Shown here: positions 1-64,000 of the stretch, in pieces
Position numbering within the stretch: position 1 is the first letter of the stretch
How the letters are laid out: every line of letters starts with the position of its first letter
DNA from: Ascidia mentula
Lineage: Eukaryota; Chordata; Ascidiacea; Phlebobranchia; Ascidiidae
Length of the DNA stretch: 64,000 bases
Direction of reading: 5' to 3'
Assembly (NCBI GenBank): GCA_947561715.1
Contig: OX387198.1
Coordinates: 6,014,001 to 6,078,000 of the forward strand
Notes under the pieces: model-generated
Told to the model about the DNA's origin: nothing
The model's input: the letters and a program-made list of their open reading frames with translations, nothing else
Databases searched by the model: none
Program-made: the position numbers and the translations under genes

Positions 1-3000
1 AGCCTAGTCCGAAACGAGCTGTAAAAACCGAATTCGCGTATGTCTTTTAGTTTTTAATTCCTGGGCGAAAACGCACGTTTTGAACTACGACGCTCGGTTT
101 TGGCGGATTTAACTAAATTTGCCACTTGTCCGCCTGCTAATTAAACATTTTTAAGTTTAGCGACTTGATATTTTACACACAAATATTACAGCCTAGTCCG
201 AAACGAGCTGTAAAAACCGAATTTGCCTATGTCTTTTAGTTTTTAATTCCTGGGCGAAAAGGCATGTTTCAAACTCTATCGGGCTAGGGTTCGGCGGATT
301 TAACTAATTTTGCCACTTGTCCGCCTGCTATTTAAACATTTTTAAATCAAGCGACTTGATATTTTACACACATATATTAGAGCCTAGTCCGAAACGATCT
401 GTAAAAACCGAATTTGCCTATGTCTTTTAGTTTTTAATTCCCGGTCGAAAACGCTCGTTTTGAACTACGACGCTCGGTTTTGGCGGATTTAACTAAATTT
501 GCCACTTGTCCGCCTGCTAATTAAACATTTTTAAGTTTAGCGACTTGATATTTTACACACAAATATTACAGCCTAGTCCGAAACGAGCTGTAAAAACCGA
601 ATTTGCCTATGTCTTTTAGTTTTTAATTCCTGGGCGAAAACGCATGTTTCAAACTCTATCGGGCTAGGGTTCGGCGGATTTAACTAATTTTGCCACTTGT
701 CCGCCTGCTATTTAAACATTTTTAAATCAAGCGACTTGATTTTTTTAAAACATATATTACAGCCTAGTCCGAAACAAGCTGTAAAAACCGAATTCGCGTA
801 TGTCTTTTAGTTTTTAATTCCTGGGCGAAAACGCACGTTTTAAACTACGACGCTCGGTTTGGGCGGATTTAACTAAATTTGCCACTTGTCCGCCTGCTAA
901 TTAAACATTTTTAAGTTTAGCGACTTGATATTTTACACACAAATATTACAGCCTAGTCCGAAACGAGCTGTAAAAACCGAATTCGCGTATGTCTTTTAGT
1001 TTTTAATTCCTGGGCGAAAACGCTCGTTTTAAACTACGACGCTCGGTTTGGGCGGATTTAACTAAATTTGCCACTTGTCCGCCTGCTATTTAAACATTTT
1101 TAAATCAAGCGACTTGATATTTTACACACATATATTAGAGCCTAGTCCGAAACGATCTGTAAAAACCAAATTCGCGTTTGTCTTTTAGTTTTTAATTCCT
1201 GGGCGAAAAGGCATGTTTCAAACTCTATCGGGCTAAGGTTCGGCGGATTTAACTAATTTTGCCAGTTGTCCGCCTGCTATTTAAACATTTTTAAATCAAG
1301 CGACTTGATATTTTACACACATATATTACAGCCTAGTCCGAAACGAGCTGTAAAAACCGAATTCGCGTATGTCTTTTAGTTTTTAATTCCTGGGCGAAAA
1401 GGCATGTTTCAAACTCTATCGGGCTAGGGTTCGGCGGATTTAACTAATTTTGCCAGTTGTCCACCTGCTATTTAAACATTTTTAAATCAAGCGACTTGAT
1501 ATTTTTTACACATATATTACAGCCTAGTCCAAAACGAGCTGTAAAAACCGAATTCGCGTATGTCTTTTAGTTTTTAATTCCTGGGCGAAAAGGCATGTTT
1601 CAAACTCTATCGGGCTAGGGTTCGGCGGATTTAACTAATTTTGCCAGTTGTCCGCCTGCTATTTAAATATTTTTAAATCAAGCGGCTTGATTTTTTTTAA
1701 ACATATATTACAGCCTAGTCCGAAACGAGCTGTAAAAACCGAATTCGCGTATGTCTTTTAGTTTTTAATTCCTGGGCGAAAACGCACGTTTTGAACTACG
1801 ACGCTCGGTTTTGGCGGATTTAACTAAATTTGCCACTTGTCCGCCTGCTAATTAAACATTTTTAAGTTTAGCGACTTGATATTTTACACACAAATATTAC
1901 AGCCTAGTCCGAAACGAGCTGTAAAAACCGAATTTGCCTATGTCTTTTAGTTTTTAATTCCTGGGCGAAAACGCATGTTTCAAACTCGATCGGGCTAGGG
2001 TTCGGCGGATTTAACTAAATTTGCCACTTGTCCGCCTGCTATTTAAACATTTTTAAATCAAGCGACTTGATATTTTACACACATATATTAGAGCCTAGTC
2101 CGAAACGATCTGTAAAAACCGAATTTGCCTATGTCTTTTAGTTTTTAATTCCCGGTCGAAAACGCACGTTTTAAACTACGACGCTCGGTTTGGGCGGATT
2201 TAACTAAATTTGCCACTTGTCCGCCTGCTAATTAAACATTTTTAAGTTTAGCGACTTGATATTTTACACACAAATATTACAGCCTAGTCCGAAACGAGCT
2301 GTAAAAACCGAATTCGCGTATGTCTTTTAGTTTTTAATTCCTGAGCGAAAACGCATGTTTCAAACTCTATCGGGCTAGGGTTCGGCGGATTTAACTAAAT
2401 TTGCCACTTGCCCGCCTGCTATTTAAACATTTTTAAATCAAGTGACTTGATAATTTACACACATATTTTACAGCCTAGTCCGAAACGAGCTGTAAAAACC
2501 GAATTTGCCTATGTCTTTTAGTTTTTAATTCCCGGTCGAAAACGCACGTTTTAAACTACGACGCTCGGTTTGGGCGGATTTAACTAAATTTGCCACTTGT
2601 CCGCCTGCTAATTAAACATTTTTAAGTTTAGCGACTTGATATTTTACACACAAATATTACAGCCTAGTCCGAAACGAGCTGTAAAAACCGAATTCGCGTA
2701 TGTCTTTTAGTTTTTAATTCCTGAGCGAAAACGCATGTTTCAAACTCTATCGGGCTAGGGTTCGGCGGATTTAACTAAATTTGCCACTTGTCCGCCTGCT
2801 ATTTAAACATTTTTAAATCAAGCGGCTTGATTTTTTTTAAACAGATATTACAGCCTAGTCCGAAACGAGCTGTAAAAACCGAATTCGCGTATGTCTTTTA
2901 GTTTTTAATTCCTGGGCGAAAACGCACGTTTTGAACTACGACGCTCGGTTTGGGCGGATTTAACTAAATTTGCCACTTGTCCGCCTGCTAATTAAACATT

Positions 3001-6000
3001 TTTAAGTTTAGCGACTTGATATTTTACACACAAATATTACAGCCTAGTCCGAAACGAGCTGTAAAAACCGAATTCGCGTATGTCTTTTAGTTTTTAATTC
3101 CTGGGCGAAAAGGCATGTTTCAAACTCTATCGGGCTAGGATTCGGCGGATTTAACTAAATTTGCCACTTGTCCGCCTGCTATTTAAACATTTTTAAATCA
3201 AGCGACTTGATATTTTACACACATATATTAGAGCCTAGTCCGAAACGATCTGTCAAAACCAAATTCGCGTTTGTCTTTTAGTTTTTAATTCCTGGGCGAA
3301 AAGGCATGTTTCAAACTCTATCGGGCTAAGGTTCGGCGGATTTAACTAATTTTGCCAGTTGTCCGCCTGCTATTTAAACATTTTTAAATCAAGCGACTTG
3401 ATATTTTACACACATATATTACAGCCTAGTCCGAAACGAGCTGTAAAAACCGAATTCGCGTATGTCTTTTAGTTTTTAATTCCTGGGCGAAAAGGCATGT
3501 TTCAAACTCTATCGGGCTAGGGTTCGGCGGATTTAACTAATTTTGCCAGTTGTCCACCTGCTATTTAAACATTTTTGAATCAAGCGACTTGATATTTTTT
3601 ACACATATATTACAGCCTAGTCCAAAACGAGCTGTAAAAGCCGAATTCGCGTATGTCTTTTAGTTTTTAATTCCTGGGCGAAAAGGCATGTTTCAAACTC
3701 TATCGGGCTAGGGTTCGGCGGATTTAACTAATTTTGCCAGTTGTCCGCCTGCTATTTAAACATTTTGAAATCAAGCGACTTGATTTTTTTTAAACATATA
3801 TTACAGCCTAGTCCGAAACGAGCTGTAAAAACCGAATTCGCGTATGTCTTTTAGTTTTTAATTCCTGGGCGAAAACGCACGTTTTAAACTACGACGCTCG
3901 GTTTGGGCGGATTTAACTAAATTTGCCACTTGTCCGCCTGCTAATTAAACATTTTTAAGTTTAGCGACTTGATATTTTACACACAAATATTACAGCCTAG
4001 TCCGAAACGAGCTGTAAAAACCGAATTCGCGTATGTCTTTTAGTTTTTAATTCCTGGGCGAAAAGGCATGTTTCAAACTCTATCGTGCTAGGGTTCGGCG
4101 GATTTAACTAATTTTGCCAGTTGTCCGCCTGCTATTTAAACATTTTTAAATCTAGTGACTTGATATTTTTTACACATATATTACAGCCTAGTCCGAAACG
4201 AGCTGTAAAAACCGAATTCGCGTATGTCTTTTAGTTTTTGATTCCTGGGCGAAAAGGCATGTTTCAAACTCTATCGGGCTAGGGTTCGGCGGATTTAACT
4301 AATTTTGCCAGTTGTCCGCCTGCTATTTAAACATTTTTAAATCTAGCGACTTGATATTTTTTACACATATATTACAGCCTAGTCCGAAACGAGCTGTAAA
4401 AACCGAATTCGCGTATGTCTTTTAGTTTTTGATTCCTGGGCGAAAAGGCATGTTTCAAACTCTATCGGGCTAGGGTTCGGCGGATTTAACTAAATTTGCC
4501 ACTTGTCCGCCTGCTATTTAAACATTTTTAAATCAAGCGGCTTGATTTTTTTTAAACAGATATTACAGCCTAGTCCGAAACGAGCTGTAAAAACCGAATT
4601 CGCGTATGTCTTTTAGTTTTTAATTCCTGGGCGAAAACGCACGTTTTGAACTACGACGCTCGGTTTGGGCGGATTTAACTAAATTTGCCACTTGTCCGCC
4701 TGCTAATTAAACATTTTTAAGTTTAGCGACTTGATATTTTACACACAAATATTACAGCCTAGTCCGAAACGAGCTGTAAAAACCGAATTCGCGTATGTCT
4801 TTTAGTTTTTAATTCCTGGGCGAAAAGGCATGTTTCAAACTCTATCGGGCTAGGGTTCGGCGGATTTAACTAAATTTGCCACTTGTCCGCCTGCTATTTA
4901 AACATTTTTAAATCAAGCGACTTGATATTTTACACACATATATTAGAGCCTAGTCCGAAACGATCTGTCAAAACCAAATTCGCGTTTGTCTTTTAGTTTT
5001 TAATTCCTGGGCGAAAAGGCATGTTTCAAACTCTATCGGGCTAAGGTTCGGCGGATTTAACTAATTTTGCCAGTTGTCCGCCTGCTATTTAAACATTTTT
5101 AAATCAAGCGACTTGATATTTTACACACATATATTACAGCCTAGTCCGAAACGAGCTGTAAAAACCGAATTCGCGTATGTCTTTTAGTTTTTGATTCCTG
5201 GGCGAAAAGGCATGTTTCAAACTCTATCGGGCTAGGGTTCGGCGGATTTAACTAAATTTGCCACTTGTCCGCCTGCTATTTAAACATTTTTAAATCAAGC
5301 GGCTTGATTTTTTTTAAACAGATATTACAGCCTAGTCCGAAACGAGCTGTAAAAACCGAATTCGCGTATGTCTTTTAGTTTTTAATTCCTGGGCGAAAAC
5401 GCACGTTTTGAACTACGACGCTCGGTTTGGGCGGATTTAACTAAATTTGCCACTTGTCCGCCTGCTAATTAAACATTTTTAAGTTTAGCGACTTGATATT
5501 TTACACACAAATATTACAGCCTAGTCCGAAACGAGCTGTAAAAACCGAATTCGCGTATGTCTTTTAGTTTTTAATTCCTGGGCGAAAAGGCATGTTTCAA
5601 ACTCTATCGGGCTAGGGTTCGGCGGATTTAACTAAATTTGCCACTTGTCCGCCTGCTATTTAAACATTTTTAAATCAAGCGACTTGATATTTTACACACA
5701 TATATTAGAGCCTAGTCCGAAACGATCTGTCAAAACCAAATTCGCGTTTGTCTTTTAGTTTTTAATTCCTGGGCGAAAAGGCATGTTTCAAACTCTATCG
5801 GGCTAAGGTTCGGCGGATTTAACTAATTTTGCCAGTTGTCCGCCTGCTATTTAAACATTTTTAAATCAAGCGACTTGATATTTTACACACATATATTACA
5901 GCCTAGTCCGAAACGAGCTGTAAAAACCGAATTCGCGTATGTCTTTTAGTTTTTAATTCCTGGGCGAAAAGGCATGTTTCAAACTCTATCGGGCTAGGGT

Positions 6001-9000
6001 TCGGCGGATTTAACTAATTTTGCCAGTTGTCCACCTGCTATTTAAACATTTTTGAATCAAGCGACTTGATATTTTTTACACATATATTACAGCCTAGTCC
6101 AAAACGAGCTGTAAAAGCCGAATTCGCGTATGTCTTTTAGTTTTTAATTCCTGGGCGAAAAGGCATGTTTCAAACTCTATCGGGCTAGGGTTCGGCGGAT
6201 TTAACTAATTTTGCCAGTTGTCCGCCTGCTATTTAAACATTTTGAAATCAAGCGACTTGATTTTTTTTAAACATATATTACAGCCTAGTCCGAAACGAGC
6301 TGTAAAAACCGAATTCGCGTATGTCTTTTAGTTTTTAATTCCTGGGCGAAAACGCACGTTTTAAACTACGACGCTCGGTTTGGGCGGATTTAACTAAATT
6401 TGCCACTTGTCCGCCTGCTAATTAAACATTTTTAAGTTTAGCGACTTGATATTTTACACACAAATATTACAGCCTAGTCCGAAACGAGCTGTAAAAACCG
6501 AATTCGCGTATGTCTTTTAGTTTTTAATTCCTGGGCGAAAAGGCATGTTTCAAACTCTATCGTGCTAGGGTTCGGCGGATTTAACTAATTTTGCCAGTTG
6601 TCCGCCTGCTATTTAAACATTTTTAAATCAAGCGACTTGATATTTTTTACACATATATTAGAGCCTAGTCCGAATCGAGCTGTAAAAACCAAATTCGCGT
6701 ATGTCTTTTAGTTTTTAATTCCTGGGCGAAAAGGCATGTTTCAAACTCTATCGGGCTAGGGTTCGGCGGATTTAACTAAATTTGCCACTTGCCCGCCTGC
6801 TATTTAAACATTTTTAAATCAAGTGACTTGATATTTTACAAACATATTTTACAGCCTAGTCCGAAACGAGCTGTAAAAACCGAATTTGCCTATGTCTTTT
6901 AGTTTTTAATTCCCGGTCGAAAACGCACGTTTTAAACTACGACGCTCGGTTTGGGCGGATTTAACTAAATTTGCCACTTGTCCGCCTGCTAATTAAACAT
7001 TTTTAAGTTTAGCGACTTGATATTTTACACACAAATATTACAGCCTAGTCCGAAACGAGCTGTAAAAACCGAATTCGCGTATGTCTTTTAGTTTTTAATT
7101 CCTGAGCGAAAATGCATGTTTCAAACTCTATCGGGCTAGGGTTCGGCGGATTTAACTAAATTTGCCACTTGTCCGCCTGCTATTTAAACATTTTTAAATC
7201 AAGCGACTTGATATTTTACACACATATATTACAGCCTAGTCCGAAACGAGCTGTAAAAACCAAATTCGCGTATGTCTTTTAGTTTTTGATTCCTGGGCGA
7301 AAAGGCATGTTTCAAACTCTATCGGGCTAGGGTTCGGCGGATTTAACTAATTTTGCCAGTTGTCCGCCTGCTATTTAAACATTTTTAAATCAAGCGACTT
7401 GATATTTTTTACACATATATTACAGCCTAGTCCGAAACGAGCTGTAAAAACCAAATTCGCGTATGTCTTTTAGTTTTTAATTCCTGGGCGAAAAGGCATG
7501 TTTCAAACTCTATCGGGCTAGGGTTCGGCGGATTTAACTAATTTTGCCAGTTGTCCGCCTGCTATTTAAACATTTTTAAATCAAGCGACTTGATATTTTT
7601 TACACATATATTACAGCCTAGTCCGAAACGAGCTGTAAAAACCGAATTCGCGTATGTCTTTTAGTTTTTGATTCCTGGGCGAAAAGGCATGTTTCAAACT
7701 CTATCGGGCTAGGGTTCGGCGGATTTAACTAATTTTGCCAGTTGTCCGCCTGCTATTTAAACATTTTTAAATCAAGCGACTTGATATTTTTTACACATAT
7801 ATTACAGCCTAGTCCGAAACGAGCTGTAAAATCCGAATTCGCGTATGTCTTTTAGTTTTTAATTCCTGGGCGAAAAGGCATGTTTCAAACTCTATCGGGC
7901 TAGGGTTCGGCGGATTTAACTAATTTTGCCAGTTGTCCGCCTGCTATTTAAACATTTTTAAATCAAGCGACTTGATATTTTACACACATATATTAGAGCC
8001 TAGTCCGAAACGAGCTGTAAAAACCAAATTCGCGTATGTCTTTTAGTTTTTGATTCCTGGGCGAAAAGGCATGTTTCAAACTCTATCGGGCTAGGGTTCG
8101 GCGGATTTAACTAATTTTGCCAGTTGTCCGCCTGCTATTTAAACATTTTTAAATCAAGCGACTTGATATTTTTTACACATATATTACAGCCTAGTCCGAA
8201 ACGAGCTGTAAAAACCAAATTCGCGTATGTCTTTTAGTTTTTAATTCCTGGGCGAAAAGGCATGTTTCAAACTCTATCGGGCTAGGGTTCGGCGGATTTA
8301 ACTAATTTTGCCAGTTGTCCGCCTGCTATTTAAACATTTTGAAATCAAGCGACTTGATATTTTACACACATATATTACAGCTTAGTCCGAAACGAGCTGT
8401 AAAAACCGAATTCGCGTATGTCTTTTAGTTTTTAATTCCTGGGCGAAAACGCACGTTTTAAACTACGACGCTCGGTTTGGGCGGATTTAACTAAATTTGC
8501 CACTTGTCCGCCTGCTAATTAAACATTTTTAAGTTTAGCGACTTGATATTTTACACACAAATATTACAGCCTAGTCCGAAACGAGCTGTAAAAACCGAAT
8601 TCGCGTATGTCGTTTAGTTTTTAATTCCTGGGCGAAAACGCATGTTTCAAACTCTATCGGGCTAGGGTTCGGCGGATTTAACTAATTTTGCCAGTTGTCC
8701 GCCTGCTATTTAAACATTTTTAAATCAAGCGACTTGATATTTTACACACATATATTACAGCCTAGTCCGAAACGAGCTGTAAAAACCGAATTCGCGTATG
8801 TCTTTTAGTTTTTAATTCCTGGGCGAAAAGGCATGTTTCAAACTCTATCGGGCTAGGGTTCGGCGGATTTAACTAATGTTGCCAGTTGTCCACCTGCTAT
8901 TTAAACATTTTTGAATCAAGCGACTTGATATTTTTTACACATATATTACAGCCTAGTCCAAAACGAGCTGTAAAAACCGAATTCGCGTATGTCTTTTAGT

Positions 9001-10080
9001 TTTTAATTCCTGGGCGAAAAGGCATGTTTCAAACTCTATCGGGCTAGGGTTCGGCGGATTTAACTAATTTTGCCAGTTGTCCGCCTGCTATTTAAACATT
9101 TTTAAATCAAGCGACTTGATATTTTTTACACATATATTAGAGCCTAGTCCGAAACGAGCTGTAAAAACCAAATTCGCGTATGTCTTTTAGTTTTTAATTC
9201 CTGGGCGAAAAGGCATGTTTCAAACTCTATCGGGCTAGGGTTCGGCGGATTTAACTAAATTTGCCAGTTGTCCGCCTGCTATTTAAACATTTTTAAATCA
9301 AGTGACTTGATATTTTACACACATATTTTACAGCCTAGTCCGAAACGAGCTGTAAAAAACGAATTTGCCTATGTCTTTTAGTTTTTAATTCCCGGTCGAA
9401 AACGCACGTTTTAAACTACGACGCTCGGTTTGGGCGGATTTAACTAAATTTGCCACTTGTCCGCCTGCTAATTAAACATTTTTAAGTTTAGCGACTTGAT
9501 ATTTTACACACAAATATTACAGCCTAATCCGAAACGATCTGTATAAACCGAATTCGCGTATGTCTTTTAGTTTTTAATTCCTGGGCGAAAAGGCATGTTT
9601 CAAACTCTATCGGGCTAGGGTTCGGCGGATTTAACTAATTTTGCCAGTTGTCCGCCTGCTATTTAAACATTTTTAAATCAAGCGACTTGATATTTTGCAC
9701 ACATATATTACAGCCTAGTCCGAAAAGAGCTGTGAAAACCGAATTCGCGTATGTCTTTTAGTTTTTAATTCCTGGGCGAAAACGCATGTTTCAAACTATA
9801 TCGGGCTAGGGTTCGGTGGATTTAACTAAATTTGCCACTTGTCCGCCTGCTATTTGAACATTTTTAAATTTAGCGACTTGATATTTTACACACATATATT
9901 AGAGCCTAGTCGGAAAGGCGCTGTGAAAACCAAATTCGCGTATGTCTTTTAGTTTTTAATTCCTGGGCGAAAACGCATGTTTTAAACTATGGCGCCATAG
10001 TTGAGCGGATTTAACTAATTTTGCCACTTGTCCGCCTGCTATTTTGACATTTTCAATTCATGGCAATTGATATTTTGCAC
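1..10080 (+). repeat. Left satellite array, ~190-bp monomer
   Basis: About 53 head-to-tail monomers of 189-191 bp, each starting near AGCCTAGTCCGAAACGAGCT. The array begins before the window. Two monomer types are mixed, often alternating: one carries CTACGACGCTCGGTTT and CTAATTAAACATTTTTAAGTTTAGCG, the other CTCTATCGGGCTAGGGTTCGG and CTATTTAAACATTTTTAAATCAAGCG. Marker variants recur at multiples of the monomer: TGTCAAAACC is at 3251, 4966 and 5728, spacings of 9 and 4 monomers. No open reading frame of note is present. Seen directly; the function is unknown. Confidence 0.97.
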
Positions 10081-10290
10081 CAAAATACTAAATGCCACTA
10101 CAAAACGGGCAGTGAAAACCAAATTAGCTTATGTCCTGTATTTTTTTATTTCTGGGCGAAAACGCATATTTGAAACGGTGGTTGCTAAGGTATGATGTCC
10201 ACTGTGAAATTCTAATGGTTGGCCAACTTTGCTATATTTTTTGAAATCAATTGAGACATGAAGATTTAAACACAAATTGTTTTTCCCGCT
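10081..10290 (+). repeat. Degenerate edge monomer of the left satellite
   Basis: The last monomer or so of the left array decays toward the centre. It keeps pieces such as GTGAAAACCAAATTAGCTTA and CTGGGCGAAAACGCATATTT. Its reverse complement resembles the first monomers of the right array at 14.3-15.3 kb more than the bulk of the left array, as expected if the innermost copies on both sides are an older layer. Confidence 0.75.
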
Positions 10291-10756
10291 ATGGTCACAA
10301 CAGTGAGTGACGGTTCAAAGGCATTCGCAAACGAATTTTGTTTCGAAAACAAATTTTGTTTCTCACTATGTACAACATAGTGAGTAACTTACCAAAGGCC
10401 TTTGTAAACGAATTTTGTTTCGAAAACAAATTTTGTTTCCCGCTATGCGCAACATAGAGAGTAACTTACCAAAGGCATTTGTAAACGAATTTTGTTTCGA
10501 AAACAAATTTTGTTTCCCACCATGTACAACATAGTGAGTAACTTACCAAAGGCCTCTGTAAACGGATTTTGTTTTGAAAACAAATTTTGTTTTATACTAT
10601 GTACAACATAGTGAGTGACTTGCGAAAAGTATTTGTAAACGAATTTTGTTTCGAAAACAAATTTTGTTTCATACTATGTACAACATAGTGAGTGACTTGC
10701 GAAAAGTATTTGTGAACGAATTTTGTTTCGAAAACAAATTTTGATTCATGCTATAT
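10291..10756 (+). repeat. Six 77-bp tandem repeats
   Basis: The block ACGAATTTTGTTTCGAAAAC starts at 10331, 10408, 10485, 10562 (one substitution), 10639 and 10716, an exact 77-bp spacing. Each copy holds a near-palindrome, AATTTTGTTTCGAAAACAAATT, and the conserved phrase TACAACATAGTGAGT. It sits just inside the left satellite. Confidence 0.95.
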
Positions 10757-11230
10757 TAACGATGCTTTTATGCAACTTTTTGCATCTTTGAACAGATCTT
10801 TGAGTTTTCACAGAATATAGGTATATAGACGTATATAGCCGTAACCTACAATTACTGAGGCGTTTGAACTTGACGTAAGTCAAAAAACATTTTGCTTCAA
10901 TATATGCCGTACTTATTTACTCGTATTTCACACAGTGTTTGTTTCGTATGATAGTGGAAGAAAATCTAGTGTGTTTTGGATTAATTCCTGTGACATGTCC
11001 CAACGGATTTAGTTTGATAAATTAATTGTTAAAGATTTTGGAACAGTCCTTTATATCCCCGGCCCCACTATTTCACGTTTGAACCCACATTGTCCAATTT
11101 ATCCGATAGTGTTGATTCAAATAGCTCTGTAGACACCTGAAAAAATGGCATTTTTATTCCCTAATATGTTACTGCACGTTTGCGTAACGCTTCGAATTTC
11201 AAATATGGCCCTCTACCCCATCATGTGGCT
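10757..11230. other. Unique AT-rich spacer at the palindrome centre
   Basis: About 470 bp of non-repetitive sequence between the 77-bp repeats and the inverted 77-bp-like fragment. Only short incidental reading frames occur and I recognise no gene. Confidence 0.6.
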
Positions 11231-11330
11231 GGAAGTCGACCAACAAATTTTGTTCACAAAATTCGTTTACAAAATTCGTTTACAAAATTCCAATTTTGTT
11301 TCCCACCATTACATAGGAAAAAAATTTCGT
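11231..11330 (-). repeat. Inverted fragment of the 77-bp repeat
   Basis: It contains two copies of ACAAAATTCGTTTAC and one AACAAATTTTGTT, which match the reverse complement of the 77-bp unit. This places an inner inverted repeat around the unique spacer. Confidence 0.6.
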
Positions 11331-14262
11331 TACGAAATGCGTTAGTTGGAACAAAATTTTGTTACGGAAAACTGTTAGTTGGAACAAAACTTTGTTACTC
11401 GAAATGTTGGCTAAGAGCATACTTTAAGTTGCCAAAATGATCGGTTTTAAATAAATTTAGCTCACAAAAAGTGACAGCTGTAAGAAAATTTTGTTACGGA
11501 AAAGTGTTAGCTGGAACAAAATTCTGTTACAAAAAGTGTTAGTTGTAAGAAAATTTCGTTACAAAAAGTGTTAGCTGGAACAGAGTTTCGTTACAAAAAG
11601 TGGAAGCTGGAACAAAATTTCGTTACGAAAAGCGCTAGTTGGAACAAAATTTCGTTACGAAAAGCGTTAGTTGGAACAAAATTTCGTTACGAAAAGCGTT
11701 AGTTGGAACAAAATTTCGTTACAAAAAGTGTTAGCTGGAACAGAATTTCGTCACAAAAAGCGTTAGTTGGAACAAAATTTCGTTACGAAAAGCGTTAGTT
11801 CGAACAAAATTTCGTTACAAAAAAGTGTTAGCTGGAACAAAATTTCGTTACGAAATGCGTTAGTTGGAACAAAATTTTGTTACGGAAAACTGTTAGTTGG
11901 AACAAAACTTTGTTACTCGAAATGTTGGCTAAGAGCATACTTTAAGTTGCCAAAATGATCGGTTTTAAATAAATTTAGCTCACAAAAAGTGACAGCTGTA
12001 AGAAAATTTTGTTACGGAAAACTGTTAGCTGGAACAAAATTTCGTTACAAAAAGTGTTAGCTGGAACAGAATTTCGTTACGAAAAGCGTTAGCTGGAACA
12101 AAATTTCGTTACGAAAAGCGTTAGTTGGAACAAAATTTCGTTACGAAAAGCGTTAGTTGGAACAAAATTTCGTTACAAAAAGTGTTAGCTGGAACAGAAT
12201 TTCGTTACAAAAAGTGTAAGCTGGAACAAAATTTCGTTACGAAAAGTGTTAGCTGGAACAAAATTTCGTTACAAAAAGTGTTAGCTGGAACAAAATTTCG
12301 TTACGAAAAGCGTTAGTTGGAACAAAATTTCGTTACAAAAAGTGTTAGCTGGAACAGAATTTCGTTACAAAAAGTGTAAGCTGGAACAAAATTTCGTTAC
12401 GAAAAGCGTTAGTTGGTACAAAATTTTGTTACTCGAAATGTTGGCTAAGAGCATACTTTAAGTTGCCAAAATGATCGGTTTTAAATAAATTTAGCTCACA
12501 AAAAGCGACAGCTGCAAAAAATTTTGTTACGGAAAACTGTTGGCTGGAACAAAATTTCGTTACAAAAAGTGTTGGTAAGAACAAAATTTCGTTACTAAAT
12601 GCGTTAGTTGGAACAAAATTTCATTACGAAAAGTGTTAGCTGGAACAAAATTTCGTTACAAAAACCGTTAGCTGGAACAAAATTTCGTTACGAAAAGCGT
12701 TAGTTGGAACAAAATTTCGTTACTTAAAGTGTTAGTTGGCACAAAATTTTGTTACTCGAAATGTTGGCTAGGAGCATACTTTAAGTTGCCAAAATGATCG
12801 GTTTTAAAAAAATTTTGTTACGGAAAACTGTTGGCTGGAACAAAATTTTGTTACGAAAAGTGTTAGCTGGAACAAAATTTCGTTACGAAAAGCGTTAGTT
12901 GGAACAAAGTTTGTTACTTAAAGTGTTAGTCGGAACAAAATTTTGTTACTCGAAATGTTGGCTAAGAGCATACTTTAAGTTGCCAAAATGATCGGTTTTA
13001 AATAAATTTAGCTCACAAAAAGCGACAGCTGTAAGAAAATTTTGTTACGAAAAGCGTTAGCTGGAACAAAATTTCGTTACGAAAAGTATTAGCTGGAACA
13101 AAATTTCGTTACGAATAGCGTTAGCTGGAACAAAATTTCGTTACGAAAAGCGCTAGTTGGAACAAAATTTCGTTACGAAAAGCGTTAGTTGGTACAAAAT
13201 TTTGTTACTCGAAATGTTGGCTAAGAGCATACTTTAAGTTGCCAAAATGATCGGTTTTAAATAAATTTAGCTCACAAAAAGCGACAGCTGTAAAAAAATT
13301 TTGTTACGGAAAACTGTTGGTTGGAACAAAATTTCGTTACAAAAAGTGTTATTTAGAACAAAATTTCGTTACTAAATGCGTTAGTTGGAACAAAATTTCA
13401 TTACGAAAAGTGTTAGCTGGAACAAAATTTCGTTACAAAAACCGTTAGCTGGAACAAAATTTCTTTACGAAAAGCGTTAGTTGGAACAAAATTTTGTTGC
13501 AAAAAAGTGTTAGTTGGTACAAAATTTTGTTACTCGAAATGTTGGCTAGGAGCATACTTTAAGTTGCCAAAATGATCGGTTTCAAAAAAAATTTTGTTAC
13601 GGAAAACTGTTGGCTGGAACAAAATTTTGTTACGAAAAGTGTTAGCTAGAACAAAATTTCGTTACGAAAAGCGTTAGTTGGAACAAAATTTCGTTACGAA
13701 AAGCGTTACTTGGTACAAAATTTTGTTACTCGAAATGTTGGCTAAGAGCATACTATAGGTTGCCAAAATGAACGGTTTTAAATAGATTTAGCTAACAAAA
13801 AGCGACAGCTGTAAAAAAATTTGTTGCGGAAAATTGTTAACTGGAACAAAATTTCGTTACGAAAAGCGTTAGTTGGAACAAAAGTTTGTTACGAAAAATG
13901 TTAGCTGGAACAAAATTTTGTTACACGAAATGTTGGCTTGGAACATACATCAAGTTGCAGAAATCATCGGATATAAATAAATTTAGCTAACAAAAAGCGA
14001 TAGCTGTAAGAAAATTTGGTTACGGAAAAGTGTTAGCTGGAACAAAATTTTGTTACACGAAGTGTTAGCTAGGAACATACGTTAAGTTGCAAAAGTCATC
14101 GGATTCAAATGAATTTAGCTCACAAAAAGCGATAGCTGTAATACAATTTTGTTACGAAAAAGTGTTGGTTGGATAAAAATTTTGTTAGAAAAAGTATTTG
14201 TTGGTAAAAAATCTTGTTACGGAAAGTGTTATCAGGAGCAAAATTTTGTTACGGACCTGTAA
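11331..14262 (+). repeat. 32-bp minisatellite with a longer composite unit
   Basis: The basic unit is 32 bp, with a core like GGAACAAAATTTCGTTACGA followed by AAAGCGTTAGTT, repeated many dozens of times with drift. It is interrupted about every 200-500 bp by a conserved block starting TACTCGAAATGTTGGCTAAG and ending near AAATTTAGCTCACAAAAAG (near 11.40, 11.91, 12.43, 12.76, 12.95, 13.21, 13.54 and 13.73 kb, with decayed copies later). The reading frames across it are repeat translations, not genes. Confidence 0.95.
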
Positions 14263-15380
14263 CATAGCCTACACCATTTTGGTTTTCATTGCTTGTCTTT
14301 TACTGGCATCTTATATTTGTGTGCAAAAATTCAAGTAGCTTGATATAAAAATGTTCAAATCACGTTCGGACAACTGTTAAATTTAATTCATTCCGCCGAA
14401 CCTCTGCCACGAAAGTTTGAAACATACGTTTTCGCCAAACAATAAAATTCTATAGGACATACGCCAATTTGGTTTTCATTGCTTGTTTTGTACTGGCATC
14501 TTATATTTGTGTGCAGAATTTCAAGTCGCTTGATATAAAAATGTTCAAATCACAGGCGGACAACTGTCAGATTTAGTTCATTTCGCCGAACCTTAGCCAC
14601 CACAGTTTCAAACATACGTTTTTGTTTACGAATAAAATTCTAAAGGACATACGCCAATTTGGTTTTCATTGCTCGTTTTGTACTGGCATCTAGTATTTGT
14701 GTGCAAAATTTCGAGTCGCTTGATATAAAAATGTTCAAATCACAGGCGGACAACTGTCAAATTTAGTTCATTTCGCCGAACCTTGGCCACCACAGTTTTT
14801 AAACATACGTTTTCGTTTACGAATAAAATTCTAAAAGACATACGCCAATTTGGTTTTTATTGCTCGTTTTGTACTGGAATCTAATATTTGTGTGCAAAAT
14901 TTCGAGTCGCTTGATATAAAAATGTTCAAATCACAGTCGGACAACTGTCAAATTTAGTTCATATCGCCGAACCTTAGCCACCATGGTTTCAAAAATGCGT
15001 TTTCGGCAAACAATCAAATTCTATAAGACGTACGCCAATTTGGTTTTCATTGCTCGTTTTTTGCTGGCATCTTATATTTGTGTGCAAAATTTCAAGTCGC
15101 TTGATATAAAAATGTTCAAATCACAGTCGGACAACTGTCAGATTTAGTTCATTTCGCCGAACCTTAGCCACCATGGTTTCAAACATGCGTTTTCGGCAAA
15201 CAATCAAATTCTATAGGACATACGCCAATTTGGTTTTCATTGCTCGTTTTGTACTGACATCTTATATTTGTGTGCAAAACTTCAAGTCGCTTGATATAAA
15301 AATGTTCGAATAACCGGCGGACAACTGTCAAAATTAGTTAATTCCGCCCGACCTTAGCGAACATAGTTTGTAACATGCGT
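14263..15380 (-). repeat. Right satellite, inner variant monomers
   Basis: Six or so monomers of ~185 bp with TTGATATAAAAATGTTCAAA and TACGCCAATTTGGTTTTCAT. They are the reverse-complement family of the left satellite but a subtype distinct from the bulk of the right array. They most resemble the degenerate inner edge of the left array. Confidence 0.9.
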
Positions 15381-18300
15381 TTTCGCGCAGCAATAAAAAA
15401 CTAGAAGACATAGTCATATCTGGTTTTCATTACTCGTTTTGCAGTGGCATCTAGTATTTGTGTACAAAACTTCAAGTCGCTTGATTCAACTCTCAAAATT
15501 AGTTAATTCCGCCCGACCTTCGCCACCACAGTTTGTAACATGCGTTCTTGCGCAGCAATAAAAAACTAGAGGACATAGGCCAATTTGGTTTTCATTGCTC
15601 GTTTTGCAGTGGCATCTAGTATTAGTGTACGAAATTTCAAGTCGCTTGATTCAAAATTGTTTATATTGCAGGCGGACAACTCTCAAAATTAGTTAATTCC
15701 GCCCAACCTTAGCGACCATAGTTTGTAACATGTGTTTTCGCGCAGCAAAAAAAAACTAGAGGACATAGGCCAATTTGGTTTTCATTGCTCGTTTTGCAGT
15801 GGCATCTAGTATTTGTGTGCAAAATTTCAAGTCGCTTGATTTAAAATTGTTTATATTGCAGGCGGTGTTTCTGAAAATTAGTCAATTCCATCCGACATTA
15901 GCGACCATAGTTTGTAACATGCGTTTTCGCGCAGCAATAAAAAACTAGAGGACATAGTCCAATCTGGTTTTCATGACTCGTTTTGCAGTGGCATCTAGTA
16001 TTTGTGTGCGAAATTTCAAGTCGCTTGATTTAAAATTGTTTATATTGCAGGCGGGATTTCTCAAAATTAGTTAATTCCGCCCAACCTTAGCGACCATAGT
16101 TTGTTTAATGCGTTCTTGCGCAGCAATAAAAAACTAGAGGACATAGTCCAATTTGGTTTACTCTACTCGTTTTGCAGTGGCATCTAGTATTTGTGTTTAA
16201 AGCTTCTAGTCGCTTGATTTAAAATTGTTTATATTGCAGGCGGGTTTCTCAAAATCAGTCAATTCCGCCCGACCTTCGCCACCACAGTTTGTAACATGCG
16301 TTCTTGCGCAGCAATAAAAAACTAGAGGACATAGGCCAATTTGGTTTTCATTGCTCGTTTTGCAGTGGCATCTAGTATTAGTGTACGAAATTTCAAGTCG
16401 CTTGATTCAAAATTGTTTATATTGCAGGCGGACAACTCTCAAAATTAGTTAATTCCGCCCAACCTTAGCGACCATAGTTTGTAACAAGTGTTTTCGCGCA
16501 GCAATAAAAAACTAGACGACATAGTCCAATTTGGTTTACTCTACTCGTTTTGCAGTGGCATCTAGTATTTGTGTTTAAAGCTTCTAGTCGCTTGATTTAA
16601 AATTGTTTATATTGCAGGCGGGTTTCTCAAAATCAGTCAATTCCGCCCGACCTTCGCCACCACAGTTTGTAACATGCGTTCTTGCGCAGCAATAAAAAAC
16701 TAGAGGACATAGGCCAATTTGATTTTCATTGCTCGTTTTGCAGTGGCATCTAGTATTAGTGTACGAAATTTCAAGTCGCTTGATTCAAAATTGTTTATAT
16801 TGCAGGCGGACAACTCTCAAAATTAGTTAATTCCGCCCAACCTTAGCGACCATAGTTTGTAACATGTGTTTTCGCGCAGCAATAAAAAAGTAGAGGACAG
16901 AGGCCAATTTGGTTTTCATTGCTCGTTTTGCAGTGGCATCTAGTATTTGTGTGCGAAATTTCAAGTCGCTTGATTTAAAATTGTTTATATTGCAGGCGGA
17001 AATTCTCAAAATTAGTTAATTCCGTCCGACATTAGCGACCATAGTTTGTAACATGCGTTTTCGCGCAGCAATAAAAAACTAGAGGACATAGGCCAATTTG
17101 GTTTTTATAGCAAGTTTTGCAGTGGCATCTAGTATTTGTGTACGAAATTTTAAGTCGCTTGATTCAAAATTGTTTATATTGCAGGCGGACAACTCTCAAA
17201 ATTAGTTAATTCCGTCCGACCTTAGCGACCATAGTTTGTAAAATGCGTTTTCGCGCAGCAATAAAAAAAACTAGAGGACATAGGCCAATTTGGTTTTTAT
17301 AGCAAGTTTTGCAGTGGCATCTAGTATTTGTGTACGAAATTTAAAGTTGCTTGATTCAAAATTGTTTATATTGCAGGCGGACAACTCTCAAAATTAGTTA
17401 ATTCCGCCCGACCTTCGCCACCACAGTTTGTAAAATGCGTTTTCGCGCAGCAATAAAAAAAACTAGAGGACATAGTCCAATTTGGTTTTCATTGCTCGTT
17501 TTGCAGTGGCATCTAGTATTTGTGTGCAAAATTTCAAGTCGCTTGATTTAAAATTGTTTATATTGCATGCGGGTTTCTCAAAATTAGTCAATTCCGTCCG
17601 ACCTTAGCGACCATAGTTTGTAACATGCGTTTTCGCGCAGCAATAAAAAACTAGAGGACATAGTCCAATTTGGTTTTCATTGCTCGTTTTGCAGTGGCAT
17701 CTAGTATTTGTGTGCAAAATTTCAAGTCGCTTGATTTAAAATTGTTTATATTGCATGCGGGTTTCTCAAAATTAGTCAATTCCGTCCGACCTTAGCGACC
17801 ATAGTTTGTAACATGCGTTTTCGCGCAGCAATAAAAAACTAGAAGACATAGTCCAATTTGGTTTTCATTGCTCGTTTTGCAGTGGCATCTAGTATTAGTG
17901 TACGAAATTTAAAGTTGCTTGATTCAAAATTGTTTATATTGCAGGCGGACAACTCTCAAAATTAGTTATTTCAGCCCGACCTTAGCGACCATAGTTTGTA
18001 ACATGTGTTTTCGCGCAGCAATAAAAAACTAGAGGACATAGTCCAATTTGGTTTTCATTGCTCGTTTTGCAGTGGCATCTAGTGTTTGTGTGCAAGATTT
18101 CAAGTCGCTTGATTTGAAATTGTTTATATTGCAGGCGAGATTTCTCAAAATTAGTTAATTCCGCCCGACCTTATAGCGACCATAGTTTGTATAATGCGTT
18201 CTTGCGCAGCAATAAAAAACTAGAGGACATAGTCCAATTTGGTTTTCTCTACTCGTTTTGCAGTGGCATCTAGTATTAGTGTTTAAAATTTCAAGTCGCT

Positions 18301-21300
18301 TGATTTAAAATTGTTTATATTGCAGGCGAGATTTCTCAAAATTAGTTAATTCCGCCCGACCTTATAGCGACCATAGTTTGTATAATGCGTTCTTGCGCAG
18401 CAACAAAAAACTAGAGGACATAGTCCAATTTGGTTTTCATTGCTCGTTTTGCAGTGGCATCTAGTATTAGTGTTTAAAATTTCAAGTCGCTTGATTTAAA
18501 ATTGTTTATATTGCATGCGGGTTTCTCAAAATTAGTCAATTCCGTCCGACCTTAGCGACCATAGTTTGTAACATGCGTTTTCGCGCAGCAATAAAAAACT
18601 AGAGGACATAGTCCAATTTGGTTTTCATTGCTCGTTTTGCAGTGGCATCTAGTATTAGTGTACGAAATTTAAAGTTGCTTGATTCAAAATTGTTTATATT
18701 GCAGGCGGACAACTCTCAAAATTAGTTATTTCAGCCCGACCTTAGCGACCATAGTTTGTAACATGTGTTTTCGCGCAGCAATAAAAAACTAGAGGACATA
18801 GTCCAATTTGGTTTTCATTGCTCGTTTTGCAGTGGCATCTAGTGTTTGTGTGCAAGATTTCAAGTCGCTTGATTTGAAATTGTTTATATTGCAGGCGAGA
18901 TTTCTCAAAATTAGTTAATTCCGCCCGACCTTATAGCGACCATAGTTTGTATAATGCGTTCTTGCGCAGCAACAAAAAACTAGAGGACATAGTCCAATTT
19001 GGTTTTCATTGCTCGTTTTGCAGTGGCATCTAGTGTTTGTGTGCAAGATTTCAAGTCGCTTGATTTGAAATTGTTTATATTGCAGGCGAGATTTCTCAAA
19101 ATTAGTTAATTCCGCCCGACCTTATAGCGACCATAGTTTGTATAATGCGTTCTTGCGCAGCAATAAAAAACTAGAGGACATAGTCCAATTTGGTTTTCTC
19201 TACTCGTTTTGCAGTGGCATCTAGTATTAGCGTTTAAAATTTCAAGTCGCTTGATTTAAAATTGTTTATATTGCAGGCGAGATTTCTCAAAATTAGTTAA
19301 TTCCGCCCGACCTTATAGCGACCATAGTTTGTATAATGCGTTCTTGCGCAGCAACAAAAAACTAGAGGACATAGTCCAATTTGGTTTTCATTGCTCGTTT
19401 TGCAGTGGCATCTAGTATTAGTGTTTAAAATTTCAAGTCGCTTGATTTAAAATTGTTTATATTGCAGGCGGGAATTCTCAAAATTAGTTAATTCAGCCGT
19501 ACCTCAGCCACGATAGTTTCAAACATGCGTTTTCGGCAAACAATAAAATTCTAAAGGAGAGACGCCTTTTTGGTTTTCATTGCTCGTTTTGTACTGGCAT
19601 CTAATATTTGTGTGCAGAATTTCAAGTCGCTTGATATAAAAATGTTCGAATAACCGGCGGACAACTGTCAAAATTAGTTAATTCCGCCCGACCTTAGCGA
19701 CCATAGTCTGTAACATGCGTTTTCGCGCAGCAATAAAAAACTAGAGGACATAGTCCAATTTGGTTTTCATTGCTCGTTTTGCAGTGGCATCTAGTATTTG
19801 TGTGCAAAATTTCAAGTCGCTTGATTTAAAATTGTTTATATTGCATGCGGGTTTCTCAAAATTAGTCAATTCCGTCCGACCTTAGCGACCATAGTTTGTA
19901 ACATGCGTTTTCGCGCAGCAATAAAAAACTAGAGGACATAGTCCAATTTGGTTTTCATTGCTCGTTTTGCAGTGGCATCTAGTATTAGTGTACGAAATTT
20001 AAAGTTGCTTGATTCAAAATTGTTTATATTGCAGGCGGACAACTCTCAAAATTAGTTATTTCAGCCCGACCTTAGCGACCATAGTTTGTAACATGTGTTT
20101 TCGCGCAGCAATAAAAAACTAGAGGACATAGTCCAATTTGGTTTTCATTGCTCGTTTTGCAGTGGCATCTAGTGTTTGTGTGCAAGATTTCAAGTCGCTT
20201 GATTTGAAATTGTTTATATTGCAGGCGAGATTTCTCAAAATTAGTTAATTCCGCCCGACCTTATAGCGACCATAGTTTGTATAATGCGTTCTTGCGCAGC
20301 AATAAAAAACTAGAGGACATAGTCCAATTTGGTTTTCTCTACTCGTTTTGCAGTGGCATCTAGTATTAGTGTTTAAAATTTCAAGTCGCTTGATTTAAAA
20401 TTGTTTATATTGCAGGCGAGATTTCTCAAAATTAGTTAATTCCGCCCGACCTTATAGCGACCATAGTTTGTATAATGCGTTCTTGCGCAGCAACAAAAAA
20501 CTAGAGGACATAGTCCAATTTGGTTTTCATTGCTCGTTTTGCAGTGGCATCTAGTATTAGTGTTTAAAATTTCAAGTCGCTTGATTTAAAATTGTTTATA
20601 TTGCATGCGGGTTTCTCAAAATTAGTCAATTCCGTCCGACCTTAGCGACCATAGTTTGTAACATGCGTTTTCGCGCAGCAATAAAAAACTAGAGGACATA
20701 GTCCAATTTGGTTTTCATTGCTCGTTTTGCAGTGGCATCTAGTATTAGTGTACGAAATTTAAAGTTGCTTGATTCAAAATTGTTTATATTGCAGGCGGAC
20801 AACTCTCAAAATTAGTTATTTCAGCCCGACCTTAGCGACCATAGTTTGTAACATGTGTTTTCGCGCAGCAATAAAAAACTAGAGGACATAGTCCAATTTG
20901 GTTTTCATTGCTCGTTTTGCAGTGGCATCTAGTGTTTGTGTGCAAGATTTCAAGTCGCTTGATTTGAAATTGTTTATATTGCAGGCGAGATTTCTCAAAA
21001 TTAGTTAATTCCGCCCGACCTTATAGCGACCATAGTTTGTATAATGCGTTCTTGCGCAGCAACAAAAAACTAGAGGACATAGTCCAATTTGGTTTTCATT
21101 GCTCGTTTTGCAGTGGCATCTAGTGTTTGTGTGCAAGATTTCAAGTCGCTTGATTTGAAATTGTTTATATTGCAGGCGAGATTTCTCAAAATTAGTTAAT
21201 TCCGCCCGACCTTATAGCGACCATAGTTTGTATAATGCGTTCTTGCGCAGCAATAAAAAACTAGAGGACATAGTCCAATTTGGTTTTCTCTACTCGTTTT

Positions 21301-22981
21301 GCAGTGGCATCTAGTATTAGTGTTTAAAATTTCAAGTCGCTTGATTTAAAATTGTTTATATTGCAGGCGAGATTTCTCAAAATTAGTTAATTCCGCCCGA
21401 CCTTATAGCGACCATAGTTTGTATAATGCGTTCTTGCGCAGCAACAAAAAACTAGAGGACATAGTCCAATTTGGTTTTCATTGCTCGTTTTGCAGTGGCA
21501 TCTAGTATTAGTGTTTAATATTTCAAGTCGCTTGATTTAAAATTGTTTATATTGCAGGCGGGAATTCTCAAAATTAGTTAATTCAGCCGTACCTCAGCCA
21601 CGATAGTTTCAAACATGCGTTTTCGGCAAACAATAAAATTCTAAAGGAGAGACGCCTTTTTGGTTTTCATTGCTCGTTTTGTACTGGCATCTAATATTTG
21701 TGTGCAGAATTTCAAGTCGCTTGATATAAAAATGTTCGAATAACCGGCGGACAACTGTCAAAATTAGTTAATTCCGCCCGACCTTAGCGACCATAGTCTG
21801 TAACATGCGTTTTCGCGCAGCAATAAAAAACTAGAAGACATAGTCATATCTGGTTTTCATTACTCGTTTTGCAGTGGCATCTAGTATTTGTGTACAAAAC
21901 TTCAAGTCGCTTGATTCAACTCTCAAAATTAGTTAATTCCGCCCGACCTTCGCCACCACAGTTTGTAACATGCTTTCTTGCGCAGTAATAAAAAACTAGA
22001 GGACATAGGCCAATTTGGTTTTCATTGCTCGTTTTGCAGTGGCATCTAGTATTAGTGTACGAAATTTCAAGTCGCTTGATTCAGAATTGTTTATATTGCA
22101 GGCGGACAACTCTCAAAATTAGTTAATTCCGCACGAACTTAGCGACCATAGTTTGTGACATGTGTTTACGCGCAGCAATAAAAAAACTAGAGGACATAGG
22201 CCAGATTGGTTTTCATTGCTCGTTTTGCAGTGGCATCTAGTATTTGTGTTTAAAATTTCATGTCGCTTGATTTAAAATTGTTTATATTGCAGGCGGAAAT
22301 TCTCAAAATTAGTTAATTCCGCACGAACTTAGCGACCATAGTTTGTAACATGCGTTTTCGCGCAGCAATAAAAAACTAGAGGACATAGTCAAATCTGGTT
22401 TTCATTACTCGTTTTGCAGTGGCATCTAGTATTTGTGTACGAAACTTCAAGTCGCTTGATTCAACTCTCAAAATTAGTTAATTCCGCCCGACCTTCGCCA
22501 CCACAGTTTGTGAAATGCGTTTTCACGCATCAATAAAAAACTAGAAGACATAGTCCAATTTGGTTTTCATTGCTCGTTTTGCAGTGGCATCTAGTATTTG
22601 TGTACGAAACTTCAAGTCGCTTGATTCAACTCTCAAAATTAGTTAATTCCGCCCGACCTTCGCCACCATAGTTTGTAACATGCGTTTTCGCGCAGCAATA
22701 AAAAAAACTAGAGGACATAGTCCAATTTGGTGTTCATTGCTCGTTTTGCAGTGGCATCTAGTATTTGTGTGCAAAATTTCAAGTCGCTTGATTTAAAATT
22801 GTTTATATTGCAGGCGGGATTTCTCAAAATCAGTTAATTCCGCCCGACCTTAGCGACCATAGTTTGTAACATGCGTTCTTGCGCAGCAATAAAAAACTAG
22901 AGGACATAGTCCAATTTGGTTTACTCTACTCGTTTTGCAGTGGCATCTAGTATTTGTGTGCGAAATTTCAAGTCGCTTGAA
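15381..22981 (-). repeat. Right satellite array, inverted relative to the left
   Basis: About 40 monomers (mostly 185-190 bp, with 165-bp deletion variants near 15.47, 21.90, 22.44 and 22.62 kb). Landmarks TCAAGTCGCTTGATTTAAAA, GCAGGCGGACAAC and ACATGCGTTTTCGCGCAGCA match the reverse complement of the left monomer in the same order. An 11-monomer higher-order repeat of 2,090 bp is visible: ATTCAGCCGT at 19491 and 21581, TACGAAATTT markers at 17901/19991 and 18661/20751. The array ends abruptly at 22,981. Confidence 0.95.
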
Positions 22982-23538
22982 GCAAATCGACAAACAAAGC
23001 GTCATGACGAGATCAGTAGATTTAATTGGACTCGCGGAGCAGTTTAAAATCTGCTATTGAAAAATTCAGTACTGCAGAGTACTCTGACAATTTGCGTCGG
23101 TAATGCTACCGCGATGAGTCTCAATTAAGGTCGGCTGACTTGCTGGCTAGTTGCCACTGATTTGTCTGTTCACCTGCGCTCTCGGCTGAGATGCAGACAG
23201 GCAGAATAATTGTAATTATGGTTTATTGATCGAATCGAAATCAGAATTAGGCTTGTTGAAAATAGAAGAGCATAGCATGGAATAGAATTGAATCAAATAG
23301 AATAGAATGGTAAGAAAGACGAAAGCGTTATTGTACAAACTGGAAGCCACATGACGTGCGATGTAGTGACAAAAAGGCAGTGTTTTCGTAAATGCCATGT
23401 GGATATTTAACACGTGGATAAGTCTCTAGGGCATTATTTAAGATAGAGTGTCCCTGTCAAACAAAAACTCCCCCCTGTGATGGAACACGGGAAAAAGTCT
23501 TATCAAAACATCTTTACGCATGCGGCTTTGTAAAGCAA
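22982..23538. other. Unassigned unique sequence
   Basis: Begins at the sharp edge of the satellite. I see no coding segment or repeat I can name. Confidence 0.4.
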
Positions 23539-23950
23539 TTGCGAGCACATTGTCACTCCCTCAAAATAGTTACCAACACTTCAAAGGCGGTTTACATCAC
23601 ACGACCTGCAGTACCACCAGCTATGCATTCAGTCTTCAAACATAGAGACGTTAAAACAAAAAGCTATAGGTTTAATAGACAATTTGTTGTCACTGATGGT
23701 CGGACTTACACTAGACCCCGGAAGAACTTACGCAACCTTGATACTTAAGAGGTTTATTAGAGACTCATAGAAGCTACACGCAATGTTTTCACTGTTCAGT
23801 GTTCACTTCCATTATTTTTTGTAAATAATATTCATTTATTTTCATCACTGTATGCTCTAACAGCTGTGCCTTGTTGCAACAACGTTGTTCATCACTGTAG
23901 TGTATTTCTTTTCTATGTAACTTCATATTCAATAAATCTCTTCACTTCAT
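23539..23950 (+). mobile_element. Possible LTR-retroelement terminus (weak)
   Basis: A 69-residue frame (23,539-23,748) ends in a basic stretch with the motif VVTDGRTYTRPRKNLR. This resembles the end of Gypsy-type pol polyproteins in invertebrates, where a [V/I]xT-x-DGRTYxRxRxxL pattern is common. It is followed by AT-rich sequence with AATAAA (23,930), as in an LTR. No integrase core, reverse transcriptase or flanking LTR pair is visible, so this is a weak resemblance only. Confidence 0.22.
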
Positions 23951-24217
23951 GTAAATTTATTGCTTAAGTACAGACTTGAGAATTCCAAACTAATTAACAT
24001 ATCAAATCAATTAAAGTGTGGGATTTTCAACGCCAAAATATATGGACCTCTACCTCCATCTAACGGTTTTCCAATGTTGAGACTCGACTTAAAAAATTAT
24101 GTTCCGAACAAAAATTGTAACACCAAATGGTCGTTAGGAACCTTTACCAATGCTAACCAAAATTATGTTACAAAAAAAAATCTCGTTCCGAACCGTTACA
24201 TAGGATAAGGATTATCA
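23951..24217. other. Spacer before the RPTP fragment
   Basis: It holds phrases (AAATTATGTTACAAAAAAAA; ATATATGGACCTCTACCTCC) loosely like the minisatellite region near 11.2-11.3 kb. No gene is supported. Similarity to the intron of the downstream RPTP copy starts at about 24,218. Confidence 0.35.
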
Positions 24218-26343
24218 GTTTTTATCATGACCAGCAAGCGAACTGAAAGTCTATTAAATATACTGTATAAAAACAAAATAAGTTTTTTTTTCCATTTTCC
24301 TGTTTGTGTTGTGGATATTGGCTTCCACACAATATTTGGGTAATGTTGCACCGAACGTGACTCAATCGTCACGTGTTTTGTTTTAGTGCTGGTGTTGGTC
24401 GATCAGGAACTTATATTGCCATGGATATTTTGTTCGATGAGTTGGATGACAAAGGAACTGTCGACGTCCCGCAGACTGTACTAAGGATGAGGGCAAACAG
24501 AACAGATATGATCCAAAACCTTGTACATAACCAATGTGTGATTAAACTTAAGGTGTGATAAATATTTTGCTTTCGATCTACAGAAACAATACATATTCCT
24601 GTATAAGTTGTTAGTGGAACGAGAGGGTCTACAGATGGAAACAGACAGAGATGTAATTGAACTTCAGTCAATGACTTGTGATGAAATGTAAGAACTCAAT
24701 AAAAAAAAATGTTCAACAATTAACGTCGTTAACTCATTGCACTTTTAGTGCATGCAACTTTTAGTAGATGAATCGTTTTTTAAGAGCCTTTTTGCCCGTT
24801 TGCAGAACAAGAATTCAAGAATCTGAGTACAAAATCTTGTCCGATTGGCGATACGGAGAGGAGTGGCTTGAAGGAAACCCGAAGTTAACCACTTGTATGA
24901 TTACGTTTATTTCATGCCTCTGTTTTTCCAGAATTGACTACCATTATTCTTAAACACAAATATAGATAAAAACACTGCCCTCGGAATTTGGGATAAAGAT
25001 ATTGACGGACTAAGGAGTTTCAATGCATCGTTCATACATGTAATAATATAAATTGTTGTTTTTGACAAATATTGGCGATAAATATAAAAAATACAAATAT
25101 ACATGGACTATTTGCCAGGAAATGGACGCTTCTGAGTGTTTCATTGCTGCCCAAACCCCACCAAATGACCAGATGGACTTATTTTGGAAAATGGCTGTAC
25201 AAAATGGCACGCGTATGTTTGTGGATTTGAACATGGCAGTGAAGGTATAACCGGTACACAACAAAAAACATTTGGGGATTAAATGACATATTTTGTACTT
25301 TTTCTAGGTTTCTCAAGATAAACCTTTACGATATGGCGACGTTACTCTTACTGTGGAAGAACTATCGGAAAGTCACTTGTATAAATTGGCCACAATTGTG
25401 ATTACATCTTCATCAAAATCTTTCGTAAGTTTGACAAACACAAACTAAAACGTAGATTGTATTTAGTGATGAAGAAAGTTTTGTAAAATGCGTTTGCAAA
25501 ATGCCACTTTTTTAATGTCTAAAATTCAAAATTTGAAGTGAATGTCATTGTAAAATATAGTTTGAAACACCTAAAGGTTTTTGCCACTTGCGTTCAGACT
25601 GACACTCTGATGACATTCATACAAGTAAAGGGATGGAGTGAAGTTAAGAAACCTCTAAAGGAAGTGGAGTTTGTTGAAGTGATTGAAGCCATGCAAGGGA
25701 TGAAGAGAGATAGGAACTGTCGTTGTGTGTTGGTCATGTGCAGGTAATCATAAACCTAAATATATACGAATATATCAATAAAACCTTAAGCCTAAAAGAA
25801 ATAAGAAAAGCCTGTAACCATTAACGTAGCCATGTGGAAAGACCCATATCATTTTCAAAATTTTAGAAAAACATTCGAACCTCGCCAAAATGTCACGCTG
25901 ACTGCGCTACTAGCCATAACGCATAACTTCTTTGTCTCTTTAAATTTGCGGTGTAGTCATTTAAGTATTTTATGTTTTCGTATAGAAATTTGATGGTGCT
26001 GCACAAAGTTTTCCAAAGTACAGCAAACAAAGCTTTACACACCATTACATTTCATATTGTTGCAGCAATGGCAGAACGAGGACTGGTACTTTTATTGCTC
26101 TGACAAGAATAATTGAGCGTCTGAAGACTCAGCAAAGGGTGGATGTTTTCCGAACTGTGAAAGATTTACGAGACATGAGACCAAACATGCTGGATGACGA
26201 AGTAATTACGTTTTAACTACTTCCTCATATACCGCTATTAAACTATATTGCATGACTTTTATTTTAAGGTGCTCTACAAGTATTGCTACTCTGTGGTTTT
26301 GAAATACTTGGATGATTTCAGCACATACTCCAACTGCAAATGA
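24218..26343 (+). pseudogene. 3' half of a receptor tyrosine phosphatase, 5'-truncated duplicate
   Basis: Nine exons (24387-24522, 24584-24687, 24806-24894, 24966-25039, 25119-25244, 25308-25424, 25598-25743, 26066-26201, 26269-26343) keep reading phase and end in TGA. The first starts inside the PTP signature (AGVGRSGTYIA), so the cysteine and everything upstream of domain 1 are missing. The next exon gives the conserved KQYIFLYKLL. Exons 3-9 encode a second PTP domain: FIAAQTPPNDQ, a WPD-loop position reading GWSEVKKP, and MCSNGRTRTGTFIA, which keeps a C-x5-R loop but has Met for the usual His. The sequence is nearly identical to 50,913-52,874 of gene D. The duplication breakpoint lies in an intron near 24,218. 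The exons themselves are open, so a fusion transcript is possible, but I see no promoter or upstream coding exons. Confidence 0.88.
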
Positions 26344-26974
26344 CCAACTTTCATTTGTCAATACCTTGATATCTTTTGCATCATTACTAATCAATCATTT
26401 TCGATGTAATGTTCTGTTTTTTTATTTATATTATGTGATTATGCGCAAATTTGAGTTCTTTTGTTCACGGTAATTTATAACGTGCTCTTTTAACTGTTGT
26501 TATGCTCATTTCCATGCAAAATTATACAGAAACAAATCTTTTGTGAAAAGGGTTGTCCAAATGATTTTTGGCGAAAATCTTCATCGAAAAATATCTCAGT
26601 CTTTAAAAGTATCTTCATCTTGCGTATTTACTTATAAATACAGTCGTTCAAGAGTTAGATTAATATTTGAACCAGAAACAGGAGAAATGGTTCATTTAAA
26701 CATTTTTTGATGCAAAATGCGTTGCGTAGAAGCAGAAAAAATGTCACAGCATTTAGTAGTTATGCTCGGTATGAAGAAACAGGTACAGATGCATGACGCA
26801 TGAAACAGACAGAAACGTTATAATATTTTAATACCATGACAAGTGACGTCGAAACTTTTGTATTTTGTTTGGAAATTGTATTGTTTTTGCAAGCATCAAC
26901 AGGTACCACTTATGCCAATAAGTGCACATATGTTTGAAAAATGATAATAAACAACAAAGCTAACCTTACTTCAG
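26344..26974. other. Downstream flank of the RPTP copy
   Basis: Partly similar to 52,875-53,340 behind gene D (shared phrase GTCCAAATGATTTTTGGCG), so the duplication extends past the stop codon. No gene is supported here. Confidence 0.6.
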
Positions 26975-27625
26975 GCTGTAATATTACCTTTGCGTCACTA
27001 AATGACAAACTATTAACTTTGTCCGATGACCTTGTTAATGCAAACACTGCACAAGAAAAATGTACGTTGCTTGGTGGAAATCTACCCTTGACAGAATATC
27101 AAAGAATCACTAATCCAAATAATGACAAATAAATATACAACAGGTACGATTTGGGGCTTTTAGATTAAACATTATTAATACATGCGAGAAACTAACAATG
27201 AAAACAAGGTTTAACACAAGTTTGGATTTTCTATGACTTTGTGAATGGTGAAAGGTTTAGATTTCAAATGAATCAGACAGAGGTCAGTTACTGGAAAAGT
27301 GCAAAGCATCTTGGAGTTCTCTGGTACGTCGATTTCTATACAAGGAAATGCCACAGCTGTAATTGTGTAAAAGTTCCTCCCGTGCAAAAATTTGTGTCCT
27401 TCAGCAAACCGCAGCAATGTTGTTTGTAAATATAAATGAAACATTAATATTTGACTTTTAGGCCTTTTAGGCCTACATCTCTATATGTTGACAATGAATC
27501 TCATATAATCTGTAGAAAGGTAATAATATACTTGGCAATTTAGGCATCTGCATTGCTTTCTGGCTGCGTGCAAGCAAACATCACAACCTCGGTGTCAAGT
27601 CCTCCACCGACAAAGAACAGTGAAG
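26975..27625 (+). pseudogene. Broken CTLD/FN3 receptor copy
   Basis: Exon 2 (26975-27143) carries the family CTLD start ANTAQEKCTLLGGNL, but a small deletion shifts the frame near 27,110. Exon 3 (27209-27344) reads VWIFYDFV and VSYWKSAKHLGVLWYVDF, but its donor is mutated from GTAAAT to GAAATG. Exons 4-8 are deleted or decayed; a scrap of exon 4 lies near 27,400. The exon that ends the FN3 domain survives at 27544-27625 (LLSGCVQANITT), with a GTTGGT donor and phase-1 end. It sits after the RPTP fragment, as gene E sits after gene D, so this segment is part of the same duplication. Confidence 0.8.
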
Positions 27626-27954
27626 GTTGGTTTGTTTTGGTGAATTTTAGTTATTTTAAACCGGATCGGTATTAAAAGTGTTATCTTAGTGTTACCAAGA
27701 AAATGTTGAATTTCAATAATATGTAGATTTTTGACATTACTCACTGTTACTTATGAGCTCTCATCAGTGCAGCTGGTAACTGAGGTCTATACGAACCTGA
27801 TAAGCCGAGGCATTCATTTGCCTTACAAATACGTTTTAGTTCTGCAAAGTTTAAAATTTGTTCGTCTGTATTCCAATCACCACCGCATTTCATGTTCTAT
27901 TTTGTCTGGGAGATTTGTTGTGCACTAAAATATCTAGATAAAACGTGTGTTTAG

Positions 27955-28779
27955 AAATCTACACTTGTTCCAAAAAGTTTTCGGAATTAAAGCATGCTAT
28001 AACCACTCTGCTTTGTCCTGCGAACTGTTGGAGGCAGAAATCAACATTGTGTGGCAACAGAGTGTATTCGCATGGACCAGTTTGCTTGGCTGCTATGCAA
28101 GATCAGTGGATCGACAGTACGTATATCATGTGACGTTTTATCAAGAGTAGTTCAATTTATGTCATAACGAATAGAAATAAAGACTTCTTCTCCTTATTTG
28201 TCATCTTTCGCAGACGGTGGTGGACCCGTGACGGTTTACAAGAGAGCTGGTAATGCGGATAATCGATACATTGGCGGAAGCAGAAATGGCGTCATCAGCA
28301 ACTCATGCAGAAAAGCGGGGAGCTCGTACTCGTTTGAAAGTAAACATTGCTAATGTTGCATCACATGAATTATATACTCATTACGAGGAGCGAATACATT
28401 TTGTATTGCTTAAAGACTATGTTTTGAGCATTAAATCCAATTACTTTTTCCAGTGTCGTGTTCAGTGAATGGTGATTCGGCCACAGACATAACACAAGTC
28501 TTTTGTCCATCTGGATGCGGAAAGGAACCTGTTTATGGAACAGGAATCTACAGCATCAAATCATCGGTGTGTAGCGCTGCCATACACGCCGGAAAACTAA
28601 CAGGTTTGACGTAGATAATAATGTCAGAGTTTGTTTGTGAAATGTGGGATTTTTTTGCAGGAAATGGAGGTGAAGTGAGATTTTATGCAGCTCCAGGGCA
28701 AAAAAACTATGTTGGATCCACAAAAAACGGTGTGACGAGTCTTGCAAGTGGGTTTGCCACTTCATCGTTTCAATTTTAG
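27955..28779 (+). CDS. Tandem LCCL-domain protein, 5' end unresolved
   Basis: Four exons in phase: 27955-28116, 28214-28339, 28454-28603, 28661-28779 (TAG). The first LCCL domain reads LLCPANCW, VYSHGPVCLAAMQDQWI, then GGGPVTVYKRAG and RYIGGSRNGVIS. The second reads FCPSGCG, VYGTGIYSIKSSVCSAAIHAG, then GGEVRFYAAPGQKNYVG. These are the cysteine and VYG/AAIHAG signatures of the LCCL fold found in cochlin and CRISPLD-type extracellular proteins. No transmembrane segment follows, so the product is probably secreted. No start codon or signal peptide is evident immediately upstream. The first exon begins in phase 1 and could accept the phase-1 receptor exon at 27544-27625. The coding exons look intact; the gene's 5' end and expression are unknown. 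Confidence 0.8.
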
Positions 28780-29110
28780 GGTTGATGAAATTTTGCGTCG
28801 ATGTGCCGGGAATGCAGCGGACATAAGTGTTGTTAGCGCCATTAATGTGATGTATATCGTTGTACGACCATGAACCATGTTCTGTGCAAATCCCCTCATG
28901 GGAGTGTACGTTAACAAGTAATAGTGAACCAAATATATCCTGTACAAAGTAACCGTTGGCTTATATTCTGCATTCCACGTTTTTTTCTAAACACTTCATG
29001 GCGCCTGGTAATGTAAGGCTCTTCTGGCAAAAAAAGAAAAACTAGTTCGGACGACGTTTCGGTAAAAACGTGGAGGCGGTCATAAAGAATTGACAAAGCG
29101 CACCAACAAG
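28780..29110. other. 3' flank of the LCCL gene
   Basis: No coding segment is recognised. Toward 29,040-29,110 lies a phrase (CGACGTTTCGG) of the sort seen at the ends of Penelope-like insertions; this is suggestive only. Confidence 0.4.
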
Positions 29111-29258
29111 GAAGGTTACCGGGGTCTAACGCACAGCGCCCTGAGTTGCTAACATCAGGTTTAATCAGGGGGCGTGTCGCTCACACCGTTTATCAAATTA
29201 CGATAAACAGGAGGAAAAAAGGTTTCCCTCTTATCATTCAGGGCAGATTCATGTGAAT

Positions 29259-29548
29259 TTATATGGAAAGACTCGATAAACATTCTCTTATATCTGTCAT
29301 TCTCCCTTGAATAACCTTTTTGAATTTGAAATTAACTGCGTCTGCGTGTCCTGTTTCTGCCACATGTGTGGACAGTGCCGTCCCTGTAACCTTCTTGGGT
29401 TTGCCGACATCCCGTTGATGGTCCTTTAACCGTGTTCGTAAGGCGCGACCCGTCTCACTAATGTACACCTTCTCACACTCTCCACAGGGAATGCGGCATC
29501 AACTTGATGTCGGCAAACCCAAGAAGGTTGCAGGGACGGCACTGTCCC
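29259..29548 (-). mobile_element. Penelope-like element fragment (GIY-YIG endonuclease)
   Basis: On the minus strand, about 29,490 to 29,259 reads IPCGECEKVYISETGRALRT then RLKDHQRD and THVAETGHADAVNFKF. This is the zinc-finger-like CxxC, GIY-YIG and RLKxH pattern at the C terminus of Penelope-like retroelements. No reverse transcriptase is visible. A 50-bp stretch of the same coding sequence (29371-29420) is repeated in inverted orientation at 29498-29547, so the fragment ends in a fold-back. Confidence 0.8.
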
Positions 29549-29998
29549 AATGATCGTTACGAGATTTAAGTAAATTACTACGCAGCGGGTTTAACTGTCT
29601 ACGCAAGTATGCACGATCGGTGCGTGGTATTTTTTACAAAGCAAATATGTTCCACGCGTACTCTCACATAGGATATGCATCCAAACAGGGCTATAAAAAT
29701 AAACTGTGTCGCAGTCCGAAAAATAGAAATTCCAACCTTGGCGATGGCACAAATTGTTTTGTCGCGAAAGGTATCTTTTCTTTTGACATTATAGCGTATA
29801 TTATAATACTATTTCAATTGTTTCAAAGTTAGCATTTTATGAAAACGAATACATTTAAAGACTGGAATTGAACAAATCCAACAGAATGGAAACTAACATA
29901 ATGCCAGTGCTCGGTATAACAAGTTAGACAAACGAATTTTACTAAGAGATCAAATTTATAATCGTCACTAATGATTAATGACATGTTTATCACCTCAC
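29549..29998. other. Unassigned spacer
   Basis: AT-rich, with only short incidental frames. No gene, RNA or repeat is recognised. Confidence 0.4.
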
Positions 29999-30990
29999 CT
30001 TGGTTTGAGGCACCAGCACAGTCCCACTACAATAAGCGCCACAGCCACAAGAACAGCCGAAAAACGACCAAAATTCTTTCGTTGCTGTTGTCGTCAACAT
30101 CAGAGTTAGTTGTCAGGAAACAACCGAAAGTTTAAACAACGCAGGAAATTATACCTGGAAGGTTTGCTATCGAGTCGTAAGCAGCTTTCGCGTTGAATAC
30201 CCAACGTCGACACCATCACAGTTGTGGAGACGTTTGTTTTTGCACAACCGGAAAGTGACGCTGTGCCCTGAGCAACATGAAAGCATGTCCCAAAAAAATT
30301 AAATTTATTTTTTGAAAATTTATTTTGAAATAGGTGACAACGCCTATCTGTTTAATATGTAAAGTTTTTCCACTTGTTTGGTCTTTTGACCGAATACCTT
30401 TTTAAATTTTTAAAATATAAAAAAAAATACCTCAGCCTAGAGATTTTGATTCTCATAAATAAATTGATCCAGTTCAGTCCATCTAATAGCAACAATGGAT
30501 AAATTACACGGATATTTATCCACCGAAGCTATAAATGAGGTGGCCGATCAAGACACAAAGGAAACAAAACAAAAACGTATCATATTGTCAAACTTGCAAA
30601 GCTCAGTAAAACCCGAGGAAAAATTCCAGAATTTAATGAAAAAAACTTCACTCGATTTGACAATCCTTTCAACCATCTCCATAATGGAGTGCTCCCTTGC
30701 TGGCAGGATGTAACATTGGAAACAGAATAGTTTGCAGGAAATCCATCGCTCCAAAACCAACCATGCACCAAGTTGGGAATTGTAACGAGCCCCGATCATA
30801 ACATTGATGTCTTAAAATCAAAGGACGTTCTATAGGAAATGTTGATGCTTCTTATCATGGTGGAATAAATTCTGTTTTCGTTCAAATTTTAGTTTTTTGT
30901 ACCTGACATCAGGCATTTTTGCTGCAAACGCCAACCTGAAAGGTAAATGTCAATTATGCATTCATGTTAATGACCTCTTCATTTTCCATG
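29999..30990 (-). pseudogene. Inverted receptor pseudogene (CTLD, FN3 end, TM exons)
   Basis: On the minus strand, in order: a decayed exon 5 (about 30,990-30,830); exon 6, the CTLD second half (30,810 to about 30,640), starting INVMIGARYNSQLG but frameshifted and losing similarity before its final cysteines; the FN3-ending exon (30267-30155, LSGCAKTNVSTTV) with clean AG and GT sites; and a transmembrane exon (30084-29999, FGRFSAVLVAVALIVVGLCW then CLKPR, donor GTGAGG). The first two FN3 exons are missing. It is the only receptor copy in the opposite orientation. Its TM sequence differs strongly from A-G, so it descends from another family member. Confidence 0.75.
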
Positions 30991-32274
30991 CTTTTGTAAT
31001 CACGGTGACGATTTCCAGCATATATACTAAGCATTGAAAGGTTTGATTGCAGATTTAAACCTGACAGCTTTCTTATTTAAAACAAGTGTCTTTAAAAAAC
31101 ATTGTCAGTGTCCATAAGCACAACACAAAAGGGATTACAGAAAGGACTTCCATGTTGTTGTGTTTATCAAGCATTTTTTCATTTCGATTATGCAACATTA
31201 ATACTTACGAATGGAAACGTATTTGTGTCGCGCGTCAATAACGCTTTCCACGATACTATTTGTAAGCAAACGATATGCAGGTCCTAAACCAACGCCGTTC
31301 CTATGGGCGTAAAGTAATTTATTTTGGAAACAATGACGCATTCGCCACTTCCTGCAGTTTGAGAGAAGGTTGATGATGGTCATCTATAGCGACAGTGTTC
31401 TTCGACAGTGTTTGTCTTCGTAAAACAACGACGAAAATTAATAACACAACATGGATTTACACGAGGTGAAGTCAAACTTACTCAACGCTACCTTAAAGTT
31501 ATTGTAATGAAGAGAGTAATAACTGACGTATGTACAACGTCACAGTACACAGGGAATATCGTCACGTAGGCACGATTGAAAGTGATTGGTGAAAAGGTTA
31601 AATTACGAATACACTTTATAAATGTTAATTGGTAAGTTCAACTATGCTTATCACCTTTTGAATCTTATACAAATTCCATCAAAACAATGCACTGTGAATA
31701 TCCCACAGCAATGCCTGGTATCGCGTAAATCCCACAGCGATGCGTGGTATCGCGTAAGCCCACAGTAGGATGAGAATGTGCGTAATAGAAAATGTATTCC
31801 CAGGGCAAGTTTTTAGGTGTTTCAAGACGTTAGTATTCTGTGACATAGGTAAAGGAGGAAACTGTTTAACTTGAGAAGTTGTAACGGTTCAGGCGTACAC
31901 ACAAACGCGATGCCTGACTTGGTAAAAAAGTTTGCAGGTAAGGTAAAACTTCCGCGTCGTGCCAGTAGCTAAGGAGTAAGAAAATGCTGCTTTGTTTGGC
32001 AACTCTTGCATGTATTACATACAAAAGCTAAACATAGTAAGGCAAGCTAAAGCAACAGGGCAAGGTTGCAGCATTAAGTTGCACAGAAGAAAACTGAATA
32101 TAACGATTTATTGTTTTATGTGCGTACAGCACCTATGATAAGATTATTTGTTACAGTCGTGATGAAACCAGTGAAAATATGTAGAACATTTTTGAACATT
32201 TACAAATAGCTTTGTGTACATGGGTTAACACAACAATCTATTTTTGAAATTACTTCTGTATATTACTGCCCACA
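30991..32274. other. Spacer upstream of gene A
   Basis: No coding exon is supported. A small direct repeat (GCGTAAATCCCACAGCGATG type, ~28-bp unit, two copies) lies at 31,698-31,760. The last few hundred bases are presumably the promoter and 5' UTR of gene A, but I cannot point to elements. Confidence 0.45.
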
Positions 32275-35200
32275 ATGTTTAATCAGATAATATCGGCTCT
32301 TGTCATTCTCGAAAGTGTTTGGTTGTCAAATGCAACATCAGGTAAGCTCTGATAAAAACTATTAGCAAAAGAGATAACAAGCTTTAAGATTCATCTATGT
32401 TTAGATTGCGACTTCACATTAACATCATTAAATGACACCATATTAACCTTGTCTAATGATCTTGTTGATGCAAATACTGCACAAGAGAAATGTTCGTTGC
32501 TTGGTGGAAACCTAGCCATTACCTATGACCAGAAAATAAATGCGACTTTAATTCAACTAATGACCAAAGAATATACAAAAGGTGTGCACTCGGTAAAGTT
32601 TGTGCATGATTAATAAAATTATTCAACAGTAAACACATTTTAGGTTTAATGCGACTTTGGATTTTCTATGATTTTGTGGGTGGGGATACATTTAGATTTC
32701 AAAACTATTCAAGTAACGTCAGCTACTGGAAAAGTGCAAAACAACTTGGTGTTCTCTGGTACATCGATTTCTTCGCAAGGTAACTTGTAAAGGCAGTCAG
32801 TATAATTTAAAACGTTCGGCATATTTTGAACCTACTTGGAGGTTCATACGATAACTTTGTCATTAAGAAGCCATGATAGAAATGAAGAAGAAATATTTTT
32901 CTGCGACGCACATAATGGGAAAAGAAGAAAATGGAGAGTGGAAGTTGGCAATTATTGTGACAGGCATGGTACACATTTTGCTGTAGTTTGCACATAATCC
33001 AAACATTCTGTTAAACAATGTGTAGCCAATAACATGAATTGTGTATAAGCTGCAGACAGATAGCCACTGATGAGACCTTTTGGGTCGAAACAGTGGCCAT
33101 CTGTCTGCAGCTTATACACAATTCTGTTAAACCTTTTTCTAAAGAAAATTGACTTACCAGCTGGCCGTTTTAAGTTGTAACATAAGAAACATTTATTTCA
33201 TTACCTTGAACAAACTTAACATCACGTTAACATTTTCTGATTACAGGATGGAATTTACAATTTTCCTTGTTTGCTTCAAAAGCACTTCAACCGGGATACA
33301 AAGAAATATACGTATACGAAAACAATATCTATTCTAACATGCTACGAAATGTTAACCATCCCTACGGAATATTTAATAAGTCTCGACAATCCACATTTAC
33401 TCCAGGTTGAGATAAGCTTCGTTAAAATCTTGAACATTCGGGAAAAATAACAATCTTGTTTTCTTCGTCTTAAGATATCAATGTTATGATCGGGGCTCGT
33501 TACGATTCCCAACTTGGTGGTTGGTTTTGGAGCGACGGATCTCCTGCAAACTATTCTGTTTCCAACGTTACATCCTGTCAGCAGGGGGCGCTCCATTATG
33601 GAGATGGTTGGGAGAAATCGAGTGTTGATTGTGTTGGACAACCAACTTACTACGCCTGTCAATTTAAATGTTAGTATGTAACAATGTGTGCAAAACAATG
33701 ATCTAAATTTTGTGCTCAAAAAGATTTTATTGTGTAGCAAAGTGATGTATCATCCACAATAAAGTAACTAAACATAAAATAACGCAGTAATGTTTCATGC
33801 AATGGGATGATTGGCAGGATCGCCCCACTGCTCATCTCCTCACTTGTAGATCACAGCTAAAGTATCGAGATCAGTTTAAAATCCTCGCAGCCCAAAATTG
33901 TTTAGATCTCGCTCCGGCTTGTCGATAAAAACTGGCTGATTCAGCTAGGCTGCAATGCCTGGGCTGCGAAGCTGGTTAGTCCATCGTCGTGAGATCCAAC
34001 TTTACCAGGAGCTTGATTTTTCGGATCTCGCTCCCACTCTTGTTGCTTTGCAAAACTTTTTAAAATTAAGGGTGTTGTTTTGTTGCACAAAACAAGTTTT
34101 TTTAAGCTAAGTAACACTTTCGTAACAAATGTGAAATGTTGGTTTAATATATTGTTTGATAAAAGTACGTCTTCCCGTAACAACTCAGCTTATAACAATT
34201 TTAAAATCCAACGTATGTAACGTTAGTTTAACTTAAATACTTTGCAGTTGTTGCATCAGTGACGAAAGTCGCAGGCAATTCCCCTCTTGTTGTTATTAGC
34301 TGGAATGGATTGACATCGCTTGTCAGGAATAACCTTTCTGCTAAGGTAACCCTGACATGCATAATTTCCCAGTAATTTACATTTCCCAGACTTATATCTT
34401 TTTAGGTAGAAATCACTGTGTTGGAATTAATGCACTCTGTTTACGTGCCGTACAAAAACGCATCCTTTCAATTAACAAACCTAAACTACTCAACAAACTA
34501 CACTTTTCGGGTTGGTATTTTCGATATCTAAATGAGCTAATAAAACTATCTTGCGTAAAACGTAACGAATGTAAAGTCTATTTTGTTTCACCTACCATTT
34601 CAAACATTGCCTAAGCATGTAAATTTCGCATTGTTATCAATAGGTGTCAGCGTTGGCTTCAGGTTGCGTGCAAGAAAACGTCACGACATTCCTGGAGGTA
34701 ACAACATCGGGTATTCCCCCAACGACTCACTTCAAACAGAGCAGTAAAATAACACTTAAGTATATAAGAGTTAGTTAATTAAGAATTAATATTTCTTGCA
34801 GTAACAACTTCAGCAGGATTTGCCAAGTCCTACAGTAACAATATCGAAAACTATATTCCCGGTTTACTAATTGGAGTGATTTCGGCTCTGCTTGTTCTCG
34901 CATCCATCCTAGTGTTTGGTCTATTGTTCTATAAACGAAGGTGAATGCCACTGATTACACATTTTACCTACGATATAAAGGGTATAGAATGGCATGACAT
35001 TTTTCATTTCCCTTCGTTGTGCGATGTGTACGTCCTATTTCCTAATTAGAAGTTTTGGTACATCGAAGTACGCCACGTTGGTTGTTTGGTTTTTATAAAA
35101 ACATTTATCCACGCACTTGTAAACGTTTTGACGGATTAAAATACAAACAGGTACGACCTGTCCAAACTAACCATTTTGGAACGATCAAAAAATCCATCAG

Positions 35201-35319
35201 GCGATCCAGGAAAATCTGACCTTGCCAATGTATCACATCGAACAACTGACCAGATTACGTATGTCAATGTCCCACCTTCATCTCATCAACGAAATCACGT
35301 TTACGAAAGTATGAAGTGA
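32275..35319 (+). CDS. Receptor A: CTLD-FN3-TM with ITIM-like tail
   Basis: Eleven exons, phase-consistent: 32275-32341, 32405-32581, 32644-32779, 32868-32968, 33247-33405, 33475-33669, 34248-34345, 34406-34510, 34644-34743, 34802-34940, 35151-35319. Exon 1 gives a signal peptide (MFNQIISALVILESVWLSNA). Exon 2 starts a CTLD (ANTAQEKCSLLGGNLA). Exons 3-4 give LWIFYDFVGG, EEIFFCDA and WRVEVGNYC. Exon 5 (GWNLQFSLFASK) has no family I can name. Exon 6 has the CTLD core WFWSDGSPANYS and YYACQFKC. Exons 7-9 form an FN3 domain (VVISWNGL; YTFRV-like end). Exon 10 is one TM helix ending LLFYKRR. The tail holds ITYVNV (35254-35271), an ITIM-type I-x-Y-x-x-V, and HVYESM just before the stop. Known biology: phosphorylated ITIMs recruit SH2 phosphatases. 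The ligand and the role are inferred only. I found no disabling change. Confidence 0.85.
33005..33132 (+). ncRNA. Hairpin insertion with hammerhead-ribozyme-like core
   Basis: A ~104-bp insert (33017-33120) in intron 4 of gene A, flanked by the direct repeat ATTCTGTTAAAC (33005-33016 and 33121-33132) and absent from the same intron of B, C, D and G. Long inverted arms (33037-33070 and 33091-33123) enclose CTGATGA (33067-33073), a GACC/GGTC stem II (74-77 with 83-86), GAAA (33087-33090), and a possible stem III ACAG/CTGT (90-93 with 101-104) followed by C33105, giving a GUC cleavage triplet. All hammerhead core positions are present. Stem I (GCTGCA region with TGCAGC) carries a 10-12 nt bulge on one side, so activity is uncertain. 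Such motifs are known in Penelope-like elements and retrozymes. Confidence 0.55.
33800..34060. repeat. Intron-6 repeat block (copy in gene A)
   Basis: A block beginning near GGCAGGATCGCCCCACTG, with inverted pieces CGCAGCCCAAAAT and CTGGGCTGCGAAGC about 60 bp apart, fills intron 6. Near-identical blocks lie in the same intron of B (38,318-38,540), C (43,060-43,280) and G (63,570-63,735), but not in D, E or F, whose intron 6 is short. It looks like an old insertion in the ancestor of A, B, C and G. Confidence 0.65.
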
Positions 35320-36916
35320 CGTAACACCTTTCTTTACAGGATGAATTTTTGCGACCAATTTTAGTTTGTGTTACGTAACTACGTCCAAACATGGAATTCA
35401 AGATATAAAAACAATGGTCACAAAAACAGCCAGATTAGGTCATTACATAGGTATGCGCATTTGTTCAACGCTTGTCATATCAAAGAGCACAGAAACGATT
35501 ACTTGTATTCTCACGCGATTCGATCTCGTTTCCGATGTGATATTAATTTCCAACCGCTAATAGTAATATTTACAATGTGTTTTACTTTTTCGTTTGTAAT
35601 GTGTTTTTCCATTCTGTGCAGTTTGAAGTAGGATTTCTTCAATGTCCTTGTGTTAATAAAAAAGTTGATTTGAACCACCATGTACCCAAGATTATCATTT
35701 ACGGGCGGTACAATACAACGTCTTTACTGTCAGGTGTGTTTGGCCCGTGGTGTTTATTCGGATAGGGTACAGAGAAAAGATGTATATGTTTTTTAAGATT
35801 AAGTGGAAGATTTTCATGTTTCGAAATCAATGAAAACAATTCTTTTCCTTTCAAAGTATTTTCATGCAGCGCATGGTCTTGTGATTTATTGCAGCATCCT
35901 ACGTACATATTTCAAACCCCACGCTTTGTTGTGGATTAAATACGCATCTTGTAAAACTCCTTTAACCTGCTCAAGCGGCGCCTAAACGTTGATTTTTGAA
36001 CAGCTCAAAGGGTTAAGGAACAACAAGACAGCTCTCTTTCTTATTTTGAATATCGTGAATACCTGATACCAGTCAATAGTGCAAAAATTATCATGCTTTT
36101 TTAACCCGTGTGTTCATCCCACAACAAAACGTGGGTTATAAAATATTCACGTGAGTCGCTGCATAAAATCACAACGCAATGCTTTGAGGTGTAATGTTTA
36201 GCAAACCTTGTGAAATAACTTAATAATCTGTTCTTCTGTCAGGCATAATAAGTTACAATATGCCTGGCAGCAACAAAAACATTATACTTGTGAAATAAGC
36301 CTACTACACATTTCGACGCCAAACCTTCGCTCCGTTTCGTTGTTTCATTTTCTAAATTAGTTTTTTTTTTCAGACAATGAACGTTGTATATTTTGTTGGG
36401 ATTAACTTGTATACCGAGGTGGTCTGTAGGCTGCATACAAACGTATCGTTGTTATCAAAACCCAGAGCCATTTAAGAATATGTTGATGCAGCCAGTTGCT
36501 GGTAGGCTATATTATTTTTGCGCACGCGTAAACAGAACTGCGATTGTCCGACCAGTAAGCGCAACTAAAGAAACCTTTAGATAAGAAAGTCTTGCCTTTA
36601 GCTAGTAGCTAAGCAGTAAGGAAATAACTTTGAAACACTCGTGTTAGTTTTAAAATATCGGTCAATATTAGTTACTCATAACAAAGCCAGAAATACCCTC
36701 AGTTTGGATATATAACGTTTGAAACAAAACATCATTTGTATCAAATCTATTAATTTACTGTCAGAAATAGTTGTTTTCACATCTCCATACAGTACGACGT
36801 ACAAATTCGTGTGATGCTGTATGTTTCATAAACGATAGTAAGAACGAATGCAAGTTTTATGTCAAATAAGTAAATTATGAAATACCAAATGTAGATGCAA
36901 TAGTTTCCAACACACA
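35320..36916. other. A-B intergenic spacer (repeated unit)
   Basis: No gene. The sequence is largely shared with the B-C and C-D spacers. Recurring landmarks are TGTGTTACGTAACTACGTCC after the stop codon, the hairpin CCCAC-AACAAAAC-GTGGG (36118-36135) followed at once by TTATAAAATA, and a TTTTTTTTTTTCAG tract at about 36,361-36,374 that could be a 5'-UTR or trans-splice acceptor. The short frames in the spacers drift freely between copies and are not genes. Confidence 0.6.
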
Positions 36917-39900
36917 ATGTTTACCAAGTTTGTGTCAGTTCTGCTCATTATACAAAATGTGGAAGTGTCAATGGCAACAAACGGTAAGCCTTTAAAGACA
37001 TTAAATGTTAATGAAAAGGACCAACAAGACATTGCGTTTATCTTTGTTTAGATTGCGCCCTCATATCAACATCATTGAATGACACCATATTAACTTTGTC
37101 TGATGATCTTGTCGATGCGAACACTGCACAAGAGAAATGTTCGTTGCTTGGTGGACATCTAACCATGACCGAAGACCTATATATCAACGAGTCAATAATT
37201 CAATTAATGACCAAACAATATACCAAAGGTGTGCGAATTCTGTACCTCATAACCAAACAACTTGTCAATAAATATATTTTAGGTTTAATGCGACTTTGGA
37301 TTTTCTATGATTTTGTGGGCGGGCATACATTCAGATTTCAAAACTATTCAACTAACGTCAGTTACTGGAAAAGTGCAAAACAACTTGGTGTACTTTGGTA
37401 CATAGATTTCTTCGCGAGGTAACTTGTAAAGGCGGTCAGTATAATTTACAGCGTTCGGCATATTTTGAACCTACTTGGAGGTTCATACGATAACTTTGTC
37501 ATTTAGAAGCCGTGATAGAAATGAAGAAGAAATATTTTTCTGCCACGCAATAAATGGCAAAAGAAGACGGTGGAGAGTGGGAGTTGGCAATAATTGTGAC
37601 GGACATGGTACACATTTTGCTGTAGTTTGCACATAATCCAAACATTTTGTTAAAGCTTTTTCTAAAGAAAACTGACTTACCAGCTAGCCGCATATAGTTG
37701 AAACATAAGAAACATTTATTTCATTGTGTTGAACAAAGTTAACACCACGTTAACATTTTCTGATTACAGGATGGCATTTACAATTTTCACTGTTTGCTTC
37801 AAAAACACTTCAACCGGGATACAAAGAAATATACGTATACGAAAACAACATCTATTCCAGCATGCTACGAAATGTTAACCATTCCTACGGCACCTTTACT
37901 CAGTCTCGACAATCCACATTTACTCCAGGTTGAGATTAGCATCGTTAAAATTGTGAACAATCACCAGAAATAACAATCTTGTTATCTTCGTTTTAAGATA
38001 TTAATGTTATTATTGGAGCTCGTTACAATTCCCTAGTTGGTGGTTGGTTTTGGAGCAATGGATCTCCTGCAAACTATTCTGTTTCCAACGTTACATCCTG
38101 CCAGCAGGGGGCGCTCCATTATGGCGATGGTTGGGAGAAATCGAGTGTTGATTGTGTTGGACAACCAGCTTACTACGCCTGTCAATTTAAATGTTAGTAT
38201 GTAACAATGTTGTAAATTTTGTGTTTAAAACGATTTAATATGTAGCAAAGTGATGTATCACCCGTAATTAACTAAACATAAAATAACGCAGTAATGTTTT
38301 ATGCAATGGCATGTTTGGCAGGATCGCCCCACTGCGCATCTCCTCACTTGTAGATCACAGCTTAAGTATAGAGATCAGTTTACAGGCTTCGCAGCCCAAA
38401 ATTTTTCAGATCTTGATTCGACTTCTCGAGAAAACTAGCTGACCCATCGAAGCTGCAATACCTGGGCTGTGAAGCTGTTTAGTCCATCGTCGTGGGTTCC
38501 AACTTTACCAGGAACTTGATTTTTCGGATCTCGCTCCGACACTTGTTGCTTTGTGAAACTTTTTGAATTTAAGGGTGTTATTTTGTTGCACAAACAAGCT
38601 AAAAGCTAAATAATGCGTTCCTAACAAATGTGAAATATTGGTTAATGTATTGCTTGGTAAAAGCACATCTTCCCAGTTCACAAGAGCATATAGCAATTTT
38701 GAAATCCTCAACCTATGTAAAGTCTGTTTGATTTGCATACTTTGCAGTTGTTGCATCAGTGACGAAAGTTGCAGGTAATTCCCCTCTTGTTGCAATAAGC
38801 TGGATTGGATTGACATCGCTTGTTAGGAATCATAACCTTTCAGCTAAGGTAACGTAACTTTGCCAGACATGATTCTCCAGTAATTTACATTGCCGAGACT
38901 TGATACATTTTAGGTAGAAATCACTGTATTGGAATTAAGGCATTCTGTTTACGTGCCTTACGAAAACGCATCAATTCAATTAACAAACCTGAACTACTCA
39001 ACAAACTACACTCTTCGGGTTGGTATTTAATGGCATGTAGTATTACAGTCTAATAAGAGACAAACGAAAGCAAATTTTCTCATGTTTTATCAACAATTTT
39101 AATCATGTCTAAGCATATAAATTTCCGTCCCTTTATTGTCAATAGGTGTCAGCGTTGGTTTCAGGTTGCGTGCAAGAAAACGTCACGACATTCGTGTCGG
39201 TAACAACATCGGGCATTCCCCCAACGACTCACGTCAACCAGAGCAGTAAAATAACAATTAATTATATAAGAGTTAGTTAATTAACAATTAATATTTCTTG
39301 CAGTAACAACTTCATCAGGATTTACCACGTCCAACACTAACAATATCGAAAACTACATTATCGGTTGGATAATTGGAGTGATTTCGGCTCTGCTTGTTCT
39401 CGCAGCCATCCTAGTATTTGGTATATTGTTCTATAAACGATGGTGAATGCGACTGAGTGCACATTTTACCTACGATATAAACACATTAACTTACGATGTA
39501 ATGCGTATTGTGAATAGGTAATCAACTTACAACTAAATAACAAGTGTCATTTGTGTCATAAGTAGAGCATTTAGTGCAGTCAACAACCTGAAGCGTGTAG
39601 TTTGGTTGGTCTAGTTTTATTAAAATATTAAATCTGATTTAAATACAACCAGATACGAAATGTCCAAACCAACCAATTTTCAACAAACAACCAATCAATC
39701 TGGCGCTTCAGATAAATCTGTCCATAATAATATATTACACAACCAAGCATCAAAAGTAGAAGGCTACCTTTCACCAAATGGTAGGTAACTTTTTATTTTA
39801 ATAACTGCAGCTGTCTAATCGTATACAATAATTGATAGAGCATCAAACAACTGGCCAGATTACGTATGCCAACGTCCAACCTTCCTCTCATCAACCAAAT

Positions 39901-39924
39901 CACGTGTACGAAATTATGAAGTGA
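36917..39924 (+). CDS. Receptor B: CTLD-FN3-TM, tail cut by a junction stop
   Basis: Twelve exons: 36917-36983, 37052-37228, 37283-37418, 37507-37607, 37770-37928, 37998-38192, 38748-38848, 38914-39018, 39146-39245, 39304-39442, 39653-39780, 39839-39924. The signal peptide is MFTKFVSVLLIIQNVEVSMA. Ectodomain exons match A and C in order and phase (EEIFFCHA, WRVGVGNNC, WFWSNGSPANYS, YYACQFKC). The TM exon ends AAACGATG where A, C and F have AAACGAAG. Joined to the A that opens exon 11, this makes TGA, so the protein should stop right after FYKR. The tail exons beyond are open and would encode EGYLSPN, ITYANV (39859-39876) and HVYEIM. B may thus be a tail-less receptor, or use another donor. 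Intron 2 is a 54-nt, stop-free multiple of three. Confidence 0.82.
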
Positions 39925-41458
39925 CGTAACAGCTTTCTTTACAGGATGAATCTTTATGACAAATTTTAGTTTGTGTTACGTAACTACGTCCAAACATGGA
40001 ATTCAAGATATAAAAACTATGGTCACAAAAACAGCCAGATTAGGTCATTATCGTTCAGAATCTCTTTATTACATAGGAATGCGCATTTTTTTCAACGCCT
40101 GTCATATCATAGGGCACAGAAACGATTACTTGTTTTCTCACGCGATTCGATCCCGTTTCCGATTTGATATTAATTTCCAACCGCTAATAGTAATATTTTC
40201 AATGTGTTTTACTTTTTCGTTTGTAATGTGTTTTTCCATTCTGTGCAGTTTGACGTAAGATTTCTTCAATGTCCTTGTGTTACGCATAAAGTTGATTTGA
40301 ACCTCCATGTACCCAAGATGATAATGTGCGGGCGGTATAATATAATGTCCTCACAGTCAGGTGTGTTTGGCTCGTGGTGTTTATTCGGCTAGGGTACAGA
40401 GAAAAGATGTGTCTGTTTTTTAAGGTTAACTGTAAGATTACCATGTTTCGAAATCAATGAAAACAATTCCTTTCCTTTCAAATTATTATCATGCAGCGCA
40501 TGGTCTTGTGATTTATTGCAGCAACCTACGTACATATTTCAAACCCCACGCTTTGTTGTGGATTAAATACCCATCTTGTCAAACTCCTTTAATCGGCTCA
40601 AGCGGCGCCCGTTAATTTTGAAACAGCTCAAAGGGTTAAGGAACAACAAGACAGCTCTCTTTCTTATTTTGAATATCGTGAAAACCTAATATCAGTCAAT
40701 AGTGCAAAAATTATCATGCTTTTTTAACCCGTGTGTTCATCCCACAACAAAACGTGGGTTATAAAATATTCACGTGAGTCGCTGCATAAAATCACAACGC
40801 AATGCTTTGAGGTTTAATGTTTAGCAAACCTTGTGAAATAAGCCTACTGCACATTTCGACGCCAAAACTTCGCTCCGTTTCGTTGTTTCATTTTCTAAAT
40901 TAGTTTTTTTTTCAGACAATGAACGTTGTATATTTTGTTGGGATTAACTTGTATACCGAGGTGGTCTGTACATACAAACGTATAGTTGTTATCAAAACCC
41001 AGCGCCATTTCAGAAGTTGTTGATACAGCCAGTTGCTGGTAGGCTATATTATTTTTGCGCACGCGTAAACGGGACTGTGATTGCCCGACCAGTAAACGCA
41101 ACTAAAGAAACCTTTAGATAAGAAAGTCTTGCCTTAAGCTAGTAGGTAAGCAGTAAGGAAATAACTTTGAAACACTCGTGTTAGTTTTAAAATATCAGTC
41201 AATATTAGTTACTCATAACAAAGCCAGAAATACCCTCAGTTTGGATATATAACGTTTAAAATAAAACAGTTAGATGAATTGAGTTGCATAAAGATGACAT
41301 TGTATCAAATCTATTATTTTACTGTCAGAAATAGTTGTTTTCACAAATTCGTCTCATGCGATATGTTTCATAAACGCTAGTAAGAACGAATGCAAGTTTT
41401 ATGTCAAAAAAGTAAATTATGAAATACCAAGTGTAGATGCAATTGTTTCCAACACACA
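39925..41458. other. B-C intergenic spacer (repeated unit)
   Basis: Near-identical in content and order to the A-B spacer, including the CCCAC/GTGGG hairpin (40741-40758) with the adjoining TATAAAATA and the T-rich CAG tract near 40,905-40,915. No gene is supported. Confidence 0.6.
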
Positions 41459-44400
41459 ATGTTCACCAAGTTTGTGTCAGTTCTGCTCATTATACAAAAT
41501 GTGGAAGTTTCATTGGCAACAAACGGTAAGCCTTTTTAAGACATCAAAAGTTCATCATAAGGACCAACAAGACATTGCGTTTATCTGTGTTTAGATTGCG
41601 GCCTCGTATCAAAATCATTAAATGACACCATATTAACTTTGTCCTATGATCTTGTTGATGCGAACACTGCACAAGAGAAATGTTCGTTGCTTGGTGGAAA
41701 TCTTGCCATGACCAAAGACCTACATATCAACGAGTTATTAATTCAAATATTGACCAAACAATATACCAAAGGTCCTGTGCGAATTCTGTACATCGTAACC
41801 TAACAACTTGTCAATAAAGACATTTTAGGTTTAACACGACTTTGGATTTTCTATGATTTTGAGGGTGGGCAAACATTTAGATTTCAAAACTATTCAACTA
41901 ATGTCAGTTACTGGAAAAGTGCAAAACAACTTGGTGTTCTCTGGTACGTCGATTTCTTCACAAGGTAATGTAAAGGCAGCTAGTAATTTTTGACAACGTT
42001 TGAACCTACCTGAAGGTACCTGATAACCGATTCCGGAAATTATTCCCCATTCGCGACCCACAGCTGTAACGAATTCCACCCTTATGGAAAATATGTTTTC
42101 TGGGTTAAAATCTTTCATGTGAGACAAATATATTTCGCCATAAAGCTTTTTTAGTGACTGTAAAAACAACGTAAAAAAATAAAGCACAAACACTAAATGC
42201 TCATCGCTGTCTTAAGAACTGCGATAACTTTGTTATTTAGAAGCCATGATAGAAATGAGGAAGAAATATATTTCTGCCACGCATTTAGTGGGAAAGGAAG
42301 AAAATGGAGAGTGACAGTTGGCAAAGATTGTAACGGGGCTGGTACACATTTTTCTGTTGTTTGCAAATAGCCAAAGCATTATGTTAAATTTTTCTTTCAA
42401 GAAAACCGACTTACCAGCTAGCCGCATAAAGTTGTAACATAAGAAATATTTTTTTCATTATCTTAAACAAACTTAACACCACATTAACATCTGATTACAG
42501 GATGGTATTTACAATTTTCACTGTTTGCTTCAAAAACACTTCAACCGGGATACAAAGAAATATACGTATACAGAAACAACATTTATTCTAGCATGCTACG
42601 AATTGTTAACCATCCCTACGGAACCTTTAATCAGTCTCGACAATCCACATTTACTCCAGGTTGAGATAAGTATCGTTAAAATCGTGAAGATTCATTAGAA
42701 ATAACAATCTTGTTATCTTCGTTTTAAGATATTAATGTTATTATTGGAGCTCGTTACAATTCCCTAGTTGGTGGTTGGTTTTGGAGCAATGGATCTCCTG
42801 CAAACTATTCTGTTTCCAACGTTACATCCTGCCAGCAGGGGGCGCTCCATTATGGCGATGGTTGGGAGAAATCGAGTGTTGATTGTGTTGGACAACCAGC
42901 TTACTACGCCTGTCAATTTAAATGTTAGTATGTAACAATGTGTGTGAAACAATGTTGTAAATTTTGTGTTTAAAACGATTTAATATGTAGCAAAGTGATG
43001 TATCACCCGCAATTAACTAAACATAAAATAACGCAGTAATGTTTTATGCAATGGCATGATTGGCAGGATCGCCCCACTGCGCATCTCCTCACTTGTAGAT
43101 CACAGCTTAAGTATAGAGATCAGTTTACAGGCTTCGCAGCCCAAAATTTTTCAGATCTTGATTCGACTTCTCGAGAAAACTAGCTGACCCATCGAAGCTG
43201 CAATACCTGGACTGTGAAGCTGTTTAGTCCATCGTCGTGGGTTCCAACTTTACCAGGAACTTGATTTTTCGGTTCTCGCTCCGACTCTTGTTGCTTTGTG
43301 AAACTTTTTGAATTTAAGGGTGTTATTTTGTTGCACAAACAAGCTAAAAGCTAAATAATGCGTTCCTAACAAATGTGAAATATTGGTTAATGTATTGCTT
43401 GGAAAAAGCACATCTCCCCAGTTCACAAGAGCATATAGCAATTTTGAAATCCTCAACCTATGTAAAGTCTGTTTGATTTACATACTTTGCAGTTGTTGCA
43501 TCAGTGATGAAAGTTGCAGGTAATTCCCCTCTTGTTGCAATAAGCTGGATTGGATTGACATCGCTTGTTAGGAATCATAACCTTTCAGCTAAGGTAACGT
43601 AACTTTGCCAGACATGATTCTCCAGTAATTTACATTGCCGAGACTTGATACATTTTAGGTAGAAATCACTGTATTGGAATTAAGGCATTCTGTTTACGTG
43701 CCTTACGAAAACGCATCAATTCAATTAACAAACCTGAACTACTCAACAAACTACACTCTTCGGGTTGGTATTTAATGGCATGTAGTACTACAGTCTAATA
43801 AGAGACAAACGAAAGCAAATTTTCTCATGTTTTATCAACAATTTTAATCATGTCTAAGCATATAAATTTCCGTCCCTTTATTGTCAATAGGTGTCAGCGT
43901 TGGTTTTAGGTTGCGTGCAAGAAAACGTCACGACATTCGTGTCGGTAACAACATCGGGCATTCCCCCAACGACTCACGTCAACCAGAGCAGTAAAATAAC
44001 AATAAATTTTTAGAGTTAGTTAATTAAGAATTAATATTTCTTGCAGTAACAACTTCATCAGGATTTGCCACGTCCAACACTAACAATATCGAAAACTACA
44101 TTATCGGTTTGATAATTGGAGTGATTTCGGCTCTGCTTGTTCTCGCAGCCATCCTAGTATTTGGTATATTGTTCTATAAACGAAGGTGAATGCGACTGAG
44201 TGCACATTTTACCTACGATATAAATACATTAACTTACGATGTAATGCGTATTGTAAATAGGTAATCAACTTACAACTAAATAACAAGTGTCATTTATGTC
44301 ATAAGTAGAGCATTTAGTGCAGTCAACAACCTGAAGCGTGTAGTTTGGTTGGTCTAGTTTTATTAAAATATTAAATCTGATTTAAATACAACCAGATACG

Positions 44401-44667
44401 AAATGTCCAAACCAACCAATTTTCAACAAACAACAAATCAATCTGGCGCTTCAGAAAAATCTATCCATAACAATATATCACATAACCAAGCATCAAAAGT
44501 AGAAGGCTACCTTTCACCAAATGGTAGGTAACTTTTTATTTTAATAACTGCAGCTGTCTAATCGTATACAATAATTGATAGAGCATCAAACAACTGGCCA
44601 GATTACGTATGCCAACGTCCAACCTTCCTCTCATCAACCAAATCACGTTTACGAAAGTATGAAGTGA
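41459..44667 (+). CDS. Receptor C: CTLD-FN3-TM with ITIM-like tail
   Basis: Twelve exons: 41459-41525, 41595-41771, 41829-41964, 42241-42341, 42501-42659, 42729-42923, 43493-43593, 43659-43763, 43891-43990, 44047-44185, 44396-44523, 44582-44667. All phases agree and I see no premature stop. The exon lengths of B are reproduced exactly from exon 1 to exon 12. The signal peptide is MFTKFVSVLLIIQNVEVSLA. Intron 3 is longer than in A and B (as in D). The TM exon ends YKRR with the normal AAG codon, so the tail is read: EGYLSPN at the end of exon 11, ITYANV (44602-44619) and HVYESM in exon 12. From exon 6 to the stop it is almost identical to B. Expected at the cell surface as a type I receptor; ligand unknown. 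Confidence 0.86.
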
Positions 44668-46022
44668 CGTAACAGCTTTCTTTACAGGATGAATTTTTGT
44701 GACCAATTTTAGTTTGTGTTACGTAACTACGTCCAAACATGGAATTCAAGATATGAAAACATTGTTCACAAAAACAGCCAGATTAGGTCATTATCGTTCA
44801 GAATCTCTTTGTTACATAGGAATGCGCATTTCTTCAACGCCTGTCATATCAAAGAGCACAGAAACGATTACTTGTTTTCTCACGCGATTCGATCTCGTTT
44901 CCGATGTGATATTAATTTCCAACCGCTAATAGTAATATTTTCAATGTGTTTTACTTTTTCGTTTGTAATGTGCTTTTCCATTCTTTGCAATTTGACGTAG
45001 GATTTCTTCAATGTCCTTGTGTTGCGCATAAAGTAGATTGAAACCTCATGTACCCAAGATGATTATTTCCGGGTGGTATAATATAATGTCTTCACTGTCA
45101 GGTGTGTTTGGCTCGTGGTGTTTATTCGTATAGGGTACAGAGAAAAGATGAGTCTGTGTTTTTGAAGCTTAACTGTAAGATTTCCATGTTTCGAAGTCAA
45201 TGATAACAATTCCTTTCCTTTCAAATTATTATCATGCAGCGCATAGTGTTGTGATTTGATGCAGCAACCTACGTAAAACGAGTGTTCATCCCAAAGCGTG
45301 GGTTATAAAATATTCACGTGAGTCGCTGCATCAAATCACAACGCAATGCTTAAGTTGTAATGTTAAGCAAACCTTGTGAAACAAGCCTACTACATATTTC
45401 GACGACAAACCTTCGCTCCGTTTCGTTGTTTTATTTTCTAAATTAGTTTTTTCAATGTAATGAACGTTGTATATTTTGTTGGGATTAACTTGTATACCGA
45501 GGTGGTCTGTACATACAAACGTATCGTTGTTATCAAAACCTGGCGCCATTTCAGAAGATGTTGATGCAGCCAGTTGCTGGTAGGCTATATTATTTTTGCG
45601 CACGCATAAACGGAACCGCGATTTCCCGACCAGTAAGCACAACTAAAGAAACATTTAGATAAGAAAGTCTTGCATGGAGCTAGTAGCTAAGCAGTAAGGG
45701 AAAAACTTTGAAACACTCTTGTTAGTTTTAAAGTATCAGTCAACATTAGTTACTCATAACAAAGGCAAAAACGCTCTCAGTTTGGATATATAAAGCATTA
45801 AAGGAAAAATTTAGATGATTTGAGGTGCATAAAGATGTCATTGTATCAAATCTATTATTTTACTGTCAGAAATAGTTGTTTTCACACCTCTTATACAGTA
45901 CGACGTACAAATTCGTGTGATAGGATATGTTTCATAAACGATAGTAAAAACGAATGCAAGTTTTATGTGAAATAAGTAAATTATGAAATACCAAATGTAG
46001 ATGCAATTGTTTCCAATACACA
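44668..46022. other. C-D intergenic spacer (repeated unit)
   Basis: Same spacer type, shortened. The hairpin loop is reduced (CCCAAAGCGTGGG near 45,290-45,303) and the T-rich CAG tract is altered to TTTTTTCAATG. No gene is supported. Confidence 0.55.
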
Positions 46023-48637
46023 ATGTTCACCAAGTTTGTGTCTGTTCTGCTCATTATACAAAATGTGGAAGTGTCAATGGCAACAAACGGTAAGCCTTTA
46101 AAGACATTAAATGTTACTCAAAAGGACCAACAAGACATTGCGTTTATCTGTGTTTAGATTGCGGCCTCATATCAACAGCATTCAATGACACCATATTAAC
46201 CTTGTCCGATGACCTTGTTGATGCAAACACTGCACAAGAGAAATGTTCGTTGCTTGGTGGAAACCTAACCATGACCGACGACCTATATATCAATGAGTCA
46301 TTAATTCAATTAATGACCCAACAATATACCAAAGGTGTGCAAATTCTGTACATCGTAACCTAACAACTTGTCAATAACGACATTTTAGGTTTGACACGAA
46401 TTTGGATTTTCTATGATTTTGAGGGCGGGGATACATTTAGATTTCAAAACTATTCAACTAACGTCAGTTTCTGGATAAGTGCAAAACAACTTGGTGTACT
46501 TTGGTACGTCAATTTCTTCACAAGGTAATGTAAAGGTAGCTAGTATTATATGACAACGTTTGGTAAAATCTGAACCTACCTGAAGGTTCCTGATAACCGA
46601 TTTCGGGAATTATTCCCCATTCCCAACCCATAGTTGTAACGATTTCCATCCTTATGGAAAATATGTTTTCTGGGTTAAAATCTTTCATGTGAGACAAATA
46701 TATTTCGCTGTAAAGCATTTTTAGTGACTGTAAAAACAACTTAAAAAAATAAAGCACAAGCACTAAAAGCTCATCGCTGTCTTAAGATCTGCGATAACTT
46801 TGTTATTTAGAAGCCATGATAGAAATGAGGAAGAAATATTTTTCTGCGATGCAATTAATGCGAATAGAACAAAATGGAGAGTGACAGTTGGCAAAGAGTG
46901 CAACGGGAGTGGTACACATTTTGCTGTAGTTTCCAAATAGCCAGAACATTATGTTAAACGTTTCTTTCAAGAAAATTAACTTACCAGCTAGCCGCATAAA
47001 GTTGTAACAGAAGAAACATTTGTTTCATTACCTTGCACAAACTTAACACCACGTTAACATTTTTTAATTACAGGATGGAATTCACAATTTTCCTTGTTTT
47101 CTTCAAAAACACTTAAACCGGGATACAAAGAAATATACGTTTACAAAAACCATATCTATTCCAGCATGCTACGAAATGTTAACCATCCCTACGGAACCTT
47201 TAATCAGTCTCGACAACCCACATTTACTCCAGGTTGAAATAAGCAGCGTTAAAATCGTGAACATTCATGAGAAATAACAATATTGTTATCTTCGTTTCAA
47301 GATATCAATGTTATTATTGGAGCTCGTTACAATTCCCAACTTAGGGGTTGGTTTTGGAGCAACGGATCTCCTGCAAACTATTCTGTTTCCAATGTTACAT
47401 CCTGCCAGCAGGGGGCGCTCCATTATGGAGATGGTTGGGAGAAATCGAGTGTTGATTGTGTTGGACAACCAGCTTACTACGCCTGTCAATTTAAATGTAA
47501 GTATCACGGCAATGCTACTATGGAAAAGCAAGTAATGTTAGTGATATTTGAAAATATTTTGTTGAGTTTTTTTCAAGTTTGTCTCAAATGTTGACGTAAT
47601 GTTACATCTATGTATCGACAGTTTATATTGTTTTAATTCATTGCACCTCTGGTTGCAGTTATTGCTACTGTGGAAAAATATCCATGCAACTCATCCATTG
47701 TTGCTATAAGATGGACTGGACTGTATCAATTTATTGAGAATCAAAATCTTTCGGCTCAGGTAACTTGGTTCGTGACAGTGAAGTAACCGGCAAAACGGGG
47801 TTTGCGAAAGTGTGATCTATGTAACGAGTTTTTTTGCTAAAAGATTTTGATATAAATCTGCATTCGGAATTTCTTTTTCGTCTCTTTTTCCAGGTGAAGG
47901 TCAGCTTGGTTGAATCACAACAAACTTTTATCTTGCCTCATGCGAGTCGATCGGTTCAGATTGAAAACTTAAACATGTCAACGAACTACAGTATAAAAGT
48001 TAGTAATTTTTCTTATATTCTATGTAGGTAAAAGAAGAACAATATGGTGAAACTGAGACAGATTTTTGTAGCAGAATTACAAACATCTTTGAAATTATCA
48101 CAAAAGTCATTGAACGATATCATTTATAGATATTAGCGTTTCTTTCTGGTTGCCCAAATACAAATGTCTCTACATCTCTGGAGGTGTCGACTTCAGGGAT
48201 TCCCCCAAAAAGCTGCTTTCAGCACGGTAACTAAATGCTGAGGTGATTTAATGTGTTGATTGATTGTTATCTGTGCCAAACAGGAAATAACAACGCTGGC
48301 AACTACAACAATAACAACACAGTCCTGATACTTTGAGTAATTTTGGTGATTATTACGGTTGTGGCAGCAATCTGCATCGGATTATGGTGTAAACGAAGGT
48401 AAGGTTATAAGTATGAAAGAAACTTGTCATCGTTATGCATCATAAGCATTTGCAGTATTGGTGCTTTAAATGTAATTATTTGACACGTTTTTATTACCAT
48501 TGTTCGGTTCACCGAAAAGGACATTTAATATTATGGAAACCCCGTTGCAAGCCTCTATTATGTTTGCAGAAAATCAAACCAAAGCAAACCTGAAGCCAAA
48601 GAATTTACACCTCCAACGGCAGTTGGTGGGAATGAAG
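46023..48637 (+). pseudogene. Gene D, receptor part: CTLD-FN3-TM with stop in the TM
   Basis: Eleven exons: 46023-46089, 46158-46334, 46389-46524, 46811-46911, 47074-47232, 47302-47496, 47659-47759, 47894-47998, 48130-48226, 48284-48398, 48570-48637. Exons 1-6 are close to B and C. Exons 7-11 are clearly divergent: FN3 reads IVAIRWTGL, the stalk is asparagine-rich, and the TM is VILVIITVVAAICIGLWCKR. An in-frame TGA (48334-48336) sits at the start of the TM helix. If translated normally, the product would be a secreted CTLD-FN3 ectodomain. The juxtamembrane exon (48570-48637) ends in phase 1 and can join either the short terminal exon at 48,720 or the PTP exons from 48,835. The stop could be a true null, a polymorphism or a sequencing error. 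Confidence 0.8.
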
Positions 48638-48719
48638 GTAATGTTGGTCTTTTACTTATTATATTAAGTTGATATTAACGGCCTTGACCTTTTCAGAAAT
48701 ACACTTTATTTTATTGTAG

Positions 48720-48781
48720 TTATGAATATGATTGATGGTGCAGCTTTTAACAATGCCGCATTGCAGGCACACAAATATTAA
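48720..48781 (+). CDS. Alternative short terminal exon of gene D
   Basis: Acceptor TTATTGTAG, correct phase after the juxtamembrane exon, 19 codons ending AFNNAALQAHKY and TAA. It has no donor site, and the stop overlaps AATAAA (48781-48786), a poly(A) signal. This would give a short-tailed form without a phosphatase domain. I see no ITIM in it. The model rests on splice signals only. Confidence 0.5.
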
Positions 48782-48834
48782 ATAAAAGCAAATATAGTTA
48801 AAGTACAATTTAAACACCTAACCTTGTGGCTTAG

Positions 48835-51800
48835 ATGCAGTTCAGTCAAATGGAGTTTGTCAAAATTTGTCGGTTGACGCAGACACCTCCAAAAACAACC
48901 ATCAGAAAAAACTATTCAAAGTTTACGAGACCAACATTGCAGCGGATTTTCATTTGTTTAACGAAGAGCTTAGGGTGGGTTACAGTTTCTAAAATCTGTT
49001 GTTTAAGCGATAGCACAATTGGAAAATATACAAAGGAGAACCCAACGTCTCCATCAAATGATATACCTAGATTGTCTTGGAACTTTAATGGCCTAAATGT
49101 TACTTTACTTCATACAGCCTTCTCCATTCGCACAGGAAACTGTGTAATGCGTGGGTTTCACTGATTCGGCCTTTCATTGGCTTCATTCCACAGCTCTATA
49201 GTTAACGAATAGAATAAGTTTGTTTGGACAGTAGCTGGATGGCCAAGGCAGTTAATTCTACATGGGTTAATGTAAAATCAAAATATGTCCTTTCGTGCAG
49301 GTACTTCACAAACAAAGCAAAGAGAGTCAACAACCTTATGCGGTTTCACAACTTTCCGAAAACGCTACGCGAAACAGATACAAAAATATTTACCCGTGTA
49401 AGTGACAAAAATGACTCAAAACAGCAAGTATTTCCAGTTTGCTACACACTTTTTTGTCAGACGACCATGCCTGAGTAATACTGGTAAAAAAGAAAGACAA
49501 CGATTACATCAACGCGGCTTATATACCGGGTTACAGCAACGAGAAGAAGTTCATCGCTACTCAAGGTCCTAAGCTGGAAACGATCAATGATTTCTGGCTG
49601 ATGGTTTGGCAAGAAAAATCAACAATAATTGTGATGCTCACTGGTCTGATAGAAAAGGGAAAGGTTGGTCCTTTCGTCAGGTGTGCGTTGAACTAGATAT
49701 GGAGAGAAAGCTAAATATGCACAGACAAGTGCACAGCTTGGAATAGGGAATTGCTAATCGGGGATATTGCCAGCAGAATATTTGTAGGTTGCCATCAGTA
49801 CAACGAAATAATAAATTCTTGCCACAAACACCTGCAAAAAATAAGTGCAATAAGATATTGGTTTTGCCGGACATTTGTGTACATAAACTAGTTCGTCGAC
49901 ACTAAAATCGACTTACAAATCATATCCATCTCATGCCATGCATAGACGTGTAGTAATAAATGAAGCGCTGGCTCTTGTCGTGGGCACGGGTTTCAAAAAC
50001 AACGACAGTATCACATGTTGTTCCACCAACTGGGTATCGACGTAAAAATAACAGCACATCACTGTATATTGGCTTGGACACCGGGACAAACCATTAAACC
50101 ACGATTTCGGAAAGAACTTAAACAAGAAAAATGTAAAACCAGTATCTATGATGATGAAAATACATTCCAAAACACCTTTATTATCAACTTAACAAACTTA
50201 ATTGTCAACAATATCACTCTAGACCGACTGAGTTTGCCCGACAAACAAACGAATGGACAAAGAAAGTAAGAAAAGGAAAACAAACAAATATCAAAAATTT
50301 TCAATACTAACAAACGATCCATATACTAAATCGGTTTGTCCTGCTGATTCCTTTCCTTAACCTACTATAAATACGTGTTTACAGGCAAAGTGCGAACAAT
50401 ATTGGCCAAGTGTGGGATCACATGTGGAAGTAACGGCTGATTATGGAATTCAAACAGACCAAGAAGTTCTCTTAGGTGGAATATACATGCGAAAATTTAT
50501 TTTATGCCAAGGAGAGGTACGGCACATGTGGATTAATTGTGGGTTTCATATACATATGGACTTGTTTCAGGAAAAACGTATCGTTACCCAACTCCAATAC
50601 ACAACCTGGCCAGACCATGGAGTTCCTGTCACTACAACAAACATGATCTACCTACGTAAGATGGTGGAAGATTTACACAAAACTTCAGCTCCAATTATTG
50701 TACATTGCAGGTACAGAACGTGGAGAATTAATGTTAGTTTTTACAATGATCAGTAAGCATGATGATGAGACTAAAATTCTATTTACATATACAGTACAAA
50801 AATCATTTTTTTCCATTTTCTTGTGTGTGTAGAGGATATTGGCTTCCACGAAATATTTGGTCAAGCTATTGCAGCAGCGAACGTGATTTTAACGACACTT
50901 GTTTTGTTTTAGCGCTGGTGTTGGTCGGTCTGGAACTTATATTGCCATGGATATTTTATTCGATGAGTTGGACGACAAAGGAACTGTCGACGTCCCGCAG
51001 ACTGTACTACGGATGAGGGCAAACAGAACAGATATGATCCAAAACTTGGTACATAACCAATGTGTGATTAAACTTAAGTTGTGATAAATATTTTGCTTTC
51101 GATCTACAGAAACAATACATATTCCTGTATAAGTTGTTAGTGGAACGAGAGGGTCTACAGATGGAAACAGACAGAGATGTAATTGAACTTCAGTCAATGA
51201 CATCTGATGAAATGTAAGAACCCAATAAAAAAACGTTCAACAATTAAGTCGTTAATTTATTGCACTTTTAGTGCATGTAACTTTTAAGGTAGGTGAATCG
51301 TATTTTTAAGAGCCTTTTTGTCCGTTTGCAGAACAAGAATTCAAGAATCTGAGTACAAAATCTTGTCCGATTGGCGATACGGAGAGGAGTGGCTTGTAGG
51401 AAACCCGAAGTTAACCACTTGTATGATTACGTTTATTTTATGCCTCTGTTTTTCTACAATTGACTACCATTATTCTTACACACAAATATAGACAAAAACA
51501 CTGCCCTCGGAATTTGGGATAAAGATATTGACGGACTAAGGAGTTTCAATGCATCGTTCATACATGTAATAATATAAATTGTTGTTTTTGACAAATATTG
51601 GCGATAAATATAAAAAATACAAATATACATGGTCTATTTGCCAGGAAATGGACGCTTCTGAGTGTTTCATTGCTGCCCAAACCCCACCAAATGACCAGAT
51701 GGAGTTATTTTGGAAAATGGCTGTACAAAATGGCACGCGTATGTTTGTGGATTTGAACAAGGTAGTGAAGGTACAACCGGTGCACAACAAATAACATTTG

Positions 51801-52874
51801 GGGATTTAATGACAAAATTTGTACATTTTCTAGGTTTCTCAAGATAAACCTTTACGATATGGCGACGTTACTCTTACTGTGGAAGAACTTTCGGAAAGTC
51901 ACTCATATAAATTAGCCACAATTGTGATTACATCTTCATCACAATCTTTCGTAAGTTTGACAAAAACAAACTAAAACGTAGATTGTGTTCAATGATGAAG
52001 GAAGTTTGGTAAAATGCATTTGCAAAATGCCACTTTTTTAATGTTCAAAAGTCATGTCAAAATTTGAAGTGAATATCATTGCAAAATATAGTTTCAAACA
52101 CCTAAAGGTTTTTACCCCTTGCGTTCAGACTGACACTCTGATGACATTCGTACAAGTAAAGGGATGGAGTGAAGTTAAGAAACCACCAAAGGAAGTGGAG
52201 TTTGTTGAAGTGATTGAAGCCATGCAAGGGATGAAGAGAGATAGGAACTGTCGTTGTGTGTTGGTCATGTGCAGGTAAACAAATACCTAAATATTTACGA
52301 ATAAATCAATAGAATATGCAGCCAAAAAGAATTAAGAAAAGCCTGTAACCATTAACGTAGCCAGAGGGAAAGACCCATATCCCCTTTCAAAGTTTTAGAA
52401 AAACATTCCAACCTCGCCAAAATGTCACGCTGACTGCGCTATTAGCCATAACGCAAAACTTTTTTTTCTTTTTAAATTTGCGGTGTAGTCATTTAAGTAT
52501 GATATGTTTTCGTATAGAAATTTGATGGTGCTGCACTAAGTTTTCAGAGTACAGTAAACAAAGCTTTACACACTATTACATTTGATATTGTTGCAGCAAT
52601 GGCAGAACGAGGACTGGTACTTTTATTGCTCTGACAAGAATACTTGAACGCCTTAAGACTCAGCAAAGGGTGGATGTTTTCCGAACTGTGAAAGATTTAC
52701 GAGACATGAGACCAAACATGCTGGATGACAAAGTAATTACGTTTTAACTACTTCCTCATATACCGCTGTTAAACTATATTGCATGACTTTTATTTTAAGG
52801 TGCTCTACAAGTATTGCTACTCTGTAGTTTTGAAATACTTGGATGATTTCAGCACATACTCCAACTGCAAATGA
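48835..52874 (+). pseudogene. Gene D, cytoplasmic part: tandem PTP domains
   Basis: Exons 48835-48974 (juxtamembrane, VYETNIAADFHLFNEELR), 49301-49397 (NRYKNIYP), 49461-49663, 50385-50516 (KCEQYWP), 50571-50710 (TTWPDHGVP and VHC), 50913-51048 (SAGVGRSGTYIA), 51110-51213, 51332-51420, 51492-51565, 51645-51770, 51834-51950, 52129-52274, 52597-52732, 52800-52874. Domain 1 has the substrate-recognition KNxY, WPD and HCSAGVGRSG motifs of active PTPs. Domain 2 keeps C-x5-R (MCSNGRTRTG) but has WSE where active domains have WPD. Exon 49461-49663 is damaged: YDHA is followed by TGA (49472-49474, where the family has Arg) and a one-base shift occurs near 49,485-49,495 before [16 protein letters not shown]. 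Joins in phase to the receptor exon ending at 48637. Confidence 0.85.
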
Positions 52875-53893
52875 CGGACTTTCAGTTGTCGAAACATTGA
52901 TATCTTTTACATCATTACTAATCAATCATTTTCGATGTAATGTTCCGTTTTTTTATTTATATTATGTGATTATACGCAATTTTGATTTGTTTTGTTCACA
53001 CGGTAATTTAAAATGTGCTTTTATAACTGTTGTTTTGTTTATCTTCATGTAAAATTATGTAGAAACTGTAGTTCTTTGTTCCGCTTCCCTTTAAAGAAGT
53101 ATCAGAAATTAAATGTCCTGAAACCAAACAAATCTTTTGTAAAAAGGGATGTCCAAATGATTTTTGGCGTTAAATCTGCTTCTACATTAAAAAATATCGA
53201 GGTCCTTTAAAATTATCTTTATCACACGTACCAACTTATAGTTACAGTCGTTCAAAACTTATGAATTCAGAGTTAGATCATAATTTTAGCAGGAAACAGG
53301 AGAAGTGGTTCATTCAAACATTTTTTTCCGTTACTTCCTCTTTTACCTCTCGTCTTGCAGGTCCCTGCTATTAACTATAGAAACGTTGGAGTGGCTATGA
53401 ACTAATGAAAATATAATCTCAGTTTAACAAATAGTGTGTTTTAGTCTTCCTTGTGTAGTTTATTATTTGCACAACACGTCTGTATGCTCCCACAGCCCAG
53501 TCGATCTCACAGCCAAGCACTTTCGACTGTAAAGATCCTACGTAAATGCAGGTAGAACAGTTTGCAACCACAGTCATACAACAATGAAGAAAAATACAAG
53601 TATTGTCGCCTTTTGCCAAAATTATTTTTCAAACTAAAATGTAAGTAAGCACTTCAAAGCTGTGGGCTGTTGTACAGCCCTGTGAGAAACAGCATGCAGT
53701 AGCCAAAAACAAGACATACTCAAATAGTTTGTAGAAGTCAAAAAATTTTGTTCGTGTTTTACTTTCGCAGATGACCGTCTGTAACCCTGTCGCTGACGGT
53801 TAAATTGGCGAATGAGTCACACCAGCCCAATGCATGGCATAATGCAGGCAGAAACAGGGGTTTGACATTTGCATAACTTTTCCTTACAAATAC
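52875..53893. other. D-E spacer
   Basis: The first ~450 bp match the flank behind the 24-26 kb RPTP copy. The rest (53,340-53,890) is unique to this place, and no signal-peptide exon for gene E is found in it. Confidence 0.5.
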
Positions 53894-56500
53894 AATGACG
53901 TCATATTAACTTTGTCCGATGATCTTGTTGATGCGAACACTGCACAAGAGAAATGTTCGTTGCTTGGTGGAAATCTTGCCATGACCAATGACCAAAACAT
54001 CAACGAGTTGTTAGTTGAATTAATGACAAATAAATATACAACCGGTACGCTCTGCGAATGACCTTAGACGAAACATCATCACCTAACAGTTAATTGTCAA
54101 AAGGTTTAACACGAGTTTGGACTTTCTACGATTTTGTGGAGGTTTAGATTTCAAACAACTCCGGACGAGGTTAGTTACTGGAAAAGTGCGAAACAACTTG
54201 GAGTTCTTTGGTACCTCGATTTATCTACAAGGTAAATACAGCAAGCTCAATTCTGAGAAAAAATTTTCGCTCATTAAATATATTGGAGATATAATTACCT
54301 AGTTGGTTATCCTTTGTAGTTGATTTAAAAAAGTGTCGTCAGTGTATTAGCTGTTTTCTTTAGCAAAACAGCAAGGACTCCCAATGAAGTTTTTTTCTGC
54401 GAAGCACCTTATTGGCCAAGAAAGAAATGGGGGATCAGTGTCGGCAAGAATTGCGTAGAATACACTCCAGAGTGGAATGGTAAAATATCTCAATATGTGG
54501 TTCATTTCAGCATAAGTTATGAAGTAATGATACTTTTGTACATTTCTTCAGGATGGCGATTGCGATTCTCTCTGTTTGCATCAGAAAAACAAAAAGCCGG
54601 ATTCAAGCAAATTTTTATATACAGCAGTAAAATCAACGGATACAACATCATCAGAAACGTTAATAGTTCATACAGAACGTTTGTTACTTTCTATGATTCT
54701 ACATTTACCCCAGGTAAGGTTTATTTACTTAAAAAAATGGAATTAGAGATTAAGCGTGTGTTTTTTCAGACATCAATGTTATGATCGGGGCTCGTTACAA
54801 TTCCCAACTTGGTGGTTGGTTTTGGAGCAACGGATCTCCTGCAAACTATTCTGTTCCCAACGTTACATCCTGTCAGCAGGGGGCGCTCCATTATGGAGAT
54901 GGTTGGGAGAAATCGAGTGTTGATTGCGTGGAACAACCAGCTTACTACGCCTGTCAATTTAAATGTAAGATTAAAATACCTCACAAACATGAAACACTGT
55001 TCAATTGAATTGCACACTTCGCAGTTGTTGCCTCAGTTTCGAATTTTTCCAGCAATTCCTCCGGTGTTGTTATCAGCTGGAATGGATTGGGATCCTTCAT
55101 TACCAGTTATAACCTTTCTGCTGAGGTAACTCTTATTTGCACTTCTTTATTTTCCATTATTTATTTCCAATGCTAAGACTTCTATCATTTTAGGTAGAAA
55201 TCACTGTATTGGAGTTGATGAACTCTGTTTACATTCCGTACGAAAACGCATCAGCTCAAATAACAAACCTGGACCACTTTAGCAACTACACTTTCCGGGT
55301 TAGTAGCCTGCAGTGCATAAATGCAAAAGCAAAAATGACCTTTTACTGAAAAAGGATTTATCATAACCGTGCGATCTCTATAGGTGTCCGCGCTAATTTC
55401 CGGTTGCGTTCAAGAAAATGTCACCACAGTTTTGACAGTTACATCTTCGGGTATTCCCCCAACACGTTGTTTTACGCAGGGTAATTGTTGAGTTTCTCTA
55501 GCTGAACTTTTGTTGAGTGAATAAACTTTTTCTTTTGCAGGCATATCTTTCTCCGACATTGCTAATTGCCACAAAAACCTTACTATCATTATTCTAATTG
55601 GAGTGATTCCAGGTTTTTTTCTGGTGCTTACAGCTGCCCTTGTGTGTGTTGTGTTCTATAAGCGAAGGTACGCTATGCTACACAAACCATTCCTACAGCA
55701 GAAAGCGTTGTTTAAGCATAGAAACATAGATGTGTATTTTGGATGGTTACGAGTGGCAACGAAACACCCTTTGCCTGCGTGATGTCATAACGTGATATAT
55801 ATACAACCAGGTGCCACAACTCCGAATCAGCGGCTTCTGACCAATTAACACAGCCTTGTGAATTCGACGATCCACAGAATAATTCTGCCAATCATTCACA
55901 TCGCACAATCACGAACGAGAGAGGACCCGAAGCACCAATCAGTCAGTAGAATATACACCTCTGTTACCTCATCCACACTACACTGTAGTTACTAGTTAGT
56001 AGCACATTACATGATTCCCAATCAGGGTGCCGTGTCGCTCTGAGGTTATATTTTAACCTTCAGGGGTGCCAAGGGATTTTTCTTTATTTTCACAATGGTA
56101 ATTTCTCACCATACGGTTTATCGGTTGTGTAATTCTATATCACGATACCATTGTTTAGTGTTTATAATGATATTAACCTCCATCAACAATCAGACATGAA
56201 GGCTTATTGCTTCATAAGTGGCGGTAGTCGATTGGTTTGACGCCATTGAGTGCCGCAATATCTTCATAAATTCCATAGGGGTGCTGTAAGCAAATAAAAG
56301 TTAGGAATCAATATAGTCGCATATATACACCTTGATATTTGTATACTATGCTTTATATTTGAGTTAGCGTAATAATGCGGATGTTTTGGTTGGCAGAAAT
56401 TCAAACGATACCAGAATATCCAACAGAGGGCTTGGTTACTTATACCAATGTTTCACCTTCGCCCTATGAAACAAACAACGTTTACGAAAGTGTGCAGTGA
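53894..56500 (+). pseudogene. Receptor E: 5'-truncated, frameshifted, intact ITIM tail
   Basis: Exon 2 remnant (53894-54044, ANTAQEKCSLLGGNLAM) lacks its acceptor and first codons. Exon 3 (54104-54231) has an 8-bp deletion versus gene F after FYDFV, giving a stop. The rest is open: 54364-54479, 54552-54713, 54770-54964, 55025-55125, 55194-55298, 55384-55480, 55541-55667, 55811-55941, 56397-56500. E pairs with F by sequence in exons 3-5 (EVFFCEAP, GWRLRFSLFASEKQ). The FN3 domain is distinct (GVVISWNGLGSF). TM: IIILIGVIPGFFLVLTAALV. The tail is longer than in A and carries VTYTNV (56435-56452, ITIM-type) and NVYESV at its end. Probably a dead copy, unless another 5' exon and a downstream start are used. 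Confidence 0.78.
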
Positions 56501-57329
56501 CGTCATTACTTTTCTTCAATTGTTTTTATATCATTTATGGTTGCCAAAGATGCAAAACATTTTTGTCGTTATTTTGCATTGCGTGCAATTTGTGGCATAA
56601 TTTTATTCACATAGCGTTCGTTGCAGTAAAACTCAACTTCAATACTGCTGTATTTAAATTGTCGATTGCTAGTGACGTGTGTTAAGTTATTGATTTTTTC
56701 GAAAAACAAAATAGGTTTTGAATTTCGACATGGGCAGAACTGAACACTGGATGTCGATAAAGAGACGAACAAAATCTTGTTTTGCTCATAAACTAATGTT
56801 GTTTTCCTAATATAAATCCTTTCTAGATGACAAAAATAATTCTGTAACACATTTTTCGTTCCGGGATACACAATTTTTATTCCTGAAACAGAACTTTTGA
56901 GAGCATTTTACACCTGTCATTTAACCGTATACGAAATTCTAAGCAGTGCAAAAAAATGAGGTTACGGGCATTTACAATGAGCAGTAAATAATATATAATG
57001 TGTTTAAACCAGTATGATCCAATGTTGTCATTGGACAGAGAAGAGGCTAATTATTAAAAAGCATGACGATTCGACTAAGGTCGCTCTGGATCCAACTGTT
57101 TGTTTTTACCTTTTCACATGCTGTAGCCGGGCTGTAACTTTCACAGCCTTCTATATTCCGTTGGAGTTTATACAAGGATGCGAATACGTTTGTGTGGCCA
57201 ATAGTTGAATACTGGACATCTTGAGTTCCTTGCAGTAAACACCATATATATGATTTTAAAAACGTCCAAAAAACAACAACAGTATAGAAAGGGCCAGTGA
57301 TAAAAAACAACAACTTCGATCTTGCAAAT
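56501..57329. other. Unassigned spacer after gene E
   Basis: No coding exon, RNA or repeat is recognised. The short frames here have no family resemblance. Confidence 0.4.
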
Positions 57330-57598
57330 CTACTGTGCCAAGGCAAAACATTGAGTTACCAACCTTGCATGAAAAGGTAAGAGAATTGGGCACACGGTGG
57401 AGAAACCGCATCAGACGCGGGTATGTTTGTAATATACATTACATCAACGCTGCTTATATACCGCGTTACAGCAACGAGAAGAAGTTCATCGCAACCCAAG
57501 GCCCTAAGCAGGAGACGATCAATGATTTCTGGCTGATGGTTTGGCAAGAAAACTCAACAATAATTGTGATGCTCACTGGTCTGATAGAAAAGGGAAAG
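57330..57598 (+). pseudogene. Orphan PTP domain-1 fragment
   Basis: One continuous open stretch reads IELPTLHEK, then a degenerate part, then [20 protein letters not shown] and [20 protein letters not shown], ending at a GTTGGT donor as in gene D (49663). The KNRY exon and the WPD and catalytic exons are absent. Its position after receptor E repeats the receptor-then-PTP order of gene D, so it is likely the remnant of another RPTP-type unit. Confidence 0.8.
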
Positions 57599-58465
57599 GT
57601 TGGTCCTCATTCACAAACAGGCTTTGCAAGGTCAATATGCCTTCGAAATCCACAACGTTTTGACAAAATGGAACGAAAGCAAAAGATACGTTAAATGAAC
57701 TTAATGTTGGACCTGAAAATTCATAGCCTCGTTAATCTTTTGCCATCACAGTATTTTGACCCGGTCACGAAAGTTTTTTGGGTTTGCCGTAAACAGGGCA
57801 GGTTCCAGGAAATGCGAGACCCGATTACAAAAATGAAAGATGGCCCTGCGGTTTCACAATACTCTTTTTTACCTTTTATATTTTACGTTTTTTTAACAAG
57901 GCAAAATGACACCCATTCAACTATACGCTGCTGTACATAGCAAAAGGTTTTGAGGCATTTAACCTTTGTGTATTGGGAAGGGAAGTTTTCTAGCATTGAC
58001 AAATGGTTAATGAGTGTTTTTCATAGGCGATGACGCAAGCGTGATTTCCCGGTTGCGGAGGCGGCTGACCTGCGTAGCGCGGTATCTTCTATAGTGTAAG
58101 GAAGTAAAGTTAAAGTATAGTGCTTGCGACACTTGCAGCGTAAGCTATGCGTAGTGTTAGGCGGGAAGCAAAACCAGCGAAAACTCCTCGAGCAAGGCAT
58201 TGTTATGTTTTGTTTGGAAGAGCTGTAGGTTAGCAGGCATGCAACGTTTTGTTTGGAAGAGACAAAAGGTTAGCAGGCATGCAACGTTATGCAACTAGGA
58301 GTGAAGTTGTTGCTTATTTTATGATACCAAACAATAAAATTCATATATTACATCAGCAAGCATGTAATATATGTAATGTAATATATGAAACGTAATATAT
58401 AAAAGAGACATTACACTAACGTAATTTTATGTTTTACAGAATGTAATGTAACATTGTGAGCCAAG
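57599..58465. other. Spacer upstream of gene F
   Basis: No gene. It contains a ~50-bp imperfect tandem duplication (two copies of GGTTAGCAGGCATGCAACGT at about 58,228 and 58,268) and a short AT-rich run of TGTAATATATGTAATG repeats (58,340-58,410) before the start codon of F. Confidence 0.5.
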
Positions 58466-60998
58466 ATGTTTTGTAAATTTGCATTTGCTCTGTTACTTTT
58501 TGGAATAACATTTGTGCCAAAGGCTACAGCTGGTAAGCCTTTATCGAAACGAACAACAGAAATAATATTTGAAATCATCTCCTAACTGTGAAAAATTGTC
58601 ATAGAATATAAATAACTTTTTTAGATTGTGGTCTCACTTCAACGGCATTAAATGACACTCTATTAACTTTGTCCGATGAACTCGTTGATGCGAACACTGC
58701 ACAAGAGAAATGTTCGTTGCTTGGTGGAAATCTAATCATGGCCGATGACCAAAATATCAACGAGTCGTTAATTCGGTTAATGACAGATAAATATACATCA
58801 GGTACGCTGTGAGAGCCTATTTAAATGGAAGCCGTATCAATACATTTGTACAAACTAACAGTGTAAATGTATAAGGTTTAACACGAGTTTGGACTTTCTA
58901 CGACTTTGTGGACGGGGAAAGGTTTAGATTTCAAAAAACTCCGAACGAGGTTAGTTACTGGAAAAGTGCGAAACAGCTTGTACCTCCAGTTCTCTGGTAC
59001 CTGGATTTATCTACAAGGTAAATGTCAAAACAATAACAATGTAGGGAATATTTTTACACATTTAATGATCAACAACTTCGTTAGTTCTTCGTGGAGAGGA
59101 AAAGTATCCGTAAAATTCCGTCCATGTAATAGTTTGTGTTCTTTAGGAAAACAGCAATGAGTCCAATCGAAGTTTTTTTCTGCGAAGCACCTACGTGGCC
59201 AAGAAGAAAATGGGGAGTTAGTGTTGGCAAGAATTGCGAGCAAAACACTCCTATGTGGAATGGTGAGTATATGTTACATCTACTTCACTAACGTCACGTT
59301 CCAATGTAAAGCATGTTGTTTGTACACGTGGTTGTAAAACGTTACTTTTGGTGCATTGTTTTTAGGTTGGCGGATGCACTTTTCTTTGTTTGCATCGGAA
59401 AAACAACAAGCAGGATTTAAGCAAATATATTTATATGAAAGTGAAATCATGGTATATCAAATGATAAGAAGTGTCAACAGCTCATACAGAACGTTCGTTG
59501 TTTTCAGTAAATCCACATTTATCCCGGGTAACATTTTAACTCGTTTGAAAAATCACGATAAAGCTTAATTTATAATTCAAAGACATCAATGTTATGATCG
59601 GGGCTCGTTACAATTCCCAACTTGGTGGTTGGTTTTGGAGCGACGGATCTCCTGCAAACTATTCTGTTCCCAACGCTACATCCTGCCAGCAAGGGGCGCT
59701 CCATTATGGAGATGGTTGGGAGAAATCGAGTGTTGATTGTGTTGGACAACCAGCTTACTACGCCTGTCAATTGAAATGTTAGTGTGTAACAGAAGATTTT
59801 AGTGTATACCAAAATGATGTACCATCCCGATAAGCTATACAGCGTGGAGTCATCGTGTGATTATAAAAAAAATTCAACAAACCCAACAAATATGGCAATT
59901 CCTTTAACATCAACACTTTGCAGTTGTTGCATCAGTGACGAAAGTTGCAGGCAGTCCTTCTGTAGTTGTTATTAGCTGGAATGGATTGACATCGCTTGTC
60001 AGGAATCATAACCTTTCTGCCAAGGTAATTCTTAACTAACACGTTTTCTCAATGATTTCCTATACCCATATTATTTCAGGTTGAAATCAATTCATTCGAG
60101 TTAATGTACTCTGTTTACGTGCCATACGAAAACGCATCAGTTCAATTAACACACCTTAACTACTCAACAAACTACACTTTTCGGGTTGGTATTTTTCGAT
60201 ATCTAAAACGTCAAATAACATTATCGTCCCTAATAGAGACAAAAAAAGGTAAGTCTCTCTTGTCTCACCTAAATTTAAAAACATGTCTAAGCATATAAAT
60301 GTCAGTCGCTTTTTTGTCGATAGGTGTCAGCGTTGATTTCAGGTTGCGTGCAAGAAAACATCACGACATTCCTGGAGGTTACAACATCGGGTATTATCGA
60401 GTCCAACAGTAGCAATGTCGAAAACTATATTCCCGGTTTACTAATTGGAGTGATTTCGGCTCTGCTTGTTCTCACAGCCATCCTAGTATTTGGTCTATTG
60501 TTCTATAAACGAAGGTGAATGCGACTGATTACACATTTTACCACCGATATAAAGGGTAATTAGAATTGCATGACATGTTTCATTTCCCTTCCTGGTGCGA
60601 TGTGTACGTCCTATTTCCTAATTAGAAGTTTTGGTACATCAAACAACGCCACGTTGGTTGTTTGGTTTTAATAAAAACATTTGTCCACGAACTTGTAAAC
60701 GTTTTGATGGATTCAAAAACAGATACGACATATCCAAACTAACCACTTCGGAACAACCAACAAATCAATCATGCTGTCCAAAAACAGCAGACCTTGCCAA
60801 TGTATCACATCAGCGAGTAACGGAAGATGAAGGCTACCTTTCATCAAACAGTTAGTAGCGAGGGTTTTTTTAACAACCGTTAAACTATGTGGATGTTAAT
60901 CGTACTTGACAGAGCATCAAACAACTGACCAGATTACGTATGTCAACGTCCCACCTTCCTCTCATCAACCAAATCACGTGTACGAAAGTATGAAGTGA
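58466..60998 (+). CDS. Receptor F: CTLD-FN3-TM with ITIM-like tail
   Basis: Eleven exons, all in phase: 58466-58532, 58625-58801, 58876-59017, 59147-59262, 59366-59527, 59583-59777, 59924-60024, 60080-60184, 60324-60514, 60723-60850, 60913-60998. The signal peptide is MFCKFAFALLLFGITFVPKA. Exons 3-5 differ strongly from A-D (EVFFCEAPTWPRRKWG, GWRMHFSLFASEKQQ), while exon 6 (WFWSDGSPANYS, YYACQLKC) is almost the same as in A. The stalk and TM exons are fused into one (60324-60514), with the stalk shortened; A, B and C have an intron there. The tail has EGYLSSN, ITYVNV (60933-60950) and HVYESM. No disabling change seen. Expected as an inhibitory-type surface receptor; this is inferred from motifs. 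Confidence 0.87.
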
Positions 60999-62142
60999 CG
61001 TAACAGCTTTCTTTACAGGATGAATATACATTATCTGAATCTTATACTTCACAATCGAGAACATGGTAAAAAAAATACAAAAAGACAATTAAGTTTGGAA
61101 ATATTTTTTAAAATGATTACATTTTGGTTAGTAATGGTTTTTTCCTGCAGTTTGGCCTAGGATTTCATAGTCATTTTGTTTGTAATAAAATTTGTGATTT
61201 CAATCTCCATGTATCCAAGTTGATCATTTTCTGGCTGTATAATAAAAAAAATTACGGTGAGGTGTGTTTTTCTTGGGGTGTTTATTTGGACAGGGAACAA
61301 AGAAAGGATGTGTCAGTATTTTTTAATGCTCAGCTGCAAGATTTTCGTCCTTCCAAATCCTTGAAAACATTCCGAAAATGTTTTCCAACTCTTCCTGAAC
61401 GAGTTTAAAGAGCCGAAACTTCGAAAGGCCTAATTTAATTCCAGTACGCGACTTATCACCGTCCTACCGAGTTACGTTACAGCAAAAGATCATCGTTTGG
61501 AAATAACATTCCACATTCCAAAGCTTTGTTTTCAGTGCTTGTGCATGTTCTATAATTTTTCAAAGCATTATAATCCTGTGCTTAGTGTTGTGATTTGCTG
61601 CAGTAACCAACGTCAATATTTCAAACAGCACGTTTTGGTGCGGAATAAAATACTGATTTTGTTGAAAAATAATTTTAGGTAGAGGTTACGCGCGGCGTTC
61701 GAAAAATACGTGATATGAGTCAATGCTGATGATTCAAAATGTCATGCCTTTCTTAACCCGTGTATTCATCCCACAACAAAGCGTGGGATGTAAACTAATC
61801 GAATGAGACGCTCCAACCTAACACAACACAATGCTTTGCGTTGTTATGTTTAGCAATGTAAATATAAACGTATCGTGCAGTGCCAGTTCAGAAGTTCTGC
61901 AGCAAGTTGGTAGAAACCGCCATAGAGCAAAGGCGTAAGAAACCTTCAGATAAGATAGTGCTATATTAAGCTGGTAGGTAAGCAGTAAAGAATTAGTTTT
62001 AAAACACTGGAGTATGTTTCAAACCTGTACATACAGATTGTATGATAAGATTGTTTGCAATGTAAGCACGAGCCACGAATATATGTTTTACAGATAACCA
62101 AGTTAAAATTGATTTACCAAATGCAGATATTCATAGTTCACA
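60999..62142. other. F-G intergenic spacer
   Basis: A diverged version of the A-B spacer. The CCCAC-loop-GTGGG hairpin is kept near 61,770-61,787, here without a clear TATA run. No gene is supported. Confidence 0.55.
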
Positions 62143-64000
62143 ATGTTCACCAAGTTTGTGTCTGTTCTGCTCATTATACAAAATGTGGAAGTGTCAATGG
62201 CAACAAACGGTAAACCTTTAAAGACATTAAATGTTAATCAAAAGGACCAACAAGACATTGCATTTATCTGTGTTTAGATTGCGGCCTCATATCAAAATCA
62301 TTGAATAACACCATATTAACCTTGTCCGATGATCTTGTTGATGCGAACACTGCACAAGAGAAATGTTCGTTGCTTGGTGGAAATCTAGCCATGACCAAAG
62401 ACCTATATATTAACGAGTTATTAATTGAAATGACCAAACAATATACAAAAGGTGTGCGAATTTTGTACCTCATAACCAAACAACTTGTCAATAAAGACAT
62501 TTTCGGTTTGACACGACTTTGGATTTTCTACGATTTTGTGGGCGGGCATACATTCAGATTTCAAAACTATTCAAGTAACATCAGTTACTGGAAAAGTGCA
62601 AAACAACTTGGTGTACTTTGGTACATCGATTTCTTCACAAGGTAATGTAAAGGCAGTCAGTATCATTTAACAATGTTTGGCAAAATTTAAACCTACTTAG
62701 AGGTTCATACGATAACTTTATCATTTAGAAGCCATGATGGAAATGAGGAAGAAATATTTTTCTGCGAGGCACTAAATGGGGAAAGAAGAAAGTGGAGATT
62801 GACAGTTGGCAAAAACTGTGAACAGGGTGTAAAACACAACTTAACCTGGAATGGTACTAATTGTGTCATTGTTTGCACATAGCAAGAACATTATGTTAAG
62901 TGTGTCGCTGGTGAAAATTGAATTTACCAGTTAAACCCCTATAAGTTGACCGGTTATAACATAAGACTGGTTATTTCATTAACTTTCGATTTCACTGCGT
63001 TTTCTATTTCAGGTTGGAATTTACAATTTTCTCTGTTTGCACCAAAAACAGTCAAACCGGGATTCAAGGAAATATACGTGTTCAAAAACAATATCCATTC
63101 TAGCATGGTACGAGAAACCAACCATTCCTACGGAACCTTTAATCAATACGAGCAATACACATTTACTCCAGGTTAAGATAAACTTTGTTATGTCTTTAAC
63201 ATTGTTAAACGACACAACTCTTTTTCTTCGTTTTAAGATATCAATGTTATGATCGGGGCTCGTTAACAATTCCCAACTTGGAGGTTGGTTTTGGAGCGAC
63301 GGATCTCCTGCAAACTATTCTGTTTCCAACGTTACATCCTGTCAGCAGGGGGCGCTCCATTATGGAGATGGTTGGGAGAAATCGAGTGTTAATTGTGTTG
63401 GACAACCAGCTTACTACGCCTGTCAATTTAAATGTTAGTATGTAACAATGTGTGCGAAATAATGTTTTAAGTTTTGTGTTTAAAACGATTTATTATGTAG
63501 CAAAGTGATGTATCATCCACAATTAACTAAACCTAAAATAACGCAGTAATGTTTCATGCAATGGTATGATTGGCAGGATCGCCCCACTGCGCATGTCCTC
63601 ACTTGTCGATCACAGCTAACGTATCGCGATCAGTTTACAGGCTTCGCAGCCCAAATGTTTTTCAGATCTCGCTACCACTTGTCGGTAAAGACTGACTGAC
63701 TCAGCTAGACTGCAATGCCTGGGCTGGTTAGCCCAACTTTTTGTAACTAAGGGTGTTATTTTGTTGCACAAACAAGTTTTTCTAAGATAAATAACGCGTT
63801 CGTAACAAATGTGAAATATTGTGTTTATTATATTGTTTGATAAAAGCACATCTTCCCATTTCAACTCAGCATACAACAATTTTAAAATCCAACGTATGTA
63901 AAGTCAGTTTCACATAAATACTTTGCAGTTGTTACATCCGTGACGAAAGTCGCAGACAATTCCCCTCTTGTTGTTATTAGCTGGAATGGATTGACATCGC
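62143..64000 (+). pseudogene. Receptor G: frameshifted copy, cut by the window end
   Basis: Exons 62143-62209 (MFTKFVSVLLIIQNVEVSMA), 62278-62451, 62506-62641, 62729-62853, 63013-63171, 63238-63433, and exon 7 from 63929, running off the end. Exon 2 is one codon shorter than its relatives. The acceptor before exon 3 is CG instead of AG (62504-62505), but the 54-nt intron is open and in frame, so retention would add 18 residues. Exon 6 carries one extra base (exon length 196 instead of 195), turning GCTCGTTAC into GCTCGTTAAC and creating TAA at 63264-63266, before the CTLD core. Exons 4-5 resemble F in ending TWNG, but A-C elsewhere. Probably a pseudogene, unless the insertion is a sequence error. 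Confidence 0.8.

Follow-up and report, generated by a model that had tools for sequence, protein, structure and literature searches.

Tandem arrays of candidate tunicate receptor genes in which one lectin-like ectodomain family is joined to either a receptor phosphatase or a tyrosine tail

Results

Receptor copies in the window

Seven head-to-tail copies of a candidate receptor gene, A to G, lie in the window (the whole stretch of 64,000 nucleotides that was analysed), as an earlier note on this DNA had claimed; copy G runs past the window end. The features are listed below.

24385..26213, + strand: orphan PTP exons P1d–P2e from a truncated RPTP unit
26977..27350, + strand: isolated ectodomain exons E1 and E2
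32275..35320, + strand: copy A; signal peptide, E1–E5, FN3, TM and tyrosine tail (ITYVNV, YESM)
36917..39925, + strand: copy B; tyrosine-tail unit (ITYANV, YEIM)
41459..44668, + strand: copy C; tyrosine-tail unit (ITYANV, YESM)
46023..52874, + strand: copy D; RPTP unit, 24 exons in phase, two premature TGA codons
46158..47496, + strand: copy D, ectodomain exons E1–E5; putative CTLD halves E1 and E5 flank inserted E2–E4 (split reading taken from three other units)
48284..48398, + strand: copy D, transmembrane exon; in-frame TGA
49301..51213, + strand: copy D, PTP D1 (HCSAGVGRSGT, WPD loop); in-frame TGA
51332..52874, + strand: copy D, PTP D2 (MCSNGRTRTG; WSE replaces WPD) and C-terminal exon
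53843..56497, + strand: copy E; third tail subtype, TAIL3 (VTYTNV, YESV); E2 disrupted
57260..57691, + strand: orphan PTP D1 exon remnant, downstream of copy E
58612..60999, + strand: copy F; tyrosine-tail unit (ITYVNV, YESM)
62143..64000, + strand: copy G; tyrosine-tail unit cut at the window end, reaching window-equivalent 65110; E5 acceptor lost

Re-reading confirmed the I/V-T-Y-x-N-V and Y-x-x-M/V motifs reported earlier for the tails of A, B, C, E and F, and the two additional PTP pieces were found again, at 24385–26.2 kb and at 57.4–57.6 kb. The claim of a shared exon order and phase held in large part: intron phases match across copies at most junctions, but E2 is disrupted in copy E and the E5 acceptor is missing in copy G. 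In copy A the tail exons are fused and the usual intron is absent. A signal-peptide exon for copies E and F was not found with the query used.

Two arrays with two unit types

The array holding the window extends over ~360 kb, and one lectin exon occurs in it in 46 near-full-length copies. Its sister array, with 28 copies, lies ~1.6 Mb from it and has 70–76% identity to the first. Both arrays contain the same two unit types, an ectodomain followed by a tandem PTP (class P) and an ectodomain followed by a tyrosine tail (class T); in the sister array one PTP unit, at C2:4179129, and 20 tail loci were read. The overall observation of a receptor array with two outputs was thus borne out, and its extent exceeds what had first been claimed. 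We read both loci as large tandem arrays of predicted surface receptor genes with one exchangeable lectin-like recognition part. A satellite is also present inside the array, as are orphan PTP and ectodomain pieces.

Phosphatase units

Copy D had been described as joined in phase to two PTP domains. The join itself was recovered, with 24 exons in phase and GT-AG introns from the ectodomain through to both PTP domains. However, two premature TGA codons, absent from the earlier claim, interrupt the transmembrane exon (48334–48336) and PTP D1 (49472–49474). Copy D is probably a pseudogene, and the two codons rule it out as proof of a working receptor-PTP fusion.

Across a tiled 260 kb, complete 24-exon in-phase gene models with GT-AG introns and no stops were obtained for 3 of the 8 PTP units (R1, R4 and R8), all of them outside the window, with products of 1057–1130 aa. 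Units R5 and R7 were stop-free, but some of their splice sites were off in projection; R6 carries a frameshift, and modelling of R2 by projection gave no gene model. The R1 gene model is a single ORF of 24 exons and 1057 aa. It combines a signal peptide, a single TM (both judged by eye) and cytoplasmic PTP domains, the architecture of an RPTP. Its Pfam PTP match reached 362.3 bits in two stretches, and the D1 catalytic motifs HCSAGVGRSGT and WPDHGVP are present. We also considered that the PTP exons belong to a separate neighbouring gene; this is unlikely, since exons and phases are continuous from ectodomain through TM to PTP in the gene models of R1, R4 and R8.

Searches against PDB gave RPTPalpha as the best match (377.5 bits), followed by epsilon (357.7), RPTP-sigma (349.9) and LAR (337.7). 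The alignment with RPTPalpha extends to the last residue of the query, and its YANFK stretch is matched at the C-terminus by YSNCK in array 1 and, ahead of a stop, by QYSNFK in array 2. Judged by the best match, the class P phosphatase appears closest in sequence to the R4-type RPTPs and RPTPalpha-like. In the excerpted text of PMC7959691, RPTPalpha activates Src through removal of an inhibitory phosphate, and its Tyr789, in the YANFK stretch, binds Grb2. The dN/dS values were 0.21 for D1, 0.41 for D2 and 0.36 for the ectodomain; PTP D1 is under purifying selection.

A split lectin-like ectodomain

When E1 and E5 were joined artificially, all three sequences tested scored above the Pfam Lectin_C cut-off of 22.6 bits (24.6, 29.3 and 23.5 bits). 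The natural E1–E5 sequence scored 21.3 bits, under the cut-off, and no Lectin_C match was found for E5 alone. An ectodomain profile gave mostly weak CTLD matches in PDB (E 0.2–0.6). These scores point to a single CTLD whose halves, E1 and E5, flank inserted E2–E4; two separate CTLDs per ectodomain were rejected, E1 and E5 reading better as one. The FN3 part is weakly recognised in Pfam, at 15.0–21.4 bits against a cut-off of 25. Of the CTLD/FN3 ectodomain proposed earlier, the CTLD appears to be single and split, and the FN3 part scores under the cut-off. The full R1 protein, compared with Pfam at E up to 1, had no Lectin_C, fn3, Ig or sushi match.

Exchange of ectodomains between the classes

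A tree of E1–E5 required 5 changes of label between PTP and tail units, and a single PTP clade was rejected (p-AU 9e-5). Omitting E5 gave 6 label changes and again a rejection (p-AU 1e-9), which rules out E5 homogenisation alone as the source of the mixing; in a tree of E5 alone a single PTP clade was not rejected (p-AU 0.23). The FN3 tree had one label change and separated the classes at 100/100. PTP unit R8 illustrates the pattern: with tail unit 6165563 it shares 92.6% identity in E1–E4 versus 56.9% in FN3, and with PTP unit R5 68.9% in E1–E4 versus 92.2% in FN3. We take these phylogenies to mean that ectodomains were exchanged between the PTP and tail classes. The exchange is not free, since labels in the E1–E5 tree are more clustered than in most shuffles (only 14–16 of 500 were as low). 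With the stop-free RPTP models of the first array and the duality of the sister array, these swaps sustain the claim of one ectodomain family with two cytoplasmic outputs.

Tyrosine tails

An alignment of twenty TM-linked tail units, made without any motif rule, shows Tyr in 20/20 at three positions: juxtamembrane, ITY and C-terminal. YExM, a PI3K-type motif, occurs in 19 of the 20 array-1 units. In array 1 the ITIM consensus, (S/I/V/L)xYxx(I/V/L), is fitted in 20/20 units; ITYxNV conforms to it in each of the 22 terminal tail exons read, and VTYTNV in both TAIL3 exons read. In the sister array the consensus is fitted at 0 of 20 loci: PTYM, with Pro at −2, is present in 20/20, and no other terminal-exon tyrosine fits. 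Tails there carry TYMN at 19/20 loci. T-Y-x-N is the core conserved across the two arrays; by consensus, we take it to be a Grb2-SH2-type site.

Constraint on the tail tyrosines, proposed earlier as a check, was seen at the three invariant positions but not in the whole-tail dN/dS of 1.08. ITYxNV gave 0.86 with few changes, so the case for constraint on the tail comes from the tyrosines that never vary and from the sister array.

Discussion

The best explanation, to which we assign a probability of roughly 0.6, is that the locus is a tunicate array of type-I receptors in which one ectodomain family serves both class P and class T. It draws on the architecture, the presence of both arrays, the exchange, the D1 constraint and the tyrosine conservation, all read from the DNA. 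The common ectodomain would consist of a CTLD-like domain, interrupted by a variable insert, and of an FN3-like stem after it. Class P would end in an R4-like (RPTPalpha-like) tandem PTP with D1 intact, and class T in a short tail whose three conserved tyrosines include a central one within T-Y-x-N. Recombination or conversion would redistribute ectodomains, so that similar recognition surfaces come with either output. If the genes are expressed, as we infer, ligands in common or related could draw P and T receptors together or separate them. The response might then depend on how phosphatase action is balanced against phosphorylation of T tails, which would dock SH2 proteins, those of Grb2 type among them; in such a paired-receptor-like mechanism the substrates of the phosphatase may be the T tails or Src-family kinases. 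The receptors could plausibly act in immunity or in self/non-self recognition. A more far-reaching and tentative proposal, somewhat short of even odds, is a germline combinatorial system: one exchangeable lectin-like ectodomain pool would be dealt onto two outputs that interact with each other, a tyrosine-phosphorylated adaptor tail and a built-in RPTPalpha-like phosphatase, with kinase-substrate and phosphatase arms of matched ligand specificity side by side, kept in two diverged arrays of a tunicate genome.

That the array is mostly non-functional tandem duplication debris, its duality arising where pieces of receptors and PTPs happened to fuse, is quite improbable. Lesions in D, R6, E and G, the failure to model R2, and the orphan pieces and satellite within the array would agree with it. 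Three complete 24-exon RPTP models argue against it, as do a D1 under purifying selection and a sister array that repeats both unit types at 70–76% identity. The receptors could also be chemosensory or serve gamete recognition rather than immunity or allorecognition, which we regard as unlikely. Lectin receptors form large tandem arrays in more than one biological setting, and the sequence names neither ligand nor tissue; tyrosine tails with RPTPs are, however, closer to immune signalling than to known chemosensors.

Other alternatives concern the sign of the outputs. The earlier note described both as inhibitory; on that reading ITIM tails would recruit SHP-type phosphatases and RPTPs would dephosphorylate directly. 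The array-1 and TAIL3 motifs suit this, but the Pro at −2 throughout the sister array does not, the core common to both arrays is T-Y-x-N, and array-1 tails also carry the PI3K-type YExM. The phosphatase, moreover, appears closest to RPTPalpha, a Src activator (PMC7959691, excerpt). The claim of two inhibitory outputs was not supported, and we consider it improbable. Somewhat better placed, though still on the unlikely side, is one cooperative activating system, in which the RPTP arm activates Src-family kinases in the manner of RPTPalpha or CD45 and the tails are substrates or adaptor docks. YxN recurs in the tails of both arrays, but inhibitory receptors carry YxN motifs too. RPTPalpha is the best match, and the YSNCK and QYSNFK C-termini resemble the stretch whose Tyr789 binds Grb2 (PMC7959691, excerpt); a motif this short may, however, be conserved for other reasons.

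An array of P and T receptors with one ectodomain family can be compared with several known systems. Vertebrate paired receptors (KIR, Ly49/NKR-P1, SIRP, PILR) set ITIM tails against ITAM-adaptor coupling. Like the array, they are clustered genes with near-identical ectodomains, different outputs and exchange among members; unlike them, the array has a built-in receptor PTP as one arm, and we know of no paired receptor of that kind. Highly similar ectodomains with different cytoplasmic outputs were found here in one cluster, as expected of paired receptors, and the array looks like a new version of this principle of immune recognition. R4-type RPTPs (RPTPalpha, RPTPepsilon) share with class P the tandem PTP, an active-type D1, a degenerate D2 and a C-terminal YxNxK, but the RPTPalpha ectodomain is short and glycosylated, whereas that of class P is a CTLD-FN3 ectodomain of a large variable family. 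The Hydractinia Alr receptors are another invertebrate case in which recognition receptors are clustered and carry tyrosine motifs; their ectodomains are Ig-like, in contrast to CTLD-FN3, and to our knowledge they have no PTP arm. ITAM/ITIM is mentioned for them in the excerpted text of PMC12065747. The same excerpt presents the Botryllus fester co-receptors (FcoR) as clustered multigene type-I receptors with ITIM, hemITAM or Y-x-x-I/L/V tails, a tunicate family that resembles the array in its alternative outputs. The FcoR ectodomain is Ig/sushi there, whereas R1 lacks such a match; RPTPs homologous to CD45 in Botryllus ampullae are mentioned apart from FcoR, and an RPTP arm with a common ectodomain, present in the arrays here, is not described in that excerpt (PMC12065747). 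Our literature searches listed no family with a common ectodomain and PTP or tyrosine-tail outputs, and a protein database search returned one weak match.

If this reading of the P and T classes is true, a receptor phosphatase as partner arm would be another route tying recognition to tyrosine dephosphorylation. The arrays would offer tunicate self/non-self biology a candidate family distinct from the Ig/sushi fester system. They would also provide a natural setting in which to test how phosphatase and substrate tail are balanced when one ligand is seen by both.

Cellulose synthase with a GH6 domain is a hallmark of tunicates. A GH6 exon (C71:8046784) lies 2.5 kb downstream, on the same strand, of a GT2 exon (C71:8043846), and another (C52:18248788) 3.7 kb downstream, on the same strand, of a GT2 exon at C52:18244896, as neighbouring exons in each case. 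Judged by these exons, the two GT2 and GH6 loci fit, and lend support to, the putative tunicate origin of the DNA.

Two receptor arrays with two kinds of output

The window spans C2:6014001-6078000 in a genome of 195.8 Mb and 79 contigs, which was searched with exons of the receptor units. The lectin exon E5, one of five ectodomain exons E1-E5, had 95 matches as counted manually from the match table. Of these, 46 near-full-length copies (85-100% identity) lie at C2:5.964-6.319 Mb, in the ~360-kb array that contains the window (array 1), and 28 (70-76% identity) lie at C2:4.176-4.349 Mb, in a diverged sister array ~1.6 Mb away (array 2); the rest are partial or elsewhere in the genome. A stretch of 260 kb of array 1, window included, and 20 kb of the sister array were tiled and read. 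The tiled region contains 32 units with E1-E4 and a near-full E5: 19 with a tyrosine tail, 3 with a third tail subtype (TAIL3), 8 with a tandem PTP (domains D1 and D2) and 2 without class. Genome-wide, with matches grouped by hand, array 1 has at least about 15 sites with the WPD-bearing PTP exon of the family and array 2 at least 9. The array-1 terminal tail exon gave at least 32 matches in array 1 and one on C52 (E up to 1); four of the matches are weak TAIL3 hits, and two or more are second tail copies inside a unit. The sister-array tail exon gave at least 22. In both arrays, tail units therefore outnumber PTP units by roughly two to one.

Four TAIL3 units each lie behind a PTP unit (window 53843-57691; C2:5986676, 6098920, 6140409). 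Remnants of PTP D1 exons are found ~1 to 7 kb past their tails, an arrangement that looks as though a PTP part had given way to a tail cassette. In the tiled array, LCCL-domain exons occur five times (window 28168-28776; C2:5966029, 6117449, 6122977, 6203356), following either E1-E2 or an E1-FN3 ectodomain. The main one in the window scores 45.0 bits, over the cut-off, and the single LCCL exon read out terminates in a stop; these exons may be relics or may encode a third type of product, a secreted one. On another contig, C52:16798372-16807284 brings together a lectin exon with 93% identity to that of copy F, a tail exon of the array-1 type and pieces of PTP.

Gene models of the PTP units

A complete, stop-free gene model of 1057 aa with all introns GT-AG was obtained for PTP unit R1 (C2:5978468-5985399), in the order signal peptide, E1-E5, FN3, transmembrane (TM) segment, juxtamembrane segment, PTP D1, D2. 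The other seven PTP units of the tiled region were assessed by projecting R1 onto each. R4 and R8 gave intact models and R2 none; R5 is stop-free with one projected donor not GT, R7 is stop-free with one AT acceptor and one GC donor, R6 has a one-base frameshift in F1, and copy D has two stops. A sister-array PTP unit (from C2:4179129) matched PTP exons P1a-P1e, P2a, P2x, P2b, P2d, P2e and the last exon, ending in QYSNFK and a stop; the same search gave no match for P2c.

In the window, repeat scan and exon mapping agree with the earlier note on seven head-to-tail copies A-G, from 32 kb to the window end, and on tyrosine tails in five of them (complete ITYxNV and YExM in A, B, C and F; VTYTNV and YESV in E). 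Its exemplar, copy D, does join an ectodomain in phase to two PTP domains (24 exons, ectodomain-FN3-TM-PTP, GT-AG borders), but is probably a pseudogene because of two premature TGA codons. Relevant window features are:

48334-48336, first premature TGA of copy D, in the TM exon
49472-49474, second premature TGA of copy D, in PTP D1
24385-26213, orphan PTP exons

A 191-bp tandem satellite, ~25 kb with breaks (window 1 to ~23100; C2 ~6009500-6035500), interrupts the array, separating these orphan exons from a truncated unit upstream (from C2:6003022).

Exchange of ectodomains between outputs

Joining E1 to E5, a join picked after sequence inspection, gave Pfam Lectin_C scores of 24.6, 29.3 and 23.5 bits in 3/3 units, one from the sister array (cut-off 22.6). 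Uninterrupted E1-E5 scored 21.3 bits, and Lectin_C did not match E5 alone or E2-E4; the whole R1 protein had no Lectin_C or fn3 match in Pfam at E up to 1. We read E1-E5 as a single putative C-type lectin-like domain (CTLD) split by an insert, E2-E4. Within the insert, E3 has the highest dN/dS among ectodomain exons (0.56; 32 units).

Trees were built with 30 units, the two without class being dropped. The E1-E5 tree has 5 changes of output label (PTP or tail), starred branches requiring at least 4, and rejects a single PTP clade (p-AU 9e-5), with the label still somewhat clustered (14-16/500 shuffles as low). With E5 omitted there are 6 changes (p-AU 1e-9; 93-100/500 shuffles as low); a single PTP clade was not rejected by E5 only (p-AU 0.23). 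The FN3 tree has one label change, with support 100/100. In E1-E4, PTP unit R8 shares 92.6% identity with tail unit 6165563 and 68.9% with PTP unit R5; in FN3 the values are 56.9% and 92.2%, respectively. We place the exchange breakpoint between E4 and the FN3 stem, and no more finely since E5 is too uniform.

Constraint on the two outputs

For seven of the eight PTP units (R2 left out), dN/dS was 0.21 for D1, 0.41 for D2 and 0.36 for the ectodomain. D2 lacks both the His and the WPD found in active domains. For the tails, 17 of 18 picked by a motif rule (fused unit A left out) gave 1.08 for the whole tail and 1.32 outside motifs, with RYDMSK at 0.16, xYESM at 0.56 and ITYxNV, where changes are few, at 0.86. 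Because this set had been chosen by a motif rule, residues were recounted by alignment, without the rule, in 20 tail units. The juxtamembrane, ITY and C-terminal positions hold Tyr in 20/20. At the EGY position 12 units have Tyr and 7 have Asn, and one lacks the position. All 22 terminal tail exons of the tiled region contain ITYxNV; in 2 of them, each a second copy inside a unit, the C-terminal Tyr is replaced by Asn. One unit has Ile for the Met of YExM. As 26/71 tail columns are invariant, invariance of three chosen columns is not by itself rare, and the sister array is the stronger argument.

Of the 22 sister-array tail matches, 20 came with loci and were read, with counts by hand. TYMN is present in 19/20, and in 16 the next residue is V or I; all 20 have Pro at -2, and 19 end in VYEN or VYDN. 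By these counts T-Y-x-N and the last V-Y are kept across both arrays, but the -2 residue of the inhibitory motif (ITIM) and YxxM are not. By consensus, the YxN of the tails is Grb2-SH2-like.

Among PDB entries, RPTPalpha (377.5 bits) best matches the PTP part of R1; next come RPTPepsilon (357.7) and then RPTP-sigma, LAR, RPTP-gamma, RPTP-zeta and CD45. The RPTPalpha alignment reaches the last residue of the query, YSNCK in R1 against YANFK. RPTPalpha removes the inhibitory phosphate at Src Tyr527 and, phosphorylated at Tyr789, recruits Grb2 (PMC7959691). Since this closest match acts on an inhibitory site, activation by the PTP arm seems no less likely than inhibition. The proposal of two inhibitory outputs is not supported, in view of this resemblance and of sister-array tails without the ITIM -2 residue. 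A notochord-expressed Ptpra is named in a Ciona study (PMC11728170).

Proposed mechanism, known systems and other loci

At the level of sequence we regard the architecture, its recurrence in two arrays, the ectodomain exchange and the constraint on D1 as demonstrated. Ligand specificity would be common to both outputs, and ligand binding might bring phosphatase and substrate tails together or hold them apart. The signal could run in either direction, and the arrays may serve immunity or self/non-self recognition. Botryllus FcoRs have Ig/sushi ectodomains and tails with ITIM, hemITAM or core motifs, and Botryllus ampullae express RPTPs homologous to CD45; unlike the present arrays, no phosphatase arm with a shared ectodomain is described in the part of that account consulted (PMC12065747). 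No CTLD-FN3 family with both RPTP and tyrosine-tail members was among the matches listed (titles and abstract openings, mainly from open-access journals).

Another PTP cluster lies at ~C72:5.3-5.5 Mb. At C72:5516001-5522000 one strand carries, in order, a Lectin_C domain scoring above its cut-off, sub-threshold matches to Ig, a CTLD half and FN3, and PTP exons. A further group, of dozens of PTP exons, lies at C72:16.9-17.4 Mb. Cellulose-synthase-type GT2 and GH6 exons were found at two separate loci, C71:8043846-8047068 and C52:18244896-18249069, with GH6 2.5 kb and 3.7 kb downstream of GT2, respectively, on the same strand, presumably the tunicate CesA-GH6 signature.
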